From the NCBI GenBank assembly GCA_017654935.2, contig CM065713.1, positions 18,748,375-18,812,374 on the forward strand: DNA of 64,000 nucleotides, in the 5' to 3' direction. Of this stretch, positions 1 to 64,000 are shown one piece after another (the stretch's first letter is position 1; every line of letters begins with the position of its first letter). Below the pieces are notes generated by a model. The model was not told the DNA's origin. It saw nothing but the letters and a program-made list of their open reading frames with translations, and did not search any database. Made by a program: the position numbers and the translations under genes. This DNA is from Phymorhynchus buccinoides (Eukaryota; Mollusca; Gastropoda; Neogastropoda; Raphitomidae).

Positions 1-3000
1 TGGATGGTGGTGATAGTTACCCTACGTTCTCTTTAACACTCCTTCAGTGGATGGTGGTGATAGTTACCCTATGTTCTCTTTAACACTCCTTCAGTGGATG
101 GTGGTGATAGTTACCCCTACGTTCTCTTTAACACTCCTTCACCTTCACTGGATGGTGGTGATAGTTACCCCTACGTTCTCTTTAACACTCCTTCACTGGA
201 TGGTGGTGATAGTTACCCCTACGTTCTCTTTAACACTCCTTCAGTGGATGGTGGTGATAGTTACCCTATGTTCTCTTTAACACTCCATCAGTGGATGGTG
301 GTGATAGTTACCCCTATGTTCTCTTTAACACTCCTTCAGTGGATGGTGGTGATAGTTACCCCTACGTTCTCTTTAACACTCCTTCACTGGATGGTGGTGA
401 TAGTTACCCTACGTTCTCTTTAACACTCCTTCACTGGATGGTGGTGATAGTTACCCTATGTTCTCTTTAACACTCCTTCAGTGGATGGTGGTGATAGTTA
501 CCCTATGTTCTCTTTAACACTCCTTCAGTGGATGGTGGTGATAGTTACCCCTACGTTCTCTTTAACACTCCTTCAGTGGATGGTGGTGATAGTTACCCCT
601 ACGTTCTCTTTAACACTCCTTCACTGGATGGTGGTGATAGTTACCCTATGTTCTCTTTAACACTCCTTCAGTGGATGGTGGTGATAGTTACCCCTACGTT
701 CTCTTTAACACTCCTTCAGTGGATGGTGGTGATAGTTACCCTATGTTCTCTTTAACACTCCTTCAGTGGATGGTGGTGATAGTTACCCTATGTTCTCTTT
801 AACACTCCTTCACTGGATGGTGGTGATAGTTACCCTACGTTCTCTTTAACACTCCTTCAGTGGATGGTGGTGATAGTTACCCTACGTTCTCTTTAACACT
901 CCTTCAGTGGATGGTGGTGATAGTTACCCCTACGTTCTCTTTAACACTCCTTCAGTGGATGGTGGTGATAGTTACCCCTACGTTCTCTTTAACACTCCTT
1001 CAGTGGATGGTGGTGATAGTTACCCTATGTTCTCTTTAACACTCCTTCAGTGGATGGTGGTGATAGTTACCCTATGTTCTCTTTAACACTCCTTCACTGG
1101 ATGGTGGTGATAGTTACCCCTACGTTCTCTTTAACACTCCATCAGTGGATGGTGGTGATAGTTACCCTATGTTCTCTTTAACACTCCTTCAGTGGATGGT
1201 GGTGATAGTTACCCTACGTTCTCTTTAACACTCCTTCAGTGGATGGTGGTGATAGTTACCCTATGTTCTCTTTAACACTCCTTCAGTGGATGGTGGTGAT
1301 AGTTACCCTACGTTCTCTTTAACACTCCTTCAGTGGATGGTGGTGATAGTTACCCTATGTTCTCTTTAACACTCCATCAGTGGATGGTGGTGATAGTTAC
1401 CCTATGTTCTCTTTAACACTCCTTCAGTGGATGGTGGTGATAGTTACCCCTACGTTCTCTTTAACACTCCTTCAGTGGATGGTGGTGATAGTTACCCCTA
1501 CGTTCTCTTTAACACTCCTTCAGTGGATGGTGGTGATAGTTACCCTATGTTCTCTTTAACACTCCTTCAGTGGATGGTGGTGATAGTTACCCTATGTTCT
1601 CTTTAACACTCCTTCACTGGATGGTGGTGATAGTTACCCCTACGTTCTCTTTAACACTCCTTCAGTGGATGGTGGTGATAGTTACCCTATGTTCTCTTTA
1701 ACACTCCTTCAGTGGATGGTGGTGATAGTTACCCCTACGTTCTCTTTAACACTCCTTCAGTGGATGGTGGTGATAGTTACCCCTACGTTCTCTTTAATAC
1801 TCCTTCAGTGGATGGTGGTGATAGTTACCCTATGTTCTCTTTAACACTCCTTCAGTGGATGGTGGTGATAGTTACCCTATGTTCTCTTTAACACTCCTTC
1901 ACTGGATGGTGGTGATAGTTACCCCTACGTTCTCTTTAACACTCCATCAGTGGATGGTGGTGATAGTTACCCTATGTTCTCTTTAACACTCCTTCAGTGG
2001 ATGGTGGTGATAGTTACCCTACGTTCTCTTTAACACTCCTTCAGTGGATGGTGGTGATAGTTACCCTATGTTCTCTTTAACACTCCTTCAGTGGATGGTG
2101 GTGATAGTTACCCCTACGTTCTCTTTAACACTCCTTCAGTGGATGGTGGTGATAGTTACCCTATGTTCTCTTTAACACTCCATCAGTGGATGGTGGTGAT
2201 AGTTACCCTATGTTCTCTTTAACACTCCTTCAGTGGATGGTGGTGATAGTTACCCCTACGTTCTCTTTAACACTCCTTCAGTGGATGGTGGTGATAGTTA
2301 CCCTACGTTCTCTTTAACACTCCTTCAGTGGATGGTGGTGATAGTTACCCTACGTTCTCTTTAACACTCCTTCAGTGGATGGTGGTGATAGTTACCCCTA
2401 CGTTCTCTTTAACACTCCTTCACTGGATGGTGGTGATAGTTACCCCTACGTTCTCTTTAACACTCCTTCACTGGATGGTGGTGATAGTTACCCTATGTTC
2501 TCTTTAACACTCCTTCAGTGGATGGTGGTGATAGTTACCCCTACGTTCTCTTTAACACTCCTTCAGTGGATGGTGGTGATAGTTACCCTATGTTCTCTTT
2601 ATCACTCCTTCAGTGGATGGTGGTGATAGTTACCCTATGTTCTCTTTAACACTCCTTCACTGGATGGTGGTGATAGTTACCCTACGTTCTCTTTAACACT
2701 CCTTCAGTGGATGGTGGTGATAGTTACCCTATGTTCTCTTTAACACTCCTTCAGTGGATGGTGGTGATAGTTACCCCTACGTTCTCTTTAACACTCCTTC
2801 AGTGGATGGTGGTGATAGTTACCCTACGTTCTCTTTAACACTCCTTCAGTGGATGGTGGTGATAGTTACCCCTATGTTCTCTTTAACACTCCTTCAGTGG
2901 ATGGTGGTGATAGTTACCCTATGTTCTCTTTAACACTCCTTCAGTGGATGGTGGTGATAGTTACCCTATGTTCTCTTTAACACTCCTTCACCGAATGGTG

Positions 3001-3626
3001 TTTGTGTGGATGGTGGTGATAGTTACCCCTACGTTCTCTTTAACACTCCTTCAGTGGATGGTGGTGATAGTTACCCCTACGTTCTCTTTAACACTCCTTC
3101 AGTGGATGGTGGTGATAGTTACCCCTACGTTCTCTTTAACACTCCTTCAGTGGATGGTGGTGATAGTTACCCTACGTTCTCTTTAACACTCCTTCAGTGG
3201 ATGGTGGTGATAGTTACCCCTACGTTCTCTTTAACACTCCTTCAGTGGATGGTGGTGATAGTTACCCCTACGTTCTCTTTAACACTCCTTCAGTGGATGG
3301 TGGTGATAGTTACCCTATGTTCTCTTTAACACTCCTTCAGTGGATGGTGGTGATAGTTACCCTATGTTCTCTTTAACACTCCTTCACTGGATGGTGGTGA
3401 TAGTTACCCCTACGTTCTCTTTAACACTCCTTCAGTGGATGGTGGTGATAGTTACCCTATGTTCTCTTTAACACTCCTTCAGTGGATGGTGGTGATAGTT
3501 ACCCTATGTTCTCTTTAACACTCCTTCAGTGGATGGTGGTGATAGTTACCCCTACGTTCTCTTTAACACTCCTTCACTGGATGGTGGTGATAGTTACCCC
3601 TATGTTCTCTTTAACACTCCTTCACA
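1..3626. repeat. 47/48-bp minisatellite array, about 76 units
   Basis: Uninterrupted head-to-tail array. The unit begins TGGATGGTGGTGATAGTTAC and ends TTTAACACTCCTTCAG; the 47- and 48-bp forms differ by one C in the middle. Other variants are CAG/CAC at the unit end, TACG/TATG in the middle, and a rare CCATCAG. One degenerate unit lies near 2992-3008. The array runs off the left edge, so its true length is unknown. Short open frames through it are by-products of the repeat and read differently in each frame. The homologous region of the right arm is not in the window because it would fall in the scaffold gap. Confidence 0.97.
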
Positions 3627-4979
3627 AACTCTGAACACAACTTCGCCTCACATGGACACACATGGACAGACACACATCATTGAATCAAACTTTTATTTTT
3701 CTCTTCTACTGTCCGATGATGTGCAAGTCATGAAAAATTCTAGGGGGGGTTAATAGTTACAGTGGGGTGGGCTTTAAGAAATATAGGGAATTTTAAAAGT
3801 TAAGGAAATAATCTAGCTGATGATGGACATGCTGGGCCTAACTATTTCTTAGGCGCACAATGGCAGCATGACACATCTGCGCTCATTTGACAGGAAGCTT
3901 TCTAAGCGATTGACGACAACGAAGGAAATAATGAAACAGGAAATTATAAATGATAAGGAAGGAAATATATGTTGTTATTGTAGGATGTCAAGGATCTTGT
4001 TAAGGACTAAACTAAAATGGCAACACTGAATTTGGAGCCGGGGGGAGATATGCTGTGCATCAATGTGGGAAATGGAATCGCTACAATCACATTCGGGGAA
4101 GGGAGCGGAAAAAAGGGGGATCTATGAATTGAAATAAAATTAGAAGCACAAGCATTGCTACATAATTATCTTGAATAATAATGAAAAATAAAAGGGGGGG
4201 GGGGTTATGTACATAAGGGAAAAACAGTGCTATATGCCCAAAAGGTACTATCACTCTGGGTGGAAAGCCAGAAGGTACTGTTGTAAAAGGGGTAAAGAAG
4301 GCCGACAGTAGTACTTTCAGTACCTTCTGACTTTTACCCCAGGAGAAGGATAGTATTTTCTGGGAATAATTGTTCAATTTAACTTTTTTTTAACCTCTTC
4401 CATAAAGTGAAAATATAACGATTTTCATTATTGCTATTATAACAGGCGTCACTGTATTTTGTCATTTAGAAAACCCGATTTGTCATCCAGCAAGTAAAAC
4501 AATGGCACGAATGAGAATTTAAAAAAAAAGTTATATGACGGCTTTTTTCACATTTGATCTTTGCTGGGTTAAATCTTAGAACAAGCACCTTTATTCTGAG
4601 TGGCGATCTCTTCCAAATTGCCTTGAAATGGGTAAGTGATAGCGTCGGAATCACTTCAGGGATATTTTCATTGTATGGAAAGATTTGCAACTTGGCTTTG
4701 ACTCCCCTCCCCCACCACCCCCCCAAAAAAAACCTCAAAAAAAAAACCCCAGCCTGTAAGCAAGTTACATTTTGAATATTCAAGAATGCGAAATTGGTGG
4801 TTTTGTCTTGATTTCAGCATCGTTTTTAGCCGTTTTATCATTTGCAATGTAGGTCACAGACATTAAAATGGCAAACGTTTAGCTAAGTAGGCTTTATGTG
4901 GGGTTTTTTTGCTTGATTTTTCATTCTTCTTGTGACTTGAAAATAACTCCATCTAATCCAATCCTTTACCCGATTCAAG
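3627..4979. other. Gene-poor flank of left arm
   Basis: AT-rich single-copy-looking DNA with G, A and T homopolymers (for example near 4193 and 4735). I see no convincing exon. From about 3836 it is mirrored by 52250-53500. The sequence around 3968-3984 holds one copy of a 16-bp motif that is amplified in the right arm. Confidence 0.6.
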
Positions 4980-5560
4980 GCAAAATTAGGAGGAAATAAA
5001 CTGCTTAAGCAAATGTTAACATCATTCATTAGCTCACTGGGGACGAACGAGCCGGAGCCGGCACATGAGAGTTGTCAAGAGGTTTGGATTTCTGCCTTGT
5101 AACCAACTTTCAAGAGTCACGTCGTAATCTACTTTTAGTTTGCTTTGACCTTTCGTCTTTGAAATCAACCAATCATTGCAGACTTTACTTTCATTTTTGG
5201 CTGCAGAGGTGTGTGTCAGAGATCGGAATGTGAAACTTGACTTCTTTCTGTGTGTACCATGTTTTGGTCAATAGGAAACGAAAGACCAAGATCATGAAAA
5301 TCTGATACTTTACGATAAATTAGTGCATGATGTTGCTAAACTTTTTCTGAAAATATTGGTCCCTAACTCTTCATGTATGTTTGGCGACTGGTTTTCGAAC
5401 CTAATCCAACGAAACTACGGTTGTAAGGGGAAGCAACTGGTCAGTGCTGAGCGAGATATAAAAAAAAATGTGTGAAACTGTAAAAGTACTGATGAAGTGC
5501 AAACCTCTGCCAGGGGGTTTCACAAAAATCACAAGTGCTGACAGGAGTAAATTCTCTAAG
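4980..5560. repeat. Dispersed repeat, copy A (left arm)
   Basis: This block resembles 10940-11400 in the same arm. Shared landmarks in the same order are CAATCATTGCAGACTTTACT (5171-5190 here), an upstream AATCTA.TTTTAGT stretch, a TGACCTTTC stretch, and GGGAAGCAACTGGT near the end. The similarity is patchy, so this is an old unclassified interspersed repeat. Its mirror copy is at about 51770-52260. Confidence 0.55.
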
Positions 5561-5674
5561 TGCAGCAGGTATCGCGCTTTACTGGCAACTCTTGACTTTA
5601 ATACAAATTAACATACAAACGGCAGCTATGTCTAACCTGGCAAGTCTTGTACAGCATATCGTAAACATCTGCCG

Positions 5675-6416
5675 TCATCATCATCATGGGCATCAACATC
5701 ATAATCATCCTCGTCATCATCGTCGCCATCAATACCGTCATCATCATAATCCTCCTCGTCGTCATAGTCAATATCGTTGTCCCCATCAATACCGTCATAG
5801 TCCTCGTCATCATCGTCAATATCGTTGTCCCCATCAATACCGTCATCATAATCCTCCTCGTCATCATCGTCAATATCGTTGTCCCCATCAATACCGTCAT
5901 CATAATCCTCCTCGTCATCGTCAATATCGTTGTCCCCATCAATACCGTCATCATCATAATCCTCATCATCGTCAATATCGTTGTCGCCATCAATACCGTC
6001 ATCATCATCATAATCCTCGTCATCGTCAATATCGTTGTCCCCATCAATGCCGTCATCATCATCATAATCCTCGTCATTGTCAATATTGTTGTCGCCATCA
6101 ATACCGTCGTCATCATCGTCAATATTGTTGTCCCCATCAATGCCGTCGTCATAATCCTCGTCATCGTCAATATTGTTGTCCCCATCAATGCCGTCATAAT
6201 CCTCCTTGTCGTCATCGTCAATATTGTTGTCCCCATCAATACCGTCATCATCATAATCCTCCTCCTCGTCATCAATATTGTTGTCCCCATCAATACCGTC
6301 ATCATCATCATCATCCTCATCGTCATTATTGTTGTCGCAATCAATACCGTCATCATCATCATAATCCTCGTCATCATCAATATGGTTGTCCCCATCAATA
6401 CCGTCATCAGAATCCA
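5675..6416 (-). repeat. Asp-codon (GAT/GAC) minisatellite, left arm
   Basis: Degenerate tandem repeat with units of roughly 40-50 bp built from CAT/CGT trinucleotides, with the landmark GTCCCCATCAATACCGTCAT. On the minus strand one frame is open for 264 codons and reads as acidic units such as DDGIDGDNDIDDDEDYD. Reasons to doubt coding: the frame is closed by a TAA just upstream without a usable ATG or 3' splice site between, all three plus-strand frames are also largely open, and the right-arm copy carries frame-breaking indels. I treat it as a trinucleotide-based minisatellite. Confidence 0.85.
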
Positions 6417-6589
6417 AGCACCACACGTTTACGAACAGTTATAAAGGCAGCAAACGGATACATGAAGTGTAATGTAACAAGGGTGCTGTTAACTCTTTCT
6501 ACACGAGGGCACGCTATATATCCCTTGCATAACCATTCAAAACGATGGTACACTATAGCGTGCATAGAATTAGAGAGAGAGGGGGAGTG

Positions 6590-6800
6590 TGGGTGTGAGT
6601 GGATGCATGTTTTGTACAAGTGTATGTTTGTGTAAGTGTGTTTGTGTGCATTTCAGTGAGAATGTGTATGTGTGCAAGAACACGTTCACTCGCATGCGTG
6701 CACATGCATGTGTGTGAGTGTTTCAATGCTGATTGCAAAGCACTTTGTGCTCAATAAAAAGAGCTATGTAACTGTCAGTGTCTGTTTATTATTATTATTA
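6590..6800 (+). repeat. GT-rich tract and decayed retroelement 3' tail
   Basis: A (TG)-rich stretch is followed at 6730-6800 by GATTGCAAAGCACTTTGTGC, a degraded GCTATGTAA and a (TTA)n run. This resembles the better preserved tail at 8120-8198 (GATTGTAAAGCGCTTTGGGC, GCGCTATATAAATG, then ATT repeats). Tails of this kind end L2/CR1-group LINEs and the SINEs that use them. The mirror copy is at about 50575-50650. Confidence 0.5.
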
Positions 6801-7438
6801 AAACATTCTTAGTTTACAACTCGGCAAGCAGCAGGTTTGATCAGTTCTATCTACATGTCTCCCAAACCGTACAGCAAAGCAAAACGAATTATGTACAAAA
6901 ACAAACGCCTACTCCAATGCCATAAAACTTGACCTATAGCACATACTGCTGTCCAACCGTTGAATGAAAATCTGTTTACAGTTGCGAGAGGACAAAATGC
7001 TCTTTTTTTAGGTACTGAACATTTAAATTTGAAAAAAAGCCAAACAAAACAAGAACAATTTTTTTTAAACTGATGCAGGAAAAAAAAAATTAACAAAAAA
7101 TATCACACACAAATCAAGCAGTTAATCACTAACAATTCATTAAAAATGAAAATCATTAAAAAAAAGAGTTTATAAAAAAAAATAGCAATCACTCAAAAAG
7201 TGAACTAAAGTAAAGGATTAAAGGATTAAAAAACAAAAAGCAAAGAGTTGATGAATTACGACGTTTACACGAGTGATCCCAAAAGGAAGAATTGAAGCGT
7301 TGCGCTTACACGAGATAGCGAAAAAGGATTCACAAGAAAAGGGAAAGCAAGGAGTGGAAGTGTCCTATACAGAAATTCCAGTCAGTTCATCAACCAATTG
7401 TCCTTCCCCTTGCTCATCCCAGGACATGTGTCGGCCAA
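6801..7438. other. AT-rich stretch, 3' flank of ETHE1 exon C (left)
   Basis: A/T homopolymer-rich DNA. It lies downstream of the ETHE1 stop codon on the minus strand, so it may include the 3' UTR. I do not see a clear poly(A) signal with supporting context and see no other gene. Confidence 0.4.
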
Positions 7439-7503
7439 TCAGGATTGCTGTTGCTCGTCGGCATCATACACACCACACACCAGGTTGGCTGGCAAAGCTT
7501 TGT
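7439..7503 (-). CDS. ETHE1: ETHE1-like terminal coding exon (exon C), left arm
   Basis: Last coding exon of a persulfide dioxygenase gene, minus strand. A TTTTCAG acceptor lies just above 7503 and the stop codon is at 7439-7441. With the G carried over from exon B it reads DKALPANLVCGVYDADEQQQS and then stops. The ETHE1 family ends with a similar segment (D-A-PAN--CG). The phase (one base before, two after) joins exactly to exon B at 13022-13138. The protein acts in the mitochondrial matrix, oxidising glutathione persulfide to sulfite. This exon only closes the metallo-beta-lactamase fold and carries no metal ligand. The coding sequence is the same as in the right arm (49849-49913). Confidence 0.85.
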
Positions 7504-7534
7504 CTGAAAACACACATAACATGAGTTATTTTTC

Positions 7535-7642
7535 GAGTTACTTTCCATTCTGAGGACAGAATGAAACAAAGCTGTCAAGCTCACTCCTTTATCCTCAATA
7601 AAGATCATTTTGACTTGACTTGACTTGACTTGACTTGACACA
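7535..7642 (+). mobile_element. Retroelement 3' end with (TTGAC)n tail, left arm
   Basis: CAATAAAGATCATTTTGACT is followed by four to five TTGAC units. Diverged copies of the same ~80-bp segment occur at 49700-49790 (mirror) and on the minus strand at 57262-57334, outside the palindrome. The dispersed copies and a short tandem tail are typical of the 3' end of a non-LTR retroelement or its SINE. The family is not identified. Confidence 0.55.
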
Positions 7643-7809
7643 CACACACATAACTAAATAACAATGCATGACAAATAAGGTGTGAGACTTTAGCATAAAT
7701 TGAGACGTTTCATTTTGTCCTTTATGGTGTGGCACTCACCTCGGGGACCTTCCCCAACGCCAGCTGTCCTCGCATCCCTGTGGCTGAGACAGGATGTGCC
7801 CTGGGCAAG

Positions 7810-8060
7810 GCATCTCCACTATGTGTGCTTGTGTGTGTTTTGGTGTTGTGGGTTGTGTGTGCACGCATGTGTGTGTCTTTGTTTTTGTGCGTGTCTGTGT
7901 GTCTGTCTGCGTGCATACGTTTTTGTGTGAGGGTGTTTGTGTATGTGTGTTGGTGTATGTGGTCAGTCTATGCAGCTCGGTTGCTGTGCTTTACCGAATG
8001 GGGTATGAACGAGTTGGCGTCGATAAATATGTGTGTGTGTGTGTGTGTGTGTTTAGAGAG
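7810..8060 (+). repeat. (GT)n-rich low-complexity tract
   Basis: Interrupted TG/GTGTGC microsatellite ending in a pure (TG)n run at about 8030-8052. The mirror copy at 49280-49540 is shorter and more interrupted. Confidence 0.9.
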
Positions 8061-8089
8061 AGAGAGTTGCTTTGTATATGCGCTGTTGC

Positions 8090-8198
8090 TGGTTAATGCT
8101 GTTTTTGTTGTCTGTTGATGAATCATTGATTGTAAAGCGCTTTGGGCTCATCTGAGGTAAAGCGCTATATAAATGTACAATTATTATTATTATTATTA
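8090..8198 (+). mobile_element. LINE/SINE 3' tail fragment, left arm
   Basis: GATTGTAAAGCGCTTTGGGC, then AAAGCGCTATATAAATG, then an (ATT)n run. The same arrangement ends the clear LINE remnant at 14499-15022 (GCGCCTT, AAAGGCGCTATAGAAAT, ATT repeats), so I infer an L2/CR1-group LINE or a SINE with that 3' end. Mirror copy 49140-49240. Confidence 0.6.
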
Positions 8199-8199
8199 A

Positions 8200-8910
8200 A
8201 CAAATTATACTATAGCCCAGCCTGGTGGTCATTATGAACTGGCGTACATACATAACATACGGACGAAAATGATCGGGGCCATAACACTTTTCAACTCGTT
8301 CCACAATTCAGAGCAGACTCGGAACTGGGGAACGCTACTGAGGCCTAATTCCGATTATTCTGAGTCCAAAACTTGTCTGAATCCATGTTTTCTCAATCCA
8401 AACCATGTTTTGGGGGTCATTTCTTTTAGTCACTTTTCCAGTCTTCGTTTCACTTATGTTTGACACTCCTTCAGTTTTTAATGTTAAAATGGAACAAAAT
8501 CAAAAAATCATCCCTACACGAGCCTCAGAAAATACTGCAATAAGTTTTCATTAACAATGATAGTAATAAGGAGACTAGTAATTTCGATTTAACGGCGATT
8601 TCAAAGTGGAAATTAAATTTGGATCAACCAGTACTTTTGTCAAAACTGAATCACAAACAGTGGTGAGTTTTGCTGTATTTTTTATTTGCAATTTTTTTTC
8701 TAGGCAACCCCAGGCCAGGAATGAACCTTTACCAGACTTCGGGGTCGCCCACGACCCATTGACACAAAAAAAATGTTATATCTCTAAAACTATTTAAGCA
8801 ATCTTCATGAAATTTCATGACTTTGTCAAAAATGTAAATGGCTTTAAGTGTGTTAAATTTCATTAATGTGCATAAAATATAAATGACGTAATATGACGCG
8901 TCATTTTAAC
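8200..8910. other. Single-copy-looking DNA without a recognised gene
   Basis: No supportable exon. The segment is useful for arm comparison: about 8260-8400 is almost identical to the right arm, while 8400-8600 differs at many positions. Confidence 0.4.
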
Positions 8911-9024
8911 ATACTTGTCCAGATGGCGCGGGTCTCCTACGACCCCTACTTTAAAGAGCAGAAATATGTCACTGCAGTGCATTGAGTATGGGTTGTGGGA
9001 GACCCGCGCCATCTGGAGAAGTAT
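8911..9024. mobile_element. Hairpin (inverted-repeat) element, left arm
   Basis: Two arms of about 36 bp, TCCAGATGGCGCGGGTCTCC near 8919 and its near-complement GGAGACCCGCGCCATCTGGA near 8998-9017, face each other across a ~35-bp loop. This is a MITE-like foldback. One arm is closely related to the unit of the adjacent 66/54-bp array, which carries GAGACCCGCATCATCTGGA. Mirror copy at about 48296-48412. Confidence 0.65.
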
Positions 9025-9059
9025 AAACACATGGTGACTCTTTGACGAGTATGGGTCCT

Positions 9060-10932
9060 GGAGGACCCGCATCATCTAGACAGGGATAAATACTGTTAAA
9101 ATGCATGTAAAAATCTGTGGTTACGAGGAGACCCGCATCATCTGGACAGGGATAAACACTGTTAAAATGCATGTAAAAATCTGTGGTTACGAGGAGACCC
9201 GCATCATCTGGACAGGGATAAACACTGTTAAAATGCATGTAAAAATCTGTGGTTACGAGGAGACCCGCATCATCTGGACAGGGATAAATACTGTTAAAAT
9301 GCATGTAAAAATCTGTGGGTACGAGGAGACCCGCATCATCTGGACAGGGATAAATACTGTTAAAATCTGTGGGTACGAGGAGACCCGCATCATCTGGAGA
9401 GGGATAAATACTGTTAAAATGCATGTAAAAATCTGTGGGTACGAGGAGACCCGCATCATCTGGAGAGGGATAAATACTGTTAAAATGCATGTAAAAATCT
9501 GTGGGTACGAGGAGACCCGCATCATCTGGACAGGGATAAATACTGTTAAAATCTGTGGGTACGAGGAGACCCGCATCATCTGGAGAGGGATAAATACTGT
9601 TAAAATGCATGTAAAAATCTGTGGTTACGAGGAGACCCGCATCATCTGGACAGGGATAAATACTGTTAAAATGCATGTAAAAATCTGTGGTTACGAGGAG
9701 ACCCGCATCATCTGGACAGGGATAAATACTGTTAAAATGCATGTAAAAATCTGTGGGTACGAGGAGACCCGCATCATCTGGACAGGGATAAATACTGTTA
9801 AAATCTGTGGGTACGAGGAGACCCGCATCATCTGGAGAGGGATAAATACTGTTAAAATGCATGTAAAAATCTGTGGTTACGAGGAGACCCGCATCATCTG
9901 GACAGGGATAAACACTGTTAAAATGCATGTAAAAATCTGTGGGTACGAGGAGACCCGCATCATCTGGACAGGGATAAATACTGTTAAAATGCATGTAAAA
10001 ATCTGTGGTTACGAGGAGACCCGCATCATCTGGACAGGGATAAACTGTTAAAATGCATGTAAAAATCTGTGGGTACGAGGAGACCCGCATCATCTGGACA
10101 GGGATAAATACTGTTAAAATCTGTGGGTACGAGGAGACCCGCATCATCTGGAGAGGGATAAATACTGTTAAAATCTGTGGTTACGAGGAGACCCGCATCA
10201 TCTGGACAGGGATAAACTGTTAAAATGCATGTAAAAATCTGTGGGTACAAGGAGACCCGCATCATCTGGACAGGGATAAATACTGTTAAAATCTGTGGGT
10301 ACGAGGAGACCCGCATCATCTGGACAGGGATAAATACTGTTAAAATCTGTGGGTACGAGGAGACCCGCATCATCTGGAGAGGGATAAATACTGTTAAAAT
10401 CTGTGGTTACGAGGAGACCCGCATCATCTGGACAGGGATAAACACTGTTAAAATGCATGTAAAAATCTGTGGGTACGAGGAGACCCGCATCATCTGGAGA
10501 GGGATAAATACTGTTAAAATGCATGTAAAAATCTGTGGTTACGAGGAGACCCGCATCATCTGGAGAGGGATAAATACTGTTAAAATGCAAGTAAAAATCT
10601 GTGGGTACGAGGAGACCCGCATCATCTGGACAGGGATAAATACTGTTAAAATCTGTGGTTACGAGGAGACCCGCATCATCTGGACAGGGATAAATACTGT
10701 TAAAATGCATGTAAAAATCTGTGGGTACGAGGAGACCCGCATCATCTGGACAGGGATAAATACTGTTAAAATCTGTGGTTACGAGGAGACCCGCATCATC
10801 TGGACAGGGATAAATACTGTTAAAATCTGTGGGTACGAGGAGACCCGCATCATCTGGAGAGGGATAAATACTGTTAAAATGCATGTAGAAATCTGTGGGT
10901 ACGAGGAGACCCGCATCATCTGGACAAGCAAC
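9060..10932. repeat. 66/54-bp minisatellite, about 30 units, left arm
   Basis: The long unit (66 bp) contains GTTAAAATGCATGTAAAAAT, ACGAGGAGACCCGCATCATC and GGATAAATACT. The short unit (54 bp) lacks 12 bp around GCATGTAAAAAT. The two lengths are interspersed. Since 66 and 54 are multiples of three, frames stay open for hundreds of codons on both strands, which is not evidence for a protein. The right arm has only about three units at the same place (48030-48250). Confidence 0.95.
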
Positions 10933-10939
10933 ATCCGGT

Positions 10940-11400
10940 AAAGGTTAATGATGTTCGCCTCAAGGCAGTCAGTGATGTCTTGAAGGGGTTTTAAGCGTTT
11001 GAATTCTGGCGTGTAAACAGCTTTCCAGTTGTGGCGTTACAATCTAATTTTAGTGTTCCCTGACCTTTCCTCTCTTAAAAGCGACCAATCATTGCAGACT
11101 TTACTTTGTGCTTTTGGCTAGATGGGAGGGGGGTGGGAGGAAATGTTGGGCTGTCCCAAATTCCTTCATTATACAGGTCTGTAAGTTGCTTCCGTTAATA
11201 GAAGACAAAATGATGGAGTCTGACATTTACCATCCATTGATTAATACATGGAGTTGCTTATCTGTTACAAACATACTTTTCATAACTTACAGTACAAAAA
11301 AAAAAAAGTTACACTATCTTTGGTGAATTATTTTACGAACCCAATCTCAGTCCCAGAAAGAAAAGCGGGAAGCAACTGGTGACATGGTATTAGTATTATT
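10940..11400. repeat. Dispersed repeat, copy B (left arm)
   Basis: Related to 4980-5560 through the shared core CAATCATTGCAGACTTTACT and collinear flanking landmarks. Mirror copy at about 47560-48000. Unclassified. Confidence 0.5.
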
Positions 11401-11404
11401 AGTT

Positions 11405-11485
11405 TTAGGTACTTTATAGTCACAGAGGCGTCTGTGAAATTCGGGTTGCTCCCACTTGGAGAGCGCGTCGCAGCCAGAGGCAATT
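11405..11485. repeat. Direct repeat flanking the 584-bp MITE, unit 1
   Basis: TAGTCACAGAGGCGTCTGTG followed by a GCTCCCACTTGGAGAG segment. It is a diverged direct copy of 12317-12385 (TAGTCACAGAGACGAGTCTC, GCTCCCACCTGGAGAG). An older repeated sequence lies on both sides of the MITE. Confidence 0.5.
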
Positions 11486-11720
11486 TTTGTGTGACTGATG
11501 AGGAAGGAAAGGGAGGGGGGTAAATTTGGACCAAATGACAACTTTTTCATTGCCACTGGGTTTAATGTGTGCATGGGCACACGGGACCTCGGTTTATCGT
11601 CTCATCCAAAAGACCGTAAGGCCTAGTGTAAAGTGAGAGGAAAAATCCCCTGTACCCAGGTTCGAACTCTGGTTCAAGAGATGGGAGTTGGCTTCAGAGA
11701 CGCACATCTGTGTGTGAGAA

Positions 11721-12304
11721 TTACCGTCATTTTCGGACTATAAGGCGATATTTTTTTCTCCAATTTCGACCTATGCGCCTAATAAACGTGGGCGCCCTAT
11801 TAGTGAACAAAATCGTGAGAAGAGAGGCAACGATTGCCGTACTCAGTACAGTCTACTATGAGTCAGACATCGAAAGTGGTCACGAGTCGCCGATACGACG
11901 AATACTCACGTTAAAATGCTTCAAAATCCCTATTATCGTCCTGAGATACCGTCCAACAGATGCCACAACCCTTCGTTGGATGTAAAAAGCATCGTTGTAG
12001 AGCTTAAAATGCCATAATTCTACCAGTTTTCGCGAAGAAAAGTCCAAACACAACAACCGGAAGTCGCAAAAACGGAAGTTCGATTATTTGAGAAGGGAGC
12101 CAACTCTCATTTATGACAGCAGTAACGGCGGTCGGTAAGCGTTTACAGGACGTGTACGGGTTTCAAACTTCGACTTTCTTTTGCGAGGTGTGTATCGCCT
12201 TATAAACGAGGGCGCCTTTTACTTTAAAATGTTCTGATTTTTCTTGAAAATTGCCCTATTCGTCTTATACACAGCAGCGCCTAATGATCCGAAAAATATT
12301 GTAA
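11721..12304. mobile_element. 584-bp non-autonomous DNA transposon (MITE), left arm
   Basis: Imperfect terminal inverted repeats: the left end is TTACCGTCATTTTCGGACTA, and the right end read in reverse complement is TTACAATATTTTTCGGATCA. Both continue into an AAGGCG/TAGGCG motif. Subterminal ATAAACG.GGGCGCC motifs also repeat inside both ends. I see no transposase ORF, so it would need a transposase supplied elsewhere. A related solo end lies at about 13203-13270. Mirror copy 46643-47229. Confidence 0.7.
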
Positions 12305-12316
12305 CCTTTTGGTATC

Positions 12317-12385
12317 TTCTAGTCACAGAGACGAGTCTCTATGGAATTCAGGCTGCTCCCACCTGGAGAGTGTGTCAGCTTGACG
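12317..12385. repeat. Direct repeat flanking the 584-bp MITE, unit 2
   Basis: Diverged direct copy of 11405-11485, immediately beyond the MITE's right end. Confidence 0.5.
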
Positions 12386-12547
12386 CGCAGCTTCTACGCT
12401 GGCCGCATGCATCAATTTTCACGAGTCATATAACGAATAGAACCTGTTCTATTTTCGAGCGTCAAGCTGCGTGAACTGACCAATCGAAACGCAAGGAACC
12501 AAAAAACAAGGAACACCACTCCACGTTATGCGACCTACCAGACAATC

Positions 12548-12745
12548 ATGGCGGACGACGGCGACACTGCTATCTGGATTGAGCCGTATCAAAGCCAGGA
12601 AAACCTTTACAACACTGAGTTAAAGGCCTACCATGACCGAGAGAAGACTCCTGAAAGTCGTCTTTCTTTCCATTCTTGCTGTTTACAAACAGAAGTGACA
12701 TCACAGTTAACTTTTATTGGTTCCCTAAATGCAGGTGACGCCTAG
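12548..12745 (+). pseudogene. MADF/Myb-SANT-like gene fragment, left arm
   Basis: ATG in an ATGGCGG context followed by MADDGDTAIWIEPYQSQENL and then YNTELKAYHDREKT. The segment I-E-Y----NLYN--LK-YHDR matches the first helix and turn of MADF-type Myb/SANT DNA-binding domains, as in transcription factors and in the Myb-like proteins of Harbinger transposons. Only about 35 residues resemble the domain, after which the frame drifts into unrelated sequence. The right-arm copy reads ILIELYQ where this one reads IWIEPYQ. The family prefers hydrophobic residues there, so the left copy carries two likely damaging changes. Confidence 0.5.
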
Positions 12746-12976
12746 TATGCGACTGGCAATGCGTGCGTCGTATGTCAAGCATGCTTGCATCACTGACGCG
12801 CGTCATGATGTTGACGCCCAGTGTGCGACTGGCAACGCGTGCGTCGTACGCCAAACATGCTTGCATCACTGATGCGCGTCATGATGTTGACGCCCAGTGT
12901 GCGACTGGCAACGCGTGCGTCGTACACCAAACATGCAGCATCACTGACGCGCGTCATGATGTTGACACTGGTGTGC
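12732..12976. repeat. CpG-rich ~76-bp tandem repeat, about 3 copies, left arm
   Basis: Units contain GTGCGACTGGCAACGCGTGC, CATGCTTGCATCACTGA and CGCGCGTCATGATGTTGAC. The block is unusually rich in CpG for this window and sits in the intron just downstream of ETHE1 exon B. Mirror copy 45965-46208. Confidence 0.85.
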
Positions 12977-13021
12977 CAAGGGCCTGACACTGAAGTAACA
13001 CGTCTGTTATTTCTTCCTTAC

Positions 13022-13138
13022 CGATCTGCTTGGGGTAAGGTAGGTCGAGTTTCTTCATGATTTCAATAAACTCGCTGCGTGAGCGTGTCAGCCGGCGGTT
13101 GAACTTCAGTTCTTCATCCACGGTGCTGCTCGTCTGAC
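13022..13138 (-). CDS. ETHE1: ETHE1-like internal coding exon (exon B), left arm
   Basis: Exon of 117 bp on the minus strand, with a TTTTCAG acceptor at 13139-13145 and a GTAAGG donor at 13016-13021. It reads QTSSTVDEELKFNRRLTRSR and then SEFIEIMKKLDLPYPKQI. This matches the ETHE1 family segment in which S-TV-EE precedes N-RLT and then F--IM--L-LP-P-QI. The first base pair completes a Gly codon with exon A and the last base starts the Asp codon completed by exon C, so all three exons join in frame. This is the C-terminal region after the last metal ligand. It is identical to the right-arm copy, which suggests constraint or recent common origin. Confidence 0.9.
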
Positions 13139-13159
13139 CTGAAAACACCAAACGGTTAC

Positions 13160-13275
13160 CGGTACCGTATTTCACAAAGTAATGTACCGTATTTCACAAA
13201 GTAATGTACCCTATTTTTCGGACTACAAGGCGATCCTTTTTCCCCCCGACTTGACCCCTGTGCCTTGTAATGTGA
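13160..13275. repeat. Tandem 22-bp duplication and solo MITE end, left arm
   Basis: TACCGTATTTCACAAAGTAA occurs twice in a row and is followed by CTATTTTTCGGACTACAAGG, which is related to the terminal repeat of the 584-bp MITE. A GTGCCTTGTAATGTGAC segment then leads straight into the 52-bp array. Mirror copy about 45680-45785. Confidence 0.55.
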
Positions 13276-14215
13276 CTAGCAAGACAGTAAGAATTGTAAT
13301 GTGACTAGAAAATATAATACAGTGGAACGTCCCTTGTAATGTGACTAGCAAGACAGTAAGAAAATATAATACAGTGGAACGTCCCTTGTAATGTGACTAG
13401 CAAGACAGCAAGAAAATATAATACAGTGGAACGTCCCTTGTAATGTGACTAGCAAGACAGTAAGAATTGTAATGTGACTAGCAAGACAGTAAGAATTGTA
13501 ATGTGACTAGCAAGACAGCAAGAAAATATAATACAGTGGAACGTCCCTTGTAATGACTAGCAAAACAGTAAGAATTGTAATGTGACTAGCAAGACAGCAA
13601 GAAAATATAATACAGTGGAACGTCCCTTGTAATGTGACTAGCAAGACAGTAAGAAAATATAATACAGTGGAACGTCATAATACAGTGGAACGTCCCTTGT
13701 AATGTGACTAGCAAGACAGCAAGAAAATATAATACAGTGGAACGTCCCTTGTAATGTGACTAGCAAGACAGTAAGAAAATAAATACAGTGGAACGTCCCT
13801 TGTAATGTGACTAGCAAGACAGCAAGAAAATATAATACAGTGGAATGTCCCTTGTAATGTGACTAGCAAAACAGCAAGAAAATATAATACAGTGGAACGT
13901 CCCTTGTAATGTGACTAGCAAGACAGCAAGAAAATATAATACAGTGGAACGTCCCTTGTAATGTGACTAGCAAGACAGTAAGAAAATATAATACAGTGGA
14001 ACGTCCCTTGTAATGTGACTAGCAAGACAGTAAGAATTGTAATGTGACTAGCAAGACAGCAAGAAAATATAATACAGTGGAACGTCCCTTGTAATGTGAC
14101 TAGCAAGACAGTAAGAAAATATAATACAGTGGAACGTCCCTTGTAATGTGACTAGCAATATAATACAGTGGAACGTCCCTTGTAATGTGATTAGCAAGAC
14201 AGCAAGAAAATATAA
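13276..14215. repeat. 52-bp minisatellite with short variants, left arm
   Basis: The full unit contains AATACAGTGGAACGTCCCTT, GTAATGTGACTAGCAAGACA and GTAAGAAAATAT. Truncated units of about 27-29 bp lack the GTGGAACG part. The ACAGTGGAACGTCCCTTGTA portion is the same as the left end of the MITE that directly follows at 14216, so the array probably grew from that terminus. Mirror copy (fewer units) 45052-45690. Confidence 0.93.
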
Positions 14216-14447
14216 TACAGTGGAACGTCCCTTGTAAGACCTTCAACAATCAGAGAGAGAAAATACTGTTTTACGTCCTCACGGCCTGGGACCTTCAACA
14301 ATCATCCCAAAAGAGGTCTTATAAGGGAGGGGTCTTATAAGGGAGGTAATTTTAATACTTATAAAGAAGAGCAATGTCTCAGAGAAGTAGGTCTTAAATG
14401 GGAGGGAGTCTTATAATGGGAGGTCTTATAAGGGAGGTTCCACTGTA
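14216..14447. mobile_element. 232-bp MITE, left arm
   Basis: Starts TACAGTGGAACGTCCCTTGT and ends with GGGAGGTTCCACTGTA, which is inverted-repeat structure with TA at both ends. Internal GGTCTTATAAGGGAGG motifs are repeated near the right end. TIRs beginning CAGTGGAACCTC with TA target sites are seen in pogo/mariner-type elements; that family link is inference. The copy at 44820-45051 has the same length. Confidence 0.7.
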
Positions 14448-14476
14448 ACAAAATTGTAATTTTGTGTCAAATTCGG

Positions 14477-14496
14477 GGGGGGGGGGGGGGGGGGGT
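14477..14496 (+). repeat. Poly-G run
   Basis: About 20 consecutive G. The right-arm counterpart near 44783 has about 10 C, so the homopolymer length differs between arms. Confidence 0.9.
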
Positions 14497-14498
14497 TA

Positions 14499-15022
14499 TA
14501 TGATAAGGCGCGCCGTGTCTGTACAAAGCGGTGCAAGGCGCACCTCCCACAGTTGGGGTGTGTGCTCCCTGTGCAGTTCCGCCTTCAGTATAAGCTGGCT
14601 GTTCTATCCTTCCGTCACTTTGAACAGACCCTTCCGCCTTACCTCTCCAGAGCTCTTCACACCTACACTCCTTCCCGCTCACTCAGGTCCTCAAACACAA
14701 AACTTCTGAAAGTTCCAAAAACAAATCTAAAATCATTTGGTGACCGCAGTTTCAGTTTCAGTGCCCCTGTTGTTTGGAATTCCCTCCCAGTCGATCTCCG
14801 CCATGAACCAACTATCTCTACTTTCAAAGCTAAACTCAAGACACACTACTTTCAACTCTCATTCGGTTTGTAAATGTTTCCTTGATCTTGTACCTGGGTG
14901 AATGAATGGGTGATAATGTTTTTGTGCGATTGCGGGTGTATCAGTGAATGGAAGCGCCTTGAGTGTAAAATAATTATAGAAAGGCGCTATAGAAATACTA
15001 TCAATTATTATTATTATTATTA
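14499..15022 (+). mobile_element. 5'-truncated LINE, reverse transcriptase C-terminus plus 3' UTR, left arm
   Basis: Reads in one frame through LPVQFRLQYKLAVLSFRHFE, TLPPYLS, then RSLRSSNTKLLKVPKTNLKS, FGDRSFSFSAPVVWNSLP and LRHEPTISTFKAKLKTHYF, to a TAA at 14871-14873. This is the characteristic end of ORF2 in L2/CR1/Rex-type LINEs (RSLRSS, GDRSFS-AP--WNSLP, FK--LKTH-F). The 3' UTR ends with GCGCCTTGAGTG, AAAGGCGCTATAGAAAT and an (ATT)n tail. The first ~65 bp (14499-14566) is a single unit of the neighbouring 67/69-bp satellite and reads in frame into the LINE. Reverse-transcriptase core and endonuclease are missing, so the element is dead. Confidence 0.85.
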
Positions 15023-18000
15023 TGATAAGGCGCGCCGTGTCTGTACAAAGCGGTGCAAGGCGCACCTCCCACATTTGGGGTGTGTGTTTTATGATAAGGC
15101 GCGCCGTGTCTGTACAAAGCGGTGCAAGGCGCACCTCCCACATTTGGGGTGTGTTTTATGATAAGGCGCGCCGTGTCTGTACAAAGCGGTGCAAGGCGCA
15201 CCTCCCACATTTGGGGTGTGTGTTTTATGATAAGGCGCGCCGTGTCTGTACAAAGCGGTGCAAGGCGCACCTCCCACATTTGGGGTGTGTTTTATGATAA
15301 GGCGCGCCGTGTCTGTACAAAGCGGTGCAAGGCGCACCTCCCACATTTGGGGTGTGTTTTATGATAAGGTGCGCCGTGTCTGTACAAAGCGGTGCAAGGT
15401 GCACCTCCCACATTTGGGGTGTGTTTTATGATAAGGTGCGCCGTGTCTGTACAAAGCGGTGCAAGGCGCACCTCCCACATTTGGGGTGTGTTTTATGATA
15501 AGGTGCGCCGTGTCTGTACAAAGCGGTGCAAGGCGCACCTCCCACATTTGGGGTGTGTTTTATGATAAGGTGCGCCGTGTCTGTACAAAGCGGTGCAAGG
15601 CGCACCTCCCACATTTGGGGTGTGTTTTATGATAAGGTGCGCCGTGTCTGTACAAAGCGGTGCAAGGTGCACCTCCCACATTTGGGGTGTGTTTTATGAT
15701 AAGGTGCGCCGTGTCTGTACAAAGCGGTGCAAGGCGCACCTCCCACATTTGGGGTGTGTTTTATGATAAGGTGCGCCGTGTCTGTACAAAGCGGTGCAAG
15801 GCGCACCTCCCACATTTGGGGTGTGTGTTTTATGATAAGGTGCGCCGTGTCTGTACAAAGCGGTGCAAGGCGCACCTCCCACATTTGGGGTGTGTTTTAT
15901 GATAAGGTGCGCCGTGTCTGTACAAAGCGGTGCAAGGTGCACCTCCCACATTTGGGGTGTGTTTTATGATAAGGTGCGCCGTGTCTGTACAAAGCGGTGC
16001 AAGGTGCACCTCCCACATTTGGGGTGTGTTTTATGATAAGGTGCGCCGTGTCTGTACAAAGCGGTGCAAGGCGCACCTCCCACATTTGGGGTGTGTTTTA
16101 TGATAAGGTGCGCCGTGTCTGTACAAAGCGGTGCAAGGCGCACCTCCCACATTTGGGGGTGTGTGTTTTATGATAAGGTGCGCCGTGTCTGTACAAAGCG
16201 GTGCAAGGCGCACCTCCCACATTTGGGGTGTGTGTTTTATGATAAGGTGCGCCGTGTCTGTACAAAGCGGTGCAAGGCGCACCTCCCACATTTGGGGTGT
16301 GTGTTTTATGATAAGGTGCGCCGTGTCTGTACAAAGCGGTGCAAGGCGCACCTCCCACATTTGGGGGGTGTGTTTTATGATAAGGTGCGCCGTGTCTGTA
16401 CAAAGCGGTGCAAGGCGCACCTCCCACATTTGGGGTGTGTGTTTTATGATAAGGTGCGCCGTGTCTGTACAAAGCGGTGCAAGGCGCACCTCCCACATTT
16501 GGGGTGTGTTTTATGATAAGGTGCGCCGTGTCTGTACAAAGCGGTGCAAGGCGCACCTCCCACATTTGGGGTGTGTTTTATGATAAGGTGCGCCGTGTCT
16601 GTACAAAGCGGTGCAAGGCGCACCTCCCACATTTGGGGTGTGTTTTATGATAAGGTGCGCCGTGTCTGTACAAAGCGGTGCAAGGCGCACCTCCCACATT
16701 TGGGGTGTGTTTTATGATAAGGTGCGCCGTGTCTGTACAAAGCGGTGCAAGGCGCACCTCCCACATTTGGGGTGTGTTTTATGATAAGGTGCGCCGTGTC
16801 TGTACAAAGCGGTGCAAGGCGCACCTCCCACATTTGGGGTGTGTTTTATGATAAGGTGCGCCGTGTCTGTACAAAGCGGTGCAAGGCGCACCTCCCACAT
16901 TTGGGGTGTGTTTTATGATAAGGTGCGCCGTGTCTGTACAAAGCGGTGCAAGGCGCACCTCCCACATTTGGGGTGTGTTTTATGATAAGGTGCGCCGTGT
17001 CTGTACAAAGCGGTGCAAGGCGCACCTCCCACATTTGGGGTGTGTTTTATGATAAGGTGCGCCGTGTCTGTACAAAGCGGTGCAAGGCGCACCTCCCACA
17101 TTTGGGGTGTGTGTTTTATGATAAGGTGCGCCGTGTCTGTACAAAGCGGTGCAAGGCGCACCTCCCACATTTGGGGTGTGTGTTTTATGATAAGGTGCGC
17201 CGTGTCTGTACAAAGCGGTGCAAGGCGCACCTCCCACATTTGGGGTGTGTTTTATGATAAGGTGCGCCGTGTCTGTACAAAGCGGTGCAAGGCGCACCTC
17301 CCACATTTGGGGTGTGTGTTTTATATAAGGTGCGCCGTGTCTGTACAAAGCGGTGCAAGGCGCACCTCCCACATTTGGGGTGTGTGTTTTATGATAAGGT
17401 GCGCCGTGTCTGTACAAAGCGGTGCAAGGCGCACCTCCCACATTTGGGGTGTGTGTTTTATGATAAGGTGCGCCGTGTCTGTACAAAGCGGTGCAAGGCG
17501 CACCTCCCACATTTGGGGTGTGTGTTTTATGATACGGTGCGCCGTGTCTGTACAAAGCGGTGCAAGGCGCACCTCCCACATTTGGGGGGTGTGTTTTATG
17601 ATAAGGTGCGCCGTGTCTGTACAAAGCGGTGCAAGGCGCACCTCCCACATTTGGGGTGTGTGTTTTATGATAAGGCGCGCCGTGTCTGTACAAAGCGGTG
17701 CAAGGCGCACCTCCCACATTTGGGGTGTGTTTTATGATAAGGTGCGCCGTGTCTGTACAAAGCGGTGCAAGGCGCACCTCCCACATTTGGGGTGTGTGTT
17801 TTATGATAAGGCGCGCCGTGTCTGCACAAAGCGGTGCAAGGCGCACCTCCCACATTTGGGGTGTGTTTTATGATAAGGCGCGCCGTGTCTGTACAAAGCG
17901 GTGCAAGGCGCACCTCCCACATTTGGGGTGTGTTTTATGATAAGGTGCGCCGTGTCTGTACAAAGCGGTGCAAGGCGCACCTCCCACATTTGGGGTGTGT

Positions 18001-18524
18001 TTTATGATAAGGTGCGCCGTGTCTGTACAAAGCGGTGCAAGGCGCACCTCCCACATTTGGGGTGTGTTTTATGATAAGGTGCGCCGTGTCTGTACAAAGC
18101 GGTGCAAGGCGCACCTCCCACATTTGGGGTGTGTTTTATGATAAGGCGCGCCGTGTCTGTACAAAGCGGTGCAAGGCGCACCTCCCACATTTGGGGTGTG
18201 TTTTATGATAAGGTGCGCCGTGTCTGTACAAAGCGGTGCAAGGCGCACCTCCCACATTTGGGGTGTGTTTTATGATAGGTGCGCCGTGTCTGTACAAAGC
18301 GGTGCAAGGCGCACCTCCCACATTTGGGGTGTGTTTTATGATAAGGTGCGCCGTGTCTGTACAAAGCGGTGCAAGGCGCACCTCCCACATTTGGGGTGTG
18401 TTTTATGATAAGGTGCGCCGTGTCTGTACAAAGCGGTGCAAGGCGCACCTCCCACATTTGGGGTGTGTTTTATAAGGTGCGCCGTGTCTGTACAAAGCGG
18501 TGCAAGGTGCACCTCCCACATTTG
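15023..18524. repeat. 67/69-bp minisatellite, about 52 units, left arm
   Basis: The unit includes GATAAGGTGCGCCGTGTCTG, TACAAAGCGGTGCAAGGCGC and ACCTCCCACATTTGGGGTGT. 67- and 69-bp forms differ by GTGTGTTT versus GTGTGTGTTT. A GGCGCGCC/GGTGCGCC polymorphism clusters at the two ends. The array begins right after the LINE's ATT tail and its unit matches the single copy inside that LINE. It lies in the ETHE1 intron between exons A and B. Mirror copy 40797-44252. Confidence 0.97.
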
Positions 18525-19071
18525 GCACAAATTTCTGATTTTATTACACCTGCATCTTACTATATTATTTGTCAGATTATAGAATGCAGGGGTCTCAGTC
18601 AAGAAAGAAAAAGTATCGCCTAGTTATAGTCTGTAAAAACGAGTAACTGCCGAAAATCTTTTTCTTTTAAGAAAAAACAAAAATTACAAAATGTAAAATA
18701 GAACTTGGAACAAGGTTATTTTGAAAGCCCTCAGTAATTTGTTTTTTTAATTGTTTTTATAAAATAGACCTGCTCAGAGTCAATGTGGCAAAACGTTCTG
18801 GAGATGTAAACCTCCTGACTGCAACACAAAACGATTAACCCCTTGACTGCCAGAGAAATTGCGAGACAAAAACATGTGTTTTTTAAATTACAAAATGACA
18901 CATAGAAAGAATGAGAGAGAGAATACAATAGATAAAATAACAAACAGGAGAGAGAGCGAAAGAAAGAAAGAATGTCGGAGAGAAGGACAAGAACACAGAT
19001 ATAGAGAAAGAGAGAGAAGGACACAGAGAGAGAGACATGCATAGAGACAGAGAGAGAGAGAGAACTGTGAC
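18525..19071. other. ETHE1 intron segment with purine-rich tract, left arm
   Basis: AT-rich sequence followed by (GA)n/GAGAGAGA low complexity at about 18900-19065. No exon supported. By eye it is almost identical to 40249-40795. Confidence 0.6.
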
Positions 19072-19161
19072 CTGTGTAGTCGTGTGCAGGGAACAGTTTG
19101 AAATGTCGAGGAAGAGAGAAAATCTTGGAGTGCACCGAGTCATACAGCTTGCCTGCATCCC
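19072..19161 (-). CDS. ETHE1: ETHE1-like internal coding exon (exon A), left arm
   Basis: Exon of 90 bp on the minus strand, with acceptor GTCAACAG just above 19161 and donor GTCACA at 19066-19071. It reads GDAGKLYDSVHSKIFSLPRH then FKLFPAHDYTG. This matches the ETHE1 family, where a -K-LYDSVH-KIF-LP segment precedes a (V/I)-PAHDY-G motif. The His of PAHD is the conserved late histidine of the metallo-beta-lactamase fold. The last base pairs with exon B to encode Gly. The only coding difference from the right arm is Leu for Val before FPAHD. Exons upstream, which should hold the HxHxDH metal site, would lie toward the palindrome centre and are not visible. Confidence 0.88.
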
Positions 19162-19230
19162 CTGTTGACAAACAAACCCAATGATTGATACGAGAGAGAC
19201 AGACATCCCCTGTTGACAAACACAATGATT
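19155..19230 (-). repeat. Tandem duplication of the exon A 3' splice site, left arm
   Basis: CATCCCCTGTTGACAAACA followed by CAATGATTGATAC.AGAGAG occurs twice in direct order, so the acceptor with the first bases of exon A is duplicated about 50 bp upstream. Same arrangement at 40090-40165. Confidence 0.75.
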
Positions 19231-19539
19231 GATACAAGAGAGACAGACAGAGACAGAGGACTCGGAACACAGTCTAACAGATATTTACAGGGCTCACCTT
19301 TTTGTTTGACTATAGAGTATTTTCACCCCCAGGGTGAACTTATAGAGGGTGAAAAAACAACAACAAATAAACATAAAGGCATTCAAATATTCAGTATTGT
19401 CAATAAAACATTGTATTGTATGCACAGGCAATATGAAGCAAACGTGCGTCTTTCACCCTCCCCTCTGTGTGTGTGCGTGTGCGCGCGCATGCATGCGTGT
19501 GTGTGTATTTTTGGAAAGCTAGTTAAATTGTCAGTCTTC

Positions 19540-20085
19540 TCTCTCTCTCTCTGTGAGTGCGCGCATGTGTGTGTGTGGAAAGCTATTGTCAGTGCCATCC
19601 CTCTGGTGCTCTGTCTCTCTCTCTCTGTGAGTGCGCGCATGTGTGTGTTTGGAAAGCTATTGTCAGTGCCATCACTCTCTGGTGCTCTGTCTCTCTCTCT
19701 CTGTGAGTGCGCGCATGTGTGTGTTTGGAAAGCTATTGTCAGTGCCATCCCTCTGTTTGGTGCTCTGTCTCTCTCTCTCTGTGAGTGCGCGCATGTGTGT
19801 GTGTGGAAAGCTATTGTCAGTGCCATCCCTCTGGTGCTCTGTCTCTCTCTCTCTGTGAGTGCGCGCATGTGTGTGTTTGGAAAGCTATTGTCAGTGCCAT
19901 CCCTTTGGTGCTCTGTCTCTCTCTCTCTGTGAGTGCGCGCATGTGTGTGTGTGGAAAGCTATTGTCAGTGCCATCCCTCTGTTTGGTGCTCTGTCTCTCT
20001 CTCTCTGTGAGTGCGCGCATGTGTGTGTGTGGAAAGCTATTGTCAGTGCCATCCCTCTTGGTGCTCTGTCTCTCTCTCTCTTGTA
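19540..20085. repeat. 74/78-bp minisatellite, 7 units, left arm
   Basis: The unit has GTGAGTGCGCGCATGTGTGT, GGAAAGCTATTGTCAGTGCC and a (CT)n block. The 78-bp form adds four bases before GGTGCTCTG. The right arm (39236-39785) also has seven units. Confidence 0.95.
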
Positions 20086-20674
20086 AATAATTTTGTTCTT
20101 TGTGTGTGTGTTGCATCTAGAGATTGTTTTTTCCTCTTTCACGATAAATGTTGCTATAGTGTGTGTGTGTGTGTGTGCGTGTGTGCGTGCGTGCATGTGT
20201 ATGTGTATGTGAGTGTGTGTGTAGCTGTTGTGTGTATGGCTGTGTGTATGTGTGTGGATAATTGGTATTTACAAATATTTGCCATTCATATATTGATCTG
20301 GTGTTTTTTTCTTCTAATATTTTTTCTTTGTTGTTGGTGAGATGTAAACAAGCCCTGTATTGTGCTTATTCTTTTCCAACATTAAAAAAAGATTTGTTCG
20401 TTTCGTTCGTATTCTCTCTCAATCTCTCTCTCCCTCCCTCCCTCCGTCTCTCTCACTAGTCTCGGGCCCCTCTCATAGACATAAACACCACACACGTTTT
20501 AGCTAAGAAAACAAAATTCCATTGCTTGAAGCACTCTTCAACGACCTTGGTAGAAGGTGAAGGACAGGACATGGTGTATGTGATTATTCCAGACTGGTTA
20601 CACATTCAATGCCCTACTAGGACAATGTGTCTTCCATGGGGATTGTCTCCCACCCCCTCCCATATCAGCATCAT
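20086..20674. other. GT and CT microsatellites, no gene
   Basis: (TG)n at about 20158-20240 and CT-rich at about 20410-20460, then unique sequence. I see no supported exon. Mirrored at about 38612-39235. Confidence 0.7.
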
Positions 20675-22996
20675 TACCCAGTCCTCTTTCTGTACCACTC
20701 TCCGTCCTGCCTTTATTTCTGCAGTCCTTACCCAGTCCTCTTTCTGTACCACTCTCCGTCCTGCCTTTATTTCTGCAGTCCTTACCCAGTCCTCTTTCTG
20801 TACCACTCTCCGTCCTGCCTTTATTTCTGCAGTCCTTACCCAGTCCTCTTTCTGTACCACTCTCCGTCCTGCCTTTATTTCTGCAGTCCTTACCCAGTCC
20901 TCTTTCTGTACCACTCTCCGTCCTGCCTTTATTTCTGCAGTCCTTACCCAGTCCTCTTTCTGTACCACTCTCCGTCCTGCCTTTATTTCTGCAGTCCTTA
21001 CCCAGTCCTCTTTCTTTACCACTCTCCGTCCTGCCTTTATTTCTGCAGTCCTTGCCCAGTCCTCTTTCTGTACCACTCTCCGTCCTGCCTTTATTTCTGC
21101 AGTCCTTACCCAGTCCTCTTTCTGTACCACTCTCCGTCCTGCCTTTATTTCTGCAGTCCTTACCCAGTCCTCTTTCTGTACCACTCTCCGTCCTGCCTTT
21201 ATTTCTGCAGTCCTTACCCAGTCCTCTTTCTGTACCACTCTCCGTCCTGCCTTTATTTCTGCAGTCCTTGCCCAGTCCTCTTTCTGTACCACTCTCCGTC
21301 CTGCCTTTATTTCTGCAGTCCTTGCCCAGTCCTCTTTCTGTACCACTCTCCGTCCTGCCTTTATTTCTGCAGTCCTTACCCAGTCCTCTTTCTGTACCAC
21401 TCTCCGTCCTGCCTTTATTTCTGCAGTCCTTGCCCAGTCCTCTTTCTGTACCACTCTCCGTCCTGCCTTTATTTCTGCAGTCCTTACCCAGTCCTCTTTC
21501 TGTACCACTCTCCGTCCTGCCTTTATTTCTGCAGTCCTTGCCCAGTCCTCTTTCTGTACCACTCTCCGTCCTGCCTTTATTTCTGCAGTCCTTACCCAGT
21601 CCTCTTTCTTTACCACTCTCCGTCCTGCCTTTATTTCTGCAGTCCTTACCCAGTCCTCTTTCTGTACCACTCTCCGTCCTGCCTTTATTTCTGCAGTCCT
21701 TACCCAGTCCTCTTTCTGTACCACTCTCCGTCCTGCCTTTATTTCTGCAGTCCTTACCCAGTCCTCTTTCTGTACCACTCTCCGTCCTGCCTTTATTTCT
21801 GCAGTCCTTGCCCAGTCCTCTTTCTGTACCACTCTCCGTCCTGCCTTTATTTCTGCAGTCCTTACCCAGTCCTCTTTCTGTACCACTCTCCGTCCTGCCT
21901 TTATTTCTGCAGTCCTTGCCCAGTCCTCTTTCTGTACCACTCTCCGTCCTGCCTTTATTTCTGCAGTCCTTACCCAGTCCTCTTTCTGTACCACTCTCCG
22001 TCCTGCCTTTATTTCTGCAGTCCTTACCCAGTCCTCTTTCTGTACCACTCTCCGTCCTGCCTTTATTTCTGCAGTCCTTACCCAGTCCTCTTTCTGTACC
22101 ACTCTCCGTCCTGCCTTTATTTCTGCAGTCCTTACCCAGTCCTCTTTCTGTACCACTCTCCGTCCTGCCTTTATTTCTGCAGTCCTTACCCAGTCCTCTT
22201 TCTGTACCACTCTCCGTCCTGCCTTTATTTCTGCAGTCCTTACCCAGTCCTCTTTCTGTACCACTCTCCGTCCTGCCTTTATTTCTGCAGTCCTTGCCCA
22301 GTCCTCTTTCTGTACCACTCTCCGTCCTGCCTTTATTTCTGCAGTCCTTACCCAGTCCTCTTTCTGTACCACTCTCCGTCCTGCCTTTATTTCTGCAGTC
22401 CTTACCCAGTCCTCTTTCTGTACCACTCTCCGTCCTGCCTTTATTTCTGCAGTCCTTACCCAGTCCTCTTTCTTTACCACTCTCCGTCCTGCCTTTATTT
22501 CTGCAGTCCTTACCCAGTCCTCTTTCTTTACCACTCTCCGTCCTGCCTTTATTTCTGCAGTCCTTACCCAGTCCTCTTTCTTTACCACTCTCCGTCCTGC
22601 CTTTATTTCTGCAGTCCTTACCCAGTCCTCTTTCTTTACCACTCTCCGTCCTGCCTTTATTTCTGCAGTCCTTACCCAGTCCTCTTTCTTTACCACTCTC
22701 CGTCCGGCCTTTATTTCTGCAGTCCTTACCCAGTCCTCTTTCTTTACCACTCTCCGTCCTGCCTTTATTTCTGCAGTCCTTACCCAGTCCTCTTTCTTTA
22801 CCACTCTCCGTCCGGCCTTTATTTCTGCAGTCCTTACCCAGTCCTCTTTCTTTACCACTCTCCGTCCTGCCTTTATTTCTGCAGTCCTTACCCAGTCCTC
22901 TTTCTGTACCACTCTCCGTCCTGCCTTTATTTCTGCAGTCCTTGCCCAGTCCTCTTTCTGTACCACTCTCCGTCCTGCCTTTATTTCTGCAGTCCT
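20675..22996. repeat. 54-bp minisatellite, about 43 units, left arm
   Basis: The unit is TACCCAGTCCTCTTTCTGTA, CCACTCTCCGTCCTGCCTTT, ATTTCTGCAGTCCT. Variants are TACCC/TGCCC, CTGTACC/CTTTACC and CCTGCC/CCGGCC. A block of eight CTTTACC units lies at 22450-22880. Three plus frames and one minus frame stay open for 650-850 codons because 54 is a multiple of three and the unit lacks stops. No start context, domain or composition argues for a protein. Confidence 0.97.
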
Positions 22997-23029
22997 ATTT
23001 CAGATGTCCGTTTTGATCTGCTTGTCTCA

Positions 23030-23324
23030 TGCCCCCCCCCCCCCCCTCAATCTCTCATGTCTATCCTAACTCTCTCTCTCTCTCCTTCCCCCTCCCTGGC
23101 ATGCCTAATTGGTCTCATGGGGCAAGTTTACTCACAAAGCTATGGGTGAGTTGAGAGCAACTTGTAATGGGAGATCAGCGCAGGCACTGGGTGGAATCAT
23201 AGTGCGCGGCGCTGCCCTCCAGTGGCCATTTTAATACTTCGTTTCACCCCCAGTACACAACTTGTAATGCGTCTGTCACACATTTGACGCACAGAATGGG
23301 AGCCCTGATTAACTCATGATTAAC
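23030..23324. other. Unique spacer with C-run and CT tract, left arm
   Basis: Poly-C near 23034-23046, CT-rich at about 23070-23090, then unique DNA. No gene seen. It appears near identical to 35951-36280. Confidence 0.5.
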
Positions 23325-23476
23325 TCATGAAAAGTGGTAGATCGCATGTCTATGACAGCTCTGCGACTGCTCTTGTGTTGGTAGGGCAGGTGCATCTCTG
23401 GGTCCCATCAGCGCCTTCAGATTTTTTTTTTCTTCATTGGAAACAGAATGTTCATACAGATCTTTGAGAGTTTTAC
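23325..23476 (-). CDS. Possible terminal exon, unknown protein, left arm
   Basis: On the minus strand a 3' splice-like TTTTTGTTGTAG is followed by an open frame, KTLKDLYEHSVSNEEKKNLK then ALMGPRDAPALPTQEQ, ending at TGA (23325-23327). The composition looks protein-like (helical, charged, then Pro-rich) and the frame crosses a run of ten A without breaking in either arm. I do not recognise the family. It lies on the same strand as ETHE1 and upstream of exon A, but it has no good donor and does not resemble any ETHE1 segment. It may be the last exon of another gene or chance. Confidence 0.3.
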
Positions 23477-23879
23477 CTACAACAAAAACTAAACAAGTGA
23501 AGACAGGATTTTTCGAGAGAAAGGGAGAGACAGAAAGTGAGGGGGGAGGGAGATAGACACAGAGGGAGAGAATGAGTCCATATGAACGGATGGACAGGCA
23601 AATTAGATTATAAATAGAACATTAATGCAAGTATATCACATTTATCAATATGTAACGGAATAACAACAGGACTTAAAACACAATGGCTTGAGAGAGTAAC
23701 AAACATAAGTTTCTTGCTGGAGATGACAATTATTCCCAGTGTTTGAGCAACACCACTAACTGACAATAACAACAAAAACAGAACCTCGACCCTTGTCAGA
23801 GATTTAATGAGTAAAAGTTATAAAAAAAGGTACCAAACACAAAACTTCTCTTAGCACAAAAATGGCAGCTGTGTGAAAG
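23477..23879. other. Unique spacer next to the 44-bp satellite, left arm
   Basis: No gene recognised. By eye this segment has almost no differences from 35398-35798 in reverse complement, which makes it the most similar unique stretch between the arms. Confidence 0.6.
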
Positions 23880-26800
23880 CATTGTATGGCGTATCATCAA
23901 TATCTGTCATCATAAGGGATGTGCATTGTATGGCGTATCATCAATATCTGTCATCATAAGGGATGTGCCTTGTATGGCGCATCATCAATATCTGTCATCA
24001 TAAGGGATGTGCATTGTATGGCGTATCATCAATATCTGTCATCATAGGGGATGTGCATTGTATGGTGTATCATCAATATCTGTCATCATAGGGGATGTGC
24101 ATTGTATGGTGTATCATCAATATCTGTCATCATAGGGGATGTGCATTGTATGGTGTATCATCAATATCTGTCATCATAGGGATGTGCATTGTATGGTGTA
24201 TCATCAATATCTGTCATCATAGGGGATGTGCATTGTATGGCGTATCATCAATATCTGTCATCATAAGGGATGTGCATTGTATGGCGTATCATCAATATCT
24301 GTCATCATAGTCATCATAAGGGATGTGCATTGTATGGCGTATCATCAATATCTGTCATCATAAGGGATGTGCATTGTATGGTGTATCATCAATATCTGTC
24401 ATCATAAGGGATGTGCATTGTATGGCGTATCATCAATATCTGTCATCATAGGGGATGTGCATTGTATGGCGTATCATCAATATCTGTCATCATAAGGGAT
24501 GTGCATTGTATGGTGTATCATCAATATCTGTCATCATAAGGGATGTGCATTGTATGGTGTATCATCAATATCTGTCATCATAGGGGATGTGCATTGTATG
24601 GCGTATCATCAATATCTGTCATCATAAGGGATGTGCATTGTATGGCATCATCAATATCTGTCATCATAGGGGATGTGCATTGTATGGCGTATCATCAATA
24701 TCTGTCATCATAAGGGATGTGCATTGTATGGCGTATCATCAATATCTGTCATCATAAGGGGATGTGCATTGTATGGCGTATCATCAATATCTGTCATCAT
24801 AAGGGATGTGCATTGTATGGTGTATCATCAATATCTGTCATCATAGTGGATGTGCATTGTATGGTGTATCATCAATATCTGTCATCATAAGGGATGTGCA
24901 TTGTATGGCGTATCATCAATATCTGTCATCATAAGGGATGTGCATTGTATGGCGTATCATCAATATCTGTCATCATAAGGGATGTGCATTGTATGGCGTA
25001 TCATCAATATCTGTCATCATAAGGGATGTGCATTGTATGGCGTATCATCAATATCTGTCATCATAAGGGATGTGCATGGGATGTGCATTGTATGGCGTAT
25101 CATCAATATCTGTCATCATAAGGGATGTGCATTGTATGGTGTATCATCAATATCTGTCATCATAGGGGATGTGCATTGTATGGCGTATCATCAATATCTG
25201 TCATCATAGGGGATGTGCATTGTATGGTGTATCATCAATATCTGTCATCATAGGGCATTGTATGTGCATTGTATGGCATTGTATCATCATCAATATCTGT
25301 CATCATAGTGGTATGGTGTATGTGCATTGTATGGCGTATCATCAATATCTGTCATCATAAGGGATGTGCATTGTATGGAGTATCATCAATATCTGTCATC
25401 ATAGGGGATGTGCATTGTATGGCATCATCAATATCTGTCATCATAAGGGATGTGCATTGTATGGAGTATCATCAATATCTGTCATCATAGGGGATGTGCA
25501 TTGTATGGTGTATCATCAATATCTGTCATCATAGGGGATGTGCATTGTATGGCTGTATCATCAATATCTGTCATCATAGGGGATGTGCATTGTATGGCGT
25601 ATCATCAATATCTGTCATCATAAGGGATGTGCATTGTATGGCGTATCATCAATATCTGTCATCATAGGGGATGTGCATCATCAATATCTGGGATGTGCAT
25701 TGTATGGCGTATCATCAATATCTGTCATCATAAGGGATGTGCATTGTATGGTGTATCATCAATATCTGTCATCATAGGGGATGTGCATTGTATGGCGTAT
25801 CATCACTATCTGTCATCATAAGGGATGTGCATTGTATGGCGTATCATCAATATCTGTCATCATAGGGGATGTGCATTGTATGGTGTATCATCAATATCTG
25901 TCATCATAAGGGATGTGCATTGTATGGTGTATCATCAATATCTGTCATCATAAGGGATGTGCATTGTATGGCGTATCATCAATATCTGTCATCATAAGGG
26001 ATGTGCATTGTATGGCGTATCATCAATATCTGTCATCATAGGGGATGTGCATTGTATGGTATGGTGTATCATCAATATCTGTCATCATAGGGGATGTGCA
26101 TTGTATGGTGTATCATCAATATCTGTCATCATAGGGGATGTGCATTGTATGGCGTATCATCAATATCTGTCATCATAAGGGATGTGCATTGTATGGTGTA
26201 TCATCAATATCTGTCATCATAAGGGATGTGCATTGTATGGTGTATCATCAATATCTGTCATCATAAGGGATGTGCATTGTATGGCGTATCATCAATATCT
26301 GTCATCATAGGGGATGTGCATTGTATGGCATCATCAATATCTGTCATCATAGGGGATGTGCATTGTATGGTGCATCATCAATATCTGTCATCATAAGGGA
26401 TGTGCCTTGTATGGTGCATCATCAATATCTGTCATCATCATCATCAATATCTGTCATCATAAGGGATGTGCATTGTATGGTGTATCATCAATATCTGTCA
26501 TCATAAGGGATGTGCATTGTATGGCGTATCATCAATATCTGTCATCATAAGGGATGTGCATTGTATGGCGTATCATCAATATCTGTCATCATAAGGGATG
26601 TGCATTGTATGGTGTATCATCAATATCTGTCATCATAGGGGATGTGCATTGTATGGCGTATCATCAATATCTGTCATCATAGGGGATGTGCATTGTATGG
26701 CGTATCATCAATATCTGTCATCATAAGGGATGTGCATTGTATGGTGTATCATCAATATCTGTCATCATAGTGGATGTGCATTGTATGGCGTATCATCAAT

Positions 26801-29270
26801 ATCTGTCATCATAGGGGATGTGCATTGTATGGTGTATCATCAATATCTGTCATCATAGGGGATGTGCATTGTATGGTGTATCATCAATATCTGTCATCAT
26901 AAGGGATGTGCATTGTATGGCGTATCATCAATATCTGTCATCATAAGGGATGTGCATTGTATGGTGTATCATCAATATCTGTCATCATAAGGGATGTGCA
27001 TTGTATGGTGTATCATCAATATCTGTCATCATAAGGGATGTGCATTGTATGGTGTATCATCAATATCTGTCATCATAGTGGATGTGCATTGTATGGCGTA
27101 TCATCAATATCTGTCATCATAATTGTATGGATGTGCATTGTATGGTGTATCATCAATATCTGTCATCATAGGGGATGTGCATTGTATGGCGTATCATCAA
27201 TATCTGTCATCATAAGGGATGTGCATTGTATGGCGTATCATCAATATCTGTCATCATAGGGGATGTGCATTGTATGGTGTATCATCAATATCTGTCATCA
27301 TAGGGGATGTGCATTGTATGGTGTATCATCATCAATATCTGTCATCATAATATCTGTCATCATAAGGGATGTGCATTGTATGGCGTATCATCAATATCTG
27401 TCATCATAGGGGATGTGCATCATCAATATCTGTCATCATAAGGGATGTGCATTGTATGGTGTATCATCAATATCTGTCATCATAGGGGATGTGCATCATC
27501 AATATCTGTCATCATAGGGGATGTGCATTGTATGGCGTATCATCAATATCTGTCATCATAAGGGATGTGCATTGTATGGTGTATCATCAATATCTGTCAT
27601 CATAAGGGATGTGCATTGTATGGTGTATCATCAATATCTGTCATCATAGGGGATGTGCATTGTATGGCATCAATATCTGCATCATCATCAATATCTGTCA
27701 TCATAGGGGATGTGCATTGTATGGTGTATCATCAATATCTGTCATCATAGGGGATGTGCATTGTATGGCGTATCATCAATATCTGTCATCATAGGGGATG
27801 TGCATTGTATGGCGTATCATCAATATCTGTCATCATAGGGGATGTGCATTGTATGGCGTATCATCAATATCTGTCATCATAGGGGATGTGCATTGTATGG
27901 CGTATCATCAATATCTGTCATCATAGGGGATGTGCATTGTATGGTGTATCATCAATATCTGTCATCATAAGGGATGTGCATTGTATGGCGTATCATCAAT
28001 ATCTGTCATCATAGGGGATGTGCATTGTATGGTGTATCATCAATATATGTCATCATAAGGGATGTGCATTGTATGGTGTATCATCAATATCTGTCATCAT
28101 AGGGGATGTGCATCATCAATATCTGTCATCATAAGGGATGTGCATTGTATGGCGTATCATCAATATCTGTCATCATAAGGGATGTGCATTGTATGGCGTA
28201 TCATCAATATCTGTCATCATAGGGGATGTGCATTGTATGGCGTATCATCAATATCTGTCATCATAAGGGATGTGCATTGTATGGCGTATCATCAATATCT
28301 GTCATCATAAGGGATGTGCATTGTATGGCGTATCATCAATATCTGTCATCATAAGGGATGTGCATTGTATGGTGTATCATCAATATCTGTCATCATAGGG
28401 GATGTGCATTGTATGGCGTATCATCAATATCTGTCATCATAAGGGATGTGCATTGTATGGCGTATCATCAATATCTGTCATCATAAGGGATGTGCATTGT
28501 ATGGCGTATCATCAATATCTGTCATCATAGGGGATGTGCATTGTATGGTGTATCATCAATATCTGTCATCATAAGGGATGTGCATTGTATGGAGTATCAT
28601 CAATATCTGTCATCATAGGGGATGTGCATTGTATGGTGTATCATCAATATCTGTCATCATAGGGGATGTGCATTGTATGGAGTATCATCAATATCTGTCA
28701 TCATAGGGGATGTGCATCATCAATATCTGTCATCATAAGGGATGTGCATTGTATGGAGTATCATCAATATCTGTCATCATAAGGGATGTGCATTGTATGG
28801 TGTATCATCAATATCTGTCATCATAGGGGATGTGCATTGTATGGCGTATCATCAATATCTGTCATCATAAGGGATGTGCATTGTATGGAGTATCATCAAT
28901 ATCTGTCATCATAGGGGATGTGCATTGTATGGCGTATCATCAATATCTGTCATCATAGGGGATGTGCATTGTATGGTGTATCATCAATATCTGTCATCAT
29001 AAGGGATGTGCATTGTATGGTGTATCATCAATATCTGTCATCATAGGGGATGTGCATTGTATGGTGCATCATCAATATCTGTCATCATAGGGGATGTGCA
29101 TTGTATGGCGTATCATCAATATCTGTCATCATAGGGGATGTGCATTGTATGGCGTATCATCAATATCTGTCATCATAAGGGATGTGCATTGTATGGAGTA
29201 TCATCAATATCTGTCATCATAGGGGATGTGCATTGTATGGCGTATCATCAATATCTGTCATCATAGGGGA
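23880..29270 (+). repeat. 44-bp satellite, forward block, about 122 units
   Basis: The unit is AAGGGATGTGCATTGTATGG, CGTATCATCAATATCTGTCA, TCAT. Main variants are AAGGG/AGGGG/AGTGG and GGCGT/GGTGT/GGAGT. Deleted or partial units occur, for example at 25240-25320, 27340-27430 and 27660-27690. At 29270 the array switches strand. Confidence 0.97.
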
Positions 29271-29282
29271 CATCCCCTATGA
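29261..29282. other. Palindrome axis inside the 44-bp satellite
   Basis: TCATAGGGGA is followed by CA and TCCCCTATGA: a strand switch with a two-base centre. Perfect mirror symmetry extends about 73 bp on each side and then breaks (GGAGT on the left against the mirror of GGTGT on the right). Confidence 0.95.
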
Positions 29283-32200
29283 TGACAGATATTGATGATA
29301 CGCCATACAATGCACATCCCCTATGATGACAGATATTGATGATACACCATACAATGCACATCCACTAATGATGACAGATATTGATGATACACCATACAAT
29401 GCACATCCCTTATGATGACAGATATTGATGATACACCATACAATGCACATCCACTATGATGACAGATATTGATGATACACCATACAATGCACATCCACTA
29501 TGATGACAGATATTGATGATACACCATACAATGCACATCCCTTATGATGACAGATATTGATGATACACCATACAATGCACATCCACTATGATGACAGATA
29601 TTGATGATACACCATACAATGCACATCCCCTATGATGACAGATATTGATGATACGCCATACAATGCACATCCCTTATGATGACAGATATTGATGATACGC
29701 CATACAATGCACATCCCTTATGATGACAGATATTGATGATACGCCATACAATGCACATCCCTTATGATGACAGATATTGATGATACGCCATACAATGCAC
29801 ATCCCCTATGATGACAGATATTGATGATACGCCATACAATGCACATCCCTTATGATGACAGATATTGATGATACACCATACAATGCACATCCCTTATGAT
29901 GACAGATATTGATGATACACCATACAATGCACATCCCCTATGATGACAGATATTGATGATACACCATACAATGCACATCCCCTATGATGACAGATATTGA
30001 TGATACACCATACAATGCACATCCCCTATGATGACAGATATTGATGATACGCCATACAATGCACATCCCTTATGATGACAGATATTGATGATACACCATA
30101 CAATGCACATCCCTAATGATGACAGATATTGATGATACGCCATACAATGCACATCCCCTATGATGACAGATATTGATGATACACCATACAATGCACATCC
30201 CTTATGATGACAGATATTGATGATACACCATACAATGCACATCCACTATGATGACAGATATTGATGATACACCATACAATGCACATCCACTATGATGACA
30301 GATATTGATGATACACCATACAATGCACATCCACTATGATGACAGATATTGATGATACACCATACAATGCACATCCCTTATGATGACAGATATTGATGAT
30401 ACACCATACAATGCACATCCCTATATGATGACAGATATTGATGATACGCCATACAATGCACATCCCTTATGATGACAGATATTGATGATACGCCATACAA
30501 TGCACATCCCTTATGATGACAGATATTGATGATACGCCATACAATGCACATCCCCTATGATGACAGATATTGATGATACGCCATACAATGCACATCCCTA
30601 ATGATGACAGATATTGATGATACGCCATACAATGCACATCCCCTATGATGACAGATATTGATGATACGCCATACAATGCACATCCCTTATGATGACAGAT
30701 ATTGATGATACACCATACAATGCACATCCACTATGATGACAGATATTGATGATACACCATACAATGCACATCCCCTATGATGACAGATATTGATGATACA
30801 CCATACAATGCACATCCACTATGATGACAGATATTGATGATACACCATACAATGCACATCCACTATGATGACAGATATTGATGATACACCATACAATGCA
30901 CATCCCTTATGATGACAGATATTGATGATACACCATACAATGCACATCCCCTATGATGACAGATATTGATGATACACCATACAATGCACATCCCTAATGA
31001 TGACAGATATTGATGATACACCATACAATGCACATCCCCTATGATGACAGATATTGATGATACACCATACAATGCACATCCCCTATGATGACAGATATTG
31101 ATGATACACCATACAATGCACATCCACTATGATGACAGATATTGATGATACACCATACAATGCACATCCCTAATGATGACAGATATTGATGATACACCAT
31201 ACAATGCACATCCCCTATGATGACAGATATTGATGATACACCATACAATGCACATCCCCTATGATGACAGATATTGATGATACACCATACAATGCACATC
31301 CACTATGATGACAGATATTGATGATACGCCATACAATGCACATCCCCTATGATGACAGATATTGATGATACACCATACAATGCACATCCCACTATGATGA
31401 CAGATATTGATGATACGCCATACAATGCACATCCCTTTTATGATGACAGATATTGATGATACACCATACAATGCACATCCCTTATGATGACAGATATTGA
31501 TGATACGCCATACAATGCACATCCCTAATGATGACAGATATTGATGATACGCCATACAATGCACATCCCCTATGATGACAGATATTGATGATACGCCATA
31601 CAATGCACATCCCTTATGATGACAGATATTGATGATACACCATACAATGCACATCCCCTATGATGACAGATATTGATGATACGCCATACAATGCACATCC
31701 CTTATGATGACAGATATTGATGATACACCATACAATGCACATCCCTTATGATGACAGATATTGATGATACGCCATACAATGCACATCCCCTATGATGACA
31801 GATATTGATGATACGCCATACAATGCACATCCCCTATGATGACAGATATTGATGATACACCATACAATGCACATCCACTATGATGACAGATATTGATGAT
31901 ACGCCATACAATGCACATCCCTTATGATGACAGATATTGATGATACACCATACAATGCACATCCCTTATGATGACAGATATTGATGATACACCATACAAT
32001 GCACATCCACTATGATGACAGATATTGATGATACACCATACAATGCACATCCCCTATGATGACAGATATTGATGATACACCATACAATGCACATCCCCTA
32101 TGATGACAGATATTGATGATACGCCATACAATGCACATCCCTTATGATGACAGATATTGATGATACACCATACAATGCACATCCACTATGATGACAGATA

Positions 32201-35200
32201 TTGATGATACGCCATACAATGCACATCCCCTATGATGACAGATATTGATGATACACCATACAATGCACATCCACTATGATGACAGATATTGATGATACAC
32301 CATACAATGCACATCCACTATGATGACAGATATTGATGATACACCATACAATGCACATCCCTTATGATGACAGATATTGATGATACACCATACAATGCAC
32401 ATCCCTTATGATGACAGATATTGATGATACACCATACAATGCACATCCACTATGATGACAGATATTGATGATACACCATACAATGCACATCCACTATGAT
32501 GACAGATATTGATGATACACCATACAATGCACATCCCCTATGATGACAGATATTGATGATACGCCATACAATGCACATCCACTATGATGACAGATATTGA
32601 TGATACACCATACAATGCACATCCCCTATGATGACAGATATTGATGATACACCATACAATGCACATCCCATATGATGACAGATATTGATGATACACCATA
32701 CAAGGCACATCCCTTATGATGACAGATATTGATGATACGCCATACAAGGCACATCCACTATGATGACAGATATTGATGATGCACCATACAATGCACATCC
32801 ACTATGATGACAGATATTGATGATACGCCATACAATGCACATCCCTTATGATGACAGATATTGATGATACACCATACAATGCACATCCCCTATGATGACA
32901 GATATTGATGATACACCATACAATGCACATCCACTATGATGACTATGATGACAGATACAGATATTGATGATGCACATCCCCTATGATGACAGATATTGAT
33001 GATACGCCATACAATGCACATCCCCTATGATGACAGATATTGATGATACACCATACAATGCACATCCACTATGATGACAGATATTGATGATACACCATAC
33101 AATGCACATCCCCCCTATGATGACTATGATGACAGATATTGATGATACACCATACAATGCACATCCCTTATGATGACAGATATTGATGATACGCCATACA
33201 ATGCACATCCCTTATGATGACAGATATTGATGATACACCATACAATGCACATCCCTTATGATGACAGATATTGATGATACGCCATACAATGCACATCCCT
33301 TATGATGACAGATAGTGATGATACGCCATACAATGCACATCCCTTATGATGACAGATATTGATGATACGCCATACAATGCACATCCCCTATGATGACAGA
33401 TATTGATGATACACCATACAATGCACATCCCTAATGATGACAGATATTGATGATACGCCATACAATGCACATCCCCTATGATGACAGATATTGATGATAC
33501 ACCATACAATGCACATCCCCTATGATGACAGATATTGATGATACACCATACAATGCACATCCCCTATGATGACAGATATTGATGATACGCCATACAATGC
33601 ACATCCCTTATGATGACAGATATTGATGATACACCATACAATGCACATCCCTTATGATGACTATTGATGATGACAGATATTGATGATACGCCATACAATG
33701 CACATCCCACGATGATGACAGATATTGATGATGACAGATATTGATGATACGCCATACAATGCACATCCCCTATGATGACAGATATTGATGATACGCCATA
33801 CAATGCACATCCCTTATGATGACAGATATTGATGATACACCATACAATGCACATCCCCTATGATGACAGATATTGATGATACACCATACAATGCACATCC
33901 ACTATGATGACAGATATTGATGATACACCATACAATGCACATCCCTATGATGACAGATATTGATGATACACCATACAATGCACATCCCCTATGATGACAG
34001 ATATTGATGATACGCCATACAATGCACATCCCTTATGATGACAGATATTGATGATACGCCATACAATGCACATCCCATATGATGACAGATATTGATGATA
34101 CACCATACAATGCACATCCACCATACTTATGATGACAGATATTGATGATACACCATACAATGCACATCCCCTTATGATGACAGATATTGATGATACGCCA
34201 TACAATGCACATCCCTTATGATGACAGATATTGATGATACACCATACAATGCACATCCCCTATGATGACAGATATTGATGATACACCATACAATGCACAT
34301 CCCCTATGATGACAGATATTGATGATACGCCATACAATGCACATCCCTTATGATGACAGATATTGATGATACACCATACAATGCACATCCCCTATGATGA
34401 CAGATATTGATGATACGCCATACAATGCACATCCCATATGATGACAGATATTGATGATACACCATACAATGCACATCCCTTATGATGACAGATATTGATG
34501 ATACGCCATACAATGCACATCCCATATGATGACAGATATTGATGATACACCATACAATGCACATCCCCTATGATGACAGATATTGATGATACACCATACA
34601 ATGCACATCCCCTATGATGACAGATATTGATGATACGCCATACAATGCACATCCCTTATGATGACAGATATTGATGATACACCATACAATGCACATCCCT
34701 TATGATGACAGATATTGATGATACACCATACAATGCACATCCCTTATGATGACAGATATTGATGATACGCCATACAATGCACATCCCTTATGATGACAGA
34801 TATTGATGATACGCCATACAATGCACATCCCCTATGATGACAGATATTGATGATACGCCATACAATGCACATCCCCTATGATGACAGATATTGATGATAC
34901 ACCATACAATGCACATCCCCTATGATGACAGATATTGATGATACGCCATACAATGCACATCCCTTATGATGACAGATATTGATGATACACCATACAATGC
35001 ACATCCCTTATGATGACAGATATTGATGATACGCCATACAATGCACATCCCCTATGATGACAGATATTGATGATACACCATACAATGCACATCCCTTATG
35101 ATGACAGATATTGATGATACACCATACAATGCACATCCCCTATGATGACAGATATTGATGATACACCATACAATGCACATCCACTATGATGACAGATATT

Positions 35201-35397
35201 GATGATACACCATACAATGCACATCCCCTATGATGACAGATATTGATGATACGCCATACAATGCACATCCCTTATGATGACAGATATTGATGATGCGCCA
35301 TACAAGGCACATCCCTTATGATGACAGATATTGATGATGCGCCATACAATGCACATCCCTTATGATGACAGATATTGATGATACGCCATACAATGCT
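29273..35397 (-). repeat. 44-bp satellite, reverse block, about 139 units
   Basis: Reverse complement of the forward satellite. Variant composition differs: the TCCACTATG (AGTGG) form is frequent here but found only a few times in the forward block, and TCCCTAATG units occur only here. Disordered units lie at about 32935-32975, 33110-33130, 33655-33745 and 34120-34140. It ends in sequence mirrored at 23880. Confidence 0.97.
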
Positions 35398-35798
35398 TTC
35401 ACACAGCTGCCATTTTTGTGCTAAGAGAAGTTTTGTGTTTGGTACCTTTTTTTATAACTTTTACTCATTAAATCTCTGACAAGGGTCGAGGTTCTGTTTT
35501 TGTTGTTATTGTCAGTTAGTGGTGTTGCTCAAACACTGGGAATAATTGTCATCTCCAGCAAGAAACTTATGTTTGTTACTCTCTCAAGCCATTGTGTTTT
35601 AAGTCCTGTTGTTATTCCGTTACATATTGATAAATGTGATATACTTGCATTAATGTTCTATTTATAATCTAATTTGCCTGTCCATCCGTTCATATGGACT
35701 CATTCTCTCCCTCTGTGTCTATCTCCCTCCCCCCTCACTTTCTGTCTCTCCCTTTCTCTCGAAAAATCCTGTCTTCACTTGTTTAGTTTTTGTTGTAG

Positions 35799-35950
35799 GT
35801 AAAACTCTCAAAGATCTGTATGAACATTCTGTTTCCAATGAAGAAAAAAAAAATCTGAAGGCGCTGATGGGACCCAGAGATGCACCTGCCCTACCAACAC
35901 AAGAGCAGTCGCAGAGCTGTCATAGACATGCGATCTACCACTTTTCATGA
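35799..35950 (+). CDS. Possible terminal exon, unknown protein, right arm
   Basis: Mirror copy of 23325-23476 with the same 49-residue reading and TGA at 35948-35950. The 3' splice-like TTTTTGTTGTAG precedes it. Conservation between the arms is uninformative here because all surrounding DNA is also nearly identical. Function unknown. Confidence 0.3.
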
Positions 35951-36280
35951 GTTAATCATGAGTTAATCAGGGCTCCCATTCTGTGCGTCAAATGTGTGAC
36001 AGACGCATTACAAGTTGTGTACTGGGGGTGAAACGAAGTATTAAAATGGCCACTGGAGGGCAGCGCCGCGCACTATGATTCCACCCAGTGCCTGCGCTGA
36101 TCTCCCATTACAAGTTGCTCTCAACTCACCCATAGCTTTGTGAGTAAACTTGCCCCATGAGACCAATTAGGCATGCCAGGGAGGGGGAAGGAGAGAGAGA
36201 GAGAGTTTAGGATAGACATGAGAGATTGAGGGGGGGGGGGGGGCACATGAGACAAGCAGATCAAAACGGACATCTGAAAT

Positions 36281-37299
36281 AGGACTGCAGAAATAAAGGC
36301 AGGACGGAGAGTGGTACAGAAAGAGGACTGGGCAAGGACTGCAGAAATAAAGGCAGGACGGAGAGTGGTACAGAAAGAGGACTGGGTAAGGACTGCAGAA
36401 ATAAAGGCAGGACGGAGAGTGGTAAAGAAAGAGGACTGGGTAAGGACTGCAGAAATAAAGGCAGGACGGAGAGTGGTAAAGAAAGAGGACTGGGTAAGGA
36501 CTGCAGAAATAAAGGCAGGACGGAGAGTGGTAAAGAAAGAGGACTGGGTAAGGACTGCAGAAATAAAGGCCGGACGGAGAGTGGTAAAGAAAGAGGACTG
36601 GGTAAGGACTGCAGAAATAAAGGCAGGACGGAGAGTGGTAAAGAAAGAGGACTGGGTAAGGACTGCAGAAATAAAGGCAGGACGGAGAGTGGTAAAGAAA
36701 GAGGACTGGGTAAGGACTGCAGAAATAAAGGCAGGACGGAGAGTGGTAAAGAAAGAGGACTGGGTAAGGACTGCAGAAATAAAGGCAGGACGGAGAGTGG
36801 TACAGAAAGAGGACTGGGTAAGGACTGCAGAAATAAAGGCAGGACGGAGAGTGGTACAGAAAGAGGACTGGGTAAGGACTGCAGAAATAAAGGCAGGACG
36901 GAGAGTGGTACAGAAAGAGGACTGGGTAAGGACTGCAGAAATAAAGGCAGGACGGAGAGTGGTACAGAAAGAGGACTGGGCAAGGACTGCAGAAATAAAG
37001 GCAGGACGGAGAGTGGTAAAGAAAGAGGACTGGGTAAGGACTGCAGAAATAAAGGCAGGACGGAGAGTGGTACAGAAAGAGGACTGGGTAAGGACTGCAG
37101 AAATAAAGGCAGGACGGAGAGTGGTACAGAAAGAGGACTGGGTAAGGACTGCAGAAATAAAGGCAGGACGGAGGAGTGGTACAGAAAGAGGACTGGGTAA
37201 GGACTGCAGAAATAAAGGCAGGACGGAGAGTGGTAAAGAAAGAGGACTGGGTAAGGACTGCAGAAATAAAGGCAGGACGGAGAGTGGTACAGAAAGAGG
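36281..37299. repeat. 54-bp minisatellite, first block, about 19 units, right arm
   Basis: Reverse complement of the 20675-22996 array. The order of variants from the centre outward (two CTGTACC units, then a block of CTTTACC units, seven here and eight on the left) matches the left arm, showing homologous arrays that gained or lost single units. Confidence 0.95.
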
Positions 37300-37491
37300 A
37301 CATCTCCAACAACAAAAAAAAAAAATATAATAGGAAAAAATAACTGCAGAAAAAATAGGCAAATAAAAAATAAAAAAATAAACAAACAAAACAAACAAAA
37401 ACAAACGGAGAGTACACACACAAAGAAAGAGGACACACCCACGCATAAGGACTAGCAGCATTTATCGTGAAAGAGGAAAAAACAATCTCTA
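37300..37491. other. Foreign patch inside the 54-bp array
   Basis: A-rich low-complexity sequence containing fragments of the unit (ACTGCAGAAA, CGGAGAGT, GAAAGAGGAC), followed by ATTTATCGTGAAAGAGGAAA up to CAATCTCTAG, which is a copy of unique DNA at 39163-39198 about 1.7 kb away. The left array has no such interruption. This looks like a mis-assembled consensus or a template-switch product. Confidence 0.8.
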
Positions 37492-38640
37492 GGACGGAGA
37501 GTGGTATTTACAAAGAGGACTGGGTAAGGACTGCAGAAATAAAGGCAGGACGGAGAGTGGTACAGAAAGAGGACTGGGTAAGGACTGCAGAAATAAAGGC
37601 AGGACGGAGAGTGGTACTGAAAGAGGACTGGGTAAGGACTGCAGAAATAAAGGCAGGACGGAGAGTGGTACAGAAAGAGGACTGGGTAAGGACTGCAGAA
37701 ATAAAGGCAGGACGGAGAGTGGTACAGAAAGAGGACTGGGTAAGGACTGCAGAAATAAAGGCAGGACGGAGAGTGGTACAGAAAGAGGACTGGGTAAGGA
37801 CTGCAGAAATAAAGGCAGGACGGAGAGTGGTAAAGAAAGAGGACTGGGTAAGGACTGCAGAAATAAAGGCAGGACGGAGAGTGGTACAGAAAGAGGACTG
37901 GGTAAGGACAGAGGCACGGAGAGTGGTACAGAAAGAGGACTGGGTAAGGACTGCAAAATAAAGGCAGGACGGAGAGTGGTACAGAAAGAGGACTGGGTAA
38001 GGACTGCAGAAATAAAGGCAGGACGGAGAGTGGTACAGAAAGAGGACTGGGTAAGGACTGCAGAAATAAAGGCAGGACGGAGAGTGGTACAGAAAGAGGA
38101 CTGGGTAAGGACTGCAGAAATAAAGGCAGGACGGAGAGTGGTACAGAAAGAGGACTGGGTAAGGACTGCAGAAATAAAGGCAGGACGGAGAGTGGTACAG
38201 AAAGAGGACTGGGTAAGGACTGCAGAAATAAAGGCAGGACGGAGAGTGGTACAGAAAGAGGACTGGGTAAGGACTGCAGAAATAAAGGCAGGACGGAGAG
38301 TGGTACAGAAAGAGGACTGGGTAAGGACTGCAGAAATAAAGGCAGGACGGAGAGTGGTAAAGAAAGAGGAAGAGGACTGGCAGTAAGGACTGGGCACTGC
38401 AGAAATAAAGGCAGGACGGAGAGTGGTAAAGAAAGAGGACTGGGTAAGGACTGCAGAAATAAAGGCAGGACGGAGAGTGGTACAGAAAGAGGACTGGGTA
38501 AGGACTGCAGAAATAAAGGCAGGACGGAGAGTGGTACAGAAAGAGGACTGGGTAAGGACTGCAGAAATAAAGGCAGGACGGAGAGTGGTACAGAAAGAGG
38601 ACTGGGTAATGAGGACGGAGAGTGGTACAGAAATGACAAT
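37492..38640. repeat. 54-bp minisatellite, second block, about 21 units, right arm
   Basis: Continuation of the array, with irregular units at 37905-37960 and 38360-38400. Its end (38625-38662) contains TGACAATAGCTTTCACACAC, a piece of the 74/78-bp array found at 39236-39785, before rejoining sequence homologous to 20640. Confidence 0.92.
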
Positions 38641-38879
38641 AGCTTTCACACACACACATGCGGGGTGGGAGACAATCCCCATGGAAGACACATTGTCCTA
38701 GTAGGGCATTGAATGTGTAACCAGTCTGGAATAATCACATACACCATGTCCTGTCCTTCACCTTCTACCAAGGTCGTTGAAGAGTGCTTCAAGCAATGGA
38801 ATTTTGTTTTCTTAGCTAAAACGTGTGTGGTGTTTATGTCTATGAGAGGGGCCCGAGACTAGTGAGAGAGACGGAGGGA

Positions 38880-39235
38880 GGGAGGGAGAGAGAGATTGAG
38901 AGAGAACGAACGAACGAACAAATCTTTTTTAATGTTGCAAAAGAATAAGCACAATACAGGCTTGTTTACATCTCACCAACAACAAAGAAAAAATATTAGA
39001 AGAAAAAAACACCAGATCAATATATGAATGGCAAATATTTGTAAATACCAATTATCCACACACATACACACAGCCATACACACAACAGCTACACACACAC
39101 TCACATACACATACACATGCACGCACGCACACACGCACACACACACACACACACACTATAGCAACATTTATCGTGAAAGAGGAAAAAACAATCTCTAGAT
39201 GCAACACACACACAAAGAACAAAATTATTTACAAG
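38880..39235. other. GA and CA microsatellites, no gene
   Basis: GA-rich at 38860-38905 and (CA)n at about 39050-39155. Mirror of 20086-20460. Confidence 0.7.
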
Positions 39236-39785
39236 AGAGAGAGAGACAGAGCACCAAAGGGATGGCACTGACAATAGCTTTCCACACACACACATGCGCG
39301 CACTCACAGAGAGAGAGAGACAGAGCACCAAACAGAGGGATGGCACTGACAATAGCTTTCCAAACACACACATGTGCGCACTCACAGAGAGAGAGAGACA
39401 GAGCACCAAACAGAGGGATGGCACTGACAATAGCTTTCCAAACACACACATGCGCGCACTCACAGAGAGAGAGAGACAGAGCACCAGAGGGATGGCACTG
39501 ACAATAGCTTTCCAAACACACACATGCGCGCACTCACAGAGAGAGAGAGACAGAGCACCAAACAGAGGGATGGCACTGACAATAGCTTTCCAAACACACA
39601 CATGCGCGCACTCACAGAGAGAGAGAGACAGAGCACCAGAGGGATGGCACTGACAATAGCTTTCCAAACACACACATGCGCGCACTCACAGAGAGAGAGA
39701 GACAGAGCACCAAACAGAGGGATGGCACTGACAATAGCTTTCCAAACACACACATGCGCGCACTCACAGAGAGAGAGAGAGAAGA
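39236..39785. repeat. 74/78-bp minisatellite, 7 units, right arm
   Basis: Mirror of 19540-20085 with the same unit count. Individual units differ in whether they are the 74- or 78-bp form. Confidence 0.95.
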
Positions 39786-40089
39786 CTGACAATTTAACTA
39801 GCTTTCCAAAAATACACACACACGCATGCATGCGCGCGCACACGCACACACACAGAGGGGAGGGTGAAAGACGCACGTTTGCTTCATATTGCCTGTGCAT
39901 ACAATACAATGTTTTATTGACAATACTGAATATTTGAATGCCTTTATGTTTATTTGTTGTTGTTTTTTCACCCTCTATAAGTTCACCCTGGGGGTGAAAA
40001 TACTCTATAGTCAAACAAAAAGGTGAGCCCTGTAAATATCTGTTAGACTGTGTTCCGAGTCCTCTGTCTCTGTCTGTCTCTCTTGTATC

Positions 40090-40165
40090 AATCATTGTGT
40101 TTGTCAACAGGGGATGTCTGTCTCTGTCGTATCAATCATTGGGTTTGTTTGTCAACAGGGGATGC
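40090..40165 (+). repeat. Tandem duplication of the exon A 3' splice site, right arm
   Basis: TATCAATCATTG.GTTTGTCA followed by ACAGGGGATG occurs twice, the second followed by the full exon A. The first copy provides a decoy acceptor about 46 bp upstream. Confidence 0.75.
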
Positions 40166-40248
40166 AGGCAAGCTGTATGACTCGGTGCACTCCAAGATTT
40201 TCTCTCTTCCTCGACATTTCAAAGTGTTCCCTGCACACGACTACACAG
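40159..40248 (+). CDS. ETHE1: ETHE1-like internal coding exon (exon A), right arm
   Basis: Plus-strand copy of the exon at 19072-19161, 90 bp between GTCAACAG and GTCACA. It reads the same as the left arm except Val for Leu in FKVFPAHDYTG. It starts with two bases that complete a Gly codon from an upstream exon, so an exon ending in phase 1 must precede it in a working gene. I looked across 35398-40158 for the expected metal-site exon (HxHxDH) and the exon ending in the family's RTDFQ segment and saw neither. Confidence 0.88.
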
Positions 40249-40796
40249 GTCACAGTTCTCTCTCTCTCTCTGTCTCTATGCATGGCTCTCTCTCTCTGTG
40301 TCCTTCTCTCTCTTTCTCTATATCTGTGTTCTTGTCCTTCTCTCCGACATTCTTTCTTTCGCTCTCTCTCCTGTTTGTTATTTTATCTATTGTATTCTCT
40401 CTCTCATTCTTTCTATGTGTCATTTTGTAATTTAAAAAACACATGTTTTTGTCTCGCAATTTCTCTGGCAGTCAAGGGGTTAATCGTTTTGTGTTGCAGT
40501 CAGGAGGTTTACATCTCCAGAACGTTTTGCCACATTGACTCTGAGCAGGTCTATTTTATAAAAACAATTAAAAAAACAAATTACTGAAGGCTTTCAAAAT
40601 AACCTTGTTCCAAGTTCTATTTTACATTTTGTAATTTTTGTTTTTTCTTAAAAGAAAAAGATTTTCGGCAGTTACTCGTTTTTACAGACTATAACTAGGC
40701 GATACTTTTTCTTTCTTGACTGAGACCCCTGCATTCTATAATCTGACAAATAATATAGTAAGATGCAGGTGTAATAAAATCAGAAATTTGTGCCAA
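40249..40796. other. ETHE1 intron segment, right arm
   Basis: CT-rich tract after the donor, then AT-rich DNA. A short stretch flanked by TGTTGCAG and GAGCAG/GTCTAT at 40499-40548 looks exon-like but does not fit between exons A and B, which already join in frame. Confidence 0.6.
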
Positions 40797-43700
40797 ATGT
40801 GGGAGGTGCACCTTGCACCGCTTTGTACAGACACGGCGCACCTTATCATAAAACACACCCCAAATGTGGGAGGTGCGCCTTGCACCGCTTTGTACAGACA
40901 CGGCGCACCTTATCATAAAACACACCCCAAATGTGGGAGGTGCGCCTTGCACCGCTTTGTACAGACACGGCGCACCTTATCATAAAACACACCCCAAATG
41001 TGGGAGGTGCGCCTTGCACCGCTTTGTACAGACACGGCGCACCGTATCATAAAACACACACCCCAAATGTGGGAGGTGCGCCTTGCACCGCTTTGTACAG
41101 ACACGGCGCACCTTATCATAAAACACACCCCAAATGTGGGAGGTGCGCCTTGCACCGCTTTGTACAGACACGGCGCACCTTATCATAAAACACACCCCAA
41201 ATGTGGGAGGTGCGCCTTGCACCGCTTTGTACAGACACGGCGCGCCTTATCATAAAACACACCCCAAATGTGGGAGGTGCGCCTTGCACCGCTTTGTACA
41301 GACACGGCGCACCTTATCATAAAACACACCCCAAATGTGGGAGGTGCGCCTTGCACCGCTTTGTACAGACACGGCGCGCCTTATCATAAAACACACCCCA
41401 AATGTGGGAGGTGCGCCTTGCACCGCTTTGTACAGACACGGCGCGCCTTATCATAAAACACACCCCAAATGTGGGAGGTGCGCCTTGCACCGCTTTGTGC
41501 AGACACGGCGCGCCTTATCATAAAACACACACCCCAAATGTGGGAGGTGCGCCTTGCACCGCTTTGTACAGACACGGCGCACCTTATCATAAAACACACC
41601 CCAAATGTGGGAGGTGCGCCTTGCACCGCTTTGTACAGACACGGCGCGCCTTATCATAAAACACACACCCCAAATGTGGGAGGTGCGCCTTGCACCGCTT
41701 TGTACAGACACGGCGCACCTTATCATAAAACACACCCCCCAAATGTGGGAGGTGCGCCTTGCACCGCTTTGTACAGACACGGCGCACCTTATCATAAAAC
41801 ACACACCCCAAATGTGGGAGGTGCGCCTTGCACCGCTTTGTACAGACACGGCGCACCTTATCATAAAACACACACCCCAAATGTGGGAGGTGCGCCTTGC
41901 ACCGCTTTGTACAGACACGGCGCACCTTATCATAAAACACACACCCCAAATGTGGGAGGTGCGCCTTGCACCGCTTTGTACAGACACGGCGCACCTTATC
42001 ATAAAACACACACCCCAAATGTGGGAGGTGCGCCTTGCACCGCTTTGTACAGACACGGCGCACCTTATCATAAAACACACCCCCCAAATGTGGGAGGTGC
42101 GCCTTGCACCGCTTTGTACAGACACGGCGCACCTTATCATAAAACACACCCCAAATGTGGGAGGTGCGCCTTGCACCGCTTTGTACAGACACGGCGCACC
42201 TTATCATAAAACACACCCCCCAAATGTGGGAGGTGCGCCTTGCACCGCTTTGTACAGACACGGCGCACCTTATCATAAAACACACCCCCCAAATGTGGGA
42301 GGTGCGCCTTGCACCGCTTTGTACAGACACGGCGCACCTTATCATAAAACACACACCCCAAATGTGGGAGGTGCGCCTTGCACCGCTTTGTACAGACACG
42401 GCGCACCTTATCATAAAACACACACCCCCCAAATGTGGGAGGTGCGCCTTGCACCGCTTTGTACAGACACAGCGCACCGTATCATAAAACACACACCCCA
42501 AATGTGGGAGGTGCGCCTTGCACCGCTTTGTACAGACACGGCGCACCTTATCATAAAACACACCCCCAAATGTGGGAGGTGCGCCTTGCACCGCTTTGTA
42601 CAGACACGGCGCACCTTATCATAAAACACACACCCCAAATGTGGGAGGTGCGCCTTGCACCGCTTTGTACAGACACGGCGCACCTTATCATAAACACACA
42701 CCCCAAATGTGGGAGGTGCGCCTTGCACCGCTTTGTACAGACACGGCGCACCTTATCATAAAACACACCCCCAAATGTGGGAGGTGCGCCTTGCACCGCT
42801 TTGTACAGACACGGCGCACCTTATCATAAAACACACCCCAAATGTGGGAGGTGCGCCTTGCACCGCTTTGTACAGACACGGCGCACCTTATCATAAAACA
42901 CACACCCCAAATGTGGGAGGTGCGCCTTGCACCGCTTTGTACAGACACGGCGCACCTTATCATAAAACACACCCCCCCAAATGTGGGAGGTGCGCCTTGC
43001 ACCGCTTTGTACAGACACGGCGCACCTTATCATAAAACACACACCCCAAATGTGGGAGGTGCGCCTTGCACCGCTTTGTACAGACACGGCGCACCTTATC
43101 ATAAAACACACACCCCAAATGTGGGAGGTGCGCCTTGCACCGCTTTGTACAGACACGGCGCACCTTATCATAAAACACACCCCAAATGTGGGAGGTGCGC
43201 CTTGCACCGCTTTGTACAGACACGGCGCACCTTATCATAAAACACACCCCAAATGTGGGAGGTGCACCTTGCACCGCTTTGTACAGACACGGCGCACCTT
43301 ATCATAAAACACACCCCAAATGTGGGAGGTGCACCTTGCACCGCTTTGTACAGACACGGCGCACCTTATCATAAAACACACCCCAAATGTGGGAGGTGCG
43401 CCTTGCACCGCTTTGTACAGACACGGCGCACCTTATCATAAAACACACCCCAAATGTGGGAGGTGCGCCTTGCACCGCTTTGTACAGACACGGCGCACCT
43501 TATCATAAAACACACCCCAAATGTGGGAGGTGCGCCTTGCACCGCTTTGTACAGACACGGCGCACCTTATCATAAAACACACCCCCAAATGTGGGAGGTG
43601 CACCTTGCACCGCTTTGTACAGACACGGCGCACCTTATCATAAAACACACCCCAAATGTGGGAGGTGCACCTTGCACCGCTTTGTACAGACACGGCGCAC

Positions 43701-44252
43701 CTTATCATAAAACACACACCCCAAATGTGGGAGGTGCGCCTTGCACCGCTTTGTACAGACACGGCGCACCTTATCATAAAACACACACCCCAAATGTGGG
43801 AGGTGCGCCTTGCACCGCTTTGTACAGACACGGCGCACCTTATCATAAAACACACACCCCAAATGTGGGAGGTGCACCTTGCACCGCTTTGTACAGACAC
43901 GGCGCACCTTATCATAAAACACACCCCAAATGTGGGAGGTGCGCCTTGCACCGCTTTGTACAGACACGGCGCACCTTATAAAACACACCCCAAATGTGGG
44001 AGGTGCACCTTGCACCGCTTTGTACAGACACGGCGCACCTTATCATAAAACACACACCCCAAATGTGGGAGGTGCGCCTTGCACCGCTTTGTACAGACAC
44101 GGCGCGCCTTATCATAAAACACACCCCAAATGTGGGAGGTGCGCCTTGCACCGCTTTGTACAGACACGGCGCGCCTTATCATAAAACACACACCCCAAAT
44201 GTGGGAGGTGCGCCTTGCACCGCTTTGTACAGACACGGCGCGCCTTATCATA
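40797..44252. repeat. 67/69-bp minisatellite, about 51 units, right arm
   Basis: Reverse complement of the 15023-18524 array, with an extra class of units that have C-run length variants (ACACCCCCCAAATG). Homology and near-equal size indicate allelic or duplicated arrays. Confidence 0.97.
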
Positions 44253-44780
44253 ATAATAATAATAATAATAATTGATAGTATTTCTATAGCGCCTTTCTAT
44301 AATTATTTTACACTCAAGGCGCTTCCATTCACTGATACACCCGCAATCGCACAAAAACATTATCACCCATTCATTCACCCAGGTACAAGATCAAGAAGAA
44401 ACATTTACAAACCGAATGAGCTTTGAAAGTAGTGAGTCTTGAGTTTAGCTTTGAAAGTAGAGATAGTTGGTTCATGGCGGAGATCGACTGGGAGGGAATT
44501 CCAAACAGCAGGGGCACTGAAACTGAAACTGCGGTCACCAAATGATTTTAGATTTGTTTTTGGAACTTTCAGAAGTTTTGTGTTTGAGGACCTGAGTGAG
44601 CGGGAAGGAGTGTAGGTGTGAAGAGCACTGGAGAGGTAAGGCGGAAGGGTCTGTTCAAAGTGACGGAAGGATAGAACAGCCAGCTTATACTGAAGGCGGA
44701 ACTGCACAGGGAGCACACACCCCAACTGTGGGAGGTGCGCCTTGCACCGCTTTGTACAGACACGGCGCGCCTTATCATAA
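44253..44780 (-). mobile_element. 5'-truncated LINE fragment, right arm
   Basis: Mirror of 14499-15022: ATT-repeat tail at 44250-44273, stop codon at 44405-44407 on the minus strand, and the same reverse-transcriptase C-terminus with a few substitutions (for example SAPAVWNSLP). The single satellite unit at 44711-44780 again reads in frame into the LINE (KAHLPQLGCVLPVQFRLQ). Confidence 0.85.
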
Positions 44781-44819
44781 AACCCCCCCCCCGAATTTGA
44801 CACAAAATTACAATTTTGT

Positions 44820-45051
44820 TACAGTGGAACCTCCCTTATAAGACCTCCCATTATAAGACTCCCTCCCATTTAAGACCTACTTCTCTGAGACATTGCCCTT
44901 CTTTATAAGTATTAAAATTACCTCCCTTATAAGACCCCTCCCTTATAAGACCTCTTTTGGGATGATTGTTGAAGGTCCCAGGCCGTGAGGACGTAAAACA
45001 GTATTTTCTCTCTCTGATTGTTGAAGGTCTTACAAGGGACGTTCCACTGTA
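44820..45051. mobile_element. 232-bp MITE, right arm
   Basis: Starts TACAGTGGAACCTCCCTTAT and ends AAGGGACGTTCCACTGTA. Same length as 14216-14447. Confidence 0.7.
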
Positions 45052-45690
45052 TTATATTTTCTTGCTGTCTTGCTAATCACATTACAAGGGACGTTCCACT
45101 GTATTATATTTTCTTGCTGTTTTGCTAGTCACATTACAAGGGACATTCCACTGTATTATATTTTCTTACTGTTTTGCTAGTCACATTACAAGGGATATTC
45201 CACTGTATTATATTTTCTTGCTGTCTTGCTAGTCACACTACAAGGGACGTTCCACTGTATTATATTTTCTTGCTGTTTTGCTAGTCACATTACAAGGGAC
45301 ATTCCACTGTATTATATTTTCTTGCTGTTTTGCTAGTCACATTATAAGGGACATTCCACTGTATTATATTTTCTTGCTGTTTTGCTAGTCACATTACAAG
45401 GGACGTTCCACTGTATTATATTTTCTTACTGTCTTGCTAGTCACATTACAATTTCCCAACTTACTGTCTTGCTAGTCATTACTGTATTATTCTTACTGTC
45501 TTGCTAGTCACATTACAATTCTTACTGTCTTGCTAGTCAGATTACAAGGGACGTTCCACTGTATTATATTTTCTTACTGTCTTGCTAGTCACATTACAAT
45601 TCTTACTGTCTTGCTAGTCACATTACAAGGGACGTTCCACTGTATTATATTTTCTTGCTGTCTTGCTAGTCACATTACAAGGCACAGGGG
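45052..45690. repeat. 52-bp minisatellite with short variants, right arm
   Basis: Reverse complement of 13276-14215 but about 300 bp shorter and with its own variants (GACATTCC, GATATTCC, and a scrambled patch at 45450-45500). Confidence 0.92.
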
Positions 45691-45806
45691 TCAAGTCGGG
45701 GGGAAAAAGGATCGCCTTGTAGTCCGAAAAATAGGGTACATTACTTTGTGAAATACGGTACATTACTTTGTGAAATACGGTACCGGTAACCGTTTGGTGT
45801 TTTCAG

Positions 45807-45923
45807 GTCAGACGAGCAGCACCGTGGATGAAGAACTGAAGTTCAACCGCCGGCTGACACGCTCACGCAGCGAGTTTATTGAAATCATGAAGAAACTCGA
45901 CCTACCTTACCCCAAGCAGATCG
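45807..45923 (+). CDS. ETHE1: ETHE1-like internal coding exon (exon B), right arm
   Basis: Plus-strand copy of 13022-13138, 117 bp, with acceptor GGTGTTTTCAG and donor GTAAGG. The protein reading is identical to the left arm (QTSSTVDEELKFNRRLTRSR, SEFIEIMKKLDLPYPKQI). It is joined upstream to exon A across a ~5.6-kb intron that holds the 67/69-bp array and LINE, and downstream to exon C across a ~3.9-kb intron with MITEs and the MADF fragment. Confidence 0.9.
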
Positions 45924-45964
45924 GTAAGGAAGAAATAACAGACGTGTTACTTCAGTGTCAGGCC

Positions 45965-46208
45965 CTTGGCACACCAGTGTCAACATCATGACGCGCGTCA
46001 GTGATGCTGCATGTTTGGTGTACGACGCACGCGTTGCCAGTCGCACACTGGGCGTCAACATCATGACGCGCGTCAGTGATGCAAGCATGTTTGGCGTACG
46101 ACGCACGCGTTGCCAGTCGCACACTGGGCGTCAACATCATGACGCGCGTCAGTGATGCAAGCATGCTTGACGTACGACGCACGCATTGCCAGTCGCATAC
46201 TAGGCGTC
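45965..46208. repeat. CpG-rich ~76-bp tandem repeat, right arm
   Basis: Mirror of 12732-12976, about three units. Confidence 0.85.
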
Positions 46209-46397
46209 ATCTCCATTTAGGGAACCAATAAAAGTTAACTGTAATGTCACTTCCGTTTGTAAACAGCAAGAATGGAAAGAAAGAAGACTTTCAGGAGTCT
46301 TATCTCGGTCATGGTAGGCCTTTAACTCAGTGTTGTAAAGGTTTTCCTGGCTTTGATACAGCTCAATCAAGATAGCAGTGTCGCCGTCGTCCGCCAT
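46200..46397 (-). pseudogene. MADF/Myb-SANT-like gene fragment, right arm
   Basis: Minus-strand ATG at 46395-46397 followed by MADDGDTAILIELYQSQENL and YNTELKAYHDRDKT. This copy keeps the hydrophobic LIELY expected in a MADF helix, so it is closer to the ancestral sequence than the left copy. Only the first part of the domain is present and no further exon was found downstream. It lies antisense inside an ETHE1 intron, next to the 584-bp MITE, so it may be part of a decayed Harbinger-type transposon or a retained first exon. Confidence 0.5.
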
Positions 46398-46642
46398 GAT
46401 TGTCTGGTAGGTCGCATAACGTGGAGTGGTGTTCCTTGTTTTTTGGTTCCTTGCGTTTCGATTGGTCAGTTCACGCAGCTTGACGCTCGAAAATAGAACA
46501 GGTTCTATTCGTCATATGACTCGTGAAAATTGATGCATGCGGCCAGCGTAGAAGCTGCGCGTCAAGCTGACACACTCTCCAGGTGGGAGCAGCCTGAATT
46601 TCACATAGAGACTCGTCTCTGTGACTAGAAGATACCAAAAGG

Positions 46643-47229
46643 TTACAATGTTTTTCGGATCATTAGGCGCTGCTGTGTATAAGGCGAATAGGGCAATTTT
46701 CAAGAAAAATCTGAAAATTTTAAAGTAAAAGGCGCCCTCGTTTATAAGGCGATACACACCTCGCAAAAGAAAGTCGAAGTTTGAAAACCCGTACACGTCC
46801 TGTAAACGCTTACCGACTGCCATTACTGCTGTCATAAACGAGAGTTGGCTCCCTTCTCAAATTAATCGAACTTCCGTTTTTGCGACTTCCGGTTGTTGTG
46901 TTTGGACTTTTCTTCGCGAAAACTGGTAGAATTATGGCATTTTAAACTCTACAACGATGCTTTTTACATCCAATGAAGGGTTATGGCATCTGTTGGACGG
47001 TATCTCAGACGATAATAGGGATTTTGAAGCATTTTAACGTGAGTATTCGTCGTATCGGCGACTCGTGACCACTTTCGATGTCTGACTCACAGTAGACTGT
47101 ACTGAGTACGGCAATCGTTGCCTCTCTTCTCACGATTTTTTGTTCACTAATAGGGCGCCCTCGTTTATTAGGAGCATAGGTCGAAATTGGAGAAAAAAAT
47201 ATCGCCTTATAGTCCGAAAATGACGGTAA
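46643..47229. mobile_element. 584-bp-type MITE, right arm
   Basis: Mirror of 11721-12304 with a few percent substitutions and small indels (for example an A-run difference near 47140). Confidence 0.7.
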
Positions 47230-47559
47230 TTCTCACACACAGATGTGCGTCTCTGAAGCCAACTCCCATCTCTTGAACCAGAGTTCGAACCTGGGTACAG
47301 GGATTTTTTCCTCTCACTTTACACTAGACCTTACGGTCTTTCAGGATGAGACGATAAACCGAGGTCCCATGTGCCCATGCACACATTAAACCCCAGTGGC
47401 AATGAAAAAGTTGTCATTTGGTCCAAATTTACCCCCCTCCCTTTCCTTCCTCATCAGTCACACAAAAATCGCCTCTGGCTGTGACGCGCTCTCCAAAGTG
47501 GGAGCAACCCGAATTTCACAGACGCCTCTGTGACTATAAAGTACCTAAAACTAATAATA
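47230..47559. other. Intron DNA with tRNA B-box-like motif, right arm
   Basis: GAGTTCGAACC at 47281-47291 (reverse complement of a GGTTCGAACTC B box). The left counterpart is 11659-11669. No convincing A box, so this may be a decayed SINE rather than a tRNA gene. Confidence 0.3.
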
Positions 47560-48000
47560 CTAATACCATGTCACCAGTTGCTTCCCGCTTTTCTTTCTGG
47601 GACTGAGATTGGGTTCGTAAAATAATTCACCAAAGATAGTGTAACTTTTTTTTGTTTGTACTGTAAGTTATGAAAAGTATGTTTGTAACAGATAAGCAAC
47701 TCCATGTATTAATCAATGGATGGTAAATGTCAGACTCCATCGTTTTGTCTTCTATTAACGGAAACAACTTACAGACCTGTATAATGAAGGAATTTGGGAC
47801 AGCCCAACATTTCCTCCCACCCCCCTCCCATCTAGCCAAAAGCACAAAGTAAAGTCTGCAATGATTGGTCGCTTTTAAGAGAGGAAAGGTCAGGGAACAC
47901 TAAAATTAGACTAACGCCACAACTGGAAAGCTGTTTACACGCCAGAATTCAAACGCTTAAAACCCCTTCAAGACATCACTCACTGCCTTGAGGCGAACAT
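47560..48000. repeat. Dispersed repeat, copy B (right arm)
   Basis: Mirror of 10940-11400, including AGTAAAGTCTGCAATGATTG. Confidence 0.5.
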
Positions 48001-48029
48001 CATTAACCTTTACTGGAAGTTGCTTGTGA

Positions 48030-48250
48030 TTATACTTCTCCAGATGATGCGGGTCTCCTCGTACCCACAGATTTCTACATGCATTTTAACAGTATTTATC
48101 CCTCTCCAGATGATGCGGGTCTCCTCGTAACCACAGATTTTTACATGCATTTTAACAGTATTTATCCCTCTCCAGATGATGCGGGTCTCCTCGTACCCAC
48201 AGATTTTTTACATGCATTTTAACAGTATTTATCCCCTGTCCAGATGATGC
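48030..48250. repeat. 66-bp minisatellite, about 3 units, right arm
   Basis: TCCAGATGATGCGGGTCTCC, TTTTACATGCATTTTAACAG. The left arm has about 30 units. All three are long-type. Confidence 0.9.
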
Positions 48251-48295
48251 GGGTTCTCCAGGACCCCATACTCGTCAAAGAGTCACCTTGTGTTT

Positions 48296-48412
48296 ATACT
48301 TCTCCAGATGGCGCGGGTCTCCCACGACCCATACTCAATGCACTGCAGTGACATATTTCGGCTCTTTAAAGTATGGGTCGTAGGAGACCCGCGCCATCTG
48401 GACAAGTATGTT
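48296..48412. mobile_element. Hairpin (inverted-repeat) element, right arm
   Basis: Arms TCCAGATGGCGCGGGTCTCC and GGAGACCCGCGCCATCTGGA around a short loop. Mirror of 8911-9024. Confidence 0.65.
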
Positions 48413-49139
48413 AAAATGACGCGTCATATTACGTCATTTATATTTTATGCACATTAATGAAATTTAACACACCTAAAGCCATTTACGTTTTTGACAAAGT
48501 CATGAAATTTCATGAAGATTGCTTAAATAGTTTTAGAGATATAACATTTTTTGTGTGTCAATGGGTCGTGGGCGACCCATCTTGTAAACACACGAAGTCT
48601 GGTAAAGTTAATTCCTGGCCTGGGGTGTTGCCTAGAAAAAAAATTGCAAATAAAAAATACAGCAAAACTCACCACTGTTTGTGATTCAGTTTTGACAAAA
48701 GTACTGGTTGATCCAAATTTAATTTCCACTTTGAAATCGCCGTTAAGATTGAAATTACTAGTCTCCTTATTACTATCATTATTAATGAAGACTTATTGGA
48801 GCATTTTCTGAGGCTCATGTAGTGCCGATTTTGTTTTGTACCATTTTCAACATTAAAAATTGAAACAGAAGTGTCACACATAAGTGAAACGAAAGTAGGA
48901 AGGCTGATGAAGAAAAGTAACTCGAAAAATGTGGTTTGGATTGATAAAACATGGATTCAGACAAGTTTTGGACTCAGAATAATCGGAATTAGGCCTCAGT
49001 AGCGTTCCCCAGTTCCGAGTCTGCTCTGAATTGTGGAACGAGTTGAAAAGTGTTATGGCCCCGATCATTTTCGTCCGTATGTTATGTATGTACGCCAGTT
49101 CATAATGACCACCAGGCTGGGCTATAGTAATAATTTGTT

Positions 49140-49245
49140 TAATAATAATAATAATAATTGTACATTTATATAGCGCTTTACCTCAGATGAGCCCAAAGCG
49201 CTTTACAATCATGAATCAATGATTCATCAACAGACAACAAAAAAC
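49140..49245 (-). mobile_element. LINE/SINE 3' tail fragment, right arm
   Basis: AAT repeats, then TATATAGCGCTTTAC and GCCCAAAGCGCTTTACAATC. Mirror of 8090-8198. Confidence 0.6.
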
Positions 49246-49279
49246 AGCATTAACCAGCAACAGCGCCATATACAAAGCA

Positions 49280-49540
49280 ACTCTCTCTCTTTGTCCTACA
49301 CACACACACACACACACAACACACACAAATATTTCGACGCCAACTCGTTTCATACCCCATTCGGTAAGCCACAGCAAACGAGCCGCATAAGATTGACCAC
49401 ATATACACAAACACCCTCACACAAAAACGTACGCACGCAGACACACACACAAACACACACAACAACAAAGACACACACATGCGTGCACACACAACCTCAC
49501 AACACCAAAACACCACACAAGCACACATAGTGGAGATGCC
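49280..49540. repeat. (CA)n-rich low-complexity tract
   Basis: Mirror of 7810-8060, with different repeat lengths. Confidence 0.85.
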
Positions 49541-49699
49541 GTGCCAAGGGCACATCCCCACTGTCTCAGCCACAGGGATGCGAGGGAAAGCTGGCGTTGG
49601 GGAAGGTCCCCGAGGTGAGTGCCACCATAAAGGACAAAATGAAACGTCTCAATTTATGCTAAAGTCTCACACCTTATTTGTCATGCATTGTTATTTAGT

Positions 49700-49790
49700 T
49701 ATGTGTTTGTGTCGAAGTCAAGTCAAGTCAATGTCAGTCAAAATGATCTTTAACTGACGATAAAGGAGTGAGCTTGACAGCTTTGTTTCA
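49700..49790 (-). mobile_element. Retroelement 3' end with decayed (GTCAA)n tail, right arm
   Basis: GTCAAGTCAAGTCAATGTCA followed by GTCAAAATGATCTTTAACTG. More degraded than the left copy at 7535-7642. Confidence 0.5.
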
Positions 49791-49848
49791 TTCTGTCCTC
49801 AGAATGGAAAGTAACTCGAAAAATAACTCATGTTATGTGTGTTTTCAG

Positions 49849-49913
49849 ACAAAGCTTTGCCAGCCAACCTGGTGTGTGGTGTGTATGATGCCGACGAGCA
49901 ACAGCAATCCTGA
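49849..49913 (+). CDS. ETHE1: ETHE1-like terminal coding exon (exon C), right arm
   Basis: Acceptor GTGTGTTTTCAG, then ACAAAGCTTTGCCAGCCAAC onward, stop TGA at 49911-49913. With the G from exon B it reads DKALPANLVCGVYDADEQQQS, the expected ETHE1 C-terminus. The three right-arm exons give about 90 codons, the last third of a protein that is normally about 250 residues. Confidence 0.85.
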
Positions 49914-50574
49914 TTGGCCGACACATGTCCTGGGATGAGCAAGGGGAAGGACAATTGGTTGATGAACTGACTGGAATTTCTGTATAGGACACTTCCACTC
50001 CTTGCTTTCCCTTTTCTTGTGAATCCTTTTTCGCTATCTCGTGTAAGCGCAACGCTTCAATTCTTCCTTTTGGGATCACTCGTGTAAACGTCGTAATTCA
50101 TCAACTCTTTGCTTTTTGTTTTTTAATCCTTTAATCCTTTACTTTAGTTCACTTTTTGACAGTGATTGCTATTTTTTTTTATAAACTCTTTTTTTTAATG
50201 ATTTTCATTTTTAATTGAATTGTTAGTGATTAACTGCTTGATTTGTGTGTCGATATTTTTTGTTAATTTTTTTTTTCCTGCATCAGTTTAAAAAAAATTG
50301 TTCTTGTTTTGTTTGGCTTTTTTTCAAATTTAAATGTTCAGTACCTAAAAAAAGAGCATTTTGTCCTCTCTCGCGTCCCCCATCTCGCAACTGTAAACAG
50401 ATTTTCATTCAACGGTTGGACAGCAGTATGTGCTATAGGTCAAGTTTGATGGCATTGGAGGAGGTGTTTGTTTTTGTACACAATTCGTTTTGCTTTGCTG
50501 TACGGTTTGGGAGACATGTAGATAGAACTGATCAAACCTGCTGCTTGCCGAGTTGTAAACTAACAATGTTTTAA

Positions 50575-50820
50575 TAGTAATAATAAACAGACACTGACAG
50601 TTACATAGCTCTTTTTATTGAGCACAAAGTGCTTTGCAATCAGCATTGAAACACTCACACACATGCATGTGCACGCATGCGAGCGTGAACGTGTTCTTGC
50701 ACACAGACACACACACATTATCACTGTAATGCACACACACACACACGTACACAAACATACACTTGTACAAAACACGCGCACACACACAAACACACACTCC
50801 CCCTCTCTCTCTAATTCTAT
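50575..50820. repeat. Decayed retroelement tail and CA-rich tract, right arm
   Basis: AATAATAA, GAGCACAAAGTGCTTTGCAA, then (CA)n-rich DNA. Mirror of 6590-6800. Confidence 0.5.
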
Positions 50821-50976
50821 GCACGCTTATAGTGTACCATCGTTTCTGAATGGTTATGCAAGGGATATATAGCGTGCCCTCGTGTAGAAAGAGTTAACAG
50901 CACCCTTGTTACATTACACTTCATGTATCCGTTTGCTGCCTTTATAACTGTTCGTAAACGTGTGGTGCTTGGATTC

Positions 50977-51605
50977 TGATGACGGTATTGATGGGGACAA
51001 CCATATTGATGATGACGAGGATTATGATGATGATGACGGCATTGATGGGGACAACGATATTGACGATGACGACGGAGGATTATGATGATGACGGTATTGA
51101 TGGGGACAACAATATTGACGATGACGACAAGGATTATGATGACGGCATTGATGGGACCACAATATTGACGATGACGAGGATGACGGCATTGATGGGGACA
51201 ACAATATTGACGATGATGATGACGGTATTGATGGCGACAACAATATTGACAATGACGAGGATTATGATGATGATGACGGCATTGATGGGGACAACGATAT
51301 TGACGATGACGAGGATTATGATGATGACGGTATTGATGGCGACAACAATATTGACAATGACGAGGATTATGATGATGATGACGGCATTGATGGGGGACAA
51401 CGATATTGACGATGACGACGAGGAGGACTATGATGATGACGGTATTGATGGCAACAACGATATTGACGATGACGACGAGGAGGACTATGATGATGACGGT
51501 ATTGATGGCAACAACGATATTGACGATGACGACGAGGAGGATTATGATGATGATGGTATTGATGGCGACGAGGATGATGATTATGATGTTGATGCCCATG
51601 ATGAT
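50977..51605 (+). repeat. Asp-codon (GAT/GAC) minisatellite, right arm
   Basis: Mirror of 5675-6416, about 110 bp shorter. Frame breaks at about 51068, 51150 and 51393 interrupt the acidic reading frame that is open on the left. The segment ends with GACTTGCCAG/GTTAGA, a weak donor-like site present in both arms. Confidence 0.85.
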
Positions 51606-51769
51606 GATGACGGCAGATGTTTACGATATGCTGTACAAGACTTGCCAGGTTAGACACAGCTGCCGTTTGTATGTTAATTTGTATTAAAGTCAAGAGTTGC
51701 CAGTAAAGTGCGATACCTGCTGCACTTAGAGAATTTACTCCTGTCAGCACTTGTGATTTTTGTGAAACC

Positions 51770-52260
51770 CCCTGGCAGAGGTTTGCACTTCATCAGTACT
51801 TTTACAGTTTCACACATTTTTTTTTATATCTCGCTCAGCACTGACCAGTTGCTTCCCCTTACAACCGTAGTTTCGTTGGATTAGGTTCGAAAACCAGTCG
51901 CCAAACATACATGAAGAGTTGGGGACCAATATTGTCAGGAAAAGTTTAGCAACTAATTTATCGTAAAGTATCAGATTTTCATGATCTTGGTCTTTCGTTT
52001 CCTATTGACCAAAGCATGGTACACACAGAAAGAAGTCAAGTTTCACATTCCGATCTCCGACACACACCTCTGCAGCCAAAAACTGAAAGTAAAGTCTGCA
52101 ATGATCGATTGATTTCAATAGAAGAAAGGTCAAAGCAAACTAAAAGTAGATTACGACGTGACTCTTGAAAGTTGGTTACAAGGCAGAAATCCAAACCTCT
52201 TGACAACTCTCATGTGCCGGCTCCAGTGAGCTAATGAATGATGTTAACATTTGCTTAAGC
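51770..52260. repeat. Dispersed repeat, copy A (right arm)
   Basis: Mirror of 4980-5560 with clear divergence. For example it lacks about nine bases of the left GTGCATGATGTTGC stretch near 51950. Confidence 0.5.
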
Positions 52261-53258
52261 AGTTTATTTCCTCCTAATTTTGCCTTGAATCGGGTAAAGG
52301 ATTGGATTAGATCGAGTTATTTTCAAGTCGCAAGAAGAATGAAAAATCAAGCAAAAAAACCCCACATAAAGCCTACTTAGCTAAACGTTTGCCATTTTAA
52401 TGTCTGTGACCTACATTGCAAATTATAAAACAGCTAAAAACGATGCCGAAAGCAAGACAAAACCACCAATTTCGCATTCTTGAATATTCCAAAATGTAAC
52501 TCGCTTACAGGCTGGGGTTTTTTTTGGGGGGTGGGGGAGGGGGAGTCAAAGCCAAGTTTTTACAAATCTTCCTATACAATGAAAATATCCCTAAAGGGAA
52601 TTTGCTTCCGACGCTATCACTTACCCATTTCAAGGCAATTTGGAAGAGATCGCCACTCAGAATAAAGGTGCTTGTTCTAAGATTTAACCCAGCAAAGATC
52701 AAATGTGAAAAAAGCCGTCATATAACTTTTTTTTAAAATTCTCATTCGTGCCATTGTTTTACTTGCTGGATGACAAATCGGGTTTTTTAAATGACAAAAT
52801 ACAGTGACGCCCGTTATAATAGCAATAATGAAAATCGTTATATTTTCACTTTATGGAAGAGGTTAAAAAAAAGTTAAATTGAACAGAATTATTCCCAGAA
52901 AATACTATTTCTCCTGGGGTAAAAGTCAGAAGGTACTGAAAGTACTACTGTCGGCCTTCTTTACCCCTTTTACAACAGTACCTTCTGGCTTTCCACCCAG
53001 AGTGATAGTACCTTTTGGGCATATAGCACTGTTTTTCCCTTATGTACATTACCCCCCCCCCCCCTTTATTTTTCATTATTATTCAAGATAATTATGTAGC
53101 AATGCTTGTGCTTCTAATTTTATTTCAATTCATAGATCCCCCTTTTTTCCGCTCCCTTCCCCGAATGTGATTGTAGCGATTCCATTTCCCACATTGATGC
53201 ACAGCACATCTCCCCCCGGCTCCAAATTCAGTGTTGCCATTTTAGTTTAGACTTGATG
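52261..53258. other. Gene-poor flank of right arm
   Basis: AT-rich DNA with homopolymers, no gene seen. Counterpart of 4000-4980. Confidence 0.6.
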
Positions 53259-53364
53259 TCCTACAATAACAACATCCTACAATAACAACATCCTACAACA
53301 TCCTACAATAACAACATCCTACAATAACAATATCCTACAATAACAACATCCTACAATAACAACA
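53259..53364. repeat. 16-bp tandem repeat, about 6 units, right arm only
   Basis: Unit TCCTACAATAACAACA with one shortened copy. The left arm has a single unit at about 3968-3984, so this expansion postdates the split of the two arms. Confidence 0.9.
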
Positions 53365-53500
53365 TATATTTCCTTCCTTATCATTTATAATTTCCTGTTT
53401 CATTATTTCCTTCGTTGTTGTCAATCGCTTAGAAAGCTTCCTGTCAAATGACGCGCAGATTGTGTCATGCTGCCATGTTCGCCTAAGAAATAGTTAGGCC

Positions 53501-54000
53501 NNNNNNNNNNNNNNNNNNNNNNNNNNNNNNNNNNNNNNNNNNNNNNNNNNNNNNNNNNNNNNNNNNNNNNNNNNNNNNNNNNNNNNNNNNNNNNNNNNNN
53601 NNNNNNNNNNNNNNNNNNNNNNNNNNNNNNNNNNNNNNNNNNNNNNNNNNNNNNNNNNNNNNNNNNNNNNNNNNNNNNNNNNNNNNNNNNNNNNNNNNNN
53701 NNNNNNNNNNNNNNNNNNNNNNNNNNNNNNNNNNNNNNNNNNNNNNNNNNNNNNNNNNNNNNNNNNNNNNNNNNNNNNNNNNNNNNNNNNNNNNNNNNNN
53801 NNNNNNNNNNNNNNNNNNNNNNNNNNNNNNNNNNNNNNNNNNNNNNNNNNNNNNNNNNNNNNNNNNNNNNNNNNNNNNNNNNNNNNNNNNNNNNNNNNNN
53901 NNNNNNNNNNNNNNNNNNNNNNNNNNNNNNNNNNNNNNNNNNNNNNNNNNNNNNNNNNNNNNNNNNNNNNNNNNNNNNNNNNNNNNNNNNNNNNNNNNNN
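53501..54000. other. 500-N scaffold gap
   Basis: Exactly 500 N, the look of a fixed-size placeholder. Sequences on the two sides need not be adjacent in the genome. Confidence 0.99.
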
Positions 54001-56320
54001 GTTAGTCTCTCACAATGTTTATGTTACTGTAGAAAATCATTTATTGTACGGCTCTTGTGTTACTGTTGGCCCCTACTACAGGCCAGTGTCAACCAATGAT
54101 AGAAGCCGTGATAATGAATTAAAAATGGCCTTTATCATAGGATTATTATTAGTTACAAGTTAATCCATAATTATCTTACCATACGTGCTTCACGAATTAA
54201 ATCGAAGGTACAAGATCAATGAAAGCCAGAAATGGATTGTTTCATACTTTCATTGCTGGTCAGTTTGTGTTTTTAGTTTGATTGAAGATTGGCGTCACAT
54301 GTGTGCATAGTTTTTATACACGTTCTGCTACTACACCATCCACCCCCCACCCCCCAAAAAGAATTGAAAATGTGTGTTTCAAAACCTAGACCCACTTTAA
54401 AATAAGTGATAATATTGATTAGATTGTTTATTTGCAAACAAAATAATGACGCAAACGCCATTTTTAATCTATTTTGATAAATGTGTTAGTGTTTTTTTGT
54501 CTATTTGTTATTTGAAAACATTACTTTGAAGTTTGTTTATAGTGGCAGATCATGCCACGTTTAAATACACTAAAAACGTGCATAGTAACAAATGGACCGC
54601 TTTTTTCATGTTTTGAGACAGTACAACGGAAAATATAGAGAAAATGCAGAAAGTATGCTGATAATTTGAAATGAGGGATAAGGCTGTGGGTGAATGCCTC
54701 GTGCCACCATACGGGGAGCTGGGTGACTCAGTCCCATCCACAAGTCTCTCCCTACTGGGGAATCCTCGAGTACAAACAGTTTCCCCATCTTCTGGAAGTT
54801 CTGTGCTTGCAGCTTCCTCTTATCTCTACTCTCCTTCATTCTGCCTTTTCGTCTTCTTATTATCATCTACTATTTTTTTTCCTGCCTTTAAAACAAATTC
54901 TTCCAAATACTTTTCTCATTTCAGCTCCTCCAAAATCTGAATGTGTTGGCTGAATGCGGCTGGGAGACCCGTGAAAACTGAAAACTGGGCACATACGCAC
55001 CTCACCTTTTATGGCCATATAGCCTGGGAATGCAGAAGAAGAAGAAAAAGAAGGAGGAGGAGTGAGGGAGAGGGAAGGGAGATGTACGCAGTAACAAGAA
55101 CAAAGGCAGAATTAGAGGCCACCTAGTCCTGGTTATGTAGGTGGTGGGTATGAGGGTGGTAGTACTGGGGTGGGGGGGGGGGGGGGGGGGGGTGTTGCTT
55201 CTTTATGGCTTCTTGCGGCAGCTAAAGACACGGCTCTGTTCGTTACCACGCACGCGTCAAGAGTGCGTCGTGAAAACGTAGGAAAAGATTAGCTTTGCAA
55301 AATATTGTAAATATTGGATTAATTATTTTAATATTGTAAATTATTTTCGTGCTTCTCGGTGTAGCCTAATCGAAGTTGAATTCAAGAACAACAAGAAGCT
55401 AAAACAAATTAAATCTAAAAAGAAAAACTGATCAGAAACGGCATTCGGCAGTGCAGTGAGTGTTCACACAGAAACAAAAAGCTATGTAAAGAAGCGAAAT
55501 TTGCGGTATAATGCCAACACCAGCAGTAGGTGCGTGGCATTTAAAAAATAATAGTTGAAGAAAGTGAGCACAGTTTAGGCCTAATCTATATCCTGCTGTA
55601 AAGCTACTCTAAAATATAAAATATGCATTCTTCTTGTGTTAAATATTTATTATGATCAGGAATTGGGAAACTGCAACAAAGGAAAGCAAAAAGGGCAAAG
55701 CCCACAAGATAACATGTTGCTGTGTGGCTGCAATGGTCCCAGTCAGAGGTTGTTACCCTTGCTTGTTTGTCTACCGTTCGTGTGTGAGTTAGCAACATAA
55801 GTCCAACAGTGTTGAACCCGCTTAAGTTTCTTTCACTGTTGCCTTATCTTCTTGACCACACAGTGTGGCTGCTCTCATGATGTTCGTTCCGTGGTCCCAC
55901 CTCTCAGCCACACCCTGGCTTGTCAGGTGGCAGCTTTAAAGCCAGCAGTCCATAGGAGGGGCAACTATGCTAGGCTGTCATGAGGCAACAACCAGAGTAG
56001 ACACTGCACCGCCGCTGTGTCACTTTGGTGGAGTTCAGTGAGGCCTGTTCCGAGCATTGCCTAATACGTGACTCCTTACTGACGACAATCATGTCGACCA
56101 AGTCGTTGATACACCGTGTGTGCGATCCTCTTCCCAGGGTGCCACCACGTCTGTTCAACAACTCCCGTGATCATATCGATAATGTTGGCTTTGAACTGAA
56201 TGCACAAAGAGCATGCATGGACAGGATTGGTGATTAAAACTGAGGAAGCCAGGAGAGCAGAGCACCTACCTGCTACTTCTGTAGTGTGTGCTAGTCAGAT
56301 TGGTGGGACAATGTAGAGAC
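54001..56320. other. Gene-poor sequence after the gap
   Basis: No homology to the palindrome arms is visible. Contains a poly-G run near 55170-55191 and short open frames without splice context, domain or codon evidence. I could not support a gene here. Confidence 0.5.
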
Positions 56321-56324
56321 AATG

Positions 56325-56564
56325 TAGAACACACACACACACACACACAGACGTGCGCGCGCATGCACGCACGTACCTACCCACCCGCACACACACTCAC
56401 GCACACACGCACACTCACGCACACACACACATACACATAGACACACCTGTCTGAATCACTTTCAGTGGAAGGACGTTAAACTGAAGAAAAAGAAAAAGAA
56501 GAAGAAGAAGAAGAAGAAGAACAACAACAACAACAACAACACACACACACAAACACACATATAT

Positions 56565-56595
<31 letters not shown>

Positions 56596-56604
56596 CACAC
56601 ACAA

Positions 56605-56682
<78 letters not shown>

Positions 56683-56686
56683 ACAC

Positions 56687-56754
<68 letters not shown>

Positions 56755-56762
56755 CGTGCATG
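56325..56762. repeat. CA microsatellite with GAA and CAA blocks
   Basis: (CA)n interrupted by (GAA)n at 56490-56520, (CAA)n at 56520-56540 and TATATA blocks, then nearly pure (CA)n at about 56608-56750. Confidence 0.97.
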
Positions 56763-56904
56763 CACACACTCGGCACATACAGGTAACATCTTCAGCTTAC
56801 TAACACCACAAACTAATGAGGTCCATGCATAATTACACACTCTATCTTAGCATGTTAATACTTTTCCTAAGGAGGATAAAATACGAGAAAAACAACAAAC
56901 AAAC

Positions 56905-56906
56905 AA

Positions 56907-56951
<45 letters not shown>

Positions 56952-56952
56952 A
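56905..56952 (+). repeat. (AACAGC)n hexanucleotide repeat
   Basis: About seven AACAGC units following a CAAACAAC stretch. Confidence 0.9.
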
Positions 56953-57102
56953 CCCAACACAGAACCAAGAGGCAAACATGATCGGTCAAAGCCATCAAGG
57001 CTCATTTCAAAGATCCACCCCTCCTGCTTTATGTCATACTCCCTGCTCTGTAAGAAGAAGAGTACTTTGGAATGGGAACGAGGGTTGTGCGTTTATCTGT
57101 AT

Positions 57103-57103
<1 letters not shown>

Positions 57104-57145
<42 letters not shown>

Positions 57146-57146
57146 C

Positions 57147-57217
<71 letters not shown>

Positions 57218-57232
57218 CGTGCGTGTGCGCTG
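57104..57232 (+). repeat. (GT)n microsatellite
   Basis: Nearly pure TG with GCGTGCGTGC interruptions. Confidence 0.97.
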
Positions 57233-57261
57233 GTGTGAGTGAGGGAGTGTGTCAAAAACAG

Positions 57262-57334
57262 GCAAGTCAAGTTAAGTCAAAATGATCTGTTTTGACCATA
57301 AAGGAATACGCTAAGCAAAGCTTTTTCATCCTGT
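57262..57334 (-). mobile_element. Retroelement 3' end, copy outside the palindrome
   Basis: On the minus strand it reads CAGATCATTTTGACTTAACT and TGACTTGCC, preceded by a TCCTTTATGGTC segment. It is a diverged copy of 7535-7642, which supports a dispersed element family with a TTGAC-type tail. Confidence 0.5.
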
Positions 57335-57545
57335 CGTGTGCGTGCGTGTGTGTGTATGCGTGTGTACGTACGTGTATGGGGGCGCGCGCGCGAGTGTTTG
57401 TCTGTCTGTGTATGTATGTATGCGTGCGTGCATACGTGTATGCGCACACACCTGTCTGTGTGTAAGTGTGCGTGCGTACGCGTGTGTATGTATGTGTGTA
57501 TGTACGTGTGTGTGTGTACGTGGGTGGGTAGGTGGGCGTGTGGGG
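57335..57545 (+). repeat. GT/GTATGT low-complexity tract
   Basis: Interrupted purine-pyrimidine alternation (TGCG, TGTA, GCGCGCGCGC). Confidence 0.9.
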
Positions 57546-57691
57546 ATGAATGTAATAGATATATTCCCTCACTCACTTTCTTTCACTCATGCACACACAC
57601 GCACGCACGCACACGCACACACACACAAGATGGCGGCGATGGTCAACCACTAGGTAAAGGCTGCTGATTATTTTGCAAAATTTTCGTGAAG

Positions 57692-58965
57692 ATGACTAGA
57701 TCCAGAAGAGTAAGACGGCCAAAGAAACTTCTGATGGGAAAAACGCAACCACAAGCCCCAGAAGGACGAGGTCTTCCTGTACAAGGAAAAGTTCGTTTCC
57801 AGTCGGCAACGGTCGTTTGGGCGGGCCTGACAAAGCAGTGCTGACAGTGTCGGTCAGCGACAGCAGTAAAGAAGATAACGAAGATGCCGTAAGTAGGATC
57901 ATTTTCCTATAACGCAGTGTATTAACACTGAACGAGAAAGTGTCAAAGTTAGAAGAAACAATTCAGATGCAAACTGAACTGATAAAAACGTATTTTAATC
58001 AAGAAACCCAAAAAGAATCATTTCAGAACACGGAAACACAGACTGAAACTGAAAGGCTACAGCCGTCTTATGCGGAAGCGGTCAAGGCTGGGACATCGTC
58101 ATCGTCCGCTAAACAGCCCTCCACATCTTCTACCCCCGCACACAAAACGACAGCGAAACAAAATCAACAGAAAGGGAAGAGAAGCAACGAAGGCAAGAAC
58201 AAGACTGAAGAAATAAGAACCGATGACGCAAAAGCCAAGAATGACGTACCATACTCAAACCACTTACGTCACGGCGCAAATTCCAAAGGACAGAAGCAGA
58301 CTAAGAAAAGTTCAAAATCAGATTTGCCTCGTGTATTGTTCCTGCACGATTCGATAGCCAACAAAATCGATAGCAAGAGGCTAGGCTATTCATACTGTTT
58401 CAGAGCAACATCCCAAAAGGCATATGTTGCAGAGGAGCTCCAAACAGTCTTGAAATCTGAAACTGGATCTACGAAGTCTACGAGATATGACGCTCTAGAT
58501 ATAATCATTCACACGGCAATCAATTACTTGAAAAAGAAGTCACCTGAAGACTGCTGCAGAGATTTTGTCATGAGCATCAAGGCAATTGTAAAAAGTCATC
58601 CTGATCTCAAAGTTGTGGTCAGCAAAGTATGCCCGACTAGAAACAAAGATCTAAACATCAAAGCAGAACTGTTCAATGCTCTCGTCATGCAGCAGCTAGC
58701 TGATTTGAACAACATCAGCTTCGTGGGGCATTCCAGCCTGCCAACCAGCCCACGACATCTTCAGGACAGTCTTCATCCCACCTTCCTCGGAACCAATAAG
58801 ATGGCAGCTAACATCGGGCGCCACGTGAGAGACTTGTTCTGGAAGAAGCCCAAGAAAGCAGCCAGATTCCAGCACCACCCACCCGGACCCATCCCCATGT
58901 TCTACGACGACCTGCGGTTTGCTCACAACCCATGGATGAACAGATTTGCTGTGCTGGGTGATTGA
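57692..58965 (+). pseudogene. LINE ORF1 with SGNH-esterase-like domain
   Basis: A likely original start is the ATG at 57692 (MTRSRRVRRPKK), but a frameshift near 57718 and a TAA near 57912 separate it from the long frame that runs to TGA at 58963-58965. The intact part starts with a coiled-coil-like LNEKVSKLEETIQMQTELIK, then PSYAEAVKAG (typical of LINE ORF1s), a Lys/Ser-rich linker, and an esterase-like domain from LFLHDSIANKI to DSLHPTFLGTNKMAANI. The family's GDS motif reads HDS here, while the DxxHP-like block V is retained. In CR1-group LINEs this domain is thought to help bind nucleic acid or membranes. The broken 5' part makes this a pseudogene. Confidence 0.75.
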
Positions 58966-59257
58966 TGACCAGTTTTCTGGGGTTTTCGTTTTGAGAGGGG
59001 GTGGAACAATTTTGCAAAATTCCTGCACCTTTTTGACTGTTAGCTTTCTTTTGAACAAGGTGCCATCTTGTGACCTTATCGTTTTGTAATTAAGCTGATA
59101 TTCATATCCCATAGATTATTTCTTAATTACCGCGAATAACAGTTTGTTATCATTGTTATTTGATATTTTTGTTGTGATATATACGTTGCTGTGTCGCTTT
59201 ATTTTTTTTTCATTTTTTTTTCTATTGTTACAATACATTTTTCATTCTTTAGAGAGC

Positions 59258-61622
59258 ATGACAAAACATTCGAACTTTAAAATATTGCAATGGAATTGCA
59301 GGTCAATATCAACAAATATTCACGAACTGATTCAACATACATCTCTCATATCTCTCAAATCATACTTATCAAGTGTTAGCATTACAGTCTCTAAATGTAA
59401 CTGAACAAAAAATTCCCAAAATACAATTTTTTTGATTATCCTCCAATATTCCAAAATAACAACGAAACAGGGAGGGTTAGCACTGCGTTATATATTCAAG
59501 AAAAAGTTGAATATTTTGAAATAGAACCACCTTTTTCAAAAGATGTTAAAACTATTAATGCATGCGCAGCAAAACTGAAATTCAAAGCTTCACTTACATT
59601 AAACGTAGTTTCCGTTTATTTGTCAAAAGGCCCTGACAATGAAAATACAGAATGGCTACGCAATGTACAGGACCAACATGAAAAATGGTTAATAGCAGGT
59701 GACTTTAACTCACATGCCCCATTCTGGGATAATGAGTGCAAAATAGAAACGCATAATCGTTTTGTTGAAAACATAGTAGACTCGTCATTATGTATATTAA
59801 ACAATGGTAGTGTTACAAGAATTCCTGATGTTTCACACCATCGAGCAACAGCAATTGACTTAACTCTTATATCCCCTGCCATTGCTCCAAGCTGTGAATG
59901 ACTTGTAAAGATCCTCTTGGTAGTGATCATTGGCCTATAGTTATTACCATCAGAGGTAAACAAACTATTAACGACTGCACTAAAGATAAGATCCCAAAGT
60001 ATAATTATAACAAAGCTGACTGGATTAAATTTGAAAATATGCTCTCTACTTGCAATTGCGAAGATATTATGGTTGATAATATTGACATAAGTTATATGAA
60101 TTTTGGTGATAATGTCTTGCGAGCAGCTGATCTTTCAATTCCTAGATGTAATTTTGATAAATCAAGTAAGTATGCAGGTAATGTATGGTGGAATGCTTCC
60201 TGTGAAGAAGCAAGAGAACAAAAAATGGATGCCTACAAAGCATATCTAAAAGATGAAAACGATCCCAAAAAAATTGCTGAAAAGAACAAAGTAAAAAATC
60301 ATAGCAACAGAGTAAATGAAAAAGCTAAGGAAGACTACTGGTCAAGTTTTTGTGGAAACGAAGTTCAAGACCACAAAGATCTACAGAAAACATGGAAAAA
60401 ATTAAAAGAAATGAAAAATGGAATCAATCTTCCTGAGTACCCAATAAAATTGGAAAATAATGAGTTTCCCTCAAATTTTGAAAAGGCTGAAGCATTTGTA
60501 CATATTTTCGCAAAAATAGTAACAATGAAGGCCTCTTAGAAAACCAAAAAATATACAGAGAAAAAATGGACAATAATGAATATAATGGAAAAAGTCCTGA
60601 TAACAATCACTATACAAATGCTCCCATAAATTTTCAGGAAATGAAAGACGCAATTTACACCCTTGGCTCAAAGAAAAAATCAGTAGGACCAGATGCTATT
60701 CCTAATGAAATGATAAAGCATTTACCAGTTAATTTCATAATCTTTTTAACCCTATTTTTTATAAAAATGTTGGTCTGAAGGGGTTCAACCATCTTTGTGG
60801 AAACAATCAATTGTAACCCCTATCCCTAAAGAGGGTAAGGCAAAATCAGATAAAAATAATTATAGACCAATTGCGCTTACGTCACACGTGGGAAAACTTA
60901 TGGAAAGAATTATTCTTAAAAGACTCGAACATTATTGTGAAAAAAAAGTTATAATACCAATACACCAGGCTGGCATCAGAAAAGGCAGATCAACGGTTGA
61001 CCATCTAGTAAAAATTACCTCACAGATCAAACATCAGTTTTCCCGTAGGAAAAATGTACTTGCCACTTTTTTCAATATTAGAAAGGAGTACGACCAAGTT
61101 TGGCATTCAAAACTTCTGAATAAACTTAAATCAATAGGCCTTTCAGGGTGTATGTACAATTACTTAAAAACCTTCTTAAGTGATAGAACAATACAGACTA
61201 GGGTAGGTAATGTGTATTCCAACCAAAAACATCTCCAAATGGGAATACCACAAGGCGCTGTGATAGCTCCAATCCTTTTAAACATTTTGATGCACGATCT
61301 TCCAAAAGCAGTGTCAAAAAATGTTGAACTAGTACAATATGCTGATGACATCTGCATATGGATGAAAGTTACTCTAAAAAGACATACACCTGCTAGATCA
61401 ATTAACTATATTAAAAAGATATATCAAAATGAACTGGACAAAATTAATAAGTACATGAATAAAAACGGATTAGCTCTTTCGCCTGAAAAATCGCACATGG
61501 TTCTCTTCAATACTGGTTATGACCCTAACCCTCTACCTTCTTTTCAAATTGATGGATTGCGCCTTGAATATAAAAAAGTTGTAACATTCTTTGGAGTAAA
61601 TTTAACTTCTAAATTAAGCTGA
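59258..61622 (+). pseudogene. LINE ORF2: endonuclease and reverse transcriptase, broken
   Basis: The start ATG at 59258 leads into FKILQWNCRSI, the usual beginning of an apurinic-type endonuclease. In other frames follow LIAGDFNSHAPFW (59690-59728), ATAIDLTLISP and GSDHWPIV (59919-59942), the catalytic endonuclease motifs. Reverse transcriptase follows: KKKSVGPDAIPNEMI, SDKNNYRPIALTS, AGIRKGRSTVDHL, FFNIRKEYDQVWH, MGIPQGAVIAPILLN and QYADDICIW (YADD at 61338-61349). Reading-frame changes fall near 59400, 59898, 60538 and 60778. In motif A an Asn (AAT, 61074-61076) stands where the catalytic Asp is expected. The TGA at 61620-61622 lies where the family has Trp, and RT-like sequence continues briefly beyond it. 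Confidence 0.85.
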
Positions 61623-61700
61623 AACTACCATTTAGAAAGTGTTCTGACAAAAGCCAGGGGGGGATTGGTCACTATATTTTTCTGAAAGTTTGGTAAGAGT

Positions 61701-63262
61701 ACTTTTCAAATTTAATTGTTTGCCAAAAATAAAATCAGGGCTACACTATGTTATACCTCTATATATGAAGGGGTCTATTTTGTCAGTGTCAAATATGGGG
61801 TAGGGGTAGTAAAAATTGTAGAAATAACTCGATTTATATTATAAACCAATAATTTTACTATTGTGAGATTAAGGAATATTAGTGCAATGATTTGGGAGTT
61901 CTACAGCATGGCTTACTGAAATGTGTAAGTACTTCCGGTTTGTTTTGTCATGAACATAGGACAAATCACAAAAAACAGCAAAACCAATCGTTTACTGATA
62001 ATTTCTAGTCTAAAACGGCCATTAGTTTTTTAATAATGGTTGATGTTTAAGCAGCCATGGACATCTTTGGTATTTCTACAACCTTTTCATGCCCAAAATT
62101 GTTCACTTCCAGTATGAACTTTCTGTTTAGAGCTTTGATTTTGATTGGTTGTTAACATCAAAAGAAAGAAAAAATTTTTTGGGCAGTTACAACCGTTAAA
62201 ACTGGGTCGTCAATTGAATTGAGTCAATGGTCATCAAGCTTGAGCAAAAAGACATTATTTGCATTAAAACGCAATAAGTATTTGTCCATTAGTGTAAGAT
62301 ATGGCAATTTAAAGATATTTAAGATAATTCTAACGGTGTTAACGGTTATCTTGAAAGAAAATCACTACTTTATAACGAAACTTTACAGTCATTCAATGGC
62401 ACAATCTCGAGTAGTAAACATGTTTTTAATATTATGATTAAATTGCAAGAGAAAGCCCCCAAAACACTATGTTGGTAGTTTAATCCGTTAAAAACGGTTA
62501 TTTACAGCCATATTATCTGAGATAACGAGCATCATCCTTGATACATTGAACTAGTCTGTCCCTGTTTGAATTTTATCATAAGCAGTTGAAGAGTTGTTGC
62601 TGAATAAATAAAAAGACCCTTTTGGTCTCTCAGACTGGTACAAAAGCCCACACCCCGATTCTAAAGTACTGCCTCCCTTATATGGCTTGTCACAGATGAA
62701 CAAGAACAGGGTGAATGACATCTATAATAACAGCAAAGGCGAAAAGAACAAGAAACAAAACAATAAACTTCACAGATTTATGGAGTTTTTGAAATTAAAA
62801 TACCTCAATCATCTTAAACTCAAATACAGACGCCAAAGAAGGAAATCTCGATGTAACCACCCCTCTTTCTATTATGAAGCCTTTCTAAATATTTAAGGGT
62901 ACACAGTACCTTTGTTTGGTGTCTGCTGGTAGTTTGATTTGTTATTTACATAACGGAAGAGAAAAAACGAAAATAAGAAGAAAATCGAAGTTTTTACGGT
63001 TATCTAACTAACCCTACCCTCAAAATGAAAATACAGACGCCAAAGAAGGAAAAATAGGTAATAAAAACCCTTCTAGACATGTGTAGCCCTCATTTAAAAA
63101 AAGGCAAACATCTGGCTTTTGATTTTAATCATAAAAACGCTTCAGAAAATCATAGTGGCGGGGTGAGGGTTTACTTCTATGGCATTGCGGTCTATCTTGT
63201 GTGAATTGCGAAATCTTGTTCGCAATAGTGTAAGAAGATTTGATTTGATTGATTTAATTTAA
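61701..63262. other. Possible LINE 3' region or unrelated unique DNA
   Basis: AT-rich sequence without a supported gene. A 24-bp string beginning AAATACAGACGCCAAAGAAG occurs twice (about 62821 and 63030). The segment ends with a GATTTGATTTGATTGATTT run that resembles a LINE tail. Confidence 0.4.
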
Positions 63263-63292
63263 AGTCTGTTCACACAATGGTGATATTAGACT

Positions 63293-63312
63293 GGGGGGGG
63301 GGGGGGGGGGGG
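63293..63312 (+). repeat. Poly-G run
   Basis: About 20 consecutive G, followed by poly-A and a short GT tract. Confidence 0.9.
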
Positions 63313-63717
63313 ATAAAAAAAAAATTGTGTGCGCGCGTGTGTGTGTGTATGTGAATATGAGTGAGTGTGCAACAAATCCCTAACAAATTAATAACAAATA
63401 AATAATAAAAAGTGAAAAAGAAAACAAAATTAAAGTTAATTAACTCATGAACTAAAGTAATCTTGCAATTCCAGGTCTGACTCCCATACAAATCCCCCAT
63501 ACATGAAAACGAGACATCACTTTAAAGAGCAGCTTCGATCGTGTGTGGGGGAACTTGTATGTGGGTCACACCTACCCAGAAAAAAACAAAGGATTAATTA
63601 TTGCTGGTTCAGTGGGTCTTTAAAACACACAGTTTCGTCAGCCATAATTATAATCTTGTGTAGATCACTCAGTCTCTCTCTCATTTATCTGTATTGTATG
63701 CGTGGGTGAGGTAGTCC

Positions 63718-63765
63718 TCGCACGCGCGCGCGTGTAAGTGTGTAAGAGTGTGTGTATGTGTGTGT

Positions 63766-63848
<83 letters not shown>
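63718..63848 (+). repeat. (GT)n microsatellite
   Basis: GCGCGCGCG followed by nearly pure (TG)n. Confidence 0.97.
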
Positions 63849-63849
<1 letters not shown>

Positions 63850-63937
63850 TCCGTGTCGTTACCGCGCGCATCTTTTTTTCCCCCTCAACATCTCTGTCCG
63901 TCTGCCTTTCTCGATTTTCCTTTCCACTTCTGTTCCC

Positions 63938-63939
<2 letters not shown>

Positions 63940-64000
<61 letters not shown>
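63940..64000 (+). repeat. (CT)n microsatellite reaching the window edge
   Basis: Pure CT dinucleotides to the last base. The true length is unknown. Confidence 0.97.

Follow-up and report, generated by a model that had tools for sequence, protein, structure and literature searches.

The palindrome of about 50 kb in the window (the whole 64,000-nucleotide stretch of Phymorhynchus buccinoides DNA analysed here) is, to judge from its sequence, best explained as a mistake of assembly, with no new genome structure behind it. The assembler very probably connected two haplotypes of the ETHE1 (persulfide dioxygenase) locus head to head, each represented by its 3' half, and the arms would thus be the two allelic versions of a single locus instead of paired arms within one chromosome. 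The preliminary description had allowed both for a remarkable real palindrome and for haplotypes joined head to head. The first branch is disfavoured, and the second draws support from a complete copy of the gene elsewhere on the scaffold that crosses the satellite in one orientation, from the absence of exons 1-4 in the arms, from the switching of that copy between the arms, and from an inversion with raw-read-like noise at the left end of the contig. Read literally, the scaffold would contain a large palindrome bearing genes as well as additional copies of ETHE1, and counts of genes, satellites, inversions or palindromes taken from the assembly would mislead.

Mirrored arms and their axis

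The left arm (L) is mirrored as the inverted right arm (R) around the dinucleotide CA within a 44-bp satellite (Table 1). Four collinear inverted matches, scoring thousands of bits each, bear out the earlier claim that blocks of one arm recur in mirror order in the other. The extent of about 50 kb holds for the mirror itself, with a right limit that is only the end of the contig: the match continues right up to a 500-N gap, where the contig stops, so the duplication's outer limits are out of view on both sides. An A-rich stretch of 189 bp in the right arm (37302-37490), 40 bp of which repeat the adjoining sequence, is probably a consensus fault.

Table 1. Positions of the palindrome and associated features in the window
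Feature	Position	Strand	Remark
47-bp satellite, left of left arm	1..3624	+	beyond it to the left (C34:18743476 and below), contig becomes noisy inverted copy of itself
Left arm (L)	3835..29270	+	3' half of ETHE1 locus; gene on minus strand
ETHE1 exon 7/7 and stop codon, left arm	7439..7503	-	within 6924-7594
ETHE1 exon 6/7, left arm	13022..13138	-	splice limits by eye
ETHE1 exon 5/7, left arm	19072..19161	-	splice limits by eye
44-bp satellite, left	23879..29270	+	regular until near axis
Axis (CA), where the 44-bp satellite switches from + to -	29271..29272	.	join absent from copy C
44-bp satellite, right	29273..35396	-	regular until axis
Right arm (R)	29273..53500	-	inverted second copy of 3' half of ETHE1 locus; extends to final base of contig
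ETHE1 exon 5, right arm	40159..40248	+	one amino-acid difference from left (L to V)
ETHE1 exon 6, right arm	45807..45923	+	identical to left-arm exon 6
ETHE1 exon 7, right arm	49849..49913	+	identical to left-arm exon 7
500-N gap closing palindromic contig	53501..54000	.	N run
Collinear inverted match 1	3835-9287 / 53500-48030	opposite strands	thousands of bits
Collinear inverted match 2	10731-13961 / 48259-45030	opposite strands	thousands of bits
Collinear inverted match 3	15089-21842 / 44253-37491	opposite strands	thousands of bits
Collinear inverted match 4	21977-29270 / 37301-29802	opposite strands	thousands of bits

The strand switch with only CA between the arms, as previously described, is confirmed by the axis sequence (...ATAGGGGA-CA-TCCCCTAT...), in which CA is flanked by 73 identical mirrored bases per side. 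Inspection of the axis revealed neither N nor a noise burst, which speaks against an assembly join. The join string has a single occurrence in the 292 kb examined. The arms differ in the length of the 44-bp array (5392 bp in the left, 6124 bp in the right) and in a 66-bp array, with about 30 units in the left arm against three in the right. Between the arms, the 44-bp units come in mirrored order at the outer edge, with a null rank of 0 of 150 pairs for both 308 and 616 nt, and hardly so at the axis (ranks 14 and 26 of 150), a point of little weight because the control array edges are mixed: 48 and 43 of 150 at 308 nt, and 30 and 12 of 150 at 616 nt, for a 67-bp array; 108 and 4, and 62 and 3, of 150 at the same two lengths for a 54-bp array; and 0 and 47 of 150 for a 74-bp array.

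A complete copy of ETHE1 on the same scaffold

Each arm carries only the last three of the seven exons of a gastropod-type ETHE1 gene (exon numbers follow the match groups in the complete copy, copy C); the nearest named ETHE1 is that of Babylonia areolata, with 83% over 69 residues. The oppositely oriented gene exons anticipated for the two arms are indeed present, exons 5-7 lying on the minus strand in the left arm and on the plus strand in the right. Residues 1-234 of P0001, searched for exons 1-4 in either arm, had no convincing match in the window, and a search of it with those relatives that have the exon-5 motif (63 of 70) gave E=0.013 for the best upstream-only match. In the 2.12-Gb assembly, with all 18 of 18 candidates scored, exons 5 and 6, the two longer of the three, were matched three times each and exons 2-4 only at copy C. 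One control or follow-up stretch proved to be a dispersed repeat, with at least 56 matches in the assembly (best 40 of 6925 candidates scored).

Copy C lies about 109-163 kb upstream on the same scaffold (C34:18585095-18639514). Its intron 4 contains the 44-bp satellite in a single orientation (190 unit anchors against 0). The array of copy C is degenerate at its exon-4 edge, with 35 differences in the last 354 nt; the last scored chunks of the L and R arrays adjoining the axis show 3 and 1. Copies L and C share one orientation, at a distance of 173 kb, and R has the opposite one. A direct repeat of the 5' half of the locus lies at C34:18694820-18731223, beside 500-N gaps, with a divergence of 276/27708 (1.00%, seven pieces). 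Gaps of 500 N separate the palindromic contig from copy C, and no N lies between L and R; only 500-N runs were taken as assembly gaps, leaving out N runs of 2500, 5000, 7500 and at least 1376 bases, which may represent withheld sequence.

This anatomy suggests how the palindrome probably arose. In the animal, ETHE1 passes through the satellite in intron 4, as copy C shows. Sequence from two haplotypes of the 3' half would have entered the satellite without reaching the exon-4 side, and the two would then have been joined head to head in the middle of the array. The bridge would most likely have been a strand-switched (foldback) read in the satellite, or a path of the repeat graph turning round. 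The palindromic contig and a contig of the 5' half, both in fact placed beside the complete copy, would then have ended up on the scaffold as surplus.

Elements of this scenario have precedents in parts of the literature. Chimeric breaks in large repeats are described as having gone undetected and been carried into an assembly (PMC6977585), and allelic false duplications with missing exons are on record (PMC9516828). The heterotype (allelic) false duplications, as presented in the latter source, resemble the present case in having two alleles of one locus in one scaffold and surplus copies without some exons next to gaps; here, unlike there, two surplus copies meet head to head within a satellite, with no N between them, and the scaffold holds the complete locus too.

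Divergence of the three copies and real-duplication readings

All eight non-tandem blocks could be aligned between L and R, giving 179/9399 substitutions (1.90%), 63 indels and a Ts/Tv of 1.27. In the comparison of all three copies, L and R differ by 183/9398 (1.95%). Copy C differs from L by 97/9421 (1.03%) and from R by 150/9578 (1.57%), so that L and R are the most different pair over all blocks; by block, this is seen only in the three outer of the eight. Together with the 1.00% of the 5' repeat, the distances among the three copies are allele-like, as a false duplication would require; heterozygosity figures given for two related snails are 1.41% and 1.05-1.08%. Divergence between the arms drops toward the axis, from 1.95-3.55% in the three outer blocks to 0.11-1.53% in the five inner ones, which is also what conversion would give. 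The inner blocks are not discriminating (L-R 15/3357, C-L 20/3371, C-R 12/3501): two are ties, and in three another pair is the most different, L and R being the closest in one of 392 bp.

The 211 variable non-tandem sites group C with L in 111 cases, C with R in 73 and L with R in 27. Away from gaps, the C+L and C+R sites form 42 runs against 75 expected, and none of 5000 shuffles had as few; clumped substitutions produce runs by themselves. Copy C resembles L in some stretches and R in others. It is an imperfect mosaic of the two haplotypes, because every copy has private differences; these could stem from consensus error, from the pooling of specimens or from a third copy.

In true large palindromes, which have long inverted arms and oppositely oriented genes, the arms are kept alike by conversion. 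The present structure shares the long inverted arms with oppositely oriented genes; it departs from such palindromes in that, over all blocks, both arms are nearer to a third, non-palindromic copy than to one another. The palindromes of the willow sex chromosome are examples of the true kind (PMC7023750). The arm-to-arm gene conversion envisaged earlier is not supported by the outer blocks and left undecided by the inner ones, and a real palindrome with conversion is disfavoured on the same comparison.

It is nonetheless conceivable, though improbable, that one or both haplotypes carry a real palindrome of the ETHE1 3' half near an intact gene. The join without N, the shrinking divergence toward the axis, the three slightly different copies within one assembly and the 27 sites common to L and R, five of them in one 82-bp stretch, would fit such a duplication; against it stand the L-R distance, clear in the outer three blocks, the pairing of C with one arm at 184 of the 211 sites, the failure of either arm to reach the far side of the satellite, the raw-read-like inversion in the same contig and the further surplus copy of the locus adjoining. 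Equally slim is the chance that one haplotype bears a real head-to-head pair of 3' half-genes close to the intact gene, from an exchange between homologous chromosomes in the intronic satellite. The arms would then have differed as alleles from the start, and a strand switch within the satellite would have turned a gene half around. An older segmental duplication, with three ETHE1 3' ends and one inverted by recombination between satellites, would account for the co-oriented L and C and the inverted R, but is very improbable given the switching of C between L and R, the position of the extra 5' copies between gaps and the low divergence of the 5' repeat. For head-to-head joins in general, the comparison suggests a sequence-only test: find an unbroken copy of the locus and check whether it switches between the arms.

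The 670 bp around exon 7 (6924-7594) have no L-R substitutions and four indel positions. None of 20000 uniform scatters was as extreme, a null that is too easy because substitutions in that block are clumped. Copy C differs from both arms at five sites within this run (7013-7094, 82 bp), which account for five of the 27 L+R sites. Purifying selection at exon 7, considered as proof of working alleles, was dropped in view of the clumping and of these five differences.

An inversion at the left end of the contig

The contig opens with its own left part repeated in inverted and noisy form (C34:18731781-18743476), with 953 bp between the mirrored parts. Its non-satellite part shows 58-80 indel events/kb, 78-87% of them of 1 bp, and a Ts/Tv of 0.21-0.33; under the same script, L and R give 11-16 indels/kb and a Ts/Tv of 0.91-1.08. 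At 45 L-private sites the inversion carries the L allele in 33, the C/R allele in 9 and another in 3. The mirrored parts are thus identical apart from read error, and the raw-read-like noise and the L alleles make a foldback read in the palindromic contig probable.

Palindromes from foldback or missed-adapter reads (PMC12870357, PMC9516828) switch strands abruptly and with hardly any spacer, as at the axis, and the left end of the contig resembles them; false PacBio palindromes of raw-read length are put at 7-17 kb (PMC9516828). It is highly unlikely that a single molecule, folded back by strand switching or because an adapter was missed, gave rise to the palindrome as a whole: the two-base centre with its mirrored bases and the foldback-like stretch elsewhere in the contig would suit it, but the arms are not identical apart from read error, differing at 179/9399 sites (Ts/Tv 1.27), in array length and in unit order. 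The 1.9% divergence and the differences in array structure thus set the arms apart from foldback palindromes, as not stemming from one molecule. A foldback read may have served as the bridge at the axis.

An ancient inverted paralogue at the left end was considered and rejected, as the 11-15% apparent substitutions arose in gap-averse alignments. With other gap costs there are 2.0-4.6% substitutions and 58-80 indels/kb, and the inversion is therefore read as raw-read noise.

Inverted arms and their exons

Self-comparison of the window reveals two collinear arms in inverted orientation, left (L) and right (R), whose two-base centre lies within a 44-bp satellite, and the limits of the ~50-kb inverted duplication in the preliminary description proved correct within 1-2 bases. 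The match of R to L continues to the final base before a 500-N gap at 53501; the outer bound of the duplicated sequence is therefore the contig end and not an observed biological boundary. Over all eight non-tandem blocks, L and R show 179 substitutions in 9399 sites (1.90%, Ts/Tv 1.27) and 63 indels. Tandem arrays inside the arms are also mirrored, their lengths being unequal between L and R. An A-rich stretch in the 54-bp array of R, which includes 40 bp of adjacent sequence, is probably a consensus fault.

Each arm carries three exons of ETHE1 (persulfide dioxygenase), 5, 6 and 7, numbered after the seven match groups in a complete copy (C) on the same scaffold, and the 5' end of ETHE1 points toward the axis in both arms. 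One arm exon matches 4chl, a solved structure of ETHE1 (E=1.6e-5), and 70 of 75 candidate proteins match two joined arm exons at E<=1e-8, the closest being one protein at 88%, followed by that of the snail Babylonia areolata at 83%. No stretch of the window convincingly matches residues 1-234 of the 321-residue relative P0001; the best upstream-only match has E=0.013 over 63 relatives, seven of the 70 having been dropped as they lacked the exon-marking motif. An open frame following a splice-acceptor-like site, with the same sequence in L and R, lies in the ETHE1 intron beside the satellite and has no significant match among 70 ETHE1 relatives (best E=7.5). Beyond the gap lies a non-LTR retrotransposon remnant with endonuclease and reverse transcriptase domains in differing frames, and near it a dispersed repeat with at least 56 matches in the genome.

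Coordinates of features in the window and on its scaffold
Feature	Window	Scaffold	Remark
Left arm (L)	3835-29270
Right arm (R)	29273-53500
66-bp tandem array	9064-10926 (L), 48030-48259 (R)		~30 units in L, 3 units in R
A-rich stretch in R	37302-37490
Open frame and its mirror	23325-23476, 35799-35950
Dispersed repeat	54200-55700
Retrotransposon remnant	59401-61619
Palindromic contig		18731781-18801874	flanked by 500-N gaps on both sides
Inverted contig start	-16593 to -4898	18731781-18743476
Direct repeat of 5' half of ETHE1		18694820-18731223	contig bounded by 500-N gaps
Exon 2 fragment		18694681	19 residues with a stop
Complete ETHE1 (C)		18639514 (exon 1) to 18585095 (exon 7)
Satellite in intron 4 of C		18599497 to about 18608210	44-bp unit
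Exon 3 tandem matches in C		18614413-18614947	residues 177-203, three times

A complete ETHE1 locus upstream

The window occupies 18748375-18812374 of its scaffold, and C lies ~109-163 kb upstream of it. All 190 unit anchors of the satellite in intron 4 of C are on the same strand, which indicates that C runs through the satellite with no switch of strand. In the 2.12 Gb assembly as a whole, exons 5 and 6 have three matches each (C, L and R), exons 2-4 are matched at C only, residues 176-205 in exon 3 are matched twice more alongside it in C, and the matches listed include neither exon 1 nor exon 7. A comparison of the neighbourhood found two occurrences of exon 1 and, at E<=0.01, three of exon 7, together with the exon 2 fragment. 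The tandem matches to exon 3 form a small local repeat within C.

The array of C beside exon 4 ends in degenerate units, with 35 differences from the unit in the final 354 nt. In the final scored chunks adjoining the axis, L has 3 differences, its last 112 nt falling outside the scored chunks and being regular by eye, and R has 1. The inner part of R maps onto the array of C via several long shared words amid scattered others, at an offset of ~340-470 bp, and this placement falls short of the exon-4 edge. Given the regular ends at the axis and the position of R, L and R both seem to stop before the far side of the satellite. The outer edge shows strong mirroring of unit order and the axis weak mirroring; results for the other arrays, taken as controls, were mixed.

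Divergence among the three copies

The sister arms of a palindrome, converting ones above all, are expected to resemble one another more than they resemble C. The opposite order is observed, with divergences over eight blocks of 1.03% for C-L, 1.57% for C-R and 1.95% for L-R, which argues against the arm-to-arm gene conversion raised in the preliminary description, an argument that rests on the outer blocks. L-R is the most divergent pair in the three outer blocks, two blocks are tied and another pair is the most divergent in three inner ones; pooling the five inner blocks leaves the pairs nearly equal (L-R 15/3357, C-L 20/3371, C-R 12/3501).

A three-way alignment covers 15593 sites: C agrees with L at 203 variable ones, partly owing to a faulty R stretch in the 54-bp array, and with R at 113; L agrees with R at 44, and all differ at two. 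The respective counts in non-tandem sequence are 111, 73 and 27. Away from gaps, sites at which C follows L or R form 42 runs where 75 are expected, and no shuffle among 5000 gave as few, with clumping of substitutions contributing to the runs; beyond 12 kb the two classes interleave finely. Private differences are present in each copy, and at five sites in 7013-7094 L and R share a state that C lacks. The divergence order, carried by the outer blocks, fits, if imperfectly, two haplotypes and a primary copy alternating between them. Divergence among the copies is of the order of published snail heterozygosity: among related species, Rapana venosa has 1.41% and Lautoconus ventricosus 1.05-1.08%, the latter in coding sequence.

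Surplus copies and the origin of the palindrome

An allele-like direct repeat of the ETHE1 5' half (276/27708, 1.00%) lies on a contig containing exon 1 and a damaged exon 2 fragment. The start of the palindromic contig is a noisy copy, in inverted orientation, of the contig's own left part. Under three sets of gap costs this copy shows 2.0-4.6% substitutions relative to L, 58-80 indels per kb, mostly (78-87%) of 1 bp, and a Ts/Tv of 0.21-0.33, against 11-16 indels per kb and a Ts/Tv of 0.91-1.08 for L and R run through the identical script. A substitution estimate of 11-15% was rejected as the product of gap-averse alignment. The copy carries the L allele at 33 of 45 L-private sites, and the 953 bp between the mirrored parts match C at 98% in direct orientation. 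The copy has the look of an uncorrected long read folded back.

The palindrome is a real pattern of the sequence and is very probably not a real structure of the chromosome. Of the two origins proposed for it in the preliminary description, a genuine palindrome and haplotypes joined head to head, the latter is favoured: we infer it from the observed complete locus, one-way satellite, truncated arms, switching of C between L and R, surplus copies and foldback-like stretch. Reads of both haplotypes would have entered the intronic satellite and then been joined in opposite directions, via a strand-switched read or a graph path. Our literature search found no paper on the ETHE1 locus here or on this exact head-to-head kind, which does not prove absence. 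In published accounts, chimeric breaks within large repeats went undetected in another assembly (PMC6977585), and false duplications of alleles with exons missing are described alongside false palindromes as long as raw reads (PMC9516828).
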